Below are positions 1 through 64,000 of a stretch of DNA of 64,000 nucleotides, piece by piece; position 1 is the first letter of the stretch; each line of letters opens with the position of its first letter. This stretch comes from Bacteroidota bacterium. Its GTDB lineage: Bacteria > Bacteroidota > Bacteroidia > 2-12-FULL-35-15. The translations under genes were made by a program, and so were the position numbers. Location of the stretch: positions 1 to 64,000 of the forward strand of contig JAOQAD010000003.1 of assembly GCA_025963775.1 (NCBI GenBank), written 5' to 3'. The notes under the pieces are model-generated. The model was not told where the DNA came from, did no database searches, and saw only the letters and a program-made list of their open reading frames with translations.

Positions 1-120
1 CGGTGATTGGAGTAAGAACATCTTTTGCTTTGGAATCAATCGCGAAGCGATGCAATCTGCGTTAATTATTGTAAGAATAAAATCTGCGAATCTGTGGCAG
101 AGAAAGCTCCGCACAGAATA

Positions 121-268
121 AGATCCCCGGGCAAGCTCGGGATGACAAACGAAGGAATTCCGTATGTCTCATGATCGTGCAGAGATCCCGTGTCGTGGCA
201 CGGGATGACGGTGACTGAGTGAACCGATGATGATCGAAATAAGATCCTTCGGGCGCGATCGGGATGAC
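121..268. repeat. Three REP-like imperfect hairpin repeats
   Basis: Three related units, each opening with AGATCC and closing with GGGATGAC, lie at 121-146, 183-209 and 242-268, about 60 bp apart. The middle copy has a perfect CCCGTG/CACGGG stem and the others are imperfect. They resemble the dispersed hairpins with GTCATCCCG ends seen in many bacterial genomes. The rest of 1-304 has no coding potential I can support. Function unknown; it lies downstream of secA, beyond its terminator. Confidence 0.6.
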
Positions 269-304
269 AGGCTCACGATGACGATGATCTGGGGCAGCGA
301 ATAC

Positions 305-334
305 AAAAAAACGCCCCGCATTTCTGCGGGGCGT
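305..334 (-). terminator. Rho-independent terminator of secA
   Basis: A perfect 10-bp stem (ACGCCCCGCA, 311-320, with its complement 325-334) and a TTTC loop is followed, on the minus strand, by a run of seven T (the A run at 305-311). It lies about 30 bases past the secA stop codon, the expected place for an intrinsic terminator. Confidence 0.85.
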
Positions 335-366
335 AAATCATAACAAACAATAAACTCTTTACCTGC

Positions 367-3300
367 TTACTGTCCGTGGCAGTTTTTGTATTTTTTGCCG
401 CTTCCGCACGGACAAGCATCATTTCTTCCGATCTTTTGCTCTGTGCGTACTACCGGCTGTATCTTTTGCTGTACCGGTTGCTGAGGCTGCTCATTCTGGC
501 TGCTGGATGAGGAAGAAGAAACTTCCGTCCTGTTGGTCTGAACCTGCTCCTGGCGCTGTGGTGCCTGGACCCTCGCCTGCTGCATGGTGTTTGCATTTTC
601 ATTCGGCAGGTTGGCGCGCATTAAGAAAGAGATCATTTCCTTATTTACGTTGTTCATCATCTGCTTGAATAATTCAAACGATTCGAACTTATAAACGATC
701 AATGGATCCTTCTGTTCATATACCGCATTCTGTACGGATGTTTTCAATTCATCCATTTCACGCAGATGCTCTTTCCATGAATCATCGATCATGGCGAGTG
801 CTGTGCCTTTTTCTGCGCCCAGTACCAGTTCGCGGCCTTCTGTTTCATAAGCGCGCTTCAGGTTGATCACCACCTGCAGCGTTTTAATGCCGTCGGTGAT
901 AGGAGTAACGATGTTCTCGAATTTCTGCGATTGATTTTCGTACACATCCTTGATCACAGGCAATGCCTTCTTCGCAATGAATTCGTTCTTCTGGTTATAG
1001 TTCGATTCTGCTTTCTCATACAGGCGCTCCGTGATCTCCTGTGCGTTCATGCGGAGGAATTCCTGTTCCGTTACCGGTGAATCGGTTGCCAGTACACGTA
1101 ATACCTCAAGATTGAAATTCTCAAAATCTTTCACATCATGATATTCATTCACGATCGTATCGCAGGTATCATAAATGGAGTTTGCGATATCCACAGCAAG
1201 ACGCTCGCCGAACAGGGCATGGTGGCGCTTTTTGTAGATCACCTCGCGCTGCGAGTTCATAACATCATCGTATTCGATCAACCGCTTACGTGTTCCGAAG
1301 TGGTTCTCTTCCACTTTTTTCTGCGCACGCTCGATCGATTTGGTGATCATGGAATGCTGGATCACTTCGCCTTCTTCAATTCCCATGCGGTCCATCATTT
1401 TTGCGATCCTTTCAGATCCGAACAAACGCATCAGGTCATCTTCGAGTGAAGCAAAGAATTGGGATGATCCCGGATCTCCCTGGCGTCCTGCACGTCCGCG
1501 AAGCTGCCTGTCGACACGCCTGCTTTCGTGGCGCTCGGTACCGATGATCGCCAGACCGCCTGCATCCTTTACTCCTGGCCCAAGCTTGATATCCGTACCA
1601 CGGCCGGCCATGTTGGTGGCAATGGTCACAGTCCCTGCCATACCGGCTTCCTGCACAATTTCCGCCTCGCGCTGGTGTAATTTTGCGTTCAGCACGTTGT
1701 GCTTGATCCCGCGCAATTTCAGCATCCTGCTTAATAGCTCGGAGATCTCTACCGATGTTGTACCAACAAGCACAGGCCTTCCGGCTTGCACGCATTTCTC
1801 AACCGCTTCGATCACCGCATTGTATTTTTCACGTTTTGTTTTGTAAACAAGGTCTTCCTGGTCCTTACGGGAGATAGGCCTGTTGGTAGGGATCACCACA
1901 ACATCCAGCTTGTAGATGTCCCAGAATTCGCCCGCTTCAGTCTCGGCAGTACCGGTCATACCGGCAAGCTTTTTATACATCCTGAAGTAATTCTGCAGGG
2001 TAACAGTGGCGTATGTTTGCGTTGCCGCTTCCACTTTCACATTTTCCTTCGCTTCGATCGCCTGGTGCAGTCCGTCGGAATACCTTCTGCCTTCCATGAT
2101 ACGGCCTGTCTGCTCATCCACGATCTTTACTTTCCCGTCCATGATCACATATTCCACATCCTTTTCAAAGAGCGTGTATGCTTTCAATAACTGGTTGATG
2201 GTATGTACGCGCTCCGATTTAATGGAATAATCGCGGATCAGCTCTTCCTTCTGCTGTGCTTTCTCTTCTGCGCTTGCACCGGATTTTTCGAGGTTTGCGA
2301 TCGCAGTGCCGATATCAGGCAATACGAAAAATTTTGCATCTTCCGAAGAGGTCGAGATCAGCTCAAGCCCTTTTTCGGTCAGCTCAATGGAGTTATGCTT
2401 TTCATCGATCACGAAGAACAGCTGTGCATCCACTTTGTGCATCTCGCGCGATTGATCCTGGATATAATAGTTCTCTGTTTTCTGCAGCAATGCACGGTTT
2501 CCGGATTCGCTCAGGAATTTGATGAGTGCTTTGTTCTTCGGCAATCCGCGGTAAGCGCGTAATAAAGCCATTCCGCCTTCGCCTTCTTTCTCTCCTGTCT
2601 TTCCTTCTGCGATGAGGCGTTTTGCATCGGTAAGTGCTGTATTTACAAATGCTTTCTGTGCATTTACAATCTTTTCAATTCTTGGCTTTAAAGGCGCGAA
2701 CTCCTGGTTATCGCCTTTCGGTGTTGGCCCGGAGATGATCAGTGGCGTACGTGCATCATCGATCAATACGCTGTCGACCTCATCCACGATCGCGTAATTG
2801 TGCTTGCGCTGCACCAGGTCTTCCGGTACGCGCGCCATGTTATCACGCAGGTAATCGAAGCCGAATTCGTTGTTCGTTCCGTAAGTAATGTCTGCCAGGT
2901 AAGCCTTTCTGCGGTCTTCCGAGTTGGGCTCGTGAAGGTCGATGCAATCAACGGTAAGTCCGTGAAATTCAAATAAAGGCCCGTTCCACTGGGAGTCACG
3001 CTTTGCAAGGTAGTTGTTCACCGTTACAACGTGAACGCCGCGGCCGGTAAGTGCATTCAGGTAAACAGGAAGTGTTCCGACAAGTGTTTTTCCTTCACCT
3101 GTTGCCATCTCCGCGATCTTTCCCTGGTGAAGCACCACACCACCGATAAGCTGCACATCATAATGCACCATATCCCAGGTTACGGTAATTCCTGCAGCAT
3201 CCCAGGTATTGTGCCATGTGGCTTTGTCGCCGCTGATCTCAACGGATTTGCGTGTTGCCGCAATATCCCTGTCCATTTGCGTGGCAGTAACTTCAATTGC

Positions 3301-3690
3301 TTTCAGCTCTTTCAGGCGGCGTGCTGTTTCTTTAACAACGGCAAAAGCTTCCGGCAGGATCTCATCCAGGATCTCCTGGTTTTTCTTTACGATCGTTTTC
3401 TCCAGCTCGTCGATCTGCTCATACATCTTCTCTTTCTCATCCACTTCAATGGAAAGGTCGGTCTCTATCTTTTTACGGATCGAATCGATCTCGTTCTGCT
3501 CTGCTGAGACATAGTCGGAGATCCTTTTTTTGAATTCGCTTGTCTTTCCGCGCAGCTGGTCATTGCTGAGGGAAGCGAGTTTCGGGAATTCAACGAGAAT
3601 CTTATCTACGTAGGGTTGTATCTCTTTTAAATCGCGGTCTGACTTTGTTCCAAATAATTTGGATACGCTTTTGGTGAAAAAATCTAACAT
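367..3690 (-). CDS. secA: Preprotein translocase subunit SecA
   Basis: ATP-driven motor that pushes unfolded preproteins through SecYEG at the inner membrane. The 1107-residue protein has the Walker A motif (ATGEGKT), the DEAD-type [16 protein letters not shown] motif, the PPXD, helical scaffold and wing regions, and a C-terminal zinc-binding SEC-C motif ([14 protein letters not shown]). A glutamine/serine-rich linker precedes the zinc motif. It is longer than the roughly 900 residues of E. coli SecA because of insertions, which is normal for Bacteroidota. The ATG start gives the expected N-terminus ([14 protein letters not shown]). It is monocistronic here, with its own terminator and a candidate promoter about 115 bases upstream. 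Identity is secure. Confidence 0.97.
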
Positions 3691-3805
3691 CTAAGGCTTT
3701 GTTTTTATTTTATTAATTGAAGCTCGGTTTTTACATTGAAAAACTTTTGCCGCTCAATTCCGCAAAGGCGGGATCTGTTTATGTTTATTCCTTTTTAAGG
3801 GATTG

Positions 3806-3813
3806 CAAAAATA
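3806..3813 (-). promoter_or_regulatory. Candidate secA promoter -7 box
   Basis: Read on the minus strand this is TATTTTTG, an exact match to the Bacteroidota -7 consensus TAnnTTTG. I see no clear TTTG at the -33 position, so support is partial. It would give a leader of roughly 110 bases before the secA ATG. The rest of 3691-3955 shows nothing I can name. Confidence 0.35.
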
Positions 3814-3955
3814 GTGTTTTTTTAGCTGAAATATTGAAAAATAATCAGCTATTTGGCGGGGGTAAGTCAATAATTGTTCCCTTTGGGCGGAGTGTGACAA
3901 ATTAACAGATGAAGAGGCTTAATTGCGGCCAGGAAAGGCTTACAGGCTGTCAAGA

Positions 3956-5260
3956 TTATTTAAGCGCATCGAACATTGCCCGCGCTTTGAGCAGGCATTC
4001 TTCGTATTCCTGCTCTCCATGCGCATTTGCGGTGATGGCGCTGCCCGTCATGAATGAAAGATAGTGGTTTCCGGCATTGTACAGGATGCTGCGGATCACT
4101 ACGCTGAAATCAAAATCCCCGGCCGGATCAATATAACCTACAGCGCCTGAATACAGCCCGCGCTTTGTACTTTCATACTGTTCGATCAGTTCCATAGCCT
4201 TTACTTTCGGTGCGCCTGTCATCGAGCCCATCGGGAAAGTGGCTTCGAGGATCCCGGTAAAGGAAATGTTTTCTTTGAGCTCGCAGCTTACGGTAGAGAT
4301 CATCTGGTGGACCTGTTTGAAGGAATAAATGCCGAACAGCTCATCCACTTTCACCGTGCCTTTTTTCGCGATCCGGGAAAGGTCGTTCCTGGCAAGGTCC
4401 ACGATCATCACATTTTCATTTTGCTCCTTCGGGTCATTCCGGAGCTGCAACTTGAGCCGTTCGTCTTCGGCTTTGTCAGCAGAGCGCCCGATGGTGCCTT
4501 TGATCGGTTGTGAGGTAATGACATTTCCTTTTTTTTGCAGGAAACGTTCCGGGCTGGAAGATAAAAGGTAATGATCACCGAACCTGCAGAAGGCTGCGAA
4601 AGGCGCTTCTGACAGGTTGTTGAGCCTCGCATACATTTCCGGCGGATCGATCTCTGCATGCGCTGCAAAAAATTCCTGGCAAAAATTGATCTCGTAAATA
4701 TCTCCTCTTGAAATATGTGATTTCAGCTCTTTGAAGGCTGCAAGATATTCTTCTTTTGTGATGCGGTTTTTTATTCCTGTAACGTGAAGTGCGTTCGTTG
4801 CTGCATTTGGCGCGGCATACGCAATTTTATAGCTTTCTTTTGCTTCTTCTTCGCTGATATGTTCATCATCAAAATGCAGGATATGTACATTGGCTGTTGT
4901 TTCGATCACCACCTTCGGCGAAAAAAAATGCAGCAGCGGAAACTCAAGTCCATCGGCATTTTCCGACTGCAGCTCTTCCGTTTCATTTTTCAGGTCATAG
5001 CTTAAAAAACCAAATTTCCAATCCTTGTTAGCTTCACAAAACAACTGCAATTGCTTCAATGCATTTTTACCTGTTTTAACTGCCAGCTCCTGTACGCAGC
5101 CAATGGCAAGCAGTTGGCCGTGACTTATTGTTTTTGCATCGTTGGAATTTACATTGGAATCGAAAAGGCAGATGTGGGCATACAGCTTGTTTAAGCCGTG
5201 GATATTAGGTTGTATGGCTTTTCCGGCAAGCGGGTAACTGATCTTTTTTAGCACATGCAA
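3956..5260 (-). CDS. pabB: Aminodeoxychorismate synthase component I (PabB)
   Basis: Chorismate-binding enzyme that makes 4-amino-4-deoxychorismate for folate synthesis, using ammonia from a PabA-type amidotransferase not seen here. The 434-residue protein carries the chorismate-binding core: SSSPERF, the PIKGT motif with the lysine that marks PabB rather than the PIAGT of TrpE, DLARNDLSR, and GSMTGAPKVKAMELI near the C-terminus. The longest frame opens at a TTG (5260); the in-frame GTG at 5254 is an equally good start, and the only nearby ATG is out of frame. A TATCTTTG promoter box overlaps the TTG, which favours the GTG. It stands alone between secA and the divergent dcw cluster. Confidence 0.9.
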   Translation of the reverse strand: MHVLKKISYPLAGKAIQPNIHGLNKLYAHICLFDSNVNSNDAKTISHGQLLAIGCVQELAVKTGKNALKQLQLFCEANKDWKFGFLSYDLKNETEELQSENADGLEFPLLHFFSPKVVIETTANVHILHFDDEHISEEEAKESYKIAYAAPNAATNALHVTGIKNRITKEEYLAAFKELKSHISRGDIYEINFCQEFFAAHAEIDPPEMYARLNNLSEAPFAAFCRFGDHYLLSSSPERFLQKKGNVITSQPIKGTIGRSADKAEDERLKLQLRNDPKEQNENVMIVDLARNDLSRIAKKGTVKVDELFGIYSFKQVHQMISTVSCELKENISFTGILEATFPMGSMTGAPKVKAMELIEQYESTKRGLYSGAVGYIDPAGDFDFSVVIRSILYNAGNHYLSFMTGSAITANAHGEQEYEECLLKARAMFDALK

Positions 5261-5265
5261 AGATA
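5258..5265 (-). promoter_or_regulatory. -7 promoter box overlapping the pabB start
   Basis: On the minus strand this reads TATCTTTG, an exact TAnnTTTG match followed by CAT and then the in-frame GTG at 5254-5252. If used, transcription would begin at or next to that GTG, making pabB leaderless. No good -33 TTTG is visible at the usual distance, so this is tentative. Confidence 0.4.
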
Positions 5266-5464
5266 ATTTTCTATTCCATTCACACTCTTTTCATTTTTTC
5301 GGGGAATGCCTGACTTATCAGCCCGGATTTTTCTCCCACTTTTCATTCTTTCGTTTTTAAAAGCCGATGTAAGCCTTTATTAGTAGGGTGTTTAGAGATT
5401 TTAAAAAAAATGAGAACAGCAGGATTCCGATGTTTAAAACCAAAAGTTTTCAACAAAAACAATC

Positions 5465-5496
5465 AAAAGTGGTAGAATGTGGTAAAAAGTGGGAAA
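5465..5496 (+). promoter_or_regulatory. MraZ operator: three GTGG boxes, 10-bp period
   Basis: GTGG occurs at 5469-5472, 5479-5482 and 5489-5492, an exact 10-bp period, each in an A-rich context. MraZ proteins are known to bind direct repeats of this type (TGGG/GTGG-like boxes about 10 bp apart) upstream of mraZ and repress the dcw operon. The last box ends 42 bases before the mraZ ATG. A single inverted copy (CCCACTTTT) lies further upstream near 5336. The sequence supports the boxes; binding is inferred from the family. Confidence 0.8.
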
Positions 5497-5534
5497 TAAT
5501 TCTTTATTTTTACGCCACAAAGCCACAAACCAAT

Positions 5535-6014
5535 ATGAACAGCTTGTTTGGAGTATATGAATGCAGTGCAGACGCTAAAGGCCGCGTCATGCTTCCTGTT
5601 GCGTTCAAGAAACAGCTGACAACCGTACTGGATGCAGGTTTTGTAATGAAGCGCTCGATCTTCAGCAAATCCCTCGAGCTGTACCCGATGGCAACCTGGA
5701 ATGAAATGGTGAAAGAGGTGAACAAGCTGAACAAGTTCGTGAAGAAGAATGTGGAGTTTATCAGGATGTTCAACTACGGCGTGGTTCCGGTGGAGCTTGA
5801 CAGTACGGGGCGTTTGCTGATCCCGAAAGACCTTGGAACATTTGCCACGATCACGAAAAATGTGGTGATGGCTGCTGCCGGCGACCGCATCGAGATCTGG
5901 GATAAGAAAGCATACGAGAAGTTTATCAATGACAGTACTTCTGATTTTGAAAAGCTTGCCGAAGATGTGATGGGCGGAATAACACCTACACCAACAGATC
6001 CGGATAAGAAATAA
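5535..6014 (+). CDS. mraZ: Transcriptional regulator / division protein MraZ
   Basis: DNA-binding regulator of the dcw operon with a double SpoVT/AbrB-like fold. I chose the ATG at 5535 (MNSLFGVYECSADAKGR), giving 159 residues. The frame stays open upstream to 5388, but that part would cover the GTGG operator boxes and has no MraZ-like sequence. Both AbrB half-repeats are visible: DAKGRVMLPVAFKKQL near the N-terminus and DSTGRLLIPKDLG in the middle. The C-terminal tail is short and polar. Its stop codon directly abuts the rsmH ATG with no gap, so translation is probably coupled. Autoregulation through the boxes at 5469-5492 is likely. Confidence 0.93.
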   Translation: MNSLFGVYECSADAKGRVMLPVAFKKQLTTVLDAGFVMKRSIFSKSLELYPMATWNEMVKEVNKLNKFVKKNVEFIRMFNYGVVPVELDSTGRLLIPKDLGTFATITKNVVMAAAGDRIEIWDKKAYEKFINDSTSDFEKLAEDVMGGITPTPTDPDKK

Positions 6015-6911
6015 ATGGAATATCATAAGCCCGTTCTTTTAAAAGAGTGTATTGATGGCCTGGCGATCAAGCCTGATGGGATTTACGTGGATGTGACCTT
6101 TGGCGGCGGCGGGCATTCCCGCGAGATCCTGAAGCATCTCACAACAGGAAAATTGTATGCATTCGACCAGGATGAGGATGCTGTGAAGAACAAGATCGAT
6201 GATCCGCGCTTTGTGCTCATCAAGCAGAATTTCAGGTACCTGAAAAACTTCCTGAAGCTTTACAATGCATTGCCTATTGATGGCTTGCTTGCAGATCTCG
6301 GGGTTTCCTCGCACCAGTTCGACGAAGCGGAAAGAGGTTTTTCAACGCGCTTCGAGGCAAAGCTTGATATGCGGATGGACAGGAACACAAAGCTGACTGC
6401 TGCGGATGTGTTGAACACTTATACTGAAGAAGACCTGAAGCGGATTTTCAGATTGTACGGTGAGGTTGATAATGCAGGCTATCTCGCTTCGATCATTTTT
6501 CATAACAGGAAAGATAAGCCGCTTGAAACAGTGAACGACCTGAAAAGCATGATCATTAAATGTGTGAAGCGCGGAAGGGAGAATCAATATTACGCACAGG
6601 TGTTCCAGGCATTGCGGATTGAAGTGAACAGGGAGCTGGAAGTGCTGGAAGACCTGTTGATGCAAAGCCTGGATGTGTTAAAGCCGGGAGGAAGATTGGT
6701 GGTGATGTCCTACCATTCACTTGAAGACAGGCTGGTGAAAAATTTCACCCGCACAGGAAAATTTGAAGGCGAAGTGGAGAAGGATTTTTTTGGGAACCAG
6801 TTAACGCCATTCACGCAGATAACAAGAAAGCCAATTGTTCCGGATGAAAAACAAATAGAAGAGAACAGCAGGGCGCGGAGCGCAAAATTAAGAATAGCGG
6901 AGAAGAAATAG
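6015..6911 (+). CDS. rsmH: 16S rRNA m4C1402 methyltransferase RsmH (MraW)
   Basis: SAM-dependent enzyme that methylates N4 of cytosine 1402 in 16S rRNA; its gene sits second in dcw clusters in many phyla. The 298-residue protein shows the SAM-binding motif DVTFGGGGHS near residue 27, the LLADLGVSSHQFD motif, an RMD segment near residue 118, and a C-terminal GGRLVVMSYHSLEDRLVK motif. Length and start agree with the family. It begins on the base after the mraZ stop and is followed by a 69-base gap with short repeats before ftsL. Confidence 0.96.
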   Translation: MEYHKPVLLKECIDGLAIKPDGIYVDVTFGGGGHSREILKHLTTGKLYAFDQDEDAVKNKIDDPRFVLIKQNFRYLKNFLKLYNALPIDGLLADLGVSSHQFDEAERGFSTRFEAKLDMRMDRNTKLTAADVLNTYTEEDLKRIFRLYGEVDNAGYLASIIFHNRKDKPLETVNDLKSMIIKCVKRGRENQYYAQVFQALRIEVNRELEVLEDLLMQSLDVLKPGGRLVVMSYHSLEDRLVKNFTRTGKFEGEVEKDFFGNQLTPFTQITRKPIVPDEKQIEENSRARSAKLRIAEKK

Positions 6912-6928
6912 TTCGATGTGCAGAATGC

Positions 6929-6980
6929 TTGCCAATTGCCAACTGAAAAAATTGCTTACTGAATAATTGCCAACTGAATA
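6929..6980 (+). repeat. Short-period repeats just upstream of ftsL
   Basis: TTGCCAA recurs back to back (TTGCCAATTGCCAACTG, 6929-6945) and ACTGAATAA occurs twice, at 6958-6966 and 6973-6981, 15 bp apart. The second copy runs straight into the ftsL ATG. The same style of repeat precedes murC, yqeY, groEL, lptE, the arginase-fold gene and gldL in this window. Confidence 0.6.
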
Positions 6981-7397
6981 ATGGGAAACAAATTTAAAGA
7001 GCAGCCAAAAGCGGAAGAACCGGTAGCACCAAAAAAGCCTGCAAAGGAAAACAAGGTGGTGAAGTCGGTGGCGAGCGTTGTCAGCGGGAATTTCCTCTCA
7101 AAGGAAGCCACGCTGAAGAACCTGCCTTTCATCTTTTTTCTCTCCTTCCTCGCAATCTGCTACATCGCAAATGGATATTATGCCGATGACCAGGTGCGGA
7201 AAGTGAACAAGCTTACAAACGATATAAAGGAATTAAGGACACAATATATAGTAGTAAAAGATTCGCTGGTGGTAAAAAGCAAGCAGACAGAAATAGCAAA
7301 GGCCCTGGCGTTACAGCAAACAGGAATTAAGGAGAGCGTTGTGCCTCCTAAAAAGATCATAGTAAAAACAGTTAGCACCACCCCTCAACAAGATTAA
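6981..7397 (+). CDS. ftsL: FtsL-like cell division membrane protein
   Basis: Small bitopic divisome protein expected to pair with FtsB and FtsQ and to activate FtsWI. The 138-residue product has a charged, lysine/proline-rich cytoplasmic N-terminus, one membrane segment near residues 48-65 (LPFIFFLSFLAICYIANGYY), then a short periplasmic coiled-coil region (VRKVNKLTNDIKELRTQY). Sequence similarity to proteobacterial FtsL is low, as usual; the call rests on topology, length and its position between rsmH and ftsI. It ends 4 bases before the ftsI start codon. A tail rich in lysine and valine follows the coiled coil. Confidence 0.8.
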   Translation: MGNKFKEQPKAEEPVAPKKPAKENKVVKSVASVVSGNFLSKEATLKNLPFIFFLSFLAICYIANGYYADDQVRKVNKLTNDIKELRTQYIVVKDSLVVKSKQTEIAKALALQQTGIKESVVPPKKIIVKTVSTTPQQD

Positions 7398-7401
7398 AGA
7401 A

Positions 7402-9522
7402 TTGGAAGAAAGAAAAGACATACTGTGGCGTGTATATCTCATATATTTTATTATATGCCTTTTCGGTGTCGCTATTATTTCCAGGGTTTTCTTTATCCAG
7501 TTTTCTGAAGGCGACAAATGGAGAGCGCAGGCAGAAAAATTTTCAACCAGGGTTTTTGAAATAGAAGCAGTGCGCGGCAACATTTACGATGTGAATGGAA
7601 GCCTGCTCGCAACGTCATTGCCATACTTCGAAGCGGGCATGGATGTGAATACCGATGCGATCACAAAAAAGATTTTCGATGATAATGTAGATTCATTATC
7701 GCTCTGCCTTGCGGACCTTTTCAAGGATAAATCCTCGAAACAATACCGCAAAGAGCTTGTGAAGGCACGTAAGGACCACGATCGCTGGGTAGTGCTCCAG
7801 CGGGATGTTTCCTACACCGACCTGCAGAAGATGAAAAAATTCCCGATCCTCAGAAAGGGGAAAAACCGCGGAGGCTTTGTGTACCTGCAAACCAACAAGC
7901 GTGAACGGCCGTTCCAGTTCCTTGCTGCAAGGACGATCGGGAAGCTCAACGAGAACGGAACTGGAAAATCATACGGACTCGAAGCTGCTTTCGACAGTAT
8001 TCTTATCGGTACAACCGGTGAGCGTACCATGCAGAAAATTGCCGGCGGCGTATGGCGCCCGATCAATTCCGATAACGAGATCGATCCCAAAGACGGCTCT
8101 GATATCGTAACAACGATCGATATCAACGTGCAGGACGTTGCGGAAAATTCATTGAAAAATTGCCTGAGGCAGCACGGTGCCGATCACGGTTGCCTGATCC
8201 TGATGGAAATAAAGACCGGTGAAGTGAAAGCCATCGCGAACCTCAAGCGCAATAATAAAGATACTTCGCAATACCTGGAGAACTTTAATTATGCAGTGGC
8301 GCAGGCTACCGTTCCGGGATCAACTTTCAAGCTGCCTTCATTGGTTGCTGTGATGGAAGACTTTGATGTGAAGCTCGATGAGATAGTTGATATTGGTGAG
8401 GGAATCTGCTACTACAGTAATGTTCCCGTGCGTGATTCCCATCATCCGCAAAAAAGCAAGGTAACGGTGCAGGAGATTTTTGAAGAGTCTTCCAATGTTG
8501 GCGTCACAAAGATCATCACAAGATATTATGCAAAGGACCCGCAGAAATACATCGACCGCCTGTATAAAATGAATCTTGGAACGCCTTTAAAAATAGCCCT
8601 TCCGGGTGAAGCTGTTCCTTATATAAAAAATACGGACGACAAAACCTGGTCAAAGATCTCTCTTCCATGGATCAGCTACGGTTACGAATCAAGGATCACT
8701 CCATTGCAGATCCTGACATTTTACAGCGCAGTTGCCAACGATGGAAAAATGATGCGCCCCATGTTCGTGAAGGAAGTGAAGAAAAGAGGCAAGGTGATCA
8801 AGTCGTATGCTCCCGAAGTTATCAATGAAGCCATCTGCTCTAAGAAGACGGTGAATAAAGCAAAAAAAATGATGGAAGGCGTGGTGTTGAACGGAACAGG
8901 TAAAGCATTGAAAGCTTCGAACTACCAGATCGCAGGGAAAACAGGAACAGCGCAGATGGGAATGGTAAATGGAAAAATGACCTACCAGGCTTCTTTTGTC
9001 GGATACTTTCCGGCTGATAATCCTAAATATTCCTGCATTGTGGTGATCAGCGCACCAAGCGGGGATGCTTATTACGGCGGCGCTGTAGCCGGCCCTGTGT
9101 TCAAGGATGTGGCGGATAAAGTGTATTCAACGAGCCTGGAGATCCACAGGGAGATCAATGCCGTTCAGCCGCAGTATGCAATGAAAGCACCTGCCGTAAA
9201 GCAGGGCAGCAGGGAAGACATCGAAACAATTCTGAAGACATTAAAAATAAAAACAAATGCAGGAGATGAAAAAGCGGATTGGGTAAGTATCGTTTCAAAC
9301 GATTCTGTTTCTGTTTCACTCCAGTCGAAGAACACGGAAGATGCATTGAAGCGCGGCATTGTTCCGAACCTCATCGGGATGACTGCACAGGATGCATTGT
9401 ACCTGCTTGAAAATAATGGAATGCGCGTGAAGATCATCGGCAACGGCGCTGTTTCATCGCAGTCGATCGAGGCAGGAAAAACATTTACAAAGGGCACTCA
9501 AATTATTTTACAACTGATCTAA
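7402..9522 (+). CDS. ftsI: Penicillin-binding protein FtsI (PBP3) with C-terminal PASTA domain
   Basis: Septal peptidoglycan transpeptidase that works with FtsW. The 706-residue protein has an N-terminal membrane anchor (YLIYFIICLFGVAIISRVFF), a PBP dimerisation region (VRGNIYDVNGSLLATSLP) and a transpeptidase domain. The catalytic serine lies in STFK near residue 307, the SSN motif in EESSNVGVTK, and KTGT near residue 513. A PASTA-like domain (VPNLIGMTAQDALYLLENNG) closes the protein. The start is a TTG at 7402, four bases past the ftsL stop; no in-frame ATG lies ahead of the membrane segment. murE begins 4 bases after the stop, consistent with one operon. Confidence 0.96.
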   Translation: MEERKDILWRVYLIYFIICLFGVAIISRVFFIQFSEGDKWRAQAEKFSTRVFEIEAVRGNIYDVNGSLLATSLPYFEAGMDVNTDAITKKIFDDNVDSLSLCLADLFKDKSSKQYRKELVKARKDHDRWVVLQRDVSYTDLQKMKKFPILRKGKNRGGFVYLQTNKRERPFQFLAARTIGKLNENGTGKSYGLEAAFDSILIGTTGERTMQKIAGGVWRPINSDNEIDPKDGSDIVTTIDINVQDVAENSLKNCLRQHGADHGCLILMEIKTGEVKAIANLKRNNKDTSQYLENFNYAVAQATVPGSTFKLPSLVAVMEDFDVKLDEIVDIGEGICYYSNVPVRDSHHPQKSKVTVQEIFEESSNVGVTKIITRYYAKDPQKYIDRLYKMNLGTPLKIALPGEAVPYIKNTDDKTWSKISLPWISYGYESRITPLQILTFYSAVANDGKMMRPMFVKEVKKRGKVIKSYAPEVINEAICSKKTVNKAKKMMEGVVLNGTGKALKASNYQIAGKTGTAQMGMVNGKMTYQASFVGYFPADNPKYSCIVVISAPSGDAYYGGAVAGPVFKDVADKVYSTSLEIHREINAVQPQYAMKAPAVKQGSREDIETILKTLKIKTNAGDEKADWVSIVSNDSVSVSLQSKNTEDALKRGIVPNLIGMTAQDALYLLENNGMRVKIIGNGAVSSQSIEAGKTFTKGTQIILQLI

Positions 9523-9526
9523 AGGG

Positions 9527-10990
9527 ATGAAATTATTAAAGGACATACTTTATAAAGCAGGAATAATTGAAGTGGTAGGCACAACCAATGTCGCCATCAC
9601 TGCGATCAGCTTCGATTCCCGGAGAGTGGAGAAGGACAGCCTTTTTGTAGCCGTGAAGGGGACATTGAGCGATGGGCATAAATACATCAATGATACGCTT
9701 GCCAAAGGCGCCATCGCGGTGATGTGTGAGGAGTTTCCTGCGGAGATCAGCGAAAAATTCACCTATATAAAAGTAAAAGATACAACTGCCGCCTTAGGAA
9801 TTGTAGCCGCTAATTTTTACGACAATCCTTCTGAAAAAATAAAGCTGGTAGGTGTTACCGGGACAAATGGGAAAACGACCACAGTAACACTGCTGTTTAA
9901 TCTCTTCAAAAAGCTCGGCTATAAAACAGGCTTGCTCTCAACGGTGAAGAACCAGGTTAATAATGATGTGATCCCGGCCACTCATACAACACCGGATGCG
10001 ATCCAGCTGAATGCATTGCTGCGCCAGATGATCGACAAAGGATGCACACATTGCTTCATGGAAGTAAGCTCGCATGCCGTGGTGCAGAATCGCATTGCAG
10101 GCATCCATTTTACGGGCGGTGTGTTTACAAACATTACGCACGATCATTTGGACTATCATAAAACATTTGATGAGTACATCAAAGCGAAGAAGAGATTTTT
10201 CGATGCACTCGGTTCGGATGCATTCGCACTCACCAACAGGGATGATGCGAACGGTGAGGTGATGCTGCAGAATACACGCGCCACCAAACGGACGTACTCA
10301 TTACGCTCGATGGCTGATTTTAAATGCAAGGTGGTGGAGAACCAGTTCAGCGGCTTGCTGCTGAACATTGATAACCAGGAAGTGTGGAGCAAGCTGATCG
10401 GGAGCTTCAATGCTTATAACCTGCTTGCGGTGTATGCAACAGCGATCTTATTAAAGGAAGAAAAAACAAATGTGCTCACTACGCTGAGTACCTTGAATTC
10501 GGTGGAAGGCCGCTTCCAGTATGTACGCACAGAGAACGGCGTGATCGGGATCGTGGATTATGCACACACTCCGGATGCATTGATGAATGTATTGAAAACA
10601 ATAAATGATATCCGCACAGGCAACGAAAAAGTGATCACGGTGGTTGGCTGCGGTGGCGACAGGGATGCTGTAAAGCGCCCGGTAATGGCGAAGATCGCCT
10701 GCGACCTGAGCAACAAGGTGATCCTTACTTCAGATAACCCGAGAAGCGAAGAGCCGGACATGATCATCAAGGAAATGCAGGCTGGTGTGGACGGCGTGAA
10801 CCACAAAAAAACAATTGCGATGACAGACCGGGCAGAGGCGATCAAAACAGCATGCTCCTATGCAGAACCAGGCGACATTATCCTGATCGCCGGCAAAGGA
10901 CATGAGAAATACCAGGAAATAAAAGGCGTAAAGCATCCATTCGACGATATGCAGGTGTTACAGGAAAATTTAAAACTATTTGATAAATAA
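9527..10990 (+). CDS. murE: UDP-MurNAc-L-Ala-D-Glu:meso-diaminopimelate ligase MurE
   Basis: Cytoplasmic ATP-dependent ligase that adds the third residue of the peptidoglycan stem. The 487-residue protein has the three Mur ligase domains: an N-terminal UDP-binding domain, a central domain with the P-loop [11 protein letters not shown] near residue 108, and a C-terminal domain with the DNPRSEEP motif. DNPR is the signature for meso-diaminopimelate rather than lysine, so the cell wall should be of the DAP type. Its TAA stop overlaps the mraY ATG by one base. Confidence 0.96.
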
Positions 10991-12255
10991 TGTTCTACTA
11001 TTTATTCGACTTTTTAGACAAGCAATTGAATTTCCCCGGAGCCGGTGTATTTCAGTACATCTCATTCCGCGCGGCAATGGCACTCATCGTTTCATTGCTC
11101 ATCTCGATGGTGTTCGGGAAGCGCATCATCAATCTTCTTCACCGTAAGCAGGTTGGTGAAACCGTACGTGACCTTGGCCTGCAGGGACAGATGGAGAAAA
11201 AAGGAACACCTACAATGGGTGGTTTGATCATTCTTTCCGCGATTGTGGTGCCTACATTATTGTTTGCAAAGCTTCACAATGTGTACATCATTCTCATGCT
11301 TGTATCAACCGTGTGGCTGGGTGCAATCGGTTTCCTCGATGATTACATCAAGGTGTTCAAAAAGGACAAACAGGGATTGCATGGAAAGTTCAAGATCCTT
11401 GGACAGATCGGCATTGGGTTGATCGTAGGCATCACGCTTTATTTTAATGACGGCGTAGTGATCAAAGAGAAGGTGTTTGCAGGCAGGCAGGCTGCATTTG
11501 GGATAGAAGAGCCGAATACGATGGTCGCGACACGCGAAGCGGTTTATTCGAACGAGCAGACGAAATCTATGAAGACCACCATTCCATTTGTGAAGAACAA
11601 TGAGTTCGATTATTCCTCGCTGCTATCGTTCATGGGCGAAGGCTATGCGAAATGGGCATGGCTGATCTTTATTCCTTTTGTGATCCTTATTGTGACTGCC
11701 GTTTCAAACGGCGCAAACATCACGGATGGCATTGATGGGCTTGCAACCGGCACTTCCGCGATCATCGGCGTGGTGCTGGGTATCCTGGCGTATGTATCCG
11801 GTAACACCGTGTTTGCCGATTACCTCAACATTATGTACATCCCGAATTCAGGTGAGCTGGTAATATTTATTGCGGCATTTGTTGGTGCCTGCGTTGGCTT
11901 CCTCTGGTACAATTCATTTCCTGCGCAGGTGTTCATGGGCGATACAGGAAGCCTTGCACTGGGTGGCATCATTGCGGTGTTCGCTATTGCTATCCGCAAA
12001 GAACTGCTGATCCCGATCCTTTGCGGAGTGTTCCTCGTGGAAAATTTATCGGTGGTAATGCAGGTGGCTTATTTCAAGCGCATGAAGAAAAAATTCGGGA
12101 TCGAATATGCACGCGAGCACAGGCTGTTCAAAATGGCGCCCCTGCACCATCATTACCAGAAAACAGGAATGCATGAATCGAAGATCGTTTCACGCTTCTG
12201 GATCATCGGAATCATGCTTGCAGTATTAACGATTGTGACATTAAAATTAAGATAA
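10990..12255 (+). CDS. mraY: Phospho-MurNAc-pentapeptide transferase MraY
   Basis: Integral membrane enzyme that moves phospho-MurNAc-pentapeptide from UDP to undecaprenyl phosphate, forming lipid I. The 421-residue protein has about ten membrane segments and the family motifs: [34 protein letters not shown], and [18 protein letters not shown] with the conserved histidines. It is longer than the roughly 360 residues of E. coli MraY because of a loop insertion around residues 150-215, common in Bacteroidota. It overlaps murE by one base and lies 2 bases before murD. Confidence 0.97.
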
Positions 12256-12257
12256 CG

Positions 12258-13598
12258 ATGAAACGCCTCGTGATACTTGGTGGAGGAGAAAGCGGAGTAG
12301 GCACAGCGGTGCTGGCGCAAAAAAATGGTTATGAAGTTTTTCTTTCCGATAAAGGAAAGCTGAAGGATAAATACAAGGAAGTTCTTTTAAAATACGGAAT
12401 TGAGTGGGAAGAAGAGAAGCACACTGAAGCGCTGGTACTCAATGCGGATGAAGTGGTGAAAAGCCCCGGCATTCCCGACAAAGCGGAACTGGTGAAAGCG
12501 CTTCATGCAAAAGGTATTCCTGTGATCTCGGAAATAGAATTCGCAGGAAGGTACACGAAAGCAAAAAAGATCTGCATCACGGGAAGCAATGGGAAAACAA
12601 CAACAACGCTGCTTACCTATCACATGCTGAAAAAGGCGGGACTGAATGTAGGGCTTGGAGGCAACGTGGGAAAAAGCTTTGCCATGCAGGTCGCGGAAAA
12701 TGATTTCGATTACTATGTGCTTGAGCTGAGCAGTTTTCAGCTCGACGGAATGTATGAGTTTAAAGCGGACATCGCGGTATTGCTAAACATAACTCCTGAT
12801 CACCTTGACAGGTATGATTACAAGTTAGAGAACTATGCCGATTCCAAATTCAGGATCATAAACAATCAAACAGCGGATGATGCATTCATTTACTGCATAG
12901 ATGACGAAGTAACAATGAGCACAATTACAAAAAAGAAGGTCAGTGCAAAACAGTACCCTTTTTCGATCAAAAAGGAGCTGGAGACAGGAGCGTATTTAAA
13001 AGACAACAATCAGCTAATAATCAACACAAACAACACAAATCCCTTATTTATGACAATTCAGGAACTAGCATTGCAAGGTAAACACAACATCTACAACTCC
13101 ATGGCGGCAGGTGTTACAGGAAAATTAGTTGATATCAGGAAAGAGACGATCCGCGAAAGTCTTTCCGATTTCCATAACATCGATCACCGCCTCGAGATCG
13201 TTGGAAACGTTCACGGGATCGAGTTTATCAACGACTCAAAAGCAACCAACGTGAATTCCACATGGTATGCGCTCGAGAGCATGAACAACCCTGTGATCCT
13301 TATCCTTGGCGGAGTGGATAAAGGAAATGATTATTCCATGCTGAATGAATTGGTGAAAGAAAAAGTAAAAGCGATCATCTGTTTAGGGACAGATAACAAA
13401 AAGATCATGAAGGCTTTCGGCGGGATGGTGGATACCATCCTCGAAGCGAAATCCGCAAAAGAAGCGGTAGCACAGGCTTACAAGCTTGGCAAAAAAGGAG
13501 ACACCGTGTTGTTGTCGCCTGCCTGCGCAAGCTTTGATATGTTTGAGAACTATGAGGACCGCGGGACCCAGTTCAAACAGGCTGTCCGCGCCTTGTAA
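12258..13598 (+). CDS. murD: UDP-MurNAc-L-alanine:D-glutamate ligase MurD
   Basis: Cytoplasmic ligase that adds D-glutamate to UDP-MurNAc-L-Ala. The 446-residue protein starts with a Rossmann-like domain (RLVILGGGESGVGTA), has the ATP-binding P-loop ITGSNGKTTTT near residue 113, the NITPDHLDRY motif, FINDSKATN, and the C-terminal motif LLSPACASFDMFENYEDRG followed by TQFKQAV. It is complete. Just downstream lies a short second copy of this C-terminal motif in a separate frame. The gene follows mraY by 2 bases; the 137-base gap to ftsW is the largest between genes in this part of the cluster. Confidence 0.96.
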   Translation: MKRLVILGGGESGVGTAVLAQKNGYEVFLSDKGKLKDKYKEVLLKYGIEWEEEKHTEALVLNADEVVKSPGIPDKAELVKALHAKGIPVISEIEFAGRYTKAKKICITGSNGKTTTTLLTYHMLKKAGLNVGLGGNVGKSFAMQVAENDFDYYVLELSSFQLDGMYEFKADIAVLLNITPDHLDRYDYKLENYADSKFRIINNQTADDAFIYCIDDEVTMSTITKKKVSAKQYPFSIKKELETGAYLKDNNQLIINTNNTNPLFMTIQELALQGKHNIYNSMAAGVTGKLVDIRKETIRESLSDFHNIDHRLEIVGNVHGIEFINDSKATNVNSTWYALESMNNPVILILGGVDKGNDYSMLNELVKEKVKAIICLGTDNKKIMKAFGGMVDTILEAKSAKEAVAQAYKLGKKGDTVLLSPACASFDMFENYEDRGTQFKQAVRAL

Positions 13599-13621
13599 AA
13601 TGCTGATTTGTGTTTTAAAAA

Positions 13622-13732
13622 ATGGTGGAGGATGTTGTGTTGTTCTCTTCCACCTGTCGGCGATCTGCTTTTGATACGTACAGGAGCCGCGGCAATGAAT
13701 TCAAAAGAGTAATAAAAGAATTGAGAGGATAA
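13622..13732 (+). pseudogene. Leftover second C-terminus of murD
   Basis: A 36-codon stretch between murD and ftsW reads VVLFSSTCRRSAFDTY followed by RSRGNEFKRVIKELRG and a stop. It lines up with the true MurD end (TVLLSPACASFDMF, then ENYEDRGTQFKQAVRAL), keeping the VL.S..C...FD and RG.(E/Q)FK pattern but with small gaps. A TAA lies in frame just before its ATG. The simplest reading is a decayed duplicate of the murD 3' end, left by a tandem duplication or a recombination with a diverged murD. Whether the 36-residue peptide is translated is unknown. It ends 3 bases before the ftsW ATG, so it may still couple translation into ftsW. Confidence 0.65.
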
Positions 13733-13735
13733 ACA

Positions 13736-14887
13736 ATGAACCTGTTAAAATATATAAAAGGCGATAAGGTGATCTGGACAGTGGTGCTGCTGCTTTCCCT
13801 GCTGTCGGTGCTCGTTGTTTACAGTTCCGTGGTGGCGCTTGCTTACAGGTATAAGAATGGCGATACTGCTTCATATCTCATCAAGCACATCTTCATTGTT
13901 GGCTCAGGGATCTTCCTCATGTACCTTATTCATAAAGTAAAATATTCTTATTTCTCACGCATCTCGCAGATCGCTATTTTCCTGACGGCTCCCTTGCTGT
14001 TATACACTTTATTAAAAGGTGTCAGCGCCGGTGAAGCAAGCCGCTGGCTGCCAATCCCCGGAACTTCGCTTACCTTCCAGACATCCGATTTTGCAAAGCT
14101 GGCATTGATCACATACGTTGCCCGGATGTTATCCATCAAGCAGGATGTGATCAAGGATTTTAAGCAGGCATTTCTTCCGATCATTATTCCGGTAGCGATC
14201 ATTTGTGCATTGATCCTGCCGGCCAACTTTTCAACTGCAGCACTGTTGTTCCTGAACTGTCTTGTGCTGATGTTTGTCGGAAGAATGAATGCAAAACATT
14301 TATGGATCCTGATCGGCTCGGGGCTTGTGTTCATTGCACTGCTGCTTACACTGATCTGGAATTTCCCGGATGTGATCCCGCGCGGGCCCACATGGAAGGC
14401 GAGGATAGAGAATTTTCAAAACGGCGACAGCGAAAGTAATTTCCAGGCAGAGCAGGCAAAGATCGCGATCGCTACAGGCGGCGTGATGGGCAAAGGCCCG
14501 GGAAACAGCATCCAGCGAAATTTTCTCCCGCAGGCATCATCCGATTTTATTTACGCGATCGTGATCGAGGAATGGGGATTGATGACGGCGGTGGTCATTG
14601 TGTTCTTATATATTGTATTGCTCTTCCGGGGCATCCGCATAGCGAATAAAAGTGAGAAGACCTTCGGAAGCCTGCTCGCCGTGGGACTTACATTCAGCCT
14701 CGTGTTCCAGGCCATGATCAACATGGCGGTAGCTGTGAATTTATTTCCTGTAACAGGGCAGCCGCTTCCGCTTATCAGCATGGGCGGAACATCTATCTGG
14801 TTTACAAGTATTGCAATTGGTATCATCTTAAGCGTCAGCCGCGAGTCGGATGCAAGTGAGGAAGGAGGTTCTGTTGCAGCAGCTTAG
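13736..14887 (+). CDS. ftsW: Lipid II polymerase FtsW (SEDS family)
   Basis: Septal peptidoglycan glycosyltransferase that pairs with FtsI. The 383-residue protein has about ten membrane segments; the SEDS landmarks include ASRWLPIPG in the first large loop, the FQAEQAKIAIATGGVMGKGPGNS region, QRNFLPQASSDFIYAIVIEEWG, and the GQPLPLISMGGTS motif near the C-terminus. Length fits the family. The extreme C-terminus overlaps the longest murG frame. Confidence 0.96.
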   Translation: MNLLKYIKGDKVIWTVVLLLSLLSVLVVYSSVVALAYRYKNGDTASYLIKHIFIVGSGIFLMYLIHKVKYSYFSRISQIAIFLTAPLLLYTLLKGVSAGEASRWLPIPGTSLTFQTSDFAKLALITYVARMLSIKQDVIKDFKQAFLPIIIPVAIICALILPANFSTAALLFLNCLVLMFVGRMNAKHLWILIGSGLVFIALLLTLIWNFPDVIPRGPTWKARIENFQNGDSESNFQAEQAKIAIATGGVMGKGPGNSIQRNFLPQASSDFIYAIVIEEWGLMTAVVIVFLYIVLLFRGIRIANKSEKTFGSLLAVGLTFSLVFQAMINMAVAVNLFPVTGQPLPLISMGGTSIWFTSIAIGIILSVSRESDASEEGGSVAAA

Positions 14888-15983
14888 AATCATCGTAAGC
14901 GGTGGAGGTACAGGCGGACATATTTTCCCGGCCATTGCTATTGCCAATGCGATCAAGGCATTGAGGCCTGATACTGAATTTTTATTCGTGGGCGCCGAAG
15001 GAAAAATGGAAATGGAAAAAGTTCCGGCTGCAGGTTACAAGATCGAAGGCTTGTGGATCTCCGGTTTCCAGCGGAAGCTCACCTTATCAAATCTTGCATT
15101 TCCATTTAAGGTATTGAGCAGTTTGCGCAAAGCTAAAAAAATATTAAAATTCTTTAAGCCCGATGCAGTGATCGGTACGGGCGGATTTGCAAGCGGCCCG
15201 ATGCTGCAGGTTGCCGCAAAGCAAGGTATCCCTACATTGATCCAGGAGCAGAATTCGTATGCGGGAATTACAAATAAAATTCTTTCCATGAAGGTAGACC
15301 GCGTTTGTGTGGCGTATGCAGGCATGGAAAAATTCTTTCCGAAAGAAAAAATAATCCTCACCGGCAATCCCGTTCGGCAGGACATTCTCAGCCTCGAAGG
15401 AAAAAAAGAAAGAGGGCTGGAGCTCTTCGGGATCGATGGAAGCAAAAGGACGATCCTTGTGATTGGCGGAAGCTTAGGCGCGAGGACGATCAATGAAAGC
15501 ATTTCATTGTGTCTTGAGGAATTTGCAAAAAATAATATTCAGCTTATCTGGCAAACAGGCAAAGGATATGCAGAAACAGCAAAGCAGGAAGTGGCAAAAT
15601 ACGAAAGCAAAGGAATGAAGGCATTTGATTTTATTCAAAAAATGGATCTCGCGTATGCTGTTGCAGATGTAGTGATCTCGCGTGCGGGGGCAAGCTCTGT
15701 CTCCGAGCTGTGCCTCGTTAAAAAGCCAACGATCCTCATTCCATCTCCGAATGTTGCAGAGGATCACCAGACAAAGAATGCAATGGCGCTGGTCACCTAT
15801 AATGCAGCGATCATCATAAAAGACAGTGAAGCAAAAGAAAAATTAAAGTCAGAAGCAGTCCGTTTGGTGAAGGACGAAGAAGCATGCTTTAAATTATCGG
15901 AGAATATCGGGAGACTGGCACTGCCTGATTCTGCAATAGTAATAGCAAACGAGGTCATCAGCCTGATCAATAATAAAAAATAA
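14850..15983 (+). CDS. murG: Lipid II synthase MurG (UDP-GlcNAc transferase)
   Basis: Peripheral membrane glycosyltransferase that adds GlcNAc to lipid I. The 377-residue GT-B protein shows the N-terminal GGGTGGHIFPAIAIA motif, LIQEQNSYAG, a second glycine-rich loop VIGGSLGARTIN, and the UDP-GlcNAc-binding region VISRAGASSVSELCLVKKPTILIP. The longest frame starts at the ATG at 14850, overlapping ftsW by 38 bases. A TTG at 14874 is preceded at 5 bases by AAGGAGG (14862-14868) and would place the glycine-rich loop at a typical distance from the N-terminus, so it may be the real start. Confidence 0.95.
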   Translation: MQVRKEVLLQQLRIIVSGGGTGGHIFPAIAIANAIKALRPDTEFLFVGAEGKMEMEKVPAAGYKIEGLWISGFQRKLTLSNLAFPFKVLSSLRKAKKILKFFKPDAVIGTGGFASGPMLQVAAKQGIPTLIQEQNSYAGITNKILSMKVDRVCVAYAGMEKFFPKEKIILTGNPVRQDILSLEGKKERGLELFGIDGSKRTILVIGGSLGARTINESISLCLEEFAKNNIQLIWQTGKGYAETAKQEVAKYESKGMKAFDFIQKMDLAYAVADVVISRAGASSVSELCLVKKPTILIPSPNVAEDHQTKNAMALVTYNAAIIIKDSEAKEKLKSEAVRLVKDEEACFKLSENIGRLALPDSAIVIANEVISLINNKK

Positions 15984-16018
15984 CTTAGTGAAGCTAAGTG
16001 GCCTTAGTGCCTTAGTGG
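15984..16018 (+). repeat. CTTAGTG-type short repeats upstream of murC
   Basis: CTTAGTG or its close variants occur four times in 35 bases (15984, 15994, 16003 and 16011), ending 7 bases before the murC ATG. There is no obvious hairpin with a T run. This belongs with the other short-period repeats placed just before start codons in this window. Confidence 0.6.
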
Positions 16019-16025
16019 AAAAAAA

Positions 16026-17453
16026 ATGAAAGACATAACACACATCTATTTCCTTGGCATCGGCGGCATCGGCATGAGTGCTTTGGCCCGCTATTTCCAC
16101 GCCATGGGAAAGCAGGTGAGCGGTTATGATAAAACACCTACAAAGCTCACGGATGAACTGATCGCGGAAGGCATCAGCATTCATTTTGAAGACAATGTTG
16201 ATCTGATCCCGGAAGGCTTTAAATCTAAGGGGCCGGGTTCTGCATCTCACATCTCACATCTCACATCTCACATCCTGATCGTTTACACACCTGCTGTTCC
16301 AAAAAGCCACAGCGAATACGTTTTTTTTAATAGTAATGGGTTTAACATTAAAAAAAGGGCTGAGGTATTAGGGTTGATCACCGAATCTGCGCGTACGATC
16401 GCTGTGGCCGGAACACATGGTAAAACAACAACATCATCATTGGTGGCGCATATCTTAAAAACAGCCGGATTGGATCCTTCCGCGTTTTTAGGCGGTATTA
16501 CGCAGAATTATAAAACAAATCTTTTGTTGAGTGCAGGTTTAAAAACCTCCGGCCTCCAGTCTCCGGCCTCCAACCTTGTAGTCGTTGAAGCCGATGAGTA
16601 CGATCGCTCTTTTCTGACCCTGCACCCGGAGATCGCTGTCATCACTTCCGTGGATGCCGATCATCTTGATATCTACGGCGACAAAAGCCATGTGGAAGAA
16701 TCATTCTCCATGTTTGCCGACCTTGTGGAAGAAAAACTGATCGTGAAGAAAAGCATCGCTGAAAAGATCCGTTCTTCAAAGCACCCGCTGACCTATTCCG
16801 TGGATGACCGGTATGCCGATTATCATGCATCCGACATCCGCATCGAAAATGGTTATTATCATTATAACATTCACACTCCGAAAGGCATTATGCAGAATTG
16901 CACAATGGGCCTGCCCGGTAAGCACAATGTGGAGAATTCGGTCGCAGCAACGGCCATCGCCTGTGAGCTGCACATTTCGGAAGTGTATATAAAAGAAGCA
17001 TTGCGGACGTTCGGTGGCGTGAAGCGCCGCTTCGACTACCAGGTGAAAACCGACAAGATTGTGTACATAGATGATTATGCGCATCACCCGGAAGAGCTCA
17101 AAGCAACGATCAGTTCGGCGAGGGAAATGTACCCTGGAAAAAAGATCACCGGAGTTTTTCAGCCGCACCTGTTCTCCCGCACCCGTGATTTTGCGGATGA
17201 CTTTGCGAAAAGCCTCGACCTGCTGGATACATGCATCCTGCTGGAAATTTATCCTGCACGTGAATCGCCGATCGATGGCGTGAATTCACAAATGCTGCTG
17301 GATAAGATGAAGAGTGCTGATAAAATGATCTGCCAGAAAAAAGACCTTGTGGAAGAGATCGCAAAAATAGGAGTGGAAGTGCTGCTTACGATGGGCGCCG
17401 GCGATATCGATACATTGGTGGAGCCGCTCAGAAATAAACTATTGCAAAAATGA
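16026..17453 (+). CDS. murC: UDP-MurNAc:L-alanine ligase MurC
   Basis: First amino-acid ligase of the peptidoglycan stem. The 475-residue protein has the N-terminal GIGGIGMSALARYF motif, the P-loop AGTHGKTTTSS near residue 133, VEADEYDRSFL, DYAHHPEEL and a C-terminal GAGDID segment. Two surface regions are unusual. Residues about 72-84 (ASHISHLTSHI) come from a 7-bp tandem repeat, and residues about 174-183 (SGLQSPASN) come from a 14-bp repeat. Both look like in-frame additions between otherwise conserved blocks, and both keep the conserved motifs intact, so the enzyme is probably active. Confidence 0.95.
   Translation: MKDITHIYFLGIGGIGMSALARYFHAMGKQVSGYDKTPTKLTDELIAEGISIHFEDNVDLIPEGFKSKGPGSASHISHLTSHILIVYTPAVPKSHSEYVFFNSNGFNIKKRAEVLGLITESARTIAVAGTHGKTTTSSLVAHILKTAGLDPSAFLGGITQNYKTNLLLSAGLKTSGLQSPASNLVVVEADEYDRSFLTLHPEIAVITSVDADHLDIYGDKSHVEESFSMFADLVEEKLIVKKSIAEKIRSSKHPLTYSVDDRYADYHASDIRIENGYYHYNIHTPKGIMQNCTMGLPGKHNVENSVAATAIACELHISEVYIKEALRTFGGVKRRFDYQVKTDKIVYIDDYAHHPEELKATISSAREMYPGKKITGVFQPHLFSRTRDFADDFAKSLDLLDTCILLEIYPARESPIDGVNSQMLLDKMKSADKMICQKKDLVEEIAKIGVEVLLTMGAGDIDTLVEPLRNKLLQK
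16243..16274 (+). repeat. 7-bp tandem repeat inside murC
   Basis: CATCTCA is repeated four times head to tail plus a partial fifth copy. It is read in frame as part of MurC (ASHISHLTSHI) just before the conserved LIVYTPAVP block. Because 7 is not a multiple of 3, a gain or loss of one unit would shift the frame. Confidence 0.85.
16547..16572 (+). repeat. 14-bp direct repeat inside murC
   Basis: CTCCGGCCTCCA occurs at 16547-16558 and 16561-16572, separated by GT. It encodes a serine/proline-rich loop directly before the conserved VVVEADEYDRS motif of MurC. Its base composition is richer in C than the flanking coding sequence. Confidence 0.8.
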
Positions 17454-17474
17454 TCATTGATCTTTAAAATATAA

Positions 17475-18281
17475 ATGCAGAAATTTAAAAAAATAGCCTT
17501 CATTTCATTCTGGTGCCTGTTAGTCATCGGCCTGCTTGTGAGCCTGGGCTTTGTGAACAGGGAGCAGGATGCATTACCCTGCAAAAGCCTTGATATCTCC
17601 GTGAACCAGGATGGTGATCTCTACTTCGTGAAAAAGAGTGATATCGCACAGATGCTAAAAGACCGCGGCGATTCGATCGTTGGTGAACCGAAATCAAGCA
17701 TCAATGTAACAGAGATGGAGCATGCCCTGAACAGTCATCCCGCTATTGCCAATGCAGAAGTTTCCATGAGCATCGACGGCGTGGTGAAGGTGGACGTGAA
17801 GCAGCGCAACCCGATTATCCGCGTGATCAATGCCGATGGCGACAGCTATTACCTTGATGATGAAGGAAAACTGATGCCATTGTCAGATGAATATACGATG
17901 AAAGTGCTGGTAGCAAACGGGAACATCATGGAACCTTATTCGAAGCGCTATATGTATTCGGTGGAGCAGATCGGTAAGGACAGCCTGCTTTGCGCAACAA
18001 GCAAACTGGATGAATTATTCGCGATGGCAAAGTTCATTCACGCCGATCCTTTCTGGAAAGCGCAGATCCAGCAGGTATTTTACAACAGCGAGAATGACAT
18101 GGAGATCGTTCCTACCGCAGGCAACCAGAAAATAATCTTTGGCGACACCACGTTTATGGAAGAGAAGTTCAACAAGCTGCTTACATTTTACCAGCAGGGA
18201 CTGAACACTACGGGCTGGTGGGACAAATATTCAACGATCAATTTAAAGTTCAGGAACCAGATCGTATGCACAAAAAAGTAA
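17475..18281 (+). CDS. ftsQ: Cell division protein FtsQ
   Basis: Bitopic divisome protein that bridges early and late division proteins. The 268-residue product has one N-terminal membrane segment (IAFISFWCLLVIGLLVSLGF) and a periplasmic POTRA-like region (LNSHPAIANAEVSMSIDGVVKVDVKQRNP is its most recognisable part; only its ends are conserved in FtsQ proteins generally), followed by the beta domain. FtsQ sequences diverge strongly; the call depends on topology, length and the murC-ftsQ-ftsA-ftsZ order. It follows murC by 21 bases and precedes ftsA by 31. Confidence 0.88.
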   Translation: MQKFKKIAFISFWCLLVIGLLVSLGFVNREQDALPCKSLDISVNQDGDLYFVKKSDIAQMLKDRGDSIVGEPKSSINVTEMEHALNSHPAIANAEVSMSIDGVVKVDVKQRNPIIRVINADGDSYYLDDEGKLMPLSDEYTMKVLVANGNIMEPYSKRYMYSVEQIGKDSLLCATSKLDELFAMAKFIHADPFWKAQIQQVFYNSENDMEIVPTAGNQKIIFGDTTFMEEKFNKLLTFYQQGLNTTGWWDKYSTINLKFRNQIVCTKK

Positions 18282-18312
18282 ATCAATCAATTCAGTAATA
18301 AGATCAGTTAAA

Positions 18313-19596
18313 ATGGAACCATCAGAAATTGTAGTCGGCTTAGACATCGGAACAACAAAGATCGTGGCAATTGTCGGCCGCAGAAATGAGTTCGGAAAAA
18401 TCGAGATCCTCGGTATGGGGAAATCCGAATCCTACGGGGTTGCACGCGGTGTAGTTCAGAACATCGACCAGACCGTGCAGGCGATCCGTGCCGCTGTTGC
18501 CGATGCAGAGAACAAATCCGGTGTGGATATAAAGGTTGTAAACGTTGGTATTGCAGGGCAGCACATTAAAAGCATGCAGCACCGAGGGATCAAGACGCGC
18601 TCCAGCATTGAGGAAGAGATCTCCCAAAAAGATATTGATGCGCTGATCGACGACATGTTCAAGCTGGTGATGCAGCCCGGCGAAGAGATCATCCACGTAT
18701 TGCCGCAGGAATACATCATCGATAATGAGCAGGGGATCAAGAATCCGATCGGGATGTCCGGGATCCGCCTCGAAGCGAATTTTCACATCATTACCGGGCA
18801 GATCGCTGCTGCACGGAATATTTATAAATGCGTACACAAGGCCAACCTGGAAGCTTCCGGCTTAACGCTGGAGCCCCTTGCCAGCGCTGATGCCGTACTG
18901 AGCCTCGAAGAAAAAGAAGCAGGCGTTGTGTTGGTTGATATTGGTGGCGGTACTACGGATGTGGCCATTTTCCAGGATGGGATCATCCGCCACACAGCTG
19001 TAATTCCTTTCGGCGGAAATGTGATAACCGAAGATATAAAAGAAGGGTGCACTATCATCAAAAGCCAGGCAGAGCTGCTGAAGATCAAATTCGGATCGGC
19101 GCTTGCCAGCGAGAACCAGGAGAATGAGATCGTTTCCATCCCGGGACTGAGAGGACGTCCGCACAAGGAAATTTCGGTAAGGAATCTTTCCGCGATCATC
19201 CAGGCACGCATGGAAGAGATCGTGGAGCATGTGTATTACGAGATCAAGAATTCCGGTTACGAAAAAAAACTCATCGCAGGAATTGTGGTGACAGGCGGTG
19301 GCGCCCAGCTGAAGCACGTTACGCAGCTGGTGGAATACATCACAGGAATGGATACGCGCATTGGTTATCCGAACGAGCATCTCGCAAAAGGCACAGAAGA
19401 TGTGACCCTGCCAATGTTTGCAACATCGGTTGGTTTGGTGATGAAGGAATTACAGCGCATCGATAAGCAGAACCAGAGCAATGCTGTGTCAGCAACCGCT
19501 ACAATTGCCACCATCAAAGGGCATTCGAAGGACCGCTCCACAGGATTCTTTGATAAACTGAAAAAGTTTTTTGATGAAGATGCACCGCAGAATTAA
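18313..19596 (+). CDS. ftsA: Cell division protein FtsA
   Basis: Actin-like ATPase that anchors FtsZ to the membrane and recruits the divisome. The 427-residue protein has the phosphate 1 motif VGLDIGTTKIVAIVG at the N-terminus, the SHS2-type 1C domain, a phosphate 2 motif VVLVDIGGGTTDVAIF near residue 210, and an adenosine motif IVVTGGGAQLKHV near residue 330. The C-terminus (GFFDKLKKFFDED) forms an amphipathic helix fit for membrane binding. It is followed by a 151-base gap before ftsZ. Confidence 0.96.
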   Translation: MEPSEIVVGLDIGTTKIVAIVGRRNEFGKIEILGMGKSESYGVARGVVQNIDQTVQAIRAAVADAENKSGVDIKVVNVGIAGQHIKSMQHRGIKTRSSIEEEISQKDIDALIDDMFKLVMQPGEEIIHVLPQEYIIDNEQGIKNPIGMSGIRLEANFHIITGQIAAARNIYKCVHKANLEASGLTLEPLASADAVLSLEEKEAGVVLVDIGGGTTDVAIFQDGIIRHTAVIPFGGNVITEDIKEGCTIIKSQAELLKIKFGSALASENQENEIVSIPGLRGRPHKEISVRNLSAIIQARMEEIVEHVYYEIKNSGYEKKLIAGIVVTGGGAQLKHVTQLVEYITGMDTRIGYPNEHLAKGTEDVTLPMFATSVGLVMKELQRIDKQNQSNAVSATATIATIKGHSKDRSTGFFDKLKKFFDEDAPQN

Positions 19597-19747
19597 CGTT
19601 GAAAATACAATGAAATTAACATTGCATGGTTAGTAACTAACAGAGTGCCTGCGATTTCTGTATTAAAAAATAAAGGAATTTTATACTTTGAAAAATAGTA
19701 GCTTCCCGAAAGGCTAATAATATCAACCGTTTTAAATAGATAACAAG

Positions 19748-21385
19748 ATGATGAAATTTGATTTACCACATGACAACTCATCAATTATTAAGGTAATTGG
19801 AGTAGGCGGAGGCGGAAGCAATGCCGTTAACCACATGTACAAGCAAGGTATTAAAGGTGTTGATTTTATCGTATGCAATACCGATCAGCAGTCATTGGAC
19901 ATCAGCCCTGTTCCTTTAAAGATCGTGTTGGGATCAAGCCTTACAAAAGGCCGCGGTGCAGGATCATTGCCTGAAGTAGGGAAAAATGCAGCTATTGAAA
20001 GCATCGAAGAAGTAAAAGCCTTATTGGCGAACAATACCGAAATGGTGTTCATCACTGCCGGTTTGGGCGGTGGTACAGGCACGGGTGCAGCTCCTGTAAT
20101 TGCACAGGCTGCAAAGGAAATGGGGATTTTAACGGTTGGTATCGTTACCATCCCTTTCGGCTTCGAAGGCAAAAAGCGTAAAGCACAGGCCGATGCAGGA
20201 CTGGACGCATTAAAGGCAAATGTGGATACACTCCTCGTGATCAGCAATGATAAGCTGCGCGAGATCTACGGAAATTTAAAAGTGACCGAAGCATTCGGAC
20301 ATGCAGATGATATTTTAACAACAGCTGCAAAAGGCATCGCAGACATCATCACCACAACATTGCAGATCAACACCGACATCAACGACGTGAAGACCGTAAT
20401 GAAGGAAAGCGGCGTTGCGATCATGGGCTCTGCACAGGCAAGCGGCGAACACCGCTCATTGCGCGCTGTTGAGCAGGCAATGGCTTCTCCCTTACTGAAC
20501 GACAGCAACATCAAAGGAGCGCGTTATGTACTGGTGAATGTAACCTGCGGCGAAGATGAGATCACAATGGATGAGCTGGGTGAGATCACGGATTATATCC
20601 AGGATGCTGCAGGCATGACCGCTGAAGTGATCAAAGGATACGGTGTTGACCCGTCATTAGGCGATAAGGTAAATGTAACGATCATCGCAACAGGCTTTAA
20701 TTCAAAGGCCGACCTCGGAATGAGCTTCGAAAAAGCACCGGAGAAAAAAGTGTTCTCCCTGATGGATGAGCCGAAGAAAGAAGTTGCTGCACCTGTTGTG
20801 AACGAATTGCCGAAAACAGAAGAGATCACTTCTTTCATCAAAGGAGAAGAAAAAGCAGCTGTTGTGGAAAATATCGTTCCGATGGTTGATGAAACGCCTG
20901 TAAATGAAGTAAAGGAAGAATCTTCAGCCAATGAGCCTTTTATGTTTGTCCGTGAAGAAGAAGCGGTAGTGAATGAAGAAACAAAACAGGTGACCTTCGA
21001 ATTTGAGATCGCATCCAATAATAATGTTTCCATCGATGAGGCAACAGAGATCCAACAGGAGTTTGAATCGCCTGTCATGAACAATGAGCCGGTGATCGAA
21101 AGCAAAGATGAGAATGTGATCATTGCAAAAGTGGAAGAGAACGAGCAGTTGAAAAAAGCACAGGAGCGCGTTGCAAAACTGAAAGAGCTGAGCTTTAAGC
21201 TGAAATCCCCGAATGGATTGTCGGAATTGGAAAATGAGCCTGCTTACAAGCGCAGGAACATCAACCTCGATAGCACACCGCATTCTTCCGAATCACAGGT
21301 ATCACGCTATACATTATCTGAAGGCGATGATAAGAAAGCGGAGATCAAGCCGAACAATTCTTTCTTACACGATAATGTTGATTAA
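19748..21385 (+). CDS. ftsZ: Cell division GTPase FtsZ
   Basis: Tubulin-like GTPase that forms the Z ring. The 545-residue protein has the N-terminal GVGGGGSNAVNHM motif, the tubulin signature GGGTGTGAAPVIA near residue 109, and the T7 synergy loop with NTDINDVKTVM. A long, acidic, low-complexity linker of about 170 residues follows the GTPase core, and the protein ends with the peptide NNSFLHDNVD, the expected FtsA/membrane-tether binding tail of Bacteroidota FtsZ. Two consecutive ATG codons (19748 and 19751) could serve as start. The 151 bases between ftsA and ftsZ could hold an extra promoter, but I see no exact consensus there. Confidence 0.97.
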   Translation: MMKFDLPHDNSSIIKVIGVGGGGSNAVNHMYKQGIKGVDFIVCNTDQQSLDISPVPLKIVLGSSLTKGRGAGSLPEVGKNAAIESIEEVKALLANNTEMVFITAGLGGGTGTGAAPVIAQAAKEMGILTVGIVTIPFGFEGKKRKAQADAGLDALKANVDTLLVISNDKLREIYGNLKVTEAFGHADDILTTAAKGIADIITTTLQINTDINDVKTVMKESGVAIMGSAQASGEHRSLRAVEQAMASPLLNDSNIKGARYVLVNVTCGEDEITMDELGEITDYIQDAAGMTAEVIKGYGVDPSLGDKVNVTIIATGFNSKADLGMSFEKAPEKKVFSLMDEPKKEVAAPVVNELPKTEEITSFIKGEEKAAVVENIVPMVDETPVNEVKEESSANEPFMFVREEEAVVNEETKQVTFEFEIASNNNVSIDEATEIQQEFESPVMNNEPVIESKDENVIIAKVEENEQLKKAQERVAKLKELSFKLKSPNGLSELENEPAYKRRNINLDSTPHSSESQVSRYTLSEGDDKKAEIKPNNSFLHDNVD

Positions 21386-21410
21386 TTAAGCTTGAACAAA
21401 CAACAGGAAC

Positions 21411-21440
21411 GCCCCGCAAATTGCGGGGCGCTTTGTTTTA
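21411..21440 (+). terminator. Terminator after ftsZ
   Basis: A perfect 9-bp GC-rich stem (GCCCCGCAA, 21411-21419, with its complement 21421-21429) is followed by GCTTTGTTTTA. It lies 25 bases past the ftsZ stop and probably ends most dcw transcription. It has nearly the same stem as the secA terminator. Confidence 0.8.
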
Positions 21441-21460
21441 TTCCGGAGAATAAATTTTGT

Positions 21461-21500
21461 TTAACTTTAAACTTTCAAACTCTAAACTTTTAAACTTAAA
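21461..21500 (+). repeat. AACTTTAAACTTT-type repeats upstream of yqeY
   Basis: AAACTT or close variants recur four to five times in 40 bases with a period of 8-11, ending 7 bases before the yqeY ATG. The same word appears before gldL and within the lptE repeat array. Confidence 0.55.
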
Positions 21501-21506
21501 ATAAAT

Positions 21507-21950
21507 ATGGCTTTAGAAGAAAAAATCAATGCTGATATCAAATCGGCGATGCTTGCAAAAGAAGCTGCGAAGCTGGATGCATTACGCGCTATCAAATCGG
21601 CGATCCTGTTGCTGAAAACTTCCCCGGAAGGATACAGCGATGATACAGAGCTGAAGGCCCTGCAGAAAATGGTGAAGCAACGCAAGGAAACAGCCGATGT
21701 GTACAAGACACAGAACAGGCAGGACCTTGCAGATGTTGAACTATCGCAGGCTGCAGTGATAGAGGCCTATCTCCCGAAGCAAATGTCGGAGGACGAGATC
21801 AGGACAGAAGTGGCAGCGATCATTTCTTCCACGGGAGCGTCTTCACCTGCAGACATGGGGAAAGTGATGGGAGTGGCTACAAAGCAGCTCGCCGGAAAAG
21901 CTGACGGCAAAGTGGTTTCCTCGATTGTAAAAGAATTGCTCGCAAAGTAG
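21507..21950 (+). CDS. GatB/YqeY domain protein
   Basis: The 147-residue product matches the YqeY family over its whole length: an N-terminal helical part (LEEKINADIKSAMLAKEAAK), LRAIKSAI, then the domain shared with the GatB tail (EAYLPKQMSEDEI, ADMGKVMGV and GKVVSSIVKELL). The shared domain binds tRNA in GatB; the role of stand-alone YqeY proteins is not settled. The gene sits after the ftsZ terminator and has its own terminator directly downstream, so it is probably transcribed separately or by readthrough. Confidence 0.9.
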   Translation: MALEEKINADIKSAMLAKEAAKLDALRAIKSAILLLKTSPEGYSDDTELKALQKMVKQRKETADVYKTQNRQDLADVELSQAAVIEAYLPKQMSEDEIRTEVAAIISSTGASSPADMGKVMGVATKQLAGKADGKVVSSIVKELLAK

Positions 21951-21970
21951 ATCCGCGTTTTGCGCATAAT

Positions 21971-22000
21971 AAAATGCCGCTTCGTAGCGGCATTTTTTAT
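21971..22000 (+). terminator. Terminator after yqeY
   Basis: An 11-bp stem (AAAATGCCGCT, 21971-21981, pairing with 21986-21996) with loop TCGT is followed by a T-rich run. It lies 20 bases after the yqeY stop. Confidence 0.85.
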
Positions 22001-22020
22001 TTTATGACAATTCCAAACAA

Positions 22021-22171
22021 GTACTCCGGAGGAGTACATTATTAATAATAACAAAAAATAAGTAAAACCGGGAGCTCCGGAGGAGCGAATTATTCGGGAA
22101 TAAGATTCCTGTAGTGTCACGGCCTTCAGGCCGTGGATAATAATAAACTATACGGATCCGGGCTTTAGCCC
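22021..22171. repeat. Cluster of REP-like palindromes
   Basis: Four short palindromes sit in 150 bases: GTACTCCGGAGGAGTAC (22021-22037), GCTCCGGAGGAGC (22074-22086), CACGGCCTTCAGGCCGTG (22118-22135) and GGGCTTTAGCCC (22160-22171). The last two form a pair that recurs at 29303-29354 with almost the same spacing (42 and 40 bp between starts). No transposase of the REP-associated type is in the window. They fill the gap between yqeY and the convergent gene at 22184-23017. Confidence 0.75.
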
Positions 22172-22183
22172 AAACTGCAAAGT

Positions 22184-23017
22184 TTACAATGGCAATTGAA
22201 ATCCCAGCGTAAGAATATTCTCAAATGCCCAGAAATGATGGTGCGCTTTTCCAGAGCCCAGCACAAGAACATTCCTGTAATCTGCAAAAACACCTTTGCC
22301 GGTGTACTCCAGGTAAATATGTTTGAAAGCATCGTATCGCAATCCCATTTCCATTCCTGTAACATATCCTGCAATATGAAAGCAATTGTTCAGGTCCTGC
22401 CCGAACAGTGTAACCTGTGTACGCGGGATCACAGGCCCGAAGCCGTATTTGATCACGGCGCTCAGCCAGTGCTTGTTGTTTTTTGAAGTGAGCAGGCGCT
22501 GACGTTTCATAATGTTCAGCATCAAAAAATTTGCCCCGTCAGAATGCTCGAAATGCAGGAATGTTTCCGGGCTGATCATTGTATCCTTGTCGATGTACTG
22601 ATCAGAGATATAACCCTTCACGTGCAGCGTTTGCCAGTCGGTCATGATGTATTTCGCATGGTCAAAGTTGATCTCGATGCCAAGGTCTTTTTTATTGTTA
22701 AAGTAATATCCGAGGCGGTATACATACTGCGGAATAGTGAGGTCTGTGTGAAGCATGGCCTTAAACCCGTTGCGGTCAGTGGCTTTTGCATCGTAGATCG
22801 TAAAGTCGTAATAATCGTAATTGCCGGTAACGGGATTGTGCTCTCCTGAAGTGTTCCTGAAATGAATATCGCTTTTCGAATACCAATCGCGGTTATAGCC
22901 CCAGGAAGCATAGAAGGAGCCTTTTGTTCTTTTGGGTTTTGCGGGTGCCGGCTCCTGCGCAGATGCGACAATGCTGAACAGCAAAATGATACCGAGTAAT
23001 CGTAACTGTAATTTCAT
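22184..23017 (-). CDS. Putative outer membrane protein, function unknown
   Basis: A 277-residue protein with a clear N-terminal signal peptide (LRLLGIILLFSIVASAQE, cleavage after SA). After a short proline/lysine-rich part it shows alternating aromatic and polar residues (FYASWGYNRDWYSKSDIHF, YVYRLGYYFNNKKDLGIEI, VIKYGFGPVIPR) and ends with a strand finishing LTLGFQLPL. This pattern and the hydrophobic C-terminal strand suggest a beta-barrel outer membrane protein. I do not recognise a named family. It lies downstream of groEL past a terminator, so it probably has its own promoter. Confidence 0.7.
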   Translation of the reverse strand: MKLQLRLLGIILLFSIVASAQEPAPAKPKRTKGSFYASWGYNRDWYSKSDIHFRNTSGEHNPVTGNYDYYDFTIYDAKATDRNGFKAMLHTDLTIPQYVYRLGYYFNNKKDLGIEINFDHAKYIMTDWQTLHVKGYISDQYIDKDTMISPETFLHFEHSDGANFLMLNIMKRQRLLTSKNNKHWLSAVIKYGFGPVIPRTQVTLFGQDLNNCFHIAGYVTGMEMGLRYDAFKHIYLEYTGKGVFADYRNVLVLGSGKAHHHFWAFENILTLGFQLPL

Positions 23018-23094
23018 GTAGTAAAGGTGGCTTATGTATTCTGTGTGCCTTGTCAGTACAAATTTACTGAAATTGCAGAAGCGATCTTAAATTT

Positions 23095-23132
23095 TAACAA
23101 AAAAGCCCACCGCATTATTGCAGTGGGCTTTT
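23095..23132 (-). terminator. Terminator of groEL
   Basis: A 10-bp stem (AAAAGCCCAC, 23101-23110, with 23123-23132) is followed on the minus strand by a T run, 22 bases past the groEL stop. Confidence 0.85.
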
Positions 23133-23153
23133 GTTAAGCAAAAAATCATCGGG

Positions 23154-24837
<1,684 letters not shown>

Positions 24838-24909
24838 ATGTTGGGATTAGCGATTGGAGGAATAAGCAGGAAATTTACTTCTCTATTTCTCCAATTCAAA
24901 AACGCTCAA

Positions 24910-25188
24910 TTAAACGATTGCGAAGATATCGCTCTCTCTCATGATCAGCAGGTCTTTTCCCTCTACCTGGATCTCAGTCCCTGCGTATTTGCCATACAAA
25001 ACAGTGTCGCCTACTTTTACGGTCATTGGCTCATCTTTTTTTCCTGTACCTACCGCAAGCACTTTTCCTTTTTGCGGTTTCTCTTTGGCAGTGTCCGGGA
25101 TGATGATCCCGCCTGCTGTTTTTTCCTCTGCGGCAGCTGCCTCAACGATCACGCGGTCTGCCAGTGGTTTGATTGTTACTTTTGCCAT
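24910..25188 (-). CDS. groS: Co-chaperonin GroES
   Basis: Ten-kilodalton lid of the GroEL chamber. The 92-residue protein has the family start ([20 protein letters not shown]), the mobile loop [16 protein letters not shown], and the C-terminal [16 protein letters not shown] and [13 protein letters not shown] segments. Length is typical. It lies directly upstream of groEL and the two are likely one operon. The 182 bases upstream hold the secG terminator and presumably the groES promoter, but I see no exact TAnnTTTG box. Confidence 0.97.
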
Positions 25189-25310
25189 TTTTGTCTGGAT
25201 ATTATTAAGTTTAACTGAATTTTTTTTAGCGGCTCTGCTTGGTCAGAAATTGTACCAAAGCCTTATTAACACTAATAGAGGATCAATTTGTCAGTTTTAC
25301 CTGCAATTCA

Positions 25311-25350
25311 AAAAAAATGTCAGAGATGCCCTGTGACACTCTGACATTTT
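25311..25350 (-). terminator. Terminator of the lptE-secG operon
   Basis: A 12-bp stem (AAAATGTCAGAG, 25314-25325, with 25339-25350) is followed on the minus strand by a run of eight or so T. It lies 21 bases past the secG stop. Confidence 0.85.
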
Positions 25351-25370
25351 TCTTTAAAAAATTCCAGGAA

Positions 25371-25712
25371 TTATTTTGTAGTATCAGGCAGGGTAGTGGT
25401 GTTTGCCGGTACCGGTGCAGCAGCACCTCCTGCGTTTTCACCTACTTTGCGTGTAGCGGATTCTGTTTTGTTGGTTGAAGAACCTTCAGCAGGCTTGTTG
25501 TAAGCTGCTGAAAGAAGGCTGAGCACAAGCAGTGCGCCTGCCAGGGACCAGGTTGCTTTTTCAAGGAAATCGGCTGTTTTTCTAACACCCATCACCTGGT
25601 TGGAAGAAGAGAAGGAAGAAGCAAGTCCGCCGCCTTTTGAATTTTGAACAAGTACGATAAGGATCAGGAGAATGCAAACAAGGATAATTGCAATGGATAT
25701 TAAAGTTGACAT
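25371..25712 (-). CDS. secG: Preprotein translocase subunit SecG
   Basis: Small membrane subunit of SecYEG that helps SecA-driven export. The 113-residue protein has two membrane segments (LISIAIILVCILLILIVLVQ and a second near residues 53-70, SLAGALLVLSLLSAAYN) separated by the family motif QNSKGGGLASSF. The C-terminal third is a low-complexity alanine, proline and threonine tail, common in Bacteroidota SecG. It follows the TPR-like gene by 2 bases and closes the operon before a strong terminator. Confidence 0.94.
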   Translation of the reverse strand: MSTLISIAIILVCILLILIVLVQNSKGGGLASSFSSSNQVMGVRKTADFLEKATWSLAGALLVLSLLSAAYNKPAEGSSTNKTESATRKVGENAGGAAAPVPANTTTLPDTTK

Positions 25713-25714
25713 GC

Positions 25715-26977
25715 CTATTTATGATTTTGTTGATTAATAAGTTTTCTTAAGTTTTTTATTTGGGCTGCAAAGTAAAGTCTTTTTTCTGGATATTTCAAGC
25801 GTAAATTTTCATAAGCATCCAGCGCCTTCACATAATTTCCCTGTAAAACATAGATTTTAGCCAGGGTTTCGCTCACAAAAGTAATGTCATCCGCCACACT
25901 TTGCTTCGCCATGTTCACCGGGTTGAAGAATTCCGTCTTGTGCCTCGCGATCTTCGGCTCCTCGCGGATGAACCTGTCGATCAGGTCGAAATCGCTCAGC
26001 GTGCCGGAATGGCTTTCGCTTTCCTTTTTCTCCTCTGCAGGGCTTTCCTTTCCTGGTGTTGCTGCTTTTTCAGCGGCAGCGGCATGTTTGATCCAGTCGC
26101 TGAAGGAATGCGGCTGCTTGCTATCAAAGCTATCTTCGGCAGGCAGCGGTTTGACTAAGGCTTCGCTTTCTTTTGCAGTATTTAATACAAAATTGGATTC
26201 CACGGTCTCGACCGGCCTTTCCTCTTTTTGCTCCGGCTCTTCAACTTCCTTGATTTCCGATTCATCCAGCACATAATCCGCTTCGCTCAGCGGTTCGGGC
26301 TGGAGGATCTCCATCTCGATATAGGCATCCGCAGCATTGGCGAGGTACTCGCGCTCCAGCTCCGGGATGATCTCTTTTTTCTCCGGGATCTCTGCTATAG
26401 GCTCTTTTTGCTTCTTTTCCTCTTTGACTTCCGGGATCACAGCTTCAGCCGTTTTCAGCCCAGGCTCAGTTGTTATAATTACAGGCTCTATACGGCTTTC
26501 CTGCACTTCTTCCTTCACGATCTGCTCAACCGCCTTTTCAATGCGCTGTTCTTCTTCCGTTTTTACAACAGGTTTCGCAGCTTCCCTGATCTCAGCAATT
26601 TCTTCCACCTTATTCTCAACCACCGGAACGATCGTACTTTCCTTTACTTCTACTTTCACCAGCTCGGCAACTGCCAGCTCGATCTTCTTCTCTTCAGTAA
26701 CAGGCATGGGCTTCACAGGCGGCAGGATCTCCGTTTCCGGCTCATTCTTTTTCGTGATCAGCTTATGAAGCACCTTCCTGTCGGTGGCATACGCAGCCGT
26801 TATTTTCAGCTGGTTGTTGTAATGAATGCTGTTCTGGTTATGAAGGCTTTTCGCGTAAAGCAGCTGAGCCGTCTGGAAATAAGGAAAATCTTTTACCAGG
26901 CCTGAAAGCAGCGTCACATCAGCTCCCGACAACTTATCGGGATTTTCCATGTAGGATATGAATTGCGCTCTGTTCAT
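25715..26977 (-). CDS. TPR-like protein of unknown function
   Basis: A 420-residue cytoplasmic protein with conserved ends and a charged middle. The N-terminal 70 residues (FISYMENPDKLSGADV, LVKDFPYFQTAQLLYAKSLH) and the C-terminal 60 residues (FVSETLAKIYVLQGNYVKALDAY, LRLKYPEKRLYFAAQIK) look like helical TPR-type repeats. The middle is a Glu/Lys/Val-rich linker with an internal duplication: ELAVAELVKVEVKES and EKAVEQIVKEEVQES. The same gene order (lptE, this gene, secG) is familiar from other Bacteroidota, but no function is established that I know of. An envelope-assembly link is only inferred from its neighbours. Confidence 0.75.
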   Translation of the reverse strand: MNRAQFISYMENPDKLSGADVTLLSGLVKDFPYFQTAQLLYAKSLHNQNSIHYNNQLKITAAYATDRKVLHKLITKKNEPETEILPPVKPMPVTEEKKIELAVAELVKVEVKESTIVPVVENKVEEIAEIREAAKPVVKTEEEQRIEKAVEQIVKEEVQESRIEPVIITTEPGLKTAEAVIPEVKEEKKQKEPIAEIPEKKEIIPELEREYLANAADAYIEMEILQPEPLSEADYVLDESEIKEVEEPEQKEERPVETVESNFVLNTAKESEALVKPLPAEDSFDSKQPHSFSDWIKHAAAAEKAATPGKESPAEEKKESESHSGTLSDFDLIDRFIREEPKIARHKTEFFNPVNMAKQSVADDITFVSETLAKIYVLQGNYVKALDAYENLRLKYPEKRLYFAAQIKNLRKLINQQNHK

Positions 26978-26990
26978 GCTGTTTGGAAAT

Positions 26991-27539
26991 TTACCAGTCG
27001 TTCAATGCCCTGTTGAAGATATCCTGCGTAAGCTGTTCGTTTATATCGGCAATCAGCTTCTCTTCAATAGAGCTAAGGCTTTCGGAGCTATTGTAATCTG
27101 CGTAGCGTGTGAAGGTTTGTTCAAAATTCTTTTTCGGGTCAAAGGCACAGGTGTATTTTACATTCACGCTGATGTTAAGCCTGTTCAATGCCGCCTGGTC
27201 CGTGCTCTGGATCGCGATCGGATTGGTGGAGTAGCCCGTGATGCTTCCTTCAAAGTTAAGGTCGCCCGCTTTGCTCACCAACGCCAGCCGTGTTTGTGAG
27301 CTCATGCGGTCTTTCAGCGCTTCCGTGAAAGCCTGGCTCAGCGTGGGAGGCGCAAGTGTTGCAGTGGTCTGGAAATACTGTATCGCTACGGTTTTCGCTT
27401 CCGGCGGAATGGTTGCCCCGTTTAAGCCATAATGGAGCCCCTTGCATCCGGAAAACTGACTGCAGGCCAATATTACCAGGCTTACAAGCGCCAGCCTGCG
27501 CAAAAAAGAATTTATTTTTATTGTCAATATCACGTTCAC
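26991..27539 (-). CDS. lptE: LptE-family lipoprotein (LPS assembly)
   Basis: A 182-residue protein with a hydrophobic N-terminus and a lipobox (FSGC), so an outer membrane lipoprotein. The start of the mature part (KGLHYGLNGATIPPEAKTV) and the later region (NFEGSITGYSTNPIAIQ) match the Bacteroidota LptE-like family, whose members are thought to work with LptD in placing lipopolysaccharide in the outer membrane. The first residues before the hydrophobic part (MNVILTIKINSF) may include extra codons; a shorter start is possible but no better ATG is visible. It lies upstream of the TPR-like gene by 13 bases and follows a repeat array. Confidence 0.82.
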   Translation of the reverse strand: MNVILTIKINSFLRRLALVSLVILACSQFSGCKGLHYGLNGATIPPEAKTVAIQYFQTTATLAPPTLSQAFTEALKDRMSSQTRLALVSKAGDLNFEGSITGYSTNPIAIQSTDQAALNRLNISVNVKYTCAFDPKKNFEQTFTRYADYNSSESLSSIEEKLIADINEQLTQDIFNRALNDW

Positions 27540-27561
27540 TAATTAACTATTTTAAATACAC

Positions 27562-27688
27562 AGTACGTCAACCTGGAACTTTAAATTTAACACATAAAGT
27601 ACGTCAACCTGGAACTTTAAACTTAAACACAAAGTACGTCAACCTGGAACTTTAAACTTAACAAACACAGTACGTCAACCTGAAACTA
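27562..27688 (-). repeat. Four-copy 36-bp tandem repeat upstream of lptE
   Basis: The word AGTACGTCAACCTG occurs at 27562, 27598, 27633 and 27669, a period of 35-36 bp. Each of the first three copies continues GAACTTTAAA(C/T)TTAA. The array fills the space between the sigma-54 activator gene and lptE and ends close to the stop codon of the former. It has no spacers of unique sequence, so it is not a CRISPR. Function unknown. Confidence 0.85.
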
Positions 27689-28927
27689 TTTGATCCCATA
27701 CTCATTGATCTTCCTGTAAAGTGTCCTTTCGGAGATTCCCAGTTCCTTCGCAGCATTCTTCCGTTTTCCCTTATGTTTGATCAGCGCTTTTTTGATCATG
27801 TCTTCTTCAATTTCCTGCAGCGATAATGTTTCTTCCACTTCGATCACATGGCCCGGAGATTCATCTTTTTGTTTCAGCAATGTCGGAGATGTAGTATTAT
27901 TATAACCAAGCTGGATAGTAGTTTCCGGGCTGCCGACATCCTGGAAAAGCTTTTTGATCAGCTGTGCATTCTCAGGTTGGAAATCCTGGTTCAGCTGGTT
28001 GTCATTTTCAATCAGGTCGACCACGATCTTTTTCAGGTCCATCAGGTCTTTCTTCATATCGAACAGCACTTTGTAAAGGATGTCGCGTTCGTTGAAATCG
28101 TTGCCGGCAGTTGAGCTGCTTGCCAGTACTGGCAATTGCGCCGTCTGGTGGATCGGCAGGTATTTGATCAGCGTGTCCGCTGAAATGTCCCGCTGACGCT
28201 CGATCACAGAGATCTGCTCCGTGATGTTCTTTAGCTGGCGCACATTTCCCTGCCAGTAATAATTCGAAAGGATCTGTTCTGCATTCTCATCCAGCTTGAT
28301 CGTCGGCATCCGGTATTTCGCGGAAAAGTCCGAAGCAAATTTTCTGAACAACAAGTGAATGTCCTGCTTGCGCTCGCGCAGCGGCGGGACAATAATAGGG
28401 ACCGTGTTCAAACGGTAAAAAAGATCCTCGCGGAATTTGCCTTTTTCAATCGCCTGCTGGATGTTCACGTTGGTGGCAGCCACTACGCGCACATCTGTTT
28501 TCAGGACTTTTGAGGAGCCCACTTTGATGAACTCGCCGCTTTCAAGCACACGCAGCAAACGTGCCTGTGTGGCCATTGGCATTTCCGCAACTTCATCGAG
28601 AAAGATGGTACCGCCGTTCGCCACTTCAAAATATCCTTTGCGTGCTTCATGCGCACCTGTAAACGATCCTTTCTCATGTCCGAACAGTTCCGAATCGATC
28701 GTTCCTTCCGGGATCGCACCGCAGTTCACTGCAATGTATTGCCCGTGCTTGCGTGCGCTCAGGCTGTGAATGATCTGCGGGAATACTTCCTTACCCGTTC
28801 CGCTTTCGCCGGTGATTAAAACCGTCAGGTCCGTTGGTGCAACCTGCTTTGCTATATCAATTGCGCGGTCGAGTGCAGTGGCGCTGCCGATGATCCCAAA
28901 CCTGTTTTTAATTTCCTGTATACTCAT
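27686..28927 (-). CDS. Sigma-54-dependent activator without a sensor domain
   Basis: A 413-residue bacterial enhancer-binding protein. The AAA+ domain begins almost at the N-terminus: Walker A ITGESGTGKE near residue 38, the sigma-54 contact loop GSFTGA (a GAFTGA variant), and Walker B GGTIFLDEVAEM. A roughly 110-residue linker with no domain I recognise leads to a Fis-type helix-turn-helix (AAKELGISERTLYRKINEYG). No receiver, GAF or PAS domain precedes the ATPase, so activity may be set by abundance or by a partner protein. It lies 7 bases after a small unknown gene and upstream of lptE, the TPR-like gene and secG. Confidence 0.92.
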   Translation of the reverse strand: MSIQEIKNRFGIIGSATALDRAIDIAKQVAPTDLTVLITGESGTGKEVFPQIIHSLSARKHGQYIAVNCGAIPEGTIDSELFGHEKGSFTGAHEARKGYFEVANGGTIFLDEVAEMPMATQARLLRVLESGEFIKVGSSKVLKTDVRVVAATNVNIQQAIEKGKFREDLFYRLNTVPIIVPPLRERKQDIHLLFRKFASDFSAKYRMPTIKLDENAEQILSNYYWQGNVRQLKNITEQISVIERQRDISADTLIKYLPIHQTAQLPVLASSSTAGNDFNERDILYKVLFDMKKDLMDLKKIVVDLIENDNQLNQDFQPENAQLIKKLFQDVGSPETTIQLGYNNTTSPTLLKQKDESPGHVIEVEETLSLQEIEEDMIKKALIKHKGKRKNAAKELGISERTLYRKINEYGIK

Positions 28928-28934
28928 TTGTTAA

Positions 28935-29258
28935 TTACGCTTTTTTGTAACCGATCGCCTGAAGGGAGCCGTTATCGTTTTCAATAACGTCAACCGAAAC
29001 TTTTTTTCCGACCAGCTTTTTTAATTCGATCTCTGTTTTTTGAGCCGTCCAGTGGCCCTGCCCATCATACCTGTCGGCCACATGCTGCATAATGGAAAAT
29101 GCTTTCTGCCTGCCCACCTGGTTCACTTCAATGGTATCCCACATGCGCCCCGTTTCATTCTGCAGCAGCACGATAAAATACTCCTCGCCGCTCATCGTCA
29201 CACGCTTCGATACATTTTTTATCTGGACCACCTGGCGCCCTGTTTTAAGATTTTCCAA
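28935..29258 (-). CDS. Small conserved-looking protein, function unknown
   Basis: A 107-residue soluble protein (VVQIKNVSKRVTMSGEEYF, IVLLQNETGRMWDTIEVN, VADRYDGQGHWTAQ, LVGKKVSVDVIEND). It has no signal peptide or membrane segment and seems to be mixed alpha/beta. I do not recognise the family. The start appears to be a TTG, because no in-frame ATG lies near. It is probably translated with the sigma-54 activator that starts 7 bases downstream, so a regulatory partner role is possible but unproven. Confidence 0.6.
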   Translation of the reverse strand: MENLKTGRQVVQIKNVSKRVTMSGEEYFIVLLQNETGRMWDTIEVNQVGRQKAFSIMQHVADRYDGQGHWTAQKTEIELKKLVGKKVSVDVIENDNGSLQAIGYKKA

Positions 29259-29302
29259 TGCTTTATGATGCTGTTAATTTTATTTTTTATTCCTGCAATT
29301 GC

Positions 29303-29354
29303 CACGGCCTTTAGGCCGTGGAGGTAATGCGGATCATAAGATGGGCTTTAGCCC
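29303..29354. repeat. REP-like palindrome pair, second copy
   Basis: CACGGCCTTTAGGCCGTG (29303-29320) and GGGCTTTAGCCC (29343-29354) repeat the pair found at 22118-22171, with one base change in the first palindrome and a shared GGAT(C) linker word. It sits in the 131-base gap between the small unknown gene and miaB. Confidence 0.8.
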
Positions 29355-29389
29355 AATCTTTTACTACAGCAAGCCTTGTTTAAAGAACG

Positions 29390-30820
29390 TTATACTGCTT
29401 TCCCGATCAATGTTGCGCCCGTACAGGTTTCCGCCAGCACATTCACATAATCGCCCGGCTTGAAATTCTCTTTCGGAAAAACCACAACAGTGCTCTGCGA
29501 ATTTCTTCCGAAAAGCTTGTCTTCCGATTTTTTTGAAACGCCTTCAACCAGTACCCTGTGAACTTTACCAACACCCTGCTTCGTCCGGATAGCCGAGTGT
29601 TTCAGCTGAAGATCCACAATTTCCGCAAGCCTCCTGCTTTTCACTCCGGCAGGAACATCATCCTTGTATTTACGCTCTGCAAGTGTTTTCGGGCGCTCGC
29701 TGTAGGCGAACATGTATCCGAAATCGTATTGCACGGCTTCCATCAGCGACAGCGTATCCTGGTGCTCTTCCTCCGTTTCAGAACAGAAGCCCGTAATGAT
29801 GTCCATCGAGATCCCTGCATCAGGGACAATTCTCCTGATCGCATCGATCCGGCTCAGATACCATTCACGCGTATAGCCGCGGTTCATCATTTCCAGGATG
29901 CGTGTGTTTCCCGATTGAACAGGGAGGTGGATGTAACTGCAGATATTATCGTATTTCGCGATGGTGTAAAGCACATCATCGGTCATGTCTTTCGGATGCG
30001 AAGTGCTGAAACGTACACGCAGGTCGGGGTTCACAAGCGCAACCCTTTCCAGCAATTGCGAAAAGGTTGTTGCATTTTCCAGCTCTTCCTTCGAAGGGTT
30101 CTCTTTTTTCAATCCGCCCCCTGTCCAGAGGTACGAGTCCACGTTCTGCCCAAGCAGCGTAACTTCCCTGTATCCCTGGCTGAAAAGGTCTTTCGCCTCG
30201 TTCACGATCGTTTCCGGGTCACGGCTGCGTTCACGTCCGCGTGTGAACGGCACTACGCAGAAAGCGCACATGTTGTCGCAGCCCCGTGTAATGCTGATGA
30301 AGGCATTGATCCCGTTGCCGCCCAAACGCACAGGCGTTATATCCGCGTACGTTTCTTCTTTCGAAAGCAGCACGTTCACCGCTTTGTTGCCATCCTCCGC
30401 CGATTCGAGCAGGTTAGGAAGGTCGCGGTAAGCATCCGGCCCTACAACAATATCCACCAGTTTCTCTTCCTCGAGGAATTTTGCTTTCAGTCGCTCAGCC
30501 ATGCAGCCAAGCACACCCACGATCAGGTCGGGATTTGTTTTCTTAGCTTTTTTATATTCGGTCAGTCGCTGCCGTACACGCTGCTCAGCGCCTTCGCGGA
30601 TAGCGCAGGTGTTCACAAAGATCACATCCGCCTCGAAAAAATTCTGCGTGGTGGTATATCCCTGGTCCTTTAAAATGGAGGCAACGATCTCGCTGTCGGA
30701 AAAATTCATCGCACAGCCGTAACTTTCCAGGAACAGTTTCTTGCCGTTCCCTTTTACCGGCTCTTCGATCATCAGAGCTTCACCCTGTTTGCTTTCATCA
30801 ATTACTTTATTCTCGCTCAT
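29390..30820 (-). CDS. miaB: tRNA-2-methylthio-N6-dimethylallyladenosine synthase MiaB
   Basis: Radical-SAM methylthiotransferase acting on i6A37 of tRNA. From the ATG at 30820 the protein has 476 residues: an N-terminal UPF0004 domain with three iron-sulfur cysteines ([37 protein letters not shown]), a radical-SAM domain with CDNMCAFC after ITRG, and a C-terminal TRAM domain. The frame extends to a TTG at 30850, but a matched promoter box overlaps that part, which favours the ATG. All catalytic cysteines are present. Confidence 0.96.
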
Positions 30821-30838
30821 TTTCTTTTTAATGGATTG

Positions 30839-30868
30839 CAAAGGTAACAAAAATTAGTGTATGACAAA
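30839..30868 (-). promoter_or_regulatory. Promoter of miaB
   Basis: On the minus strand TTTTG/TTTG (complement of CAAA at 30865-30868) is followed after 18 bases by TACCTTTG (30846-30839), an exact TAnnTTTG match. Transcription would begin near 30833, leaving a leader of about a dozen bases before the ATG at 30820. Confidence 0.65.
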
Positions 30869-30945
30869 ATGGCGCAATTTGATATTCTGAAAAAAAATTT
30901 TGAAATTTTTATATATATATTTATATATATAGTTCCTGACAAATG

Positions 30946-30978
30946 CAAATCAAATTTGGAAAAATCAATTTTGATTTG
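30946..30978. promoter_or_regulatory. Inverted repeat between miaB and topA
   Basis: CAAATCAAA (30946-30954) and TTTGATTTG (30970-30978) form a perfect 9-bp inverted repeat with a 15-base centre in the divergent miaB-topA region. A run of alternating T and A lies at 30910-30931. The repeat could be an operator, but there is no further evidence. Confidence 0.35.
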
Positions 30979-31061
30979 TTTTCTTTGCAACGTTTTTCAG
31001 GAAAATGACCTCTCCTGAGATATTCTTTGTTTTTCATATTACTCTAACGAAAAGGAATTAA

Positions 31062-33515
31062 ATGAGCAAAAATTTAGTGATTGTTGAGTCCCCTGCTAAG
31101 GCAAAAACCATAGAAGGATTTTTAGGAGAAGGATATACGGTAAAATCAAGTTTCGGGCACGTCCGCGATCTTGCAAAGAAAGGGCTCGGGGTTGATATAG
31201 AAAACAAGTTCACTCCCAATTACGAGATCTCGCCCGACAAGGCAAAAGTTGTTGCCGAACTGAAAAAATTAGCAAAGGCGGCCGACATGGTTTGGCTCGC
31301 AACCGATGAGGACCGTGAAGGAGAGGCCATCTCCTGGCATCTCTACGAATCCCTTAACCTTACCGATGCAAAAACAAAACGCATCGTATTTCACGAGATC
31401 ACAAAGCCGGCAATAAAAAATGCGATCGCCAATCCGCGCACCATCGACAAACACCTTGTGGATGCACAGCAGGCACGAAGGATCCTCGACCGTCTGGTTG
31501 GTTTTGAATTATCGCCGGTGCTTTGGAAAAAAGTGCGTCCATCCCTGTCAGCAGGGCGTGTGCAGTCGGTAGCCGTTCGTTTGATCGTGGAGCGCGAACG
31601 TGAAGTGATGAGCTTCAAAAGCACATCTTCCTATAAAGTAGTTGCCAATTTCACCTCCGGAAACTCCAATATAAAAGCCGAGCTGAACAAGAAATTCGTT
31701 TCGCACGAAGAAGCAAAAGCATTTTTGCAGAAATGTGAAGCAGCTGATTTCACTATTGATACAATAGAAACAAAGCCTTCTAAAAAATCGCCTTCCGCAC
31801 CTTTTACAACATCTACATTGCAGCAGGAAGCAAGCCGTAAGCTTGGTTTTTCCGTTGCCCAGACAATGGTGGTTGCGCAGCGGTTGTATGAAAGCGGTAA
31901 GATCACCTACATGAGGACCGATTCCGTGAACCTTTCGGAAACAGCCATCAACCAGGCCAAGGCAGCCATCACCGGGAATTACGGTGAGAAATACCTCAAC
32001 ATCCGCCAGTACAAAACCAAATCAAAAGGCGCACAGGAAGCTCACGAGGCCATCCGTCCCACCTATATCGAGAACCAGACCATTGATGGCGATTCCGCCG
32101 ATAAGCGTTTGTATGACCTTATCTGGAAACGCACCATTTCCTCGCAGATGAGCGATGCCGAATTGGAAAAAACAACAGCAGTAATCACCGTTTCCGGCGC
32201 AACCGAAAAATTTGTTGCACAGGGTGAAGTGTTGAAATTTGACGGTTTCCTGAAAGTGTATCTCGAAGGAACCGATGAAGAAGATGAAGACAACCAGGAA
32301 GGGATGCTTCCGCCGATGAAAGTGGGCGAAAAGCTGGGCGTGAACGAGATCAATGCAACGCAGCGGTTCACGCATTATCCTGCACGGTACACCGAGGCAA
32401 GCCTTGTGAAAAAGCTCGAGGAGCTCGGTATCGGAAGGCCATCCACCTATGCGCCGACCATCTCCACCATTCAGAAGCGTGAGTACGTTGTGAAAGAGGA
32501 CAGGGAAGGAGTGGAAAGAAATTACAATGTGATCTCCTTGAAGAATAAACAGATCGCTGAAGAAGTGCGCACAGAGCGCACAGGAGCTGAAAAATCAAAA
32601 ATGTTCCCGACCGATATCGGCATGGTGGTGAATGATTTCCTGCTGAAGGAATTTCCACAGATCATGGATTTTAATTTCACTGCAAAAGTGGAAGAGGAGT
32701 TTGATGAGATCGCCGAAGGAAAGATCAACTGGACCAAAATGCTTGCTGATTTTTACAAGCCCTTTCATAAAAATGTAGAAGATACTTCTGAAAATTCGGA
32801 GCGCGCATCCGGCGAGCGTTTGTTGGGAGTTGATGCCGTAACAGGCAAGAACCTGTATGTACGGATCGGCCGCTTTGGCCCGATGGCACAGCTTGGAGAA
32901 GGCAACGATGAAAATAACAAGCCGAAATTTGCAAGCCTCAGAAAAGATCAGCGCCTCGATACCATCACCTTTGAAGAAGCGCAGGACCTCTTCAAGCTTC
33001 CGCGTGTTGCCGGCGAATTCGAAGATAAGGAAATGGTGGTGGCAATTGGCCGTTTCGGCCCGTATATCCGCCACAACAGTATTTTCGTTTCCCTGAAAAA
33101 GGAAGATGATCCGATGACCGTTTCAGCCGAACGTTGTGTGGAGCTCATTCTTGCAAAGCGCCAGGCAGAGATCGATAAGTACATCAAAACATTCCCTGAG
33201 AATCCCGAAGTGCAGTTACTCAACGGGCGTTGGGGCCCTTACCTCGTGATCGGGCAGAATAATTTCAAGCTTCCGAAAGGGATCGATCCGAAAGCATTGA
33301 CCCTGCAGGAATGCCTCGATATTGCCGCAGACCCTAAGAACGCAAGCAAAGGAAACCGCTTCAAGAAAAAAACGGTGGAGAAAAAACCGTTCAAGCAGGC
33401 AGCAGCCAAAAAAGCGTCTCCGAAAAAAGCAGCACCTAAGAAAGCAGCCAAAAAATCTGCAAAGAAGGCTGCGCCTAAAAAAGCGGCGAAAAAAGCAGCT
33501 CCTAAAAAAGTTTAA
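31062..33515 (+). CDS. topA: DNA topoisomerase I (type IA)
   Basis: Relaxes negative supercoils by cutting one strand through a tyrosine. The 817-residue protein opens with a TOPRIM domain (LVIVESPAKAKTIEGFLGEG; the acidic motif ATDEDREGEAISWHL), has the catalytic tyrosine in ITYMRTDSVN near residue 283, and the GIGRPSTYAPTIS motif. The C-terminal part has topoisomerase repeats around RIGRFGPMAQLGEG and AIGRFGPYIRH, without the four-cysteine zinc fingers of E. coli TopA. The last 45 or so residues are a lysine/alanine/proline-rich tail resembling histone H1, likely to add non-specific DNA binding. Confidence 0.96.
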   Translation: MSKNLVIVESPAKAKTIEGFLGEGYTVKSSFGHVRDLAKKGLGVDIENKFTPNYEISPDKAKVVAELKKLAKAADMVWLATDEDREGEAISWHLYESLNLTDAKTKRIVFHEITKPAIKNAIANPRTIDKHLVDAQQARRILDRLVGFELSPVLWKKVRPSLSAGRVQSVAVRLIVEREREVMSFKSTSSYKVVANFTSGNSNIKAELNKKFVSHEEAKAFLQKCEAADFTIDTIETKPSKKSPSAPFTTSTLQQEASRKLGFSVAQTMVVAQRLYESGKITYMRTDSVNLSETAINQAKAAITGNYGEKYLNIRQYKTKSKGAQEAHEAIRPTYIENQTIDGDSADKRLYDLIWKRTISSQMSDAELEKTTAVITVSGATEKFVAQGEVLKFDGFLKVYLEGTDEEDEDNQEGMLPPMKVGEKLGVNEINATQRFTHYPARYTEASLVKKLEELGIGRPSTYAPTISTIQKREYVVKEDREGVERNYNVISLKNKQIAEEVRTERTGAEKSKMFPTDIGMVVNDFLLKEFPQIMDFNFTAKVEEEFDEIAEGKINWTKMLADFYKPFHKNVEDTSENSERASGERLLGVDAVTGKNLYVRIGRFGPMAQLGEGNDENNKPKFASLRKDQRLDTITFEEAQDLFKLPRVAGEFEDKEMVVAIGRFGPYIRHNSIFVSLKKEDDPMTVSAERCVELILAKRQAEIDKYIKTFPENPEVQLLNGRWGPYLVIGQNNFKLPKGIDPKALTLQECLDIAADPKNASKGNRFKKKTVEKKPFKQAAAKKASPKKAAPKKAAKKSAKKAAPKKAAKKAAPKKV

Positions 33516-33591
33516 AATAAAAACAACCCGTTCTCCTGTATCTTTTTTAACACCCCGGTGTTATAAGTTTAAAGATACAAGGGAAGGGCAT

Positions 33592-33680
33592 ACAAATTTG
33601 CATTTCGTAAATTCGTACAAACAATTTGTAATTCGTATAGATTCGTATTTCGCAGGAAATACAAATTCGCATTTCGCAGG
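33592..33680 (+). repeat. ATTCGTA/TTTCGCA short repeats upstream of the arginase-fold gene
   Basis: Within 89 bases the words ATTCGTA, TTTCGTA, ATTCGCA, TTTCGCAGG and ACAAATT recur, with TTTCGCAGG at two sites 22 bases apart. The array ends about 15 bases before the ATG at 33695. No stem with a T run is evident. Confidence 0.6.
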
Positions 33681-33694
33681 CAAACCCTTTATCC

Positions 33695-34864
33695 ATGCAG
33701 GAATACTTTAGTCCTATTGACCTTTCCGAGCTAAGCGGCAACCGTTCGTACAACGATACGTCTTACGGTAAGATCATAAATAGTTATCAGCAGAACAGCG
33801 GCTTCCCGGATCTCAGCACAGTGCAGCTGGCCATCATCGGAGTGGAGGAGGATCGCAGGGCCATTAACAATGAAGGCTGCGGGCTTGCTGCAGATTACGT
33901 AAGAGAAAACTTATACCATTTGTTCCAGGGCGGATACGCCGCAAAGATCGCCGATCTCGGGAACATCCGGAAAGGAAATACAATTGAAGATTCATACTTT
34001 GCTTTAACTGACGTTCTTTCACAATTACTGAAAAAAAACATCATTCCCATCGTGATCGGGGGAGGGCAGGATCTCACATACTGCAACTACCTTTCCTACC
34101 AGAAAATGGAGCAGACCATCAACATCGTTTCGGTGGATTCATCCTTCGATATCGGTGATGGCGACAAGGAACTGAACTCGCAGAGCTACCTCAGCAAGAT
34201 CATCCTGCACAAGCCGAACATACTGTTCAACTACAGCAACATTGGTTACCAGACCTATTTTGTTGAGCAGAATGCGATCGAGCTCATGGATAAGCTCTAC
34301 TTCGATGCACACCGCCTCGGACAAGTGAGGAAGAACATGGAGAATGTGGAACCGATCGTTCGTAATGCAGATGTGCTGAGCTTCGATATCTCCGCCATTC
34401 GCCAGGGCGATGCACCGGGTAACGGGAATGCATCACCCAATGGTTTCTATGGAGAGGAAGCCTGCCAGGTATGCCGCTATGCGGGAATGAGCGATAAGCT
34501 CTCATCGGTCGGCTTTTACGAGATCAACCCGGCCTTCGACAGCAACAGGCAAACGGTGCACCTCGTGGCACAGATGATCTGGTACTTCATCGACGGGTTT
34601 TATAACCGCAAGCAGGATTACCCGATCGTTGATAAATCGGAATACACGAAATACCGCGTATCCATTACGAACCACGAGCATGAGATCGTTTTTTACAAGA
34701 GCAACAAGAGCGACAGGTGGTGGATGGACGTGCCTTACCCGGTAAATCACCAGATCCGCTTCGAACGGCACCACATGGTTCCCTGCTCGTACAGTGACTA
34801 TGAGACGGCCTGCAGCGATGAGCTACCCGACAAATGGTGGCAGACATACCAGAAACTCGGCTAG
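33695..34864 (+). CDS. Arginase-fold (ureohydrolase) protein with a degenerate metal site
   Basis: A 389-residue protein of the arginase/agmatinase/formimidoylglutamase superfamily. The three metal-binding motifs can be placed, but half of the ligands are changed. GGGHD is GGGQD (Gln125 for His). The D-x-H-x-D motif is D148-S-S-F-D152 (Ser150 for His). The S-F-D-x-D motif is SFDIS (Ser233 for Asp, Asp231 kept). A two-manganese hydrolase should not work with these changes, so a binding, scaffold or other non-catalytic role is likely. It is often annotated formimidoylglutamase, which I would not accept here. The gene sits between topA and porP. Confidence 0.8.
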   Translation: MQEYFSPIDLSELSGNRSYNDTSYGKIINSYQQNSGFPDLSTVQLAIIGVEEDRRAINNEGCGLAADYVRENLYHLFQGGYAAKIADLGNIRKGNTIEDSYFALTDVLSQLLKKNIIPIVIGGGQDLTYCNYLSYQKMEQTINIVSVDSSFDIGDGDKELNSQSYLSKIILHKPNILFNYSNIGYQTYFVEQNAIELMDKLYFDAHRLGQVRKNMENVEPIVRNADVLSFDISAIRQGDAPGNGNASPNGFYGEEACQVCRYAGMSDKLSSVGFYEINPAFDSNRQTVHLVAQMIWYFIDGFYNRKQDYPIVDKSEYTKYRVSITNHEHEIVFYKSNKSDRWWMDVPYPVNHQIRFERHHMVPCSYSDYETACSDELPDKWWQTYQKLG

Positions 34865-34911
34865 TGGCGCGGCATAAATTTTTACCTATGAACAATAAAA
34901 TGTTTAAAAAA

Positions 34912-34942
34912 TTTGTTTTTATAAACATTATACTTAATTTAG
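34912..34942 (+). promoter_or_regulatory. Promoter of porP
   Basis: TTTG at 34912-34915 is followed after 19 bases by TAATTTAG (34935-34942), one base from TAnnTTTG. The spacing is the usual one for Bacteroidota housekeeping promoters. Transcription would begin near 34948, about 50 bases before the porP ATG. Confidence 0.55.
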
Positions 34943-34998
34943 CGACCTAACAACAACCAACAAGCAACACAAAACTGTTCACTTTTAAGAAGTAAAAC

Positions 34999-35961
34999 AT
35001 GAAAAAAACCCTTACTACTATTGCTTTATCGATTACCGGATTGGTAGCCTTTGCACAGCAGGATGCGCAATTCAGTATGAACATGTTTAATAAATTGTCG
35101 GTGAACCCGGGATATGCCGGAACAAGCCAGGCTTTATGCGGAACATTGTTGTATCGTGATCAGTGGGATAAATTCCCCGGAGCTCCTAAAACAGGGCTTT
35201 TTAGCCTTGACTACGGAAGGATCCTCGGCGGAGGGCTTGGTTTGACTGTGGACCAGGATCAGTTGGGTTTTGATAAAACATTAAAAGCGAAGCTGGCGTA
35301 TTCATACCATTTGAATTTAGGTTTTGGAACACTCGGTATCGGGCTTGATGCAGGTATGATCCAGAAATCGATCACCGGAAACTTCCTCGCACCAGACGGA
35401 ACAACGGCTGCAAACGGTACGGATCAGTCAATTCCATGGAACGGGACATCTGCTACAACATACGATGTTGGTTTCGGAGCTTATTTTACAAACAGCAAAT
35501 TGTATTTGGGGATCTCTTCACTGCACCTTCCGGGACAAACATTATCAAGCTCCGGGACGGCAAATGTAGCTTACTCATTTCAGTACCAGATGGCACGTCA
35601 CTATTTTATCATGGCAGGTTACAAATTTGACCTGACCCCGGATTTCAGCATCACGCCTGGTATCCTTGCTAAATCGGATGCGTCATCAACACAGGTTGAT
35701 ATCAACATCCTTGCGAAATACAAGAACATGATCTTTGTAGGAGCTTCATATCGTTTAACAGATGCGATCCCTGTAATGGCAGGTTTGGAGTGGCCGTTGA
35801 AAAGCGGAAGGTCAACAGTTAAAGTTGGTTACTCTTACGACATTACCTTATCCGCTATCAAAAAATACAACAGTGGAACACACGAAGTAATGTTAGGTTT
35901 CTGTCAGAAATTTGTAAAACCGCCGCATAAACAAAGTCACCAAAACGTAAGGTTCCTTTAA
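34999..35961 (+). CDS. PorP/SprF family type IX secretion membrane protein
   Basis: A 320-residue outer membrane protein with a signal peptide (TTIALSITGLVAFAQQDAQ). The conserved start of the mature part (FSMNMFNKLSVNPGYAGTS, LCGTLLYRDQWDKFPGAP) and the repeated beta-strand patterns identify the PorP/SprF family, which helps outer membrane steps of type IX secretion and gliding. It is the first of the gld genes here, 133 bases upstream of gldK with an inverted repeat in between. Bacteroidota genomes have many PorP paralogues; next to gldKLMN this is the likely core copy. Confidence 0.93.
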   Translation: MKKTLTTIALSITGLVAFAQQDAQFSMNMFNKLSVNPGYAGTSQALCGTLLYRDQWDKFPGAPKTGLFSLDYGRILGGGLGLTVDQDQLGFDKTLKAKLAYSYHLNLGFGTLGIGLDAGMIQKSITGNFLAPDGTTAANGTDQSIPWNGTSATTYDVGFGAYFTNSKLYLGISSLHLPGQTLSSSGTANVAYSFQYQMARHYFIMAGYKFDLTPDFSITPGILAKSDASSTQVDINILAKYKNMIFVGASYRLTDAIPVMAGLEWPLKSGRSTVKVGYSYDITLSAIKKYNSGTHEVMLGFCQKFVKPPHKQSHQNVRFL

Positions 35962-36021
35962 TAAAAAAGCTTTTTGTAACCTTATCTGATTACTATCGTT
36001 TAAACTACCCTGTTTTCTTCT

Positions 36022-36056
36022 GAAATCATCATACTTTATATATGTATGATGATTTC
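36022..36056. promoter_or_regulatory. Perfect 13-bp inverted repeat between porP and gldK
   Basis: GAAATCATCATAC (36022-36034) and GTATGATGATTTC (36044-36056) pair without mismatch around a 9-base TTTATATAT centre. No T run follows on either strand, so it is not a standard terminator. It may be an operator, an mRNA-processing hairpin or a stability element that separates porP from gldK. Confidence 0.7.
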
Positions 36057-36094
36057 TGACAAAAAGGGGTTTAATATAAATTAAAACAAAAAAC

Positions 36095-37537
36095 ATGAAA
36101 AAGTTGCTCTTGTTAAGTTCTGTAGTCGCTTTAGCCAGTTGTACTAAAAGCAGCGGAGAGCTTGTAGGTGTTCACCCACGTGAGGAGTGGTTCGATATCG
36201 ATCCCTTCGGCATGCTGTACATCCCTATGGGAAGTTACAATATGGGTCCGAGTGATGAGGATACCCCTTACTCTCACACCACGAAGTCGAAGACGGTTTC
36301 CGTTCAGGCTTTTTACATCGACCAGACAGAGATTTCAAACAATGAGTACCGCCAGTTCGTGAACTGGGTAAGGGATTCGATCGCACACAAAGCATTGTTC
36401 GAAGATGGAAGGGCTGAGCACGGACTTGAAACAGATGATTATGACCAGCCACTTGAGCCACCTTTGGTGAACTGGGATGAGGATATCGCATACGATGAGC
36501 AGGATGTAAGAGAGGTTCTTGAGTTTATGTACCTTCCACCGGAAGAGCGCTATTACAGGAGAAGAGAAGTTGATACCCGTAAATTGAATTACGAATATTA
36601 CTGGATCAACCTCAAAATGGCTGCGCAGAAATCAAACAGGTTCAAACCTTCCAAATCACCGGATGACAAAGGCCGCGATTTTATCACTGGTTACCAGTCT
36701 ACCAGCGTTGGTGATAACAAGACACTCGGTCATTATGATGTAAAAGATCAGATCTCTGACGGAAGCGGTAACTACAGTGTCCGTGAAACAAAAGACAAAG
36801 ACAGAAGTGTGTTTATTGTGAAGGACATTATCAACATCTATCCCGATACACTTGCATGGGTTCATGATTTCACTTATTCCTTCAACGAGCCGATGACCAA
36901 TATGTATTTCTGGCATGTAGCTTATGATGACTATCCTGTAGTAGGTGTAAGCTGGAAACAGGCAAGGGCATTCTGTATCTGGAGGACACAATTGTTCAAC
37001 AACTGGCTGCTCATGAATGGACAAACCTATGTGAACGATTTCCGTTTACCTACTGAGTCTGAATGGGAATACGCAGCACGCGGAGGAAATGCATTAAGCC
37101 CATATCCTTGGGGTGGTCCTTACATCAGGAATGCTCTCGGATGTTTCCTTGGTAACTTCAAGCCAATGCGCGGAAGCTACATCGATGACGGCGGTTTCCA
37201 CACTGTGAAGATCATGTCTTACAACCCTAACGATTACGGTTTATATTGCATGGCAGGCAACGCAGCAGAGTGGACAAGCAATGCATTTGATGAATCAGCA
37301 TACGATTTCAGCCACGATCTGAACCCTGACTATGTATACGAAGCTCAGGACAATGAAGCAAACGTACTGAAACGTAAAGTGATCAGGGGCGGGTCCTGGA
37401 AGGATGTTGGATACTACCTGCAGACCAGCTCAAGAACTTATGAATACCAGGATACGGCGAAATGTTATGTTGGGTTCCGTTGTGTTCAGACCTACCTTGG
37501 ACGTAACAGGGGCGATGCTCCGGGTAATGGCTTTTAA
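36095..37537 (+). CDS. gldK: Type IX secretion lipoprotein GldK
   Basis: Outer membrane lipoprotein that forms the periplasmic ring of the type IX secretion system with GldN. The 480-residue protein has a lipobox (VVALASC) after a short signal peptide, then a formylglycine-generating-enzyme-like (SUMF1) fold: FYIDQTEISNNEYRQFVNW, GVSWKQARAFCIWR, RLPTESEWEYAARGG, and the C-terminal KVIRGGSWKDVGYYLQ and CYVGFRC. GldJ is a paralogue of the same fold; the position directly before gldL favours GldK. Confidence 0.93.
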   Translation: MKKLLLLSSVVALASCTKSSGELVGVHPREEWFDIDPFGMLYIPMGSYNMGPSDEDTPYSHTTKSKTVSVQAFYIDQTEISNNEYRQFVNWVRDSIAHKALFEDGRAEHGLETDDYDQPLEPPLVNWDEDIAYDEQDVREVLEFMYLPPEERYYRRREVDTRKLNYEYYWINLKMAAQKSNRFKPSKSPDDKGRDFITGYQSTSVGDNKTLGHYDVKDQISDGSGNYSVRETKDKDRSVFIVKDIINIYPDTLAWVHDFTYSFNEPMTNMYFWHVAYDDYPVVGVSWKQARAFCIWRTQLFNNWLLMNGQTYVNDFRLPTESEWEYAARGGNALSPYPWGGPYIRNALGCFLGNFKPMRGSYIDDGGFHTVKIMSYNPNDYGLYCMAGNAAEWTSNAFDESAYDFSHDLNPDYVYEAQDNEANVLKRKVIRGGSWKDVGYYLQTSSRTYEYQDTAKCYVGFRCVQTYLGRNRGDAPGNGF

Positions 37538-37580
37538 TTTTAATGTGTAATCTCTAATCTAAACTAAATAATCAATTATT

Positions 37581-37598
37581 AACTTTTAAACTTTTAAA
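37581..37598 (+). repeat. AACTTTT repeat before gldL
   Basis: AACTTTTA is repeated twice head to tail just before the gldL ATG at 37602, and TAATCT occurs twice slightly upstream (37548-37560). These are the same type of words as those before yqeY and lptE. Confidence 0.5.
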
Positions 37599-37601
37599 AT
37601 T

Positions 37602-38390
37602 ATGGGTGGTAAAAAATGGAAAAGTTTCATGGCCAAATTATACGGATTTGGTGCGGCAATTGTAATCGTTGGAGCGATGTTTAAAATTATGCACTGGCCG
37701 GGTGCAGGTCCGATGCTTGTTGTCGGATTATCTACTGAAGCAGTTATCTTCTTTTTCTCTGCATTTGAGCCACCACACGAAGAAGTGGATTGGAGCCTTG
37801 TATACCCTGAATTAGCAGGAATGCACGGTGAAGAAGGTGAAAAAGAACACGATAAGATCGAAGAAGACAAAGGAACAATCACAGAACAATTAGACAACAT
37901 GCTGGAAGAGGCGAAGATAGGGCCTGAACTTATCGCCAGTCTCGGAGAAGGTATGCGCAGCCTGAGCGACCAGGCAAATAAGCTGAACAACATCACTGAT
38001 GCATCTGTTGCAACAAATGATTATGTTACAAGCGTACAGTCTGCAGCTAAAAATGTAGAATCATTGTCCGGAGCTTATTCAAAAGCTGCTGAATCCCTGA
38101 TGGGACTTGCAGTAAGCGGTGACGACAGCGCAAACCTGGGTGACCAGATCGTTAAGGTTTCTAAAAACCTTTCTGCACTGAATGCTTCATACGAATTGCA
38201 GTTACAGGGTTCTAACGAGCACCTGAAAGCAACTTCTAAATTCTACGAAGGATTGTCTGACCTGATGAAAAATCTGAATGACTCTGTTGACGATACAAAA
38301 CGTTACAAAGAGCAGATCGGCCAGTTGTCTTCTAACTTAGAATCACTGAACACTATCTACGGTAACATGCTTACCGCAATGAGAAAATAA
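37602..38390 (+). CDS. gldL: Type IX secretion / gliding motor protein GldL
   Basis: Inner membrane part of the proton-driven GldLM motor. The 262-residue protein has two N-terminal membrane segments (LYGFGAAIVIVGAMFKI and GPMLVVGLSTEAVIFFFSAF) joined by MHWPGAG. Within or beside the membrane lie His31 and Glu46, matching the essential His and Glu of characterised GldL proteins. A long cytoplasmic helical tail follows. Its stop codon lies inside the left arm of a terminator-like hairpin (38384-38413), so transcription into gldM may be partial. Confidence 0.95.
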   Translation: MGGKKWKSFMAKLYGFGAAIVIVGAMFKIMHWPGAGPMLVVGLSTEAVIFFFSAFEPPHEEVDWSLVYPELAGMHGEEGEKEHDKIEEDKGTITEQLDNMLEEAKIGPELIASLGEGMRSLSDQANKLNNITDASVATNDYVTSVQSAAKNVESLSGAYSKAAESLMGLAVSGDDSANLGDQIVKVSKNLSALNASYELQLQGSNEHLKATSKFYEGLSDLMKNLNDSVDDTKRYKEQIGQLSSNLESLNTIYGNMLTAMRK

Positions 38391-38420
38391 TACCGTACAT
38401 ACGGTATTATTTTTTCTTTT
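38384..38420 (+). terminator. Terminator-like hairpin between gldL and gldM
   Basis: A perfect 14-bp stem (38384-38397 with 38400-38413) is followed by TTCTTTT. The central paired word is TACCGTA. It covers the gldL stop codon. It has the form of an intrinsic terminator, yet the operon partners gldM and gldN lie just downstream, so it probably acts as a partial terminator or as a 3'-end stabiliser for gldL mRNA. Confidence 0.75.
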
Positions 38421-38497
38421 AAATGAGGAATGTTGGAATTCTCCATTTAGGACAAGTTATTAAATAAGTATTAATCTACAGAAACGAAATATAAAAT

Positions 38498-40114
38498 ATG
38501 TCAGGTGGTAAAGAAACTCCGAGGCAGAAGATGATCGGTATGATGTACCTGGTGTTAACAGCACTTTTGGCGCTAAACGTATCTAAAGAGATTCTGAATG
38601 CTTTCGTTATTGTTGAAGATGGTTTAAATAAAACCAACGAAAACTTCGATGGAAAAAATGGGGTTTTATACTCCAAATTTGAAAAGGCAATGGCTGATAA
38701 TAAGGTCAAAACTGAGCCTTGGTATAAAAAAGCTTTGGAGGTTAAGAAAAAGGCCAAAGAGCTTTGCGATAAGATCGATGACATCAAATCCGAGTTGTAC
38801 ATGGAAGTGCAAAAGCTTCCTTCTAAAGAAGTTGCCGATACTTTCAAACTCGCAATGCTAGACAGCAAGGATAATTACGATGTTCCTACGCATTTTTTAT
38901 TGGGCGCTACTCCTGAAGAGCCGGGGCCTGATGCAAAGGCGATCGAGCTGAAAGAGGCGATCATTAAATTCAGGAAAGAGCTGATCGAGATCGTTCCTGA
39001 AAAAGAAAGAGTTAACCTGAAGATCGGTTTGAACACAGAAGATGTGTATTCATTCGCCGATGAAAAGATGGTTCACTGGGAATTCAACAACTTTGACCAT
39101 ACTACAATGGCTGCCGATATGTGTATTTTCGCAGGATTGAAGAATGATATCAAAAATGCTGAAAGCGACGTGGTTGGACTTTTACTGAAAGCGATCGATG
39201 CAAACGACTTTAAGTTCGATGCTATCGAAGCGAAAGTAGTTGCTCCTACAAGCTACATTACTGCAGGTGAAGATTACACTGCTGATATCTTTGTTTCGGC
39301 TCACAGTTCAACTCAGAATCCTGAAGTTGTGATCGGACAGGTAGACACTTCAAGCAAAGAAGCGAAGATCGTTGGAACCCCGGTACAGGTACCTGTTGAA
39401 GGCGGTGTTGGTAAATATGTCGTTCATACAGGTTCTGAAGGTTTACAGGAATACCAGGGATTGATCAATGTGAAAGCTCCTGATGGAAGCATTAAACCTT
39501 ATCGTTTCAGCGGAAGCTACATGGTTGCCCGTCCTTCAATGGCGATCTCTCCTACAAAAATGAACGTATTCTATATCGGGGTTGATAATCCTGTGGATAT
39601 TTCAGTTGCAGGTGCTGCTCCTACAGATGTAACCGCTACAATCGCCGGTGGTGGTGGTTCTGTTATCAACAAAGGGCAGGGACATTACATTGTTGTTGTT
39701 AAACAGCCGGGTGAGTGTACCGTTAACGTTTCAGTTAAAACGAAAACAGGCAGCAAATCCATGGGCTCTATGAAATTCCGTGTGAAGAAAGTGCCAAGTC
39801 CACTGGCTTCATATGCTGGTATCACCGGTGACGGAAAAGTAAGCAAAGGAGAATTATTGCAGGCTTCAGGGGTTATCCCTAAACTGGAGGATTTCGTGTT
39901 CGACTTGAAATTCCCTGTTATATCATGGGTAATGTCAATGAATGTAAATGGTGCATTCGTTGATTATCCTGCACAAGGGCCGGGAACAACCAGCCAGATG
40001 AAAGAGCTGTTGAACAGGGCTAAATCAGGCGGTAAAATTCTTATCGAGCAGGTGAAGATCCAGGCTCCTGACGGGGTTCGTTCGATCCCGGGCTGCGTTT
40101 TAAAGGTTAAATAA
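38498..40114 (+). CDS. gldM: Type IX secretion / gliding motor protein GldM
   Basis: Second motor component: one N-terminal membrane helix that sits inside the GldL ring and a long periplasmic part that reaches GldK/GldN. The 538-residue protein starts with the conserved ETPRQKMIGMMYLVLTALLA helix and continues VSKEILNAFVIVEDGL. The rest is a chain of beta domains (GEDYTADIFVSAHSS, GVDNPVDISVAGAAP, GSMKFRVKKVPSPLA) typical of GldM. It is 107 bases downstream of gldL, beyond the hairpin, and 15 bases upstream of gldN. Confidence 0.95.
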   Translation: MSGGKETPRQKMIGMMYLVLTALLALNVSKEILNAFVIVEDGLNKTNENFDGKNGVLYSKFEKAMADNKVKTEPWYKKALEVKKKAKELCDKIDDIKSELYMEVQKLPSKEVADTFKLAMLDSKDNYDVPTHFLLGATPEEPGPDAKAIELKEAIIKFRKELIEIVPEKERVNLKIGLNTEDVYSFADEKMVHWEFNNFDHTTMAADMCIFAGLKNDIKNAESDVVGLLLKAIDANDFKFDAIEAKVVAPTSYITAGEDYTADIFVSAHSSTQNPEVVIGQVDTSSKEAKIVGTPVQVPVEGGVGKYVVHTGSEGLQEYQGLINVKAPDGSIKPYRFSGSYMVARPSMAISPTKMNVFYIGVDNPVDISVAGAAPTDVTATIAGGGGSVINKGQGHYIVVVKQPGECTVNVSVKTKTGSKSMGSMKFRVKKVPSPLASYAGITGDGKVSKGELLQASGVIPKLEDFVFDLKFPVISWVMSMNVNGAFVDYPAQGPGTTSQMKELLNRAKSGGKILIEQVKIQAPDGVRSIPGCVLKVK

Positions 40115-40129
40115 TTCATTAAATACAGG

Positions 40130-41011
40130 ATGATCATGAAAACAGTAAAATTTTTCTTAGTAGTTTTTGTTTTTGCTTTGGCAGGAACAAGCTATGCCCA
40201 GGAAATTGTAGCGCCAAAGGCGCCTAAATATCCTGATGGGGTTTATACCAAAGAAAATACACGTACAAGAAGGGCGATCCCATACACACACCTGCGCGAA
40301 GCGGATGTGATGTGGAGCAAGCGCATCTGGCGTGTGATCGATCTTCGTGAGAAGATCAATCATCCCCTGTATTATCCTGCAACACCCATCCTCGACAGGA
40401 AAAGCTTGTTTGATGTAATTAAGGACGCAGCATTAAAAGACGGCACGATCACTTGTTTCGACCAGGCCGCACTTGATGATGAGTTCCGTTACGAAATGAC
40501 AAAAAGCGAGATCGAAAAGAAACTGGTTCACTGGGATTCAACAGCTCAGGCTGAAGATCCTAACAACCCGGGTATGATGATCTCCGCACCTGTAAAGGAT
40601 ATTGACATCACTTCGGATAAAGTATGGAAATACTGGATCAAGGAAGACTGGTTCTTCGATAAGCAGCGTTCTGTACTTGATGTACGCATCATCGGATTGT
40701 GCCCGCTTATCGAAAAGAGAACAGAAACAGGTGAGTCAACAGGTTCTGACCAGGCTTTGTTCTGGATCTATTTCCCTGAAGCACGCCCTATCTTTGCTAA
40801 CCAGGAAGTTTACATGCGTCACAACGATGCTGAGCGCCGTACCCTTGAAGATATTTTCTGGAAACGTATGTTCTCAAGTTATGTGCGTAAAGAATCAAAC
40901 GTGTATGACCGCGTTATCCTGGAGTACAAGCAGGGACTTGACGCTTTGCTGGAATCTGACCGCATCAAAGATGACATCTTCAAATGGGAACATGATCTGT
41001 TCCACTTCTAA
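40130..41011 (+). CDS. gldN: Type IX secretion ring protein GldN
   Basis: Periplasmic partner of GldK in the type IX secretion ring. The 293-residue protein has a signal peptide (FFLVVFVFALAGTSYAQE) and the GldN core (LREADVMWSKRIWRVIDLRE, KYWIKEDWFFDKQRSVLDVR, FWIYFPEARPIF, SSYVRKESNVYDR). Two start codons are possible (40130 and 40136). It ends at a strong terminator. A second, closely related gene follows at 41359. Confidence 0.95.
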   Translation: MIMKTVKFFLVVFVFALAGTSYAQEIVAPKAPKYPDGVYTKENTRTRRAIPYTHLREADVMWSKRIWRVIDLREKINHPLYYPATPILDRKSLFDVIKDAALKDGTITCFDQAALDDEFRYEMTKSEIEKKLVHWDSTAQAEDPNNPGMMISAPVKDIDITSDKVWKYWIKEDWFFDKQRSVLDVRIIGLCPLIEKRTETGESTGSDQALFWIYFPEARPIFANQEVYMRHNDAERRTLEDIFWKRMFSSYVRKESNVYDRVILEYKQGLDALLESDRIKDDIFKWEHDLFHF

Positions 41012-41031
41012 GCAGGAATAAAATGTTAAAG

Positions 41032-41068
41032 ATCCCGTCATACAAATTTGTATGACGGGATTTTTTTT
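41032..41068 (+). terminator. Strong terminator after gldN
   Basis: A perfect palindrome of 15 + 15 bases (41032-41046 with 41047-41061) is followed by a run of eight T. It lies 20 bases after the gldN stop and should end the porP-gldN transcript. Confidence 0.92.
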
Positions 41069-41070
41069 GC

Positions 41071-41163
41071 TTTGTCATACTGAGCCTTTTCGCGAAACAT
41101 TTTTCGATTACACAAATTTAATAAGCGGTAGCAGGTGAGATCATTCAATCGTTCAGGATGACA
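41071..41163. repeat. REP-like element with GTCAT and GGATGACA ends
   Basis: TTTGTCATACTGAGC (41071-41085) and TTCAGGATGACA (41152-41163) are the opposing ends of a dispersed intergenic element type that resembles the hairpins at 121-268. The remaining bases to 41347 show no gene or promoter I can support. This 347-base gap separates gldN from its paralogue. Confidence 0.5.
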
Positions 41164-41347
41164 TACTGCATAAGTAGTAAATTAATGCAATGGCTGAAAA
41201 CCTTGTTACAATTAGGGTGGCGGGTGCCTAACAGGACAATAATCTTCAACTTCCTTCCGTTTCCTACTCTACATGAACAGCAGGACTACTCTCAATTAAC
41301 TGTTCATTCCGGCAATGAATCTTTCTCCCGGAGTGGATCTAATTCAC

Positions 41348-41353
41348 AGGAGG
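41348..41353 (+). promoter_or_regulatory. Shine-Dalgarno site of the second gldN
   Basis: AGGAGG lies 5 bases before the ATG at 41359. Strong Shine-Dalgarno sites are rare in this window and this one decides the start. The frame is open 67 codons further upstream, but that part has no GldN-like sequence. Confidence 0.6.
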
Positions 41354-41358
41354 CTCAA

Positions 41359-42225
41359 ATGAAAAGATTATTCAGCATGATCCTGGTATCGGGGCTGGTA
41401 TCGGGATTCGCCATTGCACAATGCACACCACAAACACAGATCAAGAATCCGCAGGCGCCGGATCCCTGCAACATTAACCGTACGCAGCGGCCTTTCCCGG
41501 TTGCTTATCCCAGTCTCCGTGAAGCAGATGTAATGTGGAGTAAAAGAACCTGGCGCGTGCTCGACCTGCGCGAAAAGCTCAACCTGCCGATGTACTATCC
41601 CACCGAGCCCAAAGTGTGCCTGATGAGCCTGTTTGATGTTTTAAAATGCGCCATACTCGAAGGCGATCTTACTGCATTTGCCAATCCTGTGTTTGACGAT
41701 GAGTTTACGGTGCCAATGACGAAACAGGAAGTCCTGAACATGCTTGTTAGCTGGGATTCCACGCATATGTCGCAGGATGCGAACAATCCCGATAACATGA
41801 TCCTTACGCCTGTAAAAACGGAGATCACTTCGGCAGATATTCATCAATACTGGATCAAGGAAGATTGGTTCTTCGACAAGCAGCGCTCGGTGATGGAAGT
41901 GCGCATCATCGGCATCTGTCCGCTGACACTCAAAAAATCCGAAGACGGGGAAGTGGTCGGCTCCAAGCCTTTGTTCTGGATCTATTTCCCGGAAGCAAGA
42001 CCGTATCTTGCAAGGGCTGCCGTATTCAACAGGTGGAATGATGAGGAGCGGATGAGCTATGATGAGGTGTTTGCGAAGCGGATGTTTGCCAGCTACGTGT
42101 ACAAGGAATCGAATGTGTATGACCGGTCGATCGCGGAGTACAAGCTGGGAATGGATGCGCTGCTGGAGTCAGAAGATATTAAGGAAAACATTTTCAAATA
42201 CGAAAGCAACCTCTGGCATTATTGA
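41359..42225 (+). CDS. Second GldN-like type IX secretion protein (GldN paralogue)
   Basis: A 288-residue paralogue of the upstream GldN. It has its own signal peptide (MILVSGLVSGFAIAQ) and shares nearly every conserved block: LREADVMWSKRTWRVLDLRE, YWIKEDWFFDKQRSVMEVR, LFWIYFPEARPYL and YKESNVYDRSIAEYKLG. The mature N-terminus differs and has two cysteines not present in GldN. It lies beyond a strong terminator with its own Shine-Dalgarno site, so it is probably expressed separately. The situation recalls the gldN/gldO pair of Flavobacterium johnsoniae, where the copies are partly redundant; equivalence is an inference. Confidence 0.9.
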   Translation: MKRLFSMILVSGLVSGFAIAQCTPQTQIKNPQAPDPCNINRTQRPFPVAYPSLREADVMWSKRTWRVLDLREKLNLPMYYPTEPKVCLMSLFDVLKCAILEGDLTAFANPVFDDEFTVPMTKQEVLNMLVSWDSTHMSQDANNPDNMILTPVKTEITSADIHQYWIKEDWFFDKQRSVMEVRIIGICPLTLKKSEDGEVVGSKPLFWIYFPEARPYLARAAVFNRWNDEERMSYDEVFAKRMFASYVYKESNVYDRSIAEYKLGMDALLESEDIKENIFKYESNLWHY

Positions 42226-42259
42226 AATGGTTTCTGAATGGCGAAGGCGAATGTGGTGC

Positions 42260-42919
42260 TTAATCACATGCCCTTCTGAGGAACTTGTTCATCGGGTGCA
42301 TGGCTTTGAAGACGGCTTCGCACTGTTTGATGAAATCTTTCGAAAGCACATCTTTGTCTTTAAGGTCATGCACCATGATAAAGCTTTTCAGCTTGAGGGA
42401 TTCGATCTCCGGGTGGTCCTTGTCGTAACCTTTCGGGCTTGTTTTTACTTTGTCCTCGTCGGAAAGCGCGCCAAAATATTTTTTGAAATCCTTGTTGCCG
42501 GTGATTTTTTTGAATTCCGGCGTGTTGTAATCGATCTCCTGGCGGATCGCGCTAAGCTGCGGTGCAGGCGGCTGCCACATACCTCCTGCGAGGAAAGATG
42601 CGCCGGGCTGGATGTGGATGTAATAACCCGCGGTCATTGATTTCTTTCCGCCGGGAGCGATGCTTGCGCCCATGTTTACTTTATAGGGCGTTTTATCGTT
42701 GGAGAAGCGGATGTCGCGGTTGATGCGGAATACGCAGTTTTTGGGTTCAAGCGATTTTACAGCAGGGTCAAACTTAGCGATCGTGTTGATCAGCTCCTGG
42801 ATGAATTCCCGGTAATCATTTTTTGCAATTTCATATTCAGGGCGGTTCTTGTCGAACCACTCCTTGCTGTTATTCTTTTTCAGCTTTGAAAGAAAGTCGA
42901 AGGTGGATTTGTGCAGCAT
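42260..42919 (-). CDS. DUF2461 domain protein
   Basis: A 219-residue soluble protein. The N-terminal block (FLSKLKKNNSKEWFDKNRPEY), FRINRDIRFSNDKTPYKVNMG, and GGKKSMTAGYYIHIQPGASFLAGG are the family's conserved segments (TIGR02453/DUF2461). Function is not known. The gene follows the AI-2E-type transporter gene by 5 bases on the same strand, so the two are likely co-transcribed, and is convergent with the second gldN. Confidence 0.9.
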   Translation of the reverse strand: MLHKSTFDFLSKLKKNNSKEWFDKNRPEYEIAKNDYREFIQELINTIAKFDPAVKSLEPKNCVFRINRDIRFSNDKTPYKVNMGASIAPGGKKSMTAGYYIHIQPGASFLAGGMWQPPAPQLSAIRQEIDYNTPEFKKITGNKDFKKYFGALSDEDKVKTSPKGYDKDHPEIESLKLKSFIMVHDLKDKDVLSKDFIKQCEAVFKAMHPMNKFLRRACD

Positions 42920-42924
42920 GTATG

Positions 42925-44049
42925 TCAGATGTTGTTATCGTTTGTAATTTCTTCAAGGTCTTCGGTCAGTTTTTGGACGATCTTAAAGTTATTTAAAAAT
43001 TCTTTTGCAATGATGCGGATGATCGTGTAAACAGGAATGGCAACGATCATCCCGGTGATGCCGGCAAAGGTGCCGGCAATGAGGATCACGAGGAAGATCT
43101 CCAGCGGATGCGCTTTTACGGTATTGGAGATCACGAAAGGCTGGATGAAGAAGGCATCAACCAGCTGTGTGATGAGGAACACGAGGCCGATCTTTTCGAT
43201 GAGCGGCACAAGCTGCGTATAAAAATCAAGCTGGAGATTTCCTGAAACGCCTATCAATATAGCAAACCCGGCGCCAAGGAGCGGGCCTACATACGGGATC
43301 ACATTCATGATGCCTGCGAAGATCCCGATCAGCAATGCATTGTTCACGCCAAGGAACATCAGCCCGATGGAGATGGTGGTGGCTACAAAGAGCATGTCGA
43401 TAATGATGCCGATGAAGTAACGGGTAAGAATCTTTTTTGTATCGTGCATGATGTCTTTGATAGCAGGAATGTACTTAGGCGGCGTAAGCAGGATCACGAT
43501 GTTGTAGATCAGTTTTTCATCTTTCATCAGGAAAAAAGTGATGAAGGAAATGGAAAAAAAGCCTGCGATCAGTCCGCCGGTGAAGCTGATCATCTGCCCT
43601 GCATAGCCGCTGATCTCGCGGAAGCCGAGTATGGAGGTAAGCTTTGCAGCAAGGTAATTTTGCATGGATTCGCCATTGCCGTAGGAAACCTGGTATTTCT
43701 GCAGGTCGTATTCAAGATTTGCCAAAGGCTCGCGGAAAGCACTGAGCACAGCCTTTGGTTCGACCCTGCTGATGATGCGGACTTCCTCAACGAGCAGCGG
43801 GATGAACATGTAGAACAGGCAGGCAAAGGCCAGCATCATGATCAGTAAGGAGAGCAGTGAACAGATGGCAGGTGAAAAAGTGATCCGGCCCACTTTTATT
43901 TTTGAAAAGAAACGGTAGAGCGGTTGCCCGATTAATGAAAGAATGACAGAGATGAGGATGTAAACGATGACCGTTTCCAGGAACCAGGCAGCAATACAAA
44001 TAACAAGTATCGCAAGGGCAATGAGTATGTTTTTAGAGCGGGTCTGCAT
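42925..44049 (-). CDS. AI-2E family (PerM-like) membrane protein
   Basis: A 374-residue integral membrane protein with about eight predicted membrane segments. Family features include the ILVICIAAWFLETVIVYIL first helices, a cytosolic/periplasmic helical part after residue 80, and the C-terminal GIFAGIMNVIPYVGPLLGAG and FVISNTVKAHPLEIFLVI blocks. The family contains the E. coli autoinducer-2 exporter TqsA and also Na+/H+ exchangers, so the substrate cannot be named. It starts a two-gene operon with the DUF2461 gene and is divergent from the DUF457 gene. Confidence 0.9.
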   Translation of the reverse strand: MQTRSKNILIALAILVICIAAWFLETVIVYILISVILSLIGQPLYRFFSKIKVGRITFSPAICSLLSLLIMMLAFACLFYMFIPLLVEEVRIISRVEPKAVLSAFREPLANLEYDLQKYQVSYGNGESMQNYLAAKLTSILGFREISGYAGQMISFTGGLIAGFFSISFITFFLMKDEKLIYNIVILLTPPKYIPAIKDIMHDTKKILTRYFIGIIIDMLFVATTISIGLMFLGVNNALLIGIFAGIMNVIPYVGPLLGAGFAILIGVSGNLQLDFYTQLVPLIEKIGLVFLITQLVDAFFIQPFVISNTVKAHPLEIFLVILIAGTFAGITGMIVAIPVYTIIRIIAKEFLNNFKIVQKLTEDLEEITNDNNI

Positions 44050-44118
44050 GTCCGAATAATCCGATAAAGGTATTAAATAAAAAGTATTGTTTAGTATCTT
44101 TACCCGATATTAAGAAAG

Positions 44119-45129
44119 ATGGATTCACTTACGCATATTGTCCTTGGTGCCGCTATCGGAGAAGCTGTGCTTGGTAAAAAGATCGGCCGGAAAGCCATGT
44201 TATGGGGCGCTTTCGCGGACACTATTCCCGATTTTGATGTTTTTGCTTCGCCCTGTTTTTCCGATGCACAGCAGCTGCTTGTACATCGCGGCTTTACGCA
44301 TTCCTTTTTGTTTATCCTGATCATGGCGCCCTTGCTGGGCTGGCTGTTCAGCAGGTGGTTCAAAAAAGCTGAAGTGGGCTGGAAGGATTGGACATGGCTG
44401 TTCTTTCTCGGGATGTTCACGCATGTGTTGCTTGATTCCCTCACGGCATACGGTACAGGCTGGTTCGAGCCTTTCAGCCACTACCGCGTTTCCTTCAACA
44501 CTATTTTTGTTGCTGATATTTTCTACACCATTCCTTTCCTGCTTTGCGTGCTGGTTGCGCTTATCGCGAAGAACGGTTCTCCAAAAAGAGTAAAGTGGAA
44601 CAAGGCAGGGCTTTGGATCAGCTCGCTGTACCTCGTTTTTACGATCGTCAACAAATGGCACGTGCACAGCGGAATAGAAGAGCAGCTGGCAGAAAAGCAC
44701 ATTGCAGTGACGGATGTGGTGACCACGCCAACGCCTTTGAACAATTTTCTCTGGATGAGCTATTCCAAAGATGCGACAGGCTACTGGTTCGGCTATCATT
44801 CCATTTTCGACAAGACAGACAACGTTGATTTTTATCATGTCAATAAAAAGGATTCGCTGATCAGGCCATTTGAGAATGATGAATCGGTCAAGCTGCTGAA
44901 GCGCTTTTCGAAGGATGATTACATCATGTCGGAGCATGACTCGAATATTTATTTCAACGACATCCGCTTCGGGCAGATGGGCGGCTGGAACGGGCCTGAC
45001 TCTGCATTTGTATTTTCTTTTAAGCTGGATAAAAAAGCAGACAATTCTGCAGCGCTGAACAGGAGCAGGTTCAAGACCTCTTTCTCCGATGCGGTCTCTT
45101 CACTCATAACACGTATAAAAGGAATCTGA
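44119..45129 (+). CDS. Membrane-bound metal-dependent hydrolase (DUF457/YdjM family)
   Basis: A 336-residue protein. The N-terminal half has the family pattern of histidines and acids near membrane segments: DSLTHIVLGAAIGEAVLG, GAFADTIPDFDV, HRGFTHSFLFILIMAP and GMFTHVLLDSLTAYGTG. The C-terminal part (WMSYSKDATGYWFGYHS) is a soluble domain. Related proteins are annotated as putative inner membrane hydrolases; the substrate is unknown. Its stop overlaps the next start (ATGA), so the two are coupled. Confidence 0.88.
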   Translation: MDSLTHIVLGAAIGEAVLGKKIGRKAMLWGAFADTIPDFDVFASPCFSDAQQLLVHRGFTHSFLFILIMAPLLGWLFSRWFKKAEVGWKDWTWLFFLGMFTHVLLDSLTAYGTGWFEPFSHYRVSFNTIFVADIFYTIPFLLCVLVALIAKNGSPKRVKWNKAGLWISSLYLVFTIVNKWHVHSGIEEQLAEKHIAVTDVVTTPTPLNNFLWMSYSKDATGYWFGYHSIFDKTDNVDFYHVNKKDSLIRPFENDESVKLLKRFSKDDYIMSEHDSNIYFNDIRFGQMGGWNGPDSAFVFSFKLDKKADNSAALNRSRFKTSFSDAVSSLITRIKGI

Positions 45130-45788
45130 TGGGACAAACTGCAATTGTGATCGGGGCGACGGGGCTTATCGGGAAAGAACTGGTAGCACAGATGTTGAAC
45201 GATCCCGGCTTCAGCAAAGTGAAAATATTTGTGCGTAAAAAGCTGGAGCTGCAGCATTCAAGGTTAGAACAGGTGATCACTGATTTTAATGATCTTTCAT
45301 CCTGCGCGGATCAGATCAGTGGCGATGTGGTATTTTGTGCGATGGGCACCACGATTCGCGTTGCAGGCTCGCAGGAAGCATTTGTGAAAGTGGATTATAC
45401 TTACGTATTCAACTTCGCGGAAGCTGCAAAAAGAAATGGTGTTACCCGCTTCGTGCTGGTGTCTTCACTGGGAGTGTCGGAAAGCGGCGGTAATTTTTAT
45501 TTAACAGTGAAGCGTGACATCGAGAATGCGCTGAAGCGTTTGCAATTCGGGTCGCTCATCATTGTAAGGCCTTCCATGCTGCTCGGCCCGCGTGCAGAAT
45601 CAAGGTTGGGAGAAAGCATCGGGAAATTTTTAATGAAAGCGCTTTCGTTTATTTTTATCGGTAAGCTGAAAAAATACAAAGTAATCGAAGCGACTGTTGT
45701 TGCGAGAGCGATGATCTCCTTATCGAAGACGAACCTTGATGAAGTTGTCGTTTTTGAATCGGATCGCCTGCAGGTGCTGGGAAAATAA
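45129..45788 (+). CDS. NAD(P)H-binding Rossmann oxidoreductase
   Basis: A 219-residue protein of the short-chain/atypical SDR type. It has the nucleotide-binding motif VIGATGLIGKELVAQ at the N-terminus, FCAMGTTIRVAGS, and RFVLVSSLGVSES, and the RPSMLLGPR block; it resembles the HTATIP2/semialdehyde-dehydrogenase-like NAD(P)-binding family. The tyrosine of classical SDR enzymes is replaced or shifted, so the reaction cannot be predicted. It is translationally coupled to the DUF457 gene. Confidence 0.85.
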   Translation: MGQTAIVIGATGLIGKELVAQMLNDPGFSKVKIFVRKKLELQHSRLEQVITDFNDLSSCADQISGDVVFCAMGTTIRVAGSQEAFVKVDYTYVFNFAEAAKRNGVTRFVLVSSLGVSESGGNFYLTVKRDIENALKRLQFGSLIIVRPSMLLGPRAESRLGESIGKFLMKALSFIFIGKLKKYKVIEATVVARAMISLSKTNLDEVVVFESDRLQVLGK

Positions 45789-45859
45789 TTTAATTGGTTT
45801 CCGGATATTGCAAAACTCAAATTCGTATTGTGGATCGCAATGACTACCGGCATCTAAAT

Positions 45860-46231
45860 TTATTTTTCTTTGTAGGGCACAAACATATTGATCCAGATGA
45901 TCCGGGCGCCCCTGTAAAATATGGGCATCAGTATTACGAGAAAAACGCTGAAGGTGATGAGGAAAGGAATCGTATCCATTTTAAAGATCCCGGCAAGCAC
46001 AGCGTAGAGCGCTATTCCAAAGGCCACTGTTAAGCCATAGCTCACGTATGTAGCCCCGAAATAATATCCCGGCTCACGCTTAAAATCCTCACCGCAAACC
46101 GGGCACCTGCTGTTCATTTTCGAAAACCTTTTCAGGTCGTACGGATTGCTGGTTTCCCAAAAATTTCCTTTATGGCAATGCGGGCATTTGTTATTCAGAA
46201 TGCTGTATAATTTGGTTTCGGTGTAACTCAT
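45860..46231 (-). CDS. DUF983 membrane protein
   Basis: A 123-residue protein with a zinc-ribbon-like start (NNKCPHCHKGNFWE and CPVCGEDFKREPGYYFGA) and two or three membrane segments (LTVAFGIALYAVLAGIF and IPFLITFSVFLVILMPIFY). These are the hallmarks of DUF983, whose function is not known. I chose the ATG at 46231; the frame extends to a TTG at 46252, but that stretch overlaps a good promoter box. It is convergent with the oxidoreductase gene. Confidence 0.88.
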   Translation of the reverse strand: MSYTETKLYSILNNKCPHCHKGNFWETSNPYDLKRFSKMNSRCPVCGEDFKREPGYYFGATYVSYGLTVAFGIALYAVLAGIFKMDTIPFLITFSVFLVILMPIFYRGARIIWINMFVPYKEK

Positions 46232-46249
46232 CTTGATAAATTTGCTATA

Positions 46250-46278
46250 CAAAAGTACAGCATTAAATACGGATGCAA
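46250..46278 (-). promoter_or_regulatory. Promoter of the DUF983 gene
   Basis: On the minus strand TTG (46278-46276) is followed after 18 bases by TACTTTTG (46257-46250), an exact TAnnTTTG match. This gives a leader of about a dozen bases before the ATG at 46231. Confidence 0.55.
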
Positions 46279-46304
46279 TGGTACTATTTTATGATTTTAC
46301 AGTA

Positions 46305-47174
46305 TTAAATGAAGCGTTTGCGGAACTGCTCGGGCGTTAGTTTTTCCGCGCGTTTGAAGAATCTGTTGAAGTAGGAGCTGTCGTTGAAATTCAGCTGGTA
46401 AGCGATCTCGCTGACGGAGAGGCCGGAATACACGAGCAATCTTTTCGCTTCAGCGATCAGCCGTTCCTGCAGCAGATCTGCTACTGTTTTATTAAGATAA
46501 TTTTTTGCGTGCGCATTCATCTGCTGTGTGCTGATGTGCAGTAAATCTGCGTAGAATGCAGCAGGCTTGTGCTCCCTGTAATGGGTTTCGATGAGCGCTT
46601 CGAGCTGCGGGACCAGGGATGCCTGCTGTGGCTGTGGATTGCTGCCGGTTTCAAGAAAGGAAGAAAGCTTGTAAAGCAATGCATCCAGCATGGAGCGGAG
46701 AATGTTTGCCCGGAAGGCTAAGCCTGTTTTGCTTTCCGATTCCATCATGCCGATGAAACGCTCAATGTCCTTTTCCTGTGCGGCATCCAGCAATCCGTAG
46801 CTTAACCTGCCGGCAGCGCGGAAGAAAGGGAAATGCTGCAGCTGTGCAGGTTTTGCATCCATCCTGTAAAAGGAAGCGCTGAAAAAGATCACGTAGCCTT
46901 CTGTGTCATCGCTTAATTTCCAGGCGTGCATTTCGCCGGGGCTCATAAAGAAGATGCTGCCTTTTGTCACGGAATAGGTAGTAAAATCAATGGTATGCGA
47001 GCCACTGCCTTTTGTGAAGATGCTGATGAGGTAAAAATCATGGGCATGTGCATCCATCACGAAGGGATGCTCTTTTTTATGCTCCCGGAAGGTTTTGATG
47101 TAAAAAGCAGGTGCCGCATCATCCTTTTTTTTAAAGTTGCCGAGATGAAGGACAGAAGGCGCTTTTTTAGACAT
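46305..47174 (-). CDS. AraC-family transcriptional regulator
   Basis: A 289-residue regulator with an N-terminal cupin-like sensor domain (HAHDFYLISIFTKGSGSHTIDF, SIFFMSPGEMHAWKL) and a C-terminal pair of helix-turn-helix motifs (LLVYSGLSVSEIAYQLNFN and DSSYFNRFFKRAEKLTPEQF). Ligand and targets cannot be read from the sequence. It is divergent from the ABC-F gene, and the shared 78-base region holds direct repeats that could be its binding site. Confidence 0.92.
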   Translation of the reverse strand: MSKKAPSVLHLGNFKKKDDAAPAFYIKTFREHKKEHPFVMDAHAHDFYLISIFTKGSGSHTIDFTTYSVTKGSIFFMSPGEMHAWKLSDDTEGYVIFFSASFYRMDAKPAQLQHFPFFRAAGRLSYGLLDAAQEKDIERFIGMMESESKTGLAFRANILRSMLDALLYKLSSFLETGSNPQPQQASLVPQLEALIETHYREHKPAAFYADLLHISTQQMNAHAKNYLNKTVADLLQERLIAEAKRLLVYSGLSVSEIAYQLNFNDSSYFNRFFKRAEKLTPEQFRKRFI

Positions 47175-47190
47175 AATGGCTATTTACAGC

Positions 47191-47231
47191 CACTAAATTA
47201 GGCATTTGTAAGGCATTTTTCACTAAATTTG
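47191..47231 (+). promoter_or_regulatory. Direct repeats and promoter box between araC-type gene and ABC-F gene
   Basis: CACTAAATT occurs at 47191-47199 and 47221-47229, exactly 30 bp apart, and AGGCATTT occurs twice between them. TAAATTTG at 47224-47231 is an exact TAnnTTTG match for a promoter reading into the ABC-F gene; TTTG at 47205-47208 lies 15 bases upstream of it, closer than usual. Repeats at about three helical turns suit a dimeric AraC-type regulator. Confidence 0.45.
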
Positions 47232-47252
47232 CGCCCTAATTTTTATGATAAA

Positions 47253-49184
47253 ATGATCTCAGTTAATTCAGTGACGGTATCTTTTGGCGGATACGATTTG
47301 TTTGATAATGTAAGCTTCCTGGTGAATCCGAAAGACAGGATCGGCCTTGCGGGGAAGAACGGTGCGGGAAAATCAACAATGCTGAAGCTGCTTGCAGGAG
47401 AACAGAATCCTACAAAGGGCGAGATCTCCAAGCCAAATGATTACAAGATCGGTTACCTGCCTCAGGATATGATCCACCAGCAGGGAAGGACCGTGTTTGG
47501 TGAAACGGAAACGGCTTTCCAGGAGATCCAGCTGCTGGAAACAAGGCTGGATGTGGTGACGCATGAGCTGGAAACACGTACGGATTATGAGAGTGACGCG
47601 TACATGAACCTGATCAATGAGCTTACGGATATCAATACAAGGCTGGAGATCATTGGTGCAGCGAACAAGGAAGAAGAGATCGAGAAAATATTAAAAGGGC
47701 TTGGCTTTGAGGCAAGCGATTTTCACCGTCCTACCTCTGAGTTCAGCGGTGGATGGAGAATGCGCATCGAGCTGGCAAAGATCCTGCTGCAGAAGCCGGA
47801 CATCCTGCTGCTGGATGAGCCTACGAATCACCTTGACATTGAATCGATCCAGTGGCTGGAGGAATTTATGCAGACCTTTGCGGGCTCCGTGATGCTGATC
47901 AGCCACGATAAGCAGTTCCTCGATACGGTGACGACACGCACCATCGAGATCTCGAACAATAAGATCTACGATTATAAAACAAACTACTCGCGTTACCTTA
48001 TGCTTCGCAAGGAGCGCAGGGAACAGCAGGAGAACGCTGCAAAGAACCAGCAGAAGATCATTGACCAGACGGAAGTGCTGATCGATAAATACCGCGCAAA
48101 GGCAAGCAAGGCATCCTTCGCGCAATCGCTGATCAAGAAGCTCGACAGGATGGAGCGCGTGGAAGTGGATGAGAGCGATAATGCGACGATGTTCTTCAAA
48201 TTCCCGCCGCCTGCGCATTCCGGGAAAATTGTTCTGACCGTTGAGCATGCAGGAAAGAAATATGGCGACAAGCAGATCTTCAGCAATGCGAATTTCATTC
48301 TTACCAAAGGAGAAAAGATCGCGCTTGTGGGAAGGAACGGGGAAGGGAAAAGTACGATGATCAAAATGATCGCGAGCCAGATCGATTATGAAGGGCTTGT
48401 GCAGCACGGGCATAGCGTGATGATGGGTTATTTTGCACAGGATCAGGCGGAGAGGCTGGATAAATCAAAGACTGTTTTCCAGACCATTGATGAGCTGGCT
48501 GTGGGAGATGTCCGCAAGCAGGTAAGGACCCTGCTCGGATCGTTCCTGTTTGGCGGCGATGACATTGATAAAAAGGTTTCGGTGCTGAGCGGTGGTGAGC
48601 GCGGGCGTTTGGCGCTCTGCAAGCTGTTGCTGGAGCCCTATAATTTTCTTGTGCTGGATGAGCCTACGAATCACCTTGACATCCGCAGCAAGGAGATCCT
48701 GAAAAAAGCGATCATGGATTATGAAGGCACGGTGATCGTTGTATCGCACGACAGGGATTTCCTTGACGGGCTGGTGAACAAAATGTATGAGTTCAAGAAC
48801 GGTGAAGTGAAAGAGCATTTATGCGGCATCACCGAGTTCATGGAAAAAGTGAAGATGAACAGGCTGAGCGAAATGAACTCCTCGAAAAACCCTTTCCAGA
48901 AAGCGAGTCCGGCAGCAGTGAAGGAAAAGCCGAAAGAAGACCCGAAGAATGATGAGCGTGAGAAAGAGCAGAAGCAGATCAAATCACAGATCGTAAAATC
49001 GGAGAAGGAAATAGAACGTTTGGAAAATGAAATAAAGATCTTTGATGCTAAGCTTGCCGATCCTTCACAGTACCAGTCGGTGGTGAATGATAAAGCTGCA
49101 TTTGCCACTTACGAGCAGATGAAAAAGCAGCTGGAAGCCGAAATGAAAACCTGGGAAGATTTGCAGGGCAGGCTTGATCAGTAA
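47253..49184 (+). CDS. ABC-F family ATPase
   Basis: A 643-residue soluble protein with two ATP-binding cassettes and no membrane segments. Cassette 1 has GLAGKNGAGKSTMLKLLAG, signature FSGGWRMRIELAKILL and LLLDEPTNHLDIESI; cassette 2 has LVGRNGEGKSTMIKMIA, LSGGERGRLALCKLLL and LVLDEPTNHLDIRS. A linker rich in charged residues lies between them and a coiled-coil region closes the protein, as in Uup-type proteins. ABC-F proteins act on the ribosome in translation control or antibiotic protection; which one applies here is open. The ATG at 47253 is preferred over a TTG at 47229 that overlaps the promoter box. Confidence 0.94.
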   Translation: MISVNSVTVSFGGYDLFDNVSFLVNPKDRIGLAGKNGAGKSTMLKLLAGEQNPTKGEISKPNDYKIGYLPQDMIHQQGRTVFGETETAFQEIQLLETRLDVVTHELETRTDYESDAYMNLINELTDINTRLEIIGAANKEEEIEKILKGLGFEASDFHRPTSEFSGGWRMRIELAKILLQKPDILLLDEPTNHLDIESIQWLEEFMQTFAGSVMLISHDKQFLDTVTTRTIEISNNKIYDYKTNYSRYLMLRKERREQQENAAKNQQKIIDQTEVLIDKYRAKASKASFAQSLIKKLDRMERVEVDESDNATMFFKFPPPAHSGKIVLTVEHAGKKYGDKQIFSNANFILTKGEKIALVGRNGEGKSTMIKMIASQIDYEGLVQHGHSVMMGYFAQDQAERLDKSKTVFQTIDELAVGDVRKQVRTLLGSFLFGGDDIDKKVSVLSGGERGRLALCKLLLEPYNFLVLDEPTNHLDIRSKEILKKAIMDYEGTVIVVSHDRDFLDGLVNKMYEFKNGEVKEHLCGITEFMEKVKMNRLSEMNSSKNPFQKASPAAVKEKPKEDPKNDEREKEQKQIKSQIVKSEKEIERLENEIKIFDAKLADPSQYQSVVNDKAAFATYEQMKKQLEAEMKTWEDLQGRLDQ

Positions 49185-49187
49185 AAC

Positions 49188-50060
49188 TTAATAAGACTTA
49201 CTCATGGAAGCCGGGTTACAGATGATGTAGTCGGCCATGTTCAATGCCGTTTTCGCAAGCGTGTCAATGCTTTCCTGTTCCGTTGAACCGATCGTGAGAA
49301 TTTTCAAATCATTCTTTTCCTGGCGGAGGTACCATTCGATTCCCTGGTGATAATTGCTGTGATACGAACCATTGTAATGTAAAATGGTTTTTCCTTTCGA
49401 CAGATTCTTCAGGATAAAATAAGCCATGGTTGCGTCTTTTACGGCTTGCGACTTCGGCAGGTTCTCGCCACCGTGCCCTCCGGCCGCTTCGTAAATATCC
49501 TTGTAACATTTCAGGCTGCCATCGTATTTCATGGGGAGCGGACAAATAAACTTTTTTGCTTCCGGCTCAATGCTGTCGAGCTTTTCGAGGCCTTTGCCGT
49601 ACACGAGGCTTGCATAGCGGCGCGGGATATTCGCTGCGATGAACTGCAGGTGATTGTTCTTTGCAAAATCGAGCAAGGGCTTGTAATCGTTGGTATAATT
49701 GCTCCAGAGCTTCACTTCATCCTTAAATGTTTTATCGGATAATTTTCCTTCAAGGTATTCGCTGACAGTAACCTGGTCGTCGGACTCGAACATTTCAGAG
49801 GAAAGCATGAGATTTTCCTTTTTTACTTCGTAGAGGTCTTTGGTGAGCTCCTGTTCCAGCCAGTGACAAAGCGGATTGTTGTGCAGCTCGCCAAAAAGAA
49901 TGATATCGGCCTGTTTCGCATCATTCAGCAGCTTTTCATAGGAGGTTTCCTTCCCTTTTGAATCATAGAGCTGGTAGGCTTTTTTGTCGCCCCTGAATGA
50001 AACTAAAAAGAGAAGCGCTGACAAGATCTGTAATAAGGGGGTTTTCATGAAGCATGGCAT
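49188..50060 (-). CDS. ChaN-like haem-binding/Tiki-superfamily protein
   Basis: A 290-residue exported protein. After a hydrophobic N-terminus (LLQILSALLFLVSF) it has the family motif ADIILFGELHNNPLCHWLEQ, an EMFESDDQ block, FIAANIPRRYASLV, and near the end TILHYNGSYHSNYHQGIEWYL with a conserved histidine pair. ChaN of Campylobacter binds haem and many relatives are annotated iron-regulated lipoproteins; I see no lipobox cysteine here. Two ATG starts are possible (50060 and 50048). It is convergent with the ABC-F gene, with only 3 bases between the stops. Confidence 0.87.
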   Translation of the reverse strand: MPCFMKTPLLQILSALLFLVSFRGDKKAYQLYDSKGKETSYEKLLNDAKQADIILFGELHNNPLCHWLEQELTKDLYEVKKENLMLSSEMFESDDQVTVSEYLEGKLSDKTFKDEVKLWSNYTNDYKPLLDFAKNNHLQFIAANIPRRYASLVYGKGLEKLDSIEPEAKKFICPLPMKYDGSLKCYKDIYEAAGGHGGENLPKSQAVKDATMAYFILKNLSKGKTILHYNGSYHSNYHQGIEWYLRQEKNDLKILTIGSTEQESIDTLAKTALNMADYIICNPASMSKSY

Positions 50061-50304
50061 TTATTCAAATATACAAAAAATGATTGGCGGTAACATGGAA
50101 TTTTTGCCGGGATCACGCGGTTAAACCCTTGCCGGTGAAGGGCTCCGGCCCCGGGTACTGCTTCATGGGAAACAAAGATGGATTTCAGGGCCTTTTTGGG
50201 GCTAAAAGTGTAAGATTTTGGGAATTTATTTCATTTATTTTCTTATAATTGGGTAAAATTTTCGGATATTGTCGTCTGTAAAAGCCCAAGTGTAACTTAT
50301 TTAT

Positions 50305-50883
50305 ATGGATTTAAACAAGAGCGGTTCTGTTGAGGAAGCTATTTTTACTGCCAAGGTAAATGGTATAAGGTCCTTGTACAGCGGTGGCGATAAGAAAGCG
50401 GTTGTTGTTCATATTGGTGAGCTTGACCAGGACAAGGTCAATTCCATTTCAAACCTTGTTGAGACCCAGATGGAGAATTTCGGCGTAAGCAAAAGTGCTG
50501 TCAAGAAGATCTTCAATATTGTCATAGAAACCCTTCAGAATATCTGCCTTCACGGCGAAAAAGATAACAATGGCTACCAGATGACCTATTTTGTCATTGG
50601 CAGGATCAACAATGAATTTAACATCCATTCCGGGAACATTATCACCAGCCTGCAGGCCGAGCGCCTGAACCGGAGGCTGAATGCTGTTAAATCCCTGAAT
50701 GATACGGACCTGAAAAAGCAATACATGGATGTGCTGTCGAACGGGGAACTGTCATCGAAAGGCGGAGCAGGCTTAGGTTTCCTGACGATCGCATTAAAAT
50801 CGAATAACAATATGGACTTTGAGTTCCAAATGCTGAATAAAGAGTACTCATTATTTTCATTACATTCAAAAGTACAAGGCTGA
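50305..50883 (+). CDS. SiaB-family protein kinase (DUF6272)
   Basis: A 192-residue protein of the SiaB family, which has a histidine-kinase-like ATP-binding fold and phosphorylates the SiaC protein. The N-box-like helix is VIETLQNICLHGE, followed by YFVIGRINNEFNIHSGN and, further on, KGGAGLGFLTIALKSN, which fits the ATP lid and G region. It is 2 bases upstream of the siaC-like gene, the same order as in Pseudomonas siaBC. The 244-base gap before it shows nothing I can name. Confidence 0.88.
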   Translation: MDLNKSGSVEEAIFTAKVNGIRSLYSGGDKKAVVVHIGELDQDKVNSISNLVETQMENFGVSKSAVKKIFNIVIETLQNICLHGEKDNNGYQMTYFVIGRINNEFNIHSGNIITSLQAERLNRRLNAVKSLNDTDLKKQYMDVLSNGELSSKGGAGLGFLTIALKSNNNMDFEFQMLNKEYSLFSLHSKVQG

Positions 50884-50885
50884 TC

Positions 50886-51263
50886 ATGAATAGTTTAGAA
50901 ATCCCAGAAGGCGGAAACACTCCCCATATCTTATTTGACCCGGCAGTACCGGTGTTTAAAATCGAGGGAAAGTCCTTCCCGGAAGATAGCAAAGAGTTTT
51001 ACCGCATGCTGATCGAGTGGCTGGAGGCTTATAAAGCTGCCCTGCCGCCTTCATTCCAGCTGAATTTCAACCTGTTTTATCTCAGTTCATCCTCTATTAT
51101 TTCCGTAAAGCAGATCCTGCTGAAGCTTGTCGAATTCCAATCGCTGGGAACAGCTGTTACCGTGGTATGGAATTACGATGAAGACGATGATGACATCAAG
51201 AAAACGGGTGAAGATTACATGAAGATCACGAAGCTTCCTTTCCAGTTCGTTGTAAACGACTGA
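50886..51263 (+). CDS. SiaC-family regulatory phosphoprotein (DUF1987)
   Basis: A 125-residue protein with the DUF1987 core: GNTPHILFDPA, FKIEGKSFPEDSKEFY, FNLFYLSSSSIISVKQIL and TVVWNYDEDDDDIKKTGEDY. In Pseudomonas aeruginosa SiaC is phosphorylated on a threonine by SiaB, and unphosphorylated SiaC activates the diguanylate cyclase SiaD. Here the serine run at residues 67-70 occupies the corresponding region. No diguanylate cyclase is in the window, so the downstream target is unknown. It ends at a clear terminator, so siaB-siaC is a two-gene operon. Confidence 0.9.
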   Translation: MNSLEIPEGGNTPHILFDPAVPVFKIEGKSFPEDSKEFYRMLIEWLEAYKAALPPSFQLNFNLFYLSSSSIISVKQILLKLVEFQSLGTAVTVVWNYDEDDDDIKKTGEDYMKITKLPFQFVVND

Positions 51264-51284
51264 ACCTCTCTTTAACTTACCAGG

Positions 51285-51315
51285 AACACCCGGCAGCGAT
51301 GTGCGGGTGTTTTTA
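51285..51315 (+). terminator. Terminator of the siaBC operon
   Basis: An 8-bp stem (AACACCCG, 51285-51292, with 51304-51311) is followed by TTTATTT, 21 bases past the siaC stop. Confidence 0.8.
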
Positions 51316-51416
51316 TTTCAGGTGTGTGGAAAAAATTCCCAATGCACCGGGCTGGCATATTTCTTTCAAGTTTGCTTTGCTTTAAATATGAATATACACT
51401 TAAAACAGCCCAGCCT

Positions 51417-52121
51417 ATGAATTGCATTATAGTTGATGATAATAAGATGGCCCGCACAGCCATTAAACAAATGATCACACAGGTTGATTTCCTGAACCTC
51501 AAGCATGAGTGCGAGAACCCGATAGAGGCATTCAATTACCTGAAAAGGGAAAGCATCGACCTGGTGTTCCTGGATGTTGAAATGCCCGAAATGACAGGGA
51601 TAGAGCTGATCAAAAACCTTGAGACACGCCCGATCATTATCATGATCACCACCAAGCAGGAATATGCGGTGGAGGCATTTGAGCTGAACGTTGCCGATTA
51701 CCTGATCAAGCCGGTGAGCATGACCCGCTTTATGGTAGCTGTTGCAAGGGCCAAAGAGCTGTTTGAAAAGAAGGATAATAAGATCGAGATGAGCAGCGAT
51801 AAGGACAAGGAATACATTTTCGTCCGCTCCAATTCAGTGCTCACAAAGATCAGGATCAAGGAAATTATATATGTGCAGGCCCTGGGCGATTATGTGAACA
51901 TATTCACTGCCGACAACAAGCGCCATACGGTGCACATTACACTGAAAGCCATCGAGGAAAAATTGCAAAGCTCGAAATTTTTCCGTCTTCACCGCTCCTA
52001 CCTAGTTGCGCTGGATCACATTGATAACGTGGAAGAGAATACGGCTTATATAGGCAAGCATCCTTTATCGATAGGCGAACAATACAAAAAAGAACTACTG
52101 AAGAAACTGAACCTGATCTGA
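51417..52121 (+). CDS. LytTR-family response regulator
   Basis: A 234-residue two-domain regulator. The N-terminal receiver has the acidic pair in IIVDDNK and the phospho-acceptor Asp53 in LVFLDVEMPEMTG, with the conserved lysine in LIKPVS. The C-terminal LytTR DNA-binding domain shows FVRSNSVLTKIRIKEIIYVQALGDYV and FFRLHRSYLVALDHID. Members usually pair with a HisKA/LytS-type kinase that is not adjacent here. I chose the ATG at 51417; codons further upstream in the frame do not match the receiver start. Confidence 0.95.
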   Translation: MNCIIVDDNKMARTAIKQMITQVDFLNLKHECENPIEAFNYLKRESIDLVFLDVEMPEMTGIELIKNLETRPIIIMITTKQEYAVEAFELNVADYLIKPVSMTRFMVAVARAKELFEKKDNKIEMSSDKDKEYIFVRSNSVLTKIRIKEIIYVQALGDYVNIFTADNKRHTVHITLKAIEEKLQSSKFFRLHRSYLVALDHIDNVEENTAYIGKHPLSIGEQYKKELLKKLNLI

Positions 52122-52229
52122 AAAGACAGGCTATCTTTTTATGGTTTCCGGCTATTCTTTTTCCCCACTTACCGAAATCAGCTTTTCGTCCAATCGAATA
52201 ACTTATAATTTAACCTCAATTAGCAGCAT

Positions 52230-52676
52230 ATGTTCAACAAGCTGACACCTTCTTCTATCAATATTTTATTGGTGGAGGATAACCCTGGTGATATTAGGCT
52301 CACCAAGGAAGTCCTTAAAGAAGGAAAAATACAGAATAACCTGAGTGTAGTAACGGATGGAGAAGAAGCCTTACTTTTTTTGAAGAAACAGGGGCAATAC
52401 GGGGAAGCATTTACGCCCGATATTGTTTTGCTTGACCTGAACCTCCCGAAAAAAGACGGAAGGGAAGTGCTGAGCCAGATCAAGGATGATGAGTACCTGA
52501 AGCTGATCCCGGTGATTGTTTTAACAACCTCGGATGCAGAGCAGGACATTAAGCGGATGTATGAGAACCATGCAAACTGTTACATAACGAAGCCGGTGGA
52601 TTTTAACCAGTTCATCAATGTGATCCGGTCGATCGAAAATTTCTGGCTGACCATTGTGAAGCTGCCGAGGAAATGA
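52230..52676 (+). CDS. Single-domain response regulator (Rcp1-like)
   Basis: A 148-residue stand-alone receiver. It shows [18 protein letters not shown], the phospho-acceptor Asp69 in [14 protein letters not shown], the switch region [12 protein letters not shown] and the lysine in [11 protein letters not shown]. The EDNPGD start and a slightly extended beta4-alpha4 region are typical of the phytochrome-partner Rcp1 type. It has no output domain, so it should act as a phosphate shuttle or protein-binding switch in the relay encoded nearby. Confidence 0.93.
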
Positions 52677-52706
52677 CAACAAAAGCAATTAATTCTAAAA
52701 ATCGAT

Positions 52707-53099
52707 ATGGTACCTCCAAAAAATGCAAAAGTAACGGAAACGAGTACTTCCTTTTTCTGGTTTGATGAAAATGGCATTCTTTGCTCCATTGCCAAAAAAG
52801 CGCCGCCACAATCGCTTGAGGACACGATAAAGCTCATGGAAGATTTTAAAGCCCTGCTTGGCGGTAAGAAGGTGTGCATGCTGCTGGATGTTACGAACTC
52901 CGGCGAATCTACAAGGGAAGTAAGGGATTATGCGGCTGCTGAATTTCCTAAATTAGTGAAGGCAATGGCGCTGGTATCGGGTTCCGAGCTCGGAAAAATG
53001 CTGGCCAATCTTTTTTTTAATCTCAAGCAACAGCCCTATCCCACTAAAATGTTCACAGGTGAAGAAGAAGCCAGGGAATGGCTGAAGCAATACCTGTAA
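52707..53099 (+). CDS. STAS/SpoIIAA-like small protein
   Basis: A 130-residue soluble protein (FFWFDENGILCSIAKK, VCMLLDVTNSGESTREVRDY, ALVSGSELGKMLANLFFNL, EEEAREWLKQYL). The alternation of strands and helices and the C-terminal EEARxWL pattern suit a STAS/SpoIIAA-like fold, as seen in partner-switch regulators, but the match is weak. It lies 30 bases after the lone receiver and before the MASE1 kinase, so a role in the same signalling system is plausible. Confidence 0.6.
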   Translation: MVPPKNAKVTETSTSFFWFDENGILCSIAKKAPPQSLEDTIKLMEDFKALLGGKKVCMLLDVTNSGESTREVRDYAAAEFPKLVKAMALVSGSELGKMLANLFFNLKQQPYPTKMFTGEEEAREWLKQYL

Positions 53100-53224
53100 A
53101 CTAATTCCCCGATATTTAAATCTACGGCCACATTCTCCTGTATTCCTTTGTTTCAGAATGAAAGGAGGGTTTGGCATATAATTTTAATTACCTGTTCAGA
53201 TGGAACAATCCCATTGTTAGAATT

Positions 53225-56200
53225 ATGTTAAAAAAGGCGTCATCCTATTTCAGAATCAGTAACCTGGGATTAACTTTGGTGATCGCGCTTACGTACTATA
53301 TTTCCGCGAGGGCAGGCATTCTCCTTTCTTTTCAAAACAGTCCGCTTACACCGGTATGGCCCGTGGAAGGCATTGCATTCGCACTTATGCTGTTGTTCGG
53401 GCCGCGGATGCTTCCGGGGCTGGTGATCGGCTCTTTTTTCACCAACATCATTGTTTTTACATCCTCAGGAATAACAAACATTTATACTGCGGTATGGGTG
53501 TCGCTGATCATTGCGATCGGTTTTGCGCTGGAGCTGCTCATCGGAACGGCTTTACTGAAAAGGACTACAGGACGGATCGTTGGGTTTGAAAAGGTGAAGC
53601 CTGTTTTTGAGTTTGCACTGGCGGTGATGTTCATGTGCCTTGCGGGGGCAACGGCAGGTGCCACTGCGCTGTGCCTTGGCGGCATTTCAACATGGAGCTC
53701 TTATGCGGTGCTATGGCCGACATGGTGGCTTGGAAACATTGCAGGAATACTTACCATCGCTCCATTCCTGCTAAGCCTGTACAGGCACCTGCGGGCAGGA
53801 TGGAGGCCGCAACGGAAATTTGAATTGCTGGTGGTGTTCACGCTCATCTGCGTTGTGGGCTTCGGCATTTTCAGCGACTGGGTGTATTCAGAGCCCACTT
53901 TCATAAAACCTTACCTGATGCTGCCTCCCTTGCTGTGGGCGGCTTTTCGCTTTGGACAGCTGGAAACAGCTGCCGCTATTATTGTGGCAAGCTGCATTGC
54001 ATTGTGGCAGACGATGAACGGGCACGGGCCTTTTGCCGGTGCGGGATACAACGAGTCGCTGCTTTCTTCAGAGATCTACGTGTCCATCATCAGCCTTACG
54101 ATCATGGCCATGCGTGCTGCCATCAACGAGCGGGAGCAATCGGAAGCCGCATTGCAGCTGGCACACAACGAGCTGGCAGCACTCGTAAACAAAAGGACAG
54201 AAAAGCTGGATGATTACCAGAAGCGGATCGAGAATATTTTTGCCGCCATTTTAAAATACACTGTTTTTGATTTTTCACAAAAGGTTCCTGTAAGCCCTAA
54301 GGGGGATGAAATAGATGCAATAGCTGCAGGAATGAACACGCTCAGTGATGAGCTGAAAGTGCGTGTGCAGAAGCTGCAGGAAAGCGAGGAGCGTTTTCGT
54401 TTGCTGGTGGAAAGCGTGAAGGATTACGCTGTTTTCAGGGTGGATACCAACGGGCGCATTGCTTCCTGGAATTCGGGAGCGGAGAACATCAAAGGCTATA
54501 CGGCGGATGAAGTGATCGGGAAACATATTTCTGTTTTTTACACTGCAGATGAGATCGAGCGCGGGGAGCCTGAATACAACCTGAAGATGGCAAAGGAGCT
54601 TGGGCGCCACGAAAGCGAAGGCTGGCGGGTGCGGAAGGACGGGTCAGAATTCTGGGCCGATGTGGTGCTCACGTCTTTGTATGATGACAACAAAAAGCTG
54701 ATCGGCTTTGTGAAGGTAACGCGGAACATGACGGAACGCAAGCTCAATGAAGAGAAGCTGAAAGAGAGTGAGCAGCAACTGCAGGCGATCATTAAAAATG
54801 CGCCGGATGCGGTGATCGTAATGGATGCTGAAAGCAGGATCGTGAAATGGAATCCGAAAGCTGAACAGATCTTCGGCTGGTCAGCGGAAGAAGTGCTTGA
54901 AAAGCCGCTGCACGATTTTATTATTCCTGAAAAATACAGGAATGCGCATGTTAACGGCCTGCGTCATTTCCTTTCAACAGGTGAAGGGCCGGTACTGAAC
55001 AAGACGATCGAAATAGAGGCATTGAACAAATCAGGAAATGAGTTCAGTGTTTCCCTCAGCATTTCCTCGCCGATCATGGTGAACGGAAAATATATTTTTA
55101 TAGGCTTCATCAAAGACATTACACAACGGAAGCTTGCGGAATCGCGCCTGAAATCATCGGAGAACTTTCTTGACTCGGTGGTGGAGAACCTGCCGAATAT
55201 GCTGTTTGTGAAAGATGCGGAAACGCTGAGGTTTGTGAAGTTCAACAAGGCCGGTGAAGACCTGCTGGGCTATTCGCGGGAAGACCTGATCGGGAAAAAT
55301 GATTATGATTTTTTCCCGGAGAAGGAAGCTGATTTTTTTACGGAGAAGGACAGGCTGGTGTTAAAAAGCGGCAAGCTGGAAGACATCCCGGAAGAGTTTG
55401 TGCATACAAAGTTCAAAGGGCTGCGGACACTTGAAACAAAGAAGATCCCGATCTACGATGAGACCGGGAAGCCACGTTACCTGCTGGGAATTTCAAACGA
55501 CATTACCGACAGGAAAAGAACGGAGATCGAATTGAAAATGAAATCGGAAGAGCTTACACGCTCGAATGCCGAGCTTGAACAGTTTGCATACGTAGCTTCA
55601 CACGATTTACAGGAGCCTTTGCGAATGGTCACCAGCTATGTGCAGCTACTTGAAAAGCGCTACAGGGATAAGCTTGACCAGGATGCAAATGAGTTCATTG
55701 CCTTTGCTGTGGATGGCAGCAACAGGATGCGGACGCTGATCCAGAGCCTGCTCGAATATTCGAGGGTGAACAGGATCAAGCCTTTTGAGCCGATCAATGT
55801 AAATGAAGTGCTGGAAGTGGTGCTGCACGATCTGCGGGAGCCTATCCAGAAAAACGATGCGGTGGTGAAGGTGAACGAATTGCCACGCATTGTGGGCGAT
55901 CATACGCTGATCGGGCAGCTGTTCCAGAACCTTATTTCCAATGCGATAAAGTTCAGGGGCACACAGGCTCCGGAGATCATCATTTCAGCGGAAGAAAAAG
56001 AAAATGAATTTCTTTTTTCCGTGAAGGACAATGGCATCGGGATCGACAAGGAGTACTCGAAGAAGATCTTCGTTATTTTCCAGCGCCTGCATACAAAGGA
56101 CAAATACCCGGGAACAGGCATCGGGCTGGCGATCTGCAAAAAGATTGTTGAGCGGCACGGTGGTGAGATCTGGATGGAATCCGAGCCTGGTAAAGGAAGT

Positions 56201-56263
56201 GTATTTTATTTCACCATCTCTAAAAAGTTAAAAAATTCAAAACTTATTGAAGTAAAAATATAG
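53225..56263 (+). CDS. MASE1 multi-PAS sensor histidine kinase
   Basis: A 1012-residue membrane kinase. Residues 1-310 are a MASE1 domain with eight or so membrane segments (LTLVIALTYYISARAGILLS, PVWPVEGIAFALMLLFGPR). A coiled-coil leads to three PAS domains (beginning near ESEERFRLLVESV, ESEQQLQAIIKNA and SSENFLDSVVENL). The kinase core has the phospho-accepting His in YVASHDLQEPLRMV and ATP-binding motifs NLISNAIKF, DNGIGID and GTGIGLAI. The DLQEPLR H-box type resembles phytochrome kinases. An upstream TTG (53171) is possible, but the ATG at 53225 sits better before the first membrane helix. Next gene is 15 bases on. Confidence 0.95.
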   Translation: MLKKASSYFRISNLGLTLVIALTYYISARAGILLSFQNSPLTPVWPVEGIAFALMLLFGPRMLPGLVIGSFFTNIIVFTSSGITNIYTAVWVSLIIAIGFALELLIGTALLKRTTGRIVGFEKVKPVFEFALAVMFMCLAGATAGATALCLGGISTWSSYAVLWPTWWLGNIAGILTIAPFLLSLYRHLRAGWRPQRKFELLVVFTLICVVGFGIFSDWVYSEPTFIKPYLMLPPLLWAAFRFGQLETAAAIIVASCIALWQTMNGHGPFAGAGYNESLLSSEIYVSIISLTIMAMRAAINEREQSEAALQLAHNELAALVNKRTEKLDDYQKRIENIFAAILKYTVFDFSQKVPVSPKGDEIDAIAAGMNTLSDELKVRVQKLQESEERFRLLVESVKDYAVFRVDTNGRIASWNSGAENIKGYTADEVIGKHISVFYTADEIERGEPEYNLKMAKELGRHESEGWRVRKDGSEFWADVVLTSLYDDNKKLIGFVKVTRNMTERKLNEEKLKESEQQLQAIIKNAPDAVIVMDAESRIVKWNPKAEQIFGWSAEEVLEKPLHDFIIPEKYRNAHVNGLRHFLSTGEGPVLNKTIEIEALNKSGNEFSVSLSISSPIMVNGKYIFIGFIKDITQRKLAESRLKSSENFLDSVVENLPNMLFVKDAETLRFVKFNKAGEDLLGYSREDLIGKNDYDFFPEKEADFFTEKDRLVLKSGKLEDIPEEFVHTKFKGLRTLETKKIPIYDETGKPRYLLGISNDITDRKRTEIELKMKSEELTRSNAELEQFAYVASHDLQEPLRMVTSYVQLLEKRYRDKLDQDANEFIAFAVDGSNRMRTLIQSLLEYSRVNRIKPFEPINVNEVLEVVLHDLREPIQKNDAVVKVNELPRIVGDHTLIGQLFQNLISNAIKFRGTQAPEIIISAEEKENEFLFSVKDNGIGIDKEYSKKIFVIFQRLHTKDKYPGTGIGLAICKKIVERHGGEIWMESEPGKGSVFYFTISKKLKNSKLIEVKI

Positions 56264-56278
56264 GCAATCAAAAATCAA

Positions 56279-58702
56279 ATGGAAGAGAAAATAAACATAC
56301 TGTTAGTAGAAGATAATCCCGGGGATGCCAGGCTGATTGACATTTACCTGAAGGAGTCGTTTGAGAACATCTTCACCCTGATGACGGCGGATTACTTATC
56401 GAAAGGATTGGAGCTGCTGGAAAAACATGAGTTCACGATCATCATTCTGGATCTTTCGCTGCCTGACAGCGATGGACTGGATACCTTCAAGCGCATCCAT
56501 GAAAGGGCATCCGATACGCCGATCATTGTATTGACGGGAATGGAAGATGAGTCGATGGGGATCAACGCAATGAAGCTGGGCGCACAGGATTTTCTTGTAA
56601 AAGGAAAACTGAAGGTCAACAATTTAAAACGCTCCATCAAATACAGTATTGAGCGCTACCGCCTGCTGAATGAGCTTTCAGAGAAAACAAAAAAGCTCGA
56701 GGAGCAAACGCTTGACCTGAACAGGGAGAAGCTGCGCCTTGCAGAAGCCCAGAAATTAGCGCACATCGGTAACTGGGAGCTGAACCTCGAAACAAATATT
56801 TTCACCTGGTCGGAAGAGCTCTACAGGATCTACCGGCTCGACCCTTCCGAGGTTGTAACGTATGAGCGTTTGCTTGACCTTACGCATATAGCCGATAAGG
56901 AATATGTGAGGAACATGATGGAAACTTCCATTACAGAAGAAAAGCCTTTTAATTTTTATTACAGGATCATCCGCCCCGATAAAACTATCAGGACGCTGGA
57001 TGCAAAAGGTGAAGTGATCAGGAACGATGCAGGAGTGATACGCGTGATCGGTACCCTGCAGGATGTTTCCGAGCGCGTGAATGAAGAAGAAATGGAAAAG
57101 CTGGCGGTTGCCGCTACCAAATCGAACAACTCGGTGATCATTGCCGACAAGGATGGAAGGATCAAATGGATCAACGAGGGCTTTACCAGGCTTACCGGAT
57201 ATACGCTCGAGGAAGTGAAAGATACGCATGGTGAGGTGCTGCGAAAAGGCAGTGACACAGGACTTTCCCAGCAGGCTGATTTTTACCAGTCGGTGATCAC
57301 TGAAAAGAAACCGGTGATCTATGAAAGTAAAAATTTTGCAAAGGATGGCCGTGAATATTTTGTGATCACCACGCTTACACCTGTACTTAATAAGGACGGC
57401 AGTGTTGAAAGGATCCTTGCCATTGAATCGGATATCACGCTGCGAAAAAAAATCGAGGAGGAGCTGATCCGTGCGAACAAAGTGGCGGAGCAATCGCTGA
57501 AAGAAGCGAATGATGCGGTGGAGGAACTGATGCAGGCAAGAAAGGAACTGGAGGAGCTGATGAAAGTGAAGGAACAGTTCCTTGCGAATATGAGCCACGA
57601 GATCCGCACGCCGATGAATGCGATCATCGGATTCACCAGCCTGCTGCTGAAAACGGAGCTGAACACAGAGCAGAAGCAATACATCAATGCCGTGAAAACT
57701 TCAGGAGAGAACCTGCTTGTGATCATCAATGACATTCTTGATTTTTCAAAGATCCAATCCGGAAAATTTGCATTCGAACAGATCGAGTTCCGCTTGTCGC
57801 AGGTGTTCTCCACTTTTACGGAGATGATGCTGCCGAAGTCGACGGAAAAAAATATTCAATTGCTTACGAAGATCGACAAGAGAATTCCGGATCACCTTAT
57901 CGGCGATCCTACGCGTCTCAATCAAATCTTTCTGAACCTTGTAGGCAACGCGATAAAATTTACAGAGATGGGAGAAGTGAAGGTCACTGTTGATCTGCTG
58001 AAGGAATCGGAAGATGAAGTGGAGCTGGAATTCAAAGTGATGGATTCCGGGATAGGAATCCCGGAAAATAAGCTGGCAACGGTTTTTGAAGGCTTCACGC
58101 AGGCAAGCAATGAAACCACCCGCAAATACGGTGGTACCGGGCTTGGGCTCACTATTGTAAAGCAGATGGTGGAAATGCAGGGAGGATCCATTACCGTGGA
58201 AAGCAAAGTAGGTGAAGGTTCTGTGTTTACGTTCAGCATCAGGTTCAAAAAGAACCTGAACCCGGATACGGGCAGGAAAAAAATGGTGGAAGCACCGGAG
58301 CCGGAGTTTACGCAGGAACTGCACATTCTGCTGGTGGAGGACAATTCGCTCAACCAGATCCTCGCGAAAAAAGTGCTCACCGACTGGCACTGGAAAGTGG
58401 ATGTGGCCGACAACGGCCTGATAGCAGTGGAGAAAATAAGGAACAACAATTACGATGTAGTGCTCATGGATATACAGATGCCGGAGATGGACGGATACGA
58501 AGCCACACGAAGAGTGCGGAAAACATTTGAAGAGCCGCGCTGCCATGTTCCGATCATCGCGATGACAGCACATGCACTTACAGGAGAAGCAGAGAAATGC
58601 CTCAACGTGGGAATGGATGATTACATCTCCAAGCCTTTCGATAAAAAGATGCTGTACTCGAAAATAATTTCAGCTATAAATAAAAATTACGTAGATAAAT
58701 AA
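56279..58702 (+). CDS. Hybrid sensor kinase REC-PAS-PAS-HK-REC
   Basis: An 807-residue soluble hybrid kinase. Domains in order: a receiver (EDNPGDARLID; acceptor Asp58 in IIILDLSLPDSDG), a PAS region near residues 160-270 (LNLETNIFTWSEELYRIYRL), a second PAS near 280-400 (DGRIKWINEGFTRLTGY), HisKA with ANMSHEIRTPMNAIIGF, HATPase with NLVGNAIKF and GGTGLGLTI, and a C-terminal receiver with VLMDIQMPEMDGY. It sits between the MASE1 kinase and the Hpt protein, so its C-terminal receiver probably passes phosphate to that Hpt. Confidence 0.95.
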   Translation: MEEKINILLVEDNPGDARLIDIYLKESFENIFTLMTADYLSKGLELLEKHEFTIIILDLSLPDSDGLDTFKRIHERASDTPIIVLTGMEDESMGINAMKLGAQDFLVKGKLKVNNLKRSIKYSIERYRLLNELSEKTKKLEEQTLDLNREKLRLAEAQKLAHIGNWELNLETNIFTWSEELYRIYRLDPSEVVTYERLLDLTHIADKEYVRNMMETSITEEKPFNFYYRIIRPDKTIRTLDAKGEVIRNDAGVIRVIGTLQDVSERVNEEEMEKLAVAATKSNNSVIIADKDGRIKWINEGFTRLTGYTLEEVKDTHGEVLRKGSDTGLSQQADFYQSVITEKKPVIYESKNFAKDGREYFVITTLTPVLNKDGSVERILAIESDITLRKKIEEELIRANKVAEQSLKEANDAVEELMQARKELEELMKVKEQFLANMSHEIRTPMNAIIGFTSLLLKTELNTEQKQYINAVKTSGENLLVIINDILDFSKIQSGKFAFEQIEFRLSQVFSTFTEMMLPKSTEKNIQLLTKIDKRIPDHLIGDPTRLNQIFLNLVGNAIKFTEMGEVKVTVDLLKESEDEVELEFKVMDSGIGIPENKLATVFEGFTQASNETTRKYGGTGLGLTIVKQMVEMQGGSITVESKVGEGSVFTFSIRFKKNLNPDTGRKKMVEAPEPEFTQELHILLVEDNSLNQILAKKVLTDWHWKVDVADNGLIAVEKIRNNNYDVVLMDIQMPEMDGYEATRRVRKTFEEPRCHVPIIAMTAHALTGEAEKCLNVGMDDYISKPFDKKMLYSKIISAINKNYVDK

Positions 58703-58712
58703 ATAAACAACA

Positions 58713-59072
58713 ATGGAAACAAACAACAAGCATATCGACCTGGAGTACCTGAAGCAGATAGCGAACGGGAGTGATGAATTTATCCTGCAGATGATCACCG
58801 TTTTTACGGAAGAGATCCCGGGAGAAGTGGAGAACCTGCAGAACCACCTGAAGAACAAGGACTGGAATGCACTCAGGGCTACAGCGCACAAGATGAAGCC
58901 CTCTTATTCGTTCATGGGAGTGAAGGAGCTGGAGGACATTGTTCATTCGGTGGAAGAGTACAGCGGAAACGAATCGCACCTGGAAGAATTGCCGGGTATG
59001 GTTTCCAACATTTACTCCATCACCAATGAAGTGATCAGCGAGTTGCAGGAAGAAAAGAAAAAATTCCAGTGA
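58713..59072 (+). CDS. Hpt domain protein
   Basis: A 119-residue stand-alone histidine phosphotransfer protein. The phospho-accepting His59 lies in RATAHKMKPSYSFMG, in an all-helical frame (LEYLKQIANGSDEFILQMI, HLKNKDWNALRATAH). It contains no other domain. It starts 10 bases after the hybrid kinase and its TGA stop overlaps the ATG of the REC-kinase gene by one base. It likely relays phosphate between the hybrid kinase and other receivers of the cluster. Confidence 0.93.
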   Translation: METNNKHIDLEYLKQIANGSDEFILQMITVFTEEIPGEVENLQNHLKNKDWNALRATAHKMKPSYSFMGVKELEDIVHSVEEYSGNESHLEELPGMVSNIYSITNEVISELQEEKKKFQ

Positions 59073-60268
59073 TGGAGATTTTTTCGGAACAAAGTAGTTG
59101 GAAAAACAGTCCGATGATGACAGACACAGAGCAAACGGTGAAGATCCTGCTGGTAGATGACCGTAAGGAAAACCTGCTTTCATTGTCGCTTACGCTGGCG
59201 AATGAACATTATACGCTGGTGGAGGCGAACTCCGGCCGTGATGCCCTGAAGATCCTGCTGAAGGAACAGGATTTTGCGATCATCCTGATGGATGTGCAGA
59301 TGCCTGTATTGAATGGATTTGAAACTGCGGAGCTGATCCGCCAGAGTGAAAAGCTGAAATACATCCCGATCATTTTTCTTACGGCCGATAACAAGACGAC
59401 TGAAAACGTTTTCAAAGGCTACAAGGCAGGTGCCGTGGATTACATGCTCAAGCCTTACATTCCCGAGATCCTGAAAGCAAAGGTGGAAGTGTTCGTGGAA
59501 TTGTACAGGAAGAACCAGGAGCTGAGGATCCAGGGGGAACACCTGAAGCTGCTGAACATACAACTGGAGCAGCGCTCCAACGACCTGATGCGCAACATCC
59601 AGGAGCTGGAGAAGTTCGCGTATGTGGCATCGCATGACTTGCAGGAACCGCTGCGTACGATCACCAGCTACATACAGCTGCTGCAGAAAAAATTCGGGGA
59701 TAAGCTGGATGATGAAGCGAATGAGTTCATGGATTTTGTAGTGAGCGGAAGCAGGAGGATGAAAACGCTGATCAACGACCTGCTGGAATACTCGCGTATC
59801 AACAGGGTGGAAGGCACGCTGGAATCGGTGAACTGTAACGTGATCGTGGCGGAGGTGCTGCAAAACCTGGACGACAGCATTAAGGACAGCCATGCCGTGA
59901 TAGAGGTGGAGGAGCTGCCTTCTGTGAAGGCCAACCGCCTGCACATGGTACAGCTGTTCCAGAACCTGCTCGGTAATTCGATCAAGTTCAGGAGCGATCG
60001 TGCACCGGTTATTAAGATCAGCGCGAAAAAAACGGCAGAGTATTATCTCTTCTCTGTAGAGGATAACGGAATTGGCATCAAGCAAGAATATTCAACGAAG
60101 ATCTTCGAGATCTTTCAGCGATTGCATTCCATGCAGCATTATCCCGGAACGGGCATCGGGCTTGCGATCTGCCTGAAGATCGTGCAGCGCCTCGGGGGCG
60201 AGATCTGGATGGAATCGGAATATGGAAAAGGCACCACCTTCTTCTTTACGATCAGGCATTACGAATAA
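59072..60268 (+). CDS. REC-histidine kinase hybrid
   Basis: A 398-residue protein with an N-terminal receiver (KILLVDDRKENLLSL; acceptor Asp in IILMDVQMPVLNGF), a coiled-coil (IQLEQRSNDLMRNIQELEKF) and a kinase core with YVASHDLQEPLRTI, NLLGNSIKF, DNGIGIKQEY and GTGIGLAICL. The kinase core is very close to that of the MASE1 kinase, which suggests duplication within the locus. The start used here is the ATG that overlaps the Hpt stop (TGATG); a later ATG just before TDTEQTVKILL (59117) is also possible. Confidence 0.93.
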   Translation: MEIFSEQSSWKNSPMMTDTEQTVKILLVDDRKENLLSLSLTLANEHYTLVEANSGRDALKILLKEQDFAIILMDVQMPVLNGFETAELIRQSEKLKYIPIIFLTADNKTTENVFKGYKAGAVDYMLKPYIPEILKAKVEVFVELYRKNQELRIQGEHLKLLNIQLEQRSNDLMRNIQELEKFAYVASHDLQEPLRTITSYIQLLQKKFGDKLDDEANEFMDFVVSGSRRMKTLINDLLEYSRINRVEGTLESVNCNVIVAEVLQNLDDSIKDSHAVIEVEELPSVKANRLHMVQLFQNLLGNSIKFRSDRAPVIKISAKKTAEYYLFSVEDNGIGIKQEYSTKIFEIFQRLHSMQHYPGTGIGLAICLKIVQRLGGEIWMESEYGKGTTFFFTIRHYE

Positions 60269-60289
60269 AGCATCCTTAAATTAAATGTG

Positions 60290-60314
60290 TTGACACAGGA
60301 TAATTGTACTTTTG
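60290..60314 (+). promoter_or_regulatory. Candidate promoter of the NtrC-type gene
   Basis: TACTTTTG at 60307-60314 matches TAnnTTTG exactly. TTGAC at 60290-60294 lies closer than the usual -33 distance, so only the -7 box is convincing. The box is 22 bases ahead of the GTG start. Confidence 0.4.
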
Positions 60315-60335
60315 TAAAAACAATACAAGAGCTCC

Positions 60336-61670
60336 GTGAAGACTGTACTGATCATAGATGATGAAGAAAAGCTGAGAAAGCTGATGGCGCGCGTTATCAG
60401 CCTCGAAGGCTTTGATGTGACAGAGAGCGCCGATGCAAGGGGCGCAATGAAAAAGCTGGAGCAGCATCCCGTGGATGTGATCATCTGCGATGTGAAGCTG
60501 CCCGATGCCAACGGGATTGAGCTCTGCGGCAAATTAAAAAAAATCTATCCCTTCACCGAGATCATTGTGCTGACGGCCTACGGGAATATCCAGGATGGCG
60601 TGCAGGCGATCAGGAACGGTGCCTTCGATTACATCACGAAGGGAGATGACAACAACAAGATCATCCCGCTGCTTCACCGGGCAATTGAGAAAGCACAATT
60701 ACAGCAACGCCTTCATCACCTCGAGGGTCGCGTTGGAAAAAAATATTCATTCGATGCCATCCTCGGCACATCGAAGCAGATCCGCGAAGCAGTTTCCCTG
60801 GCAAAGAAAGTAGCAGTAACCGACACTACCGTATTGCTGCTCGGGGAAACCGGCACAGGCAAGGAAGTTTTCGCACAGGCGATCCATACGGAAAGCAGCA
60901 GGAATTCAAAATCATTTATCGCGATCAATTGCAGCGCCTTTGGAAAGGAGCTGCTGGAAAGTGAACTGTTCGGCCACAAGGCAGGCGCATTCACCGGTGC
61001 TGTAAAAGATAAGAAAGGATTATTTGAAGAAGCAAATGGCGGAACGATCTTCCTGGATGAGATCGGTGAGATGAACCTCGACCTGCAGGCAAAATTATTA
61101 CGCGTGCTGGAAGCAAAAGAGTTCATTAAAGTGGGCGATACCAAAACGCAGAAAGCGGATGTGCGGATCATTGCCGCCACCAACCGCGACCTGCAAAAGG
61201 AAAGCGAGGAAGGAACATTCCGCCTCGACCTCTTTTACCGCTTAAGTGTATTCCAGCTGAACCTTCCTGCTTTGCGCGACAGGATCAAAGACATAGAGCC
61301 TCTTGCTCTGTGCTTTGCAAAAATGTTTGCTGCAAAGATCAGCAAGCGCAACGTTGAGCTGAGCGCTGAATATCTTGAAAAATTAAAGCTGCATCAATGG
61401 AAAGGCAATATCCGCGAGCTGAAGAACGTGATCGAGCGCAGCGTGATCCTTTCGGAAAGCGAACAGCTTGAATGCGATTCGCTGCCCTACGAGATCATGC
61501 ACCCGGTAAGCAATCATGCCGGCTCTGTGTTCGATCTTGCTGTTGTGGAGAAGAACCATATCCGGAAAGTACTTGCCCATACAAAAGGCAATAAGACCGA
61601 AGCTGCCCGGTTGATGAATATAGGCCTGACCACGCTGTACAGGAAGTTGGAAGAATATAGGATCGCATAA
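60336..61670 (+). CDS. NtrC-type sigma-54 response regulator
   Basis: A 444-residue regulator with three domains. Receiver: VLIIDDEEKLRK, acceptor Asp52 in VIICDVKLPDANG. AAA+ ATPase: LLGETGTGKEVFAQAIH, the sigma-54 contact loop GAFTGAV, GGTIFLDEIGEMNL and arginine fingers in DVRIIAATNRDL. C-terminal Fis helix-turn-helix: ARLMNIGLTTLYRKLEEY. The start is a GTG. A terminator follows. The partial sensor kinase at the window end is a possible partner, though KUP lies between them; the relay upstream is the other candidate. Confidence 0.95.
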   Translation: MKTVLIIDDEEKLRKLMARVISLEGFDVTESADARGAMKKLEQHPVDVIICDVKLPDANGIELCGKLKKIYPFTEIIVLTAYGNIQDGVQAIRNGAFDYITKGDDNNKIIPLLHRAIEKAQLQQRLHHLEGRVGKKYSFDAILGTSKQIREAVSLAKKVAVTDTTVLLLGETGTGKEVFAQAIHTESSRNSKSFIAINCSAFGKELLESELFGHKAGAFTGAVKDKKGLFEEANGGTIFLDEIGEMNLDLQAKLLRVLEAKEFIKVGDTKTQKADVRIIAATNRDLQKESEEGTFRLDLFYRLSVFQLNLPALRDRIKDIEPLALCFAKMFAAKISKRNVELSAEYLEKLKLHQWKGNIRELKNVIERSVILSESEQLECDSLPYEIMHPVSNHAGSVFDLAVVEKNHIRKVLAHTKGNKTEAARLMNIGLTTLYRKLEEYRIA

Positions 61671-61691
61671 AAACAGGAACACCATTTTGAT

Positions 61692-61720
61692 AAAACCCTT
61701 CCATTTTGGAAGGTTTTTTT
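61692..61720 (+). terminator. Terminator after the NtrC-type gene
   Basis: A 10-bp stem with one bulged base (left arm 61692-61702; right arm GGAAGGTTTT, 61708-61717) runs into a T tract. It lies 22 bases past the stop. Confidence 0.8.
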
Positions 61721-61853
61721 GTTTGCTCAAAAACCGGAATTACTTTCTCCTGTCCCCCAACTGCCGGAAACACTGATCATTTGAGACTACCTGCATTTTT
61801 TTACCTGTTTGGATGAATTATTGGCTCCTGCCTGCAATTCTATTCATCATTTT

Positions 61854-63806
61854 ATGCCGGGCAAACACTTAGATCTTAATAAAGTTACAGGAGCGGGGCT
61901 CCTGATCACACTCGGAATTATTTTCGGCGACATCGGAACATCTCCGCTATACGTGCTTAAGTCGATCATCGACACGGAGCCGGTCACGCCACAGCTGGTC
62001 CTTGGCGGCTTGTCCTGTATCTTCTGGACGCTCACGCTGCAAACCACGGTGAAATACATCATCCTCACGCTGCGTGCCGATAACAAAGGCGAGGGTGGGA
62101 TCCTTGCACTGTACGCCCTGCTGAAAGGAACAAAGAAAAAATGGCTGATCTTCCTTGCGATCATTGGCGGAAGCACTCTGCTTGCGGACGGTCTGATCAC
62201 ACCACCCATTTCGGTGGCATCGGCTGTTGAAGGTTTGAAAATTCTGAAGCCGGAGCTGAACACCATCCCGATCGTGATCGTGATCCTCGTTATTTTATTT
62301 TTTATCCAGCAATTCGGGACAAAATTCGTTGGCAAATTTTTCGGGCCGGTGATGCTTACCTGGTTCTGCATGCTGGGTACGCTCGGTATTTTTGCGATCG
62401 CCGGCAACATAACTGTACTGAAGGCATTGAACCCGTATTACGCATGGGAGCTGCTGGCTGTGCATCCGGGAGGGTTCTGGCTGCTGGGCTCTGTTTTTCT
62501 TGCAACTACAGGAGCCGAAGCCTTGTATTCCGACCTTGGGCATTGCGGCAAAAAAAACATCAGGGTAAGCTGGGGCTTCGTAAAAGTAATGCTGCTGCTG
62601 AATTATTTCGGGCAGGGCGCATGGTTGCTGAGCATTGATGGAAACCTGCTGGGTGACAGGAACCCGTTCTATCTATTGATGCCGCAATGGTTCGTTCCTT
62701 TCGGGATCCTCATTGCAACGGCAGCTACCATCGTTGCGAGCCAGGCGCTGATCAGCGGTTCCTTTACACTCATCAATGAAGCAATGCGTTTGAATTTCTG
62801 GCCGAAAGTGCGCATCAAATATCCTACGGAGCTGAAAGGGCAATTGTACATACCTTCCGTGAACTGGCTGCTGTGCGTGGGCTGCATCGCCGTTGTGCTT
62901 TATTTCAAAGAGTCGGAGAACATGGAAGCTGCTTATGGTTTGGCGATCGTGATCACAATGATCATGACCACGCTGCTGCTCTGCAATTACCTGCTGATGA
63001 AAAAATATGCAAAGCTTTTTGTGTACAGCCTGCTGCTGGTGTACCTGCTGATCGAAGTTTCCTTTCTCATTGCAAACCTGAGTAAATTTGAGCATGGCGG
63101 CTGGATCACGCTGATGATCGCAACATTGATCGCACTTGTGATGGTGGTGTGGTTCAATGCACGGAAGATCATGAACAGGTATGTGGAGTTCACGCAGCTC
63201 TCTTCTTACACCGCGATCATTGAAGACCTGAGCAGGGACAGTTCGCTGGAAAAATTCTCGACACATCTTGTGTTCATGACCAGCGCTGATAATAAGGAGG
63301 AGATCGAGGAGAAGGTCATTTATTCGATCCTGAACAGGCAGCCGAAGCGCGCCGATATTTACTGGCTCGTGCATCTCGACCTTGTGAATGAGCCGTACTG
63401 CATGGAATACCACGTAACGCCCATCCTGAAAGAAAAGATCATGCGCGTGGATTTCCGGTTAGGCTTCCGCGAAGCGTTGAAAGTGAACATGCTGTTCAGG
63501 CAGGTGATCCAGGACCTGATGAAGAGCAAGGAGATCAATGGGCTGAGCAGATATGAATCGTTGAGCAAGCACAGGATCATGGGTGATTTCAGGTTCGTGG
63601 TCATGAAAAAATTTATGTCGAATGAGAACGAGCTGCCGATACTTCAGTCGGTCGTCATGGAAATTTATTTTTTCCTGAAGCGCATCAGCCTGTCGGAGGA
63701 AAAAGCCTTCGGTCTCGATACCAGCAATGTGGTGGTGGAGCGGACGCCTTTGATCATCCGGCCGCCGGGGAACATCCGGCTGGAACGCGTTGAAACTGAA
63801 AAATAG
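61854..63806 (+). CDS. kup: KUP/HAK/KT-family potassium transporter
   Basis: Potassium uptake permease of the inner membrane, normally coupled to protons. From the ATG at 61854 the protein has 650 residues with about twelve membrane segments in the first 430, including the family start GIIFGDIGTSPLYVLKSI, a KGEGGILALYALL block and TTGAEALYSDLGHCGK. The C-terminal 220 residues are a cytoplasmic domain ending in SNVVVERTPLIIR. The frame also permits a TTG at 61809, but the ATG gives a better N-terminus. It follows a terminator, so it is transcribed apart from the signalling genes. Confidence 0.95.
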   Translation: MPGKHLDLNKVTGAGLLITLGIIFGDIGTSPLYVLKSIIDTEPVTPQLVLGGLSCIFWTLTLQTTVKYIILTLRADNKGEGGILALYALLKGTKKKWLIFLAIIGGSTLLADGLITPPISVASAVEGLKILKPELNTIPIVIVILVILFFIQQFGTKFVGKFFGPVMLTWFCMLGTLGIFAIAGNITVLKALNPYYAWELLAVHPGGFWLLGSVFLATTGAEALYSDLGHCGKKNIRVSWGFVKVMLLLNYFGQGAWLLSIDGNLLGDRNPFYLLMPQWFVPFGILIATAATIVASQALISGSFTLINEAMRLNFWPKVRIKYPTELKGQLYIPSVNWLLCVGCIAVVLYFKESENMEAAYGLAIVITMIMTTLLLCNYLLMKKYAKLFVYSLLLVYLLIEVSFLIANLSKFEHGGWITLMIATLIALVMVVWFNARKIMNRYVEFTQLSSYTAIIEDLSRDSSLEKFSTHLVFMTSADNKEEIEEKVIYSILNRQPKRADIYWLVHLDLVNEPYCMEYHVTPILKEKIMRVDFRLGFREALKVNMLFRQVIQDLMKSKEINGLSRYESLSKHRIMGDFRFVVMKKFMSNENELPILQSVVMEIYFFLKRISLSEEKAFGLDTSNVVVERTPLIIRPPGNIRLERVETEK

Positions 63807-63816
63807 GGGAGAGAAA

Positions 63817-63849
63817 TTTGCCTGCCCGTTTATATATAAGCTAATTTTG
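63817..63849 (+). promoter_or_regulatory. Promoter of the last gene, almost on its start codon
   Basis: TTTG (63817-63820) and TAATTTTG (63842-63849) fit the Bacteroidota promoter exactly, with 21 bases between. The box ends only 4 bases before the ATG at 63854, so transcription would start at or within the start codon, implying a leaderless mRNA. Confidence 0.55.
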
Positions 63850-63853
63850 CAGT

Positions 63854-64000
63854 ATGGCGCTTCGTATCAAAACAAAAATATTCCTTGGCCTCAGCTTTCT
63901 TTTTTTGCTGGTCATAATCATGGGCGGTGCGGGCGGGTATTACATTCACCACATTACGGAAGAATCGAAAGCTATCCTGCAGGATAATTATGAATCGGTG
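63854..64000 (+). CDS. Sensor histidine kinase, N-terminal fragment (cut by window end)
   Basis: Forty-nine codons are present. They encode a short charged start (MALRIKTKIF), a membrane segment (LGLSFLFLLVIIMGGAGGYY) and the beginning of a periplasmic region (IHHITEESKAILQDNYESV). This layout is usual for HAMP-containing membrane sensor kinases in Bacteroidota, which often pair with NtrC-type regulators such as the one at 60336. The rest lies outside the window, so the call is tentative; a chemoreceptor-like protein is also possible. Confidence 0.6.
   Translation, partial: MALRIKTKIFLGLSFLFLLVIIMGGAGGYYIHHITEESKAILQDNYESV

Follow-up and report, generated by a model that had tools for sequence, protein, structure and literature searches.

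Bacteroidota rarely use Shine-Dalgarno pairing, and short tandem heptamers like those described here are known from the cyanobacterial STRR sequences. A close described counterpart is the TAACTGA heptamer, whose direct repeats occur in Beggiatoaceae, Cyanobacteria and five Bacteroidetes, with 12 of the 14 sets in F. litoralis lying before starts, according to MacGregor (2015, PMC4679880). TAACTGA repeats resemble ours in being short tandem heptamers in gaps, often right before starts, and in preceding essential genes without a clear function class; they consist of one word, with rare word neighbours and one indirect repeat, whereas the arrays analyzed here use many words and show mirrored arms, copies beside stops and words that are replaced from one close species to the next. 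Heptamer periods are likewise found in the long simple sequence repeats of 5-11 nt of prokaryotes, for which slippage was proposed (Mrazek 2007, as cited in PMC4679880); arm matching and polarity set ours apart from these. REP/REPIN palindromes with their RAYT transposases (PMC3733652, PMC3116915) are also small dispersed intergenic palindromes, whereas ours have stems of tandem words, a highly variable sequence and no word arrays at the Y1_Tnp loci examined. Finally, translational-coupling structures, as reviewed in PMC12548453, place RNA structure between a stop and the next start with spacing that matters, but cover the ribosome-binding site, whereas here the last 16 nt are open and hairpins occur in many gaps of one operon. 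Among the open-licence PMC papers listed by our searches, no title or abstract opening describes mirrored word hairpins in operon gaps.

The window is the whole stretch of 64,000 nt that was analyzed, and it comes from contig C32 of a 3.33 Mb assembly that is 65% complete (G000); G-numbers denote genomes, which include 35 further members of its genus, and L-numbers are loci. A Pfam search confirmed the genes, with FtsL_2 and GldL among the hits; this gene content and GroEL matches to named Bacteroidota records, at up to 84% identity, assign the window to Bacteroidota. An Rfam scan of the window gave 0 matches at gathering score. Stretches making up 37% of G000 (1.23 Mb, window included) yielded a sample of 683 gaps, with genes called by a simple hexamer gene finder whose start positions are possibly inexact. 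Tandem repeats were taken from TRF at scores of 30, 36 and 44 and compared with 20 shuffles per gap set, and fold z denotes the folding of a gap relative to shuffled sequence. All tests treated arrays and genomes as independent, though neither truly is.

The initial annotation had named at least seven genes in the window, seven of them listed, with tandem words near the start codon. Tandem repeats are indeed present at six of the seven, in five cases as start-side arrays (Table 1), TRF arrays ending at most 9 nt from the start of ftsL, murC, yqeY, groEL and gldL. The number of start-side arrays stays at five because the lptE array, although present with its 36-nt unit, starts at the upstream stop codon and is therefore stop-side, and because the words before the arginase-fold gene are irregular: seven TTCG[TC]A words are there, with no TRF array at a score of 30 or above.

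Table 1. Repeat features of the window and their positions
Feature	Position	Strand	Description
rsmH(mraW)-ftsL gap	6912..6980	+	start-side TTGCCAACTGAAT-like units at 6934-6980, up to the ATG (TRF: 6934-6982)
murG-murC gap	15984..16025	+	CTTAGTG words, two 8-nt copies at 16001-16017 (TRF)
CATCTCA x4.6 within murC CDS	16243..16274	+	frame-keeping word expansion (TRF, protein alignment)
Gap 5' of yqeY	21386..21506	+	terminator-like hairpin (inverted repeat 21410-21430), then start-side AACTTT array 21463-21501
groES-groEL gap	24792..24909	-	start-side array 24798-24836, CACTAATTC/CACTAAATC units in sense
groES-groEL gap, after groES stop	~24878-24909	-	G-type stretch
36-nt-unit array after stop of gene upstream of lptE	27552..27687	-	stop-side, G-type in sense (TRF)
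Irregular TTCGTA/TTCGCA words 5' of arginase-fold gene	33604..33678	+	dispersed word family
AACTTTTA x2.2 5' of gldL	37581..37598	+	start-side, partner arm absent (TRF)

Between species, the arrangement of copies varied at ftsL and was constant at gldL, whose gap is conserved in G014 and G016. The rsmH(mraW)-ftsL gap of G014 (59 nt) has the same words in a different arrangement, and that of G016 is longer, with TTGGCAA-type words on the stop side and a fold z of -2.2. At murG-murC, G014 carries an unrelated GC-rich palindrome and G016 merely 14 nt; the yqeY gap has a decayed form in G014, different words in G016 and no array in G007; and G-type words of the lptE gap are also found in G014, G016 and G013. 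The array gaps of the window mostly folded no better than shuffles (fold z of +1.7 for ftsL, -0.2 for murC, -0.3 for groEL, +0.6 for lptE and +1.1 for gldL), and the yqeY and arginase gaps do fold, via upstream terminator-like hairpins.

In the 683 gaps of G000 the arrays clearly exceeded composition-matched shuffles, the control by which the annotation had proposed to judge them. At TRF scores of at least 44, co-directional gaps (n = 468) held 22 arrays (shuffle mean 1.35, maximum 3), convergent gaps (n = 96) held 4 (mean 0.2, maximum 2) and divergent gaps (n = 119) held 3 (mean 0.9, maximum 4), the excess in divergent gaps being clear just at lower scores (15 vs 3.65 shuffled at score 36). 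A first sample of 437 gaps gave 2.57 arrays per 10 kb at score 44 versus 0.48 in coding DNA, where periods that are not multiples of three accounted for 0.13 per 10 kb. A 60-nt window test with a threshold of at least 11 on the ungapped self-score identified 10 of 225 co-directional and 2 of 158 divergent upstream windows, and 4 of 138 co-directional and 1 of 94 convergent downstream windows, against 2 of 182 windows lying farther upstream and none of 596 in coding sequence.

Array density at score 36 was nearly the same in co-directional, divergent and convergent gaps (5.68, 5.63 and 5.22 per 10 kb). Random placement of the G000 arrays in their own gaps would put 20.9 of them at most 20 nt from a start and 18.9 at most 20 nt from a stop; the observed numbers were 34 (p = 6.5e-4) and 31 (p = 7e-4). 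For five relatives the corresponding counts at score 30 were 15 vs 11.3 expected at starts and 11 vs 9.6 at stops, neither significant, and at score 36 they were 11 vs 6.9 (p = 0.045) and 7 vs 6.0. The annotation had tied the repeats to start codons; because convergent gaps are equally dense and stops are hugged as much as starts, this tie does not hold, and a start-specific function was rejected as a general rule. The TAACTGA repeats are mostly forward and near a start, whereas here stop-side arrays are as frequent relative to expectation, and the TAACTGA unit was absent among the listed TRF units of the window and the G000 gaps. A translational regulator that binds the words, a role suggested for the TAACTGA heptamer, would fit the shared position before starts (MacGregor 2015, PMC4679880), but one locus carries many unrelated words within one genus and convergent gaps are just as dense, and we regard this as the least probable of the explanations considered.

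Start-side arrays were distinguished by their composition. Over positions -40 to -1, the 31 leaders with such arrays had less G (0.05 vs 0.15) and more A (0.40 vs 0.35) than the 583 others, C did not differ, and the minimum free energy of -40 to +30 was -4.3 vs -6.9; in F. johnsoniae, initiation benefits from low structure near the start and from A upstream of it (PMC6847099). Self-match profiles peaked at 7 nt and 8 nt upstream of starts and at 7 nt after stops. When the top 5% of windows were removed, G000 starts still had a weak self-match at 8 nt on their upstream side (z 5.6), which may reflect position-dependent base composition; after stops, an 8-nt excess was absent (z 1.5). Faster turnover of array gaps was considered and rejected: identity was 0.80 in 8 array gaps vs 0.75 in 23 others when compared with G014 (p = 0.46), and 0.60 in 7 vs 0.61 in 15 when compared with G016 (p = 0.83).

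Such features would be accommodated by replication slippage in unconstrained DNA together with base composition: gaps would accumulate short tandem duplications without any element or selected structure, and close to starts, where the landing site has to stay free of structure, only the G-poor ones would be retained. The poverty of start-side arrays in G and the self-match peaks speak for this explanation, as do the last 40 nt before groEL, which, whether an array is present or not, contain 0-2 G in 28 of 30 genomes, and the array gaps, whose conservation between G000 and G014 is no lower than that of other gaps. Support also comes from the murC coding sequence, where the CATCTCA array amounts to seven additional residues relative to G014 and G016 and nine relative to G007 in protein alignment; here a dispersed word has expanded inside coding sequence without breaking the frame. 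However, slippage alone leaves unexplained the matched opposite arms, the 53:2 arm polarity described below, the polarity in convergent gaps and the recurrence of words in many gaps, and we consider it unlikely as a complete account. The slippage origin raised in the annotation stands as one ingredient, supported by the expansion in murC, and falls short of the whole explanation.

The annotation was correct in describing a shared architecture with words that differ by locus. It had concluded from this that no single dispersed sequence was involved; several words do exist, but some of them are dispersed families. TTCGTANNTTCGTA, which consists of TTCGTA pairs, occurred 28 times in G000 vs once for a control pattern read backward, was present in 36 and absent in 44 of the 80 genomes of a class-wide draw, and was strong in G042 (60), G093 (44), G024 (36), G050 (27) and G100 (24). 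Within the genus, 20 of 36 genomes contained AATCTCANATCTCA, G000 having two copies.

The arrays were also polarized within their gaps. On the plus strand, arrays of G000 were G-type at left gap ends (20:11) and C-type at right ends (27:10; Fisher p = 0.003), and those of five relatives followed the same order (13:4 and 12:5; p = 0.015); at score 36 this left/right polarity had p values of 0.15 in G000 and 0.002 in the relatives. In gene sense, start-side arrays of G000 were C-type (26:11, p = 0.02) and stop-side arrays G-type (21:10, p = 0.07), with ratios of 15:5 and 10:4 in the relatives; at score 36 the gene-sense polarity in G000 was not significant (12:5 and 9:6). Single words, whose counts within one array are not independent, gave TTCGTA as 7 forward and 33 reverse in the left half of G000 gaps and 37 and 14 in the right half (p = 2e-7). 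The strand also depended on the half for ATCTCA (p = 0.03), AACTTT, CTTTGCG, CCAACT, TCTGCG and CCAATTA (p = 0.03) in G000, and this dependence did not reach 0.05 there for CTAATT, CTTAGTG, TTGCCAA, AATCTGTG and CACTAA; in the smaller sample of relatives AACTTT alone differed by half (p = 0.04). Convergent gaps keep the order (1:5 and 5:2 for TTCGTA, 0:2 and 6:0 for CTTTGCG), and the polarity therefore follows an inverted-repeat rule rather than a start-codon rule.

Both arms of such inverted repeats can be seen in relatives. We viewed 18 places in ten relatives, and nine of these were close opposite-strand pairs forming long hairpins with tandem-word stems, all nine (L212-L220, picked by eye among the matches listed) having the reverse-complement arm on the left; these nine cover two words only, and L215 has an extra reverse word further right. 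The remaining places were mostly single-arm arrays, with L225 mirrored too, and start-side arrays in relatives frequently formed the right-hand half of a mirrored structure. Many mirrored 7-mer matches look like chance. Across 36 genomes, counting forward matches, TTACGAA..TTCGTAA occurred 151 times, the reverse order 42 times and the backward-read control 207 times, and with the control above the observed count an overall excess was rejected; single genomes did show one, namely G019 (26, control 8), G008 (15, control 2), G011 and G017 (12 each, control 6 each) and G032 (12, control 5). TTGAGAT..ATCTCAA occurred 46 times in the 36 genomes (control 13) and in reverse order 22 times (control 9). 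A strict search of the G000 sample found no word palindromes, those in named records stood at 5 to 1, and ordinary G000 gaps, of which 120 of 192 folded, had no arm polarity (22 to 21). GC-rich inverted repeats in G000 gaps had the C-richer arm on the 5' side in 44 cases and the G-richer in 16 (p = 4e-4), the opposite of word hairpins.

Palindromes dispersed by a Y1 (REP-associated) transposase or something similar, with no host role, would account for near-identical copies in different gaps and for the long palindromes with a common outer sequence in G042 (L212-L215), and Y1_Tnp genes were present in 28 of 31 genomes searched, with three in G000. REP elements flank their transposase gene, but of the nine Y1_Tnp loci examined eight gave an ORF, and the flanks of these eight, judged by eye, had no word arrays and short palindromes or none. 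Dispersed intergenic palindromes are present in the relatives and, on a strict search, absent from G000, and the words are far more variable than known REP families; we hold transposition of this kind to be improbable. Short GC palindromes adjoin L199 (G000 C38) and other Y1_Tnp loci, and similar palindromes lie in gaps of G000 C18.

Word hairpins were abundant in the ribosomal-protein (r-protein) operon, for which we analyzed 379 gaps from 29 genomes of the genus. Among the 210 gaps of at least 40 nt, 108 had a fold z below -2 and 64 below -3, and 89 had a word score of at least 10; folding with z < -2 was found in 64 of these 89 vs 44 of the 121 others, and in G011 both properties were combined in 11 of 13 gaps of at least 40 nt. 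Word hairpins of 55-135 nt occupied 56 gaps in 19 of the 29 genomes (ten in G011, one in G000), and none were found in this operon in the other ten. Their arms consist of 7-8 nt words, and the 5' arm was G-richer in 53, C-richer in 2 and equal in 1. The non-word hairpins gave 19, 7 and 4, respectively, and all hairpin gaps of 55-135 nt (n = 86) had the G-richer arm first in 72 and the C-richer in 9. At the median of these 86 gaps, pairing begins 5 nt past the stop and ends 16 nt (IQR 12-20) before the start, compared to a head and tail of 7 and 7 nt in shuffled gaps. Hairpin gaps measure about 81 nt (IQR 72-86), of which 24 nt (IQR 19-29) lie outside the hairpin, vs 19 nt (IQR 9-29) for whole gaps shorter than 45 nt; gap by gap, the outside length did not track short-gap length (Spearman 0.33, p = 0.38, nine gaps). 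The last 15 nt of r-protein gaps are 69% A and 4.7% G.

In 11 of the 12 r-protein gaps compared (at least five genomes each, kinship ignored), own halves paired better than species-swapped ones (p = 2e-4 to 0.011), so that pairing is kept while sequence changes, as in structured RNAs; no arm matching was found by this test at rpsN-rpsH (p = 0.67), and rpsQ-rplN includes conserved non-word structures. The rpsE-rpmD gap has at least four word dialects (AACTTT, CAAATT, ATCTCA and CACTAAATC). The own right half was the best partner of all in part (6 of 10 for rplF-rplR, 3 of 19 for rpsE-rpmD), because dialects are common to several species. Furthermore, pairs of different gaps reached a local score of at least 25 in 58 of 264 cases within a genome vs 285 of 5322 between genomes (p = 1e-8), and without G011 in 36 of 209 vs 157 of 4290 (p = 0.002), G009 alone giving 15; 58 of 61 nt are common to two gaps of G011. 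In other families of the class, 30 loci (58 genomes matched) comprised 146 gaps, 17 of at least 45 nt; 12 of these 17 had z < -2, five of them from two loci of this genus, and outside the genus one clear word hairpin was present in the 30 loci (L312, G093).

Stable hairpins between cistrons are also what terminators, attenuators or mRNA processing and stability elements that set expression along operons would look like, and convergent gaps of G000 fold strongly (mean z -4.5, n = 26). The r-protein hairpins, however, are AT-rich and followed by A-rich rather than T-rich sequence, and the GC-rich inverted repeats are polarized the other way, which makes this explanation highly improbable.

The groES-groEL gap, viewed in 30 genomes of the genus, has differing words at the same place: CACTAATT in G000 and G007, AACCAATT in G014, G016 and G026, and TTTCAAATT in G015 and G033. 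Many of these gaps have ACGAAT or TTGGAGAA words on the stop side, and a clear array was missing in, for example, G004, G005 and G022. Own halves paired better than swapped halves across 28 genomes (p = 0.0026); fold z was below -2 in just 2 of the 30 gaps and near 0 in G000. Outside the genus groE hairpins were commoner, 8 of 16 gaps chosen for folding having z < -2. G000 shares its gap words with G007 (GroEL 97% identical) and not with G014 (99%; L142, L144 and L143), the best match to G000 in the last 48 nt before groEL being 0.88 for G007 vs 0.50 for G014; judged from the sequences, this suggests gap exchange or repeated replacement. Array density at score 36 in groE neighbourhoods (79 of 80 records, grouped by record titles, L089 with its Streptomyces-bin title left out) was 17.6 per 10 kb in Cytophagales (4 loci, the high-scoring arrays all in L130), 13.8 in Chitinophagaceae-like records (13 loci), 10.6 in Sphingobacteriaceae (9), 8.8 in unnamed records (19), 6.8 in Bacteroidales (25) and 2.9 in Flavobacteriales (9).

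Altogether, these computations show that dispersed inserts occupy gaps of this genus, that the inserts are self-complementary, and that tandem words of 7-8 nt often make up their arms. A G-type arm follows the stop, and its reverse complement, C-type and poor in G, precedes the next start; words vary by species and gap, halves match within a gap, and copies recur across the gaps of a genome. Matched-arm word hairpins between r-protein genes of the genus are well supported. The arrays of the window are likely arms or decayed halves of such inserts at some loci, judging by words, polarity and relatives, and at yqeY, gldL and murC the data hint weakly at the same origin; some solitary start-side arrays probably grew by slippage. 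Against this reading stand the array gaps of the window, most of which fold no better than shuffles, and the scarcity of word hairpins in G000. We propose that in mRNA the insert would fold and would therefore loop itself out, leaving about 24 nt outside the hairpin, comparable to an ordinary gap, with stop and start held close. The 15-16 nt directly upstream of the ATG, rich in A and almost without G, would stay open for ribosomes that land there without Shine-Dalgarno pairing, and translation of neighbouring genes may stay coupled; spacing is thereby part of the model. Inserts that fail to fold back, or that structure the start, would be lost, and words would therefore be free to turn over. 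Taken as a whole, genus inserts with the window arrays as their arms or remnants and loop-out as the mechanism form the best explanation, which we favour tentatively, at slightly under an even chance, because groE gaps of the genus seldom fold.

Matching arms could alternatively arise by copying of one arm onto the other, for which selection is not needed. A more specific reading of the r-protein hairpins, to which we give somewhat less credence than to the overall explanation, is that a common shape rather than a common sequence defines the class: the inserts, nearly constant in size, would spread between gaps, and their stems would be rewritten word by word or exchanged for a different word family without loss of pairing, of the G-to-C polarity or of the open 16-nt leader; they would act as self-removing spacers that preserve operon translation. 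If this is true, these gaps amount to a natural experiment on how RNA evolves, in which species of a single genus reach the same fold with unrelated words between the same pair of r-protein genes. It would then be testable how Bacteroidota cope with, or make use of, structure between cistrons and by what route short-word repeats spread and remain matched in two arms, and a new question would be raised for the heptamer repeats of other phyla.

Other repeats were observed beside these arrays. In a named Bacteroidetes record (L066, 3868-4118), a 172-nt TAACTGA/TAACTAA array ends 8 nt before a predicted start. In the window, a TTTATATATATA repeat at 30905-30931 lies in the divergent gap before topA and is kept in G014, G016 and G013 and altered in G005, and a 27-nt imperfect repeat at 33450-33510 lies in Lys/Ala-rich codons, close to where the gene at 31062-33515 ends.
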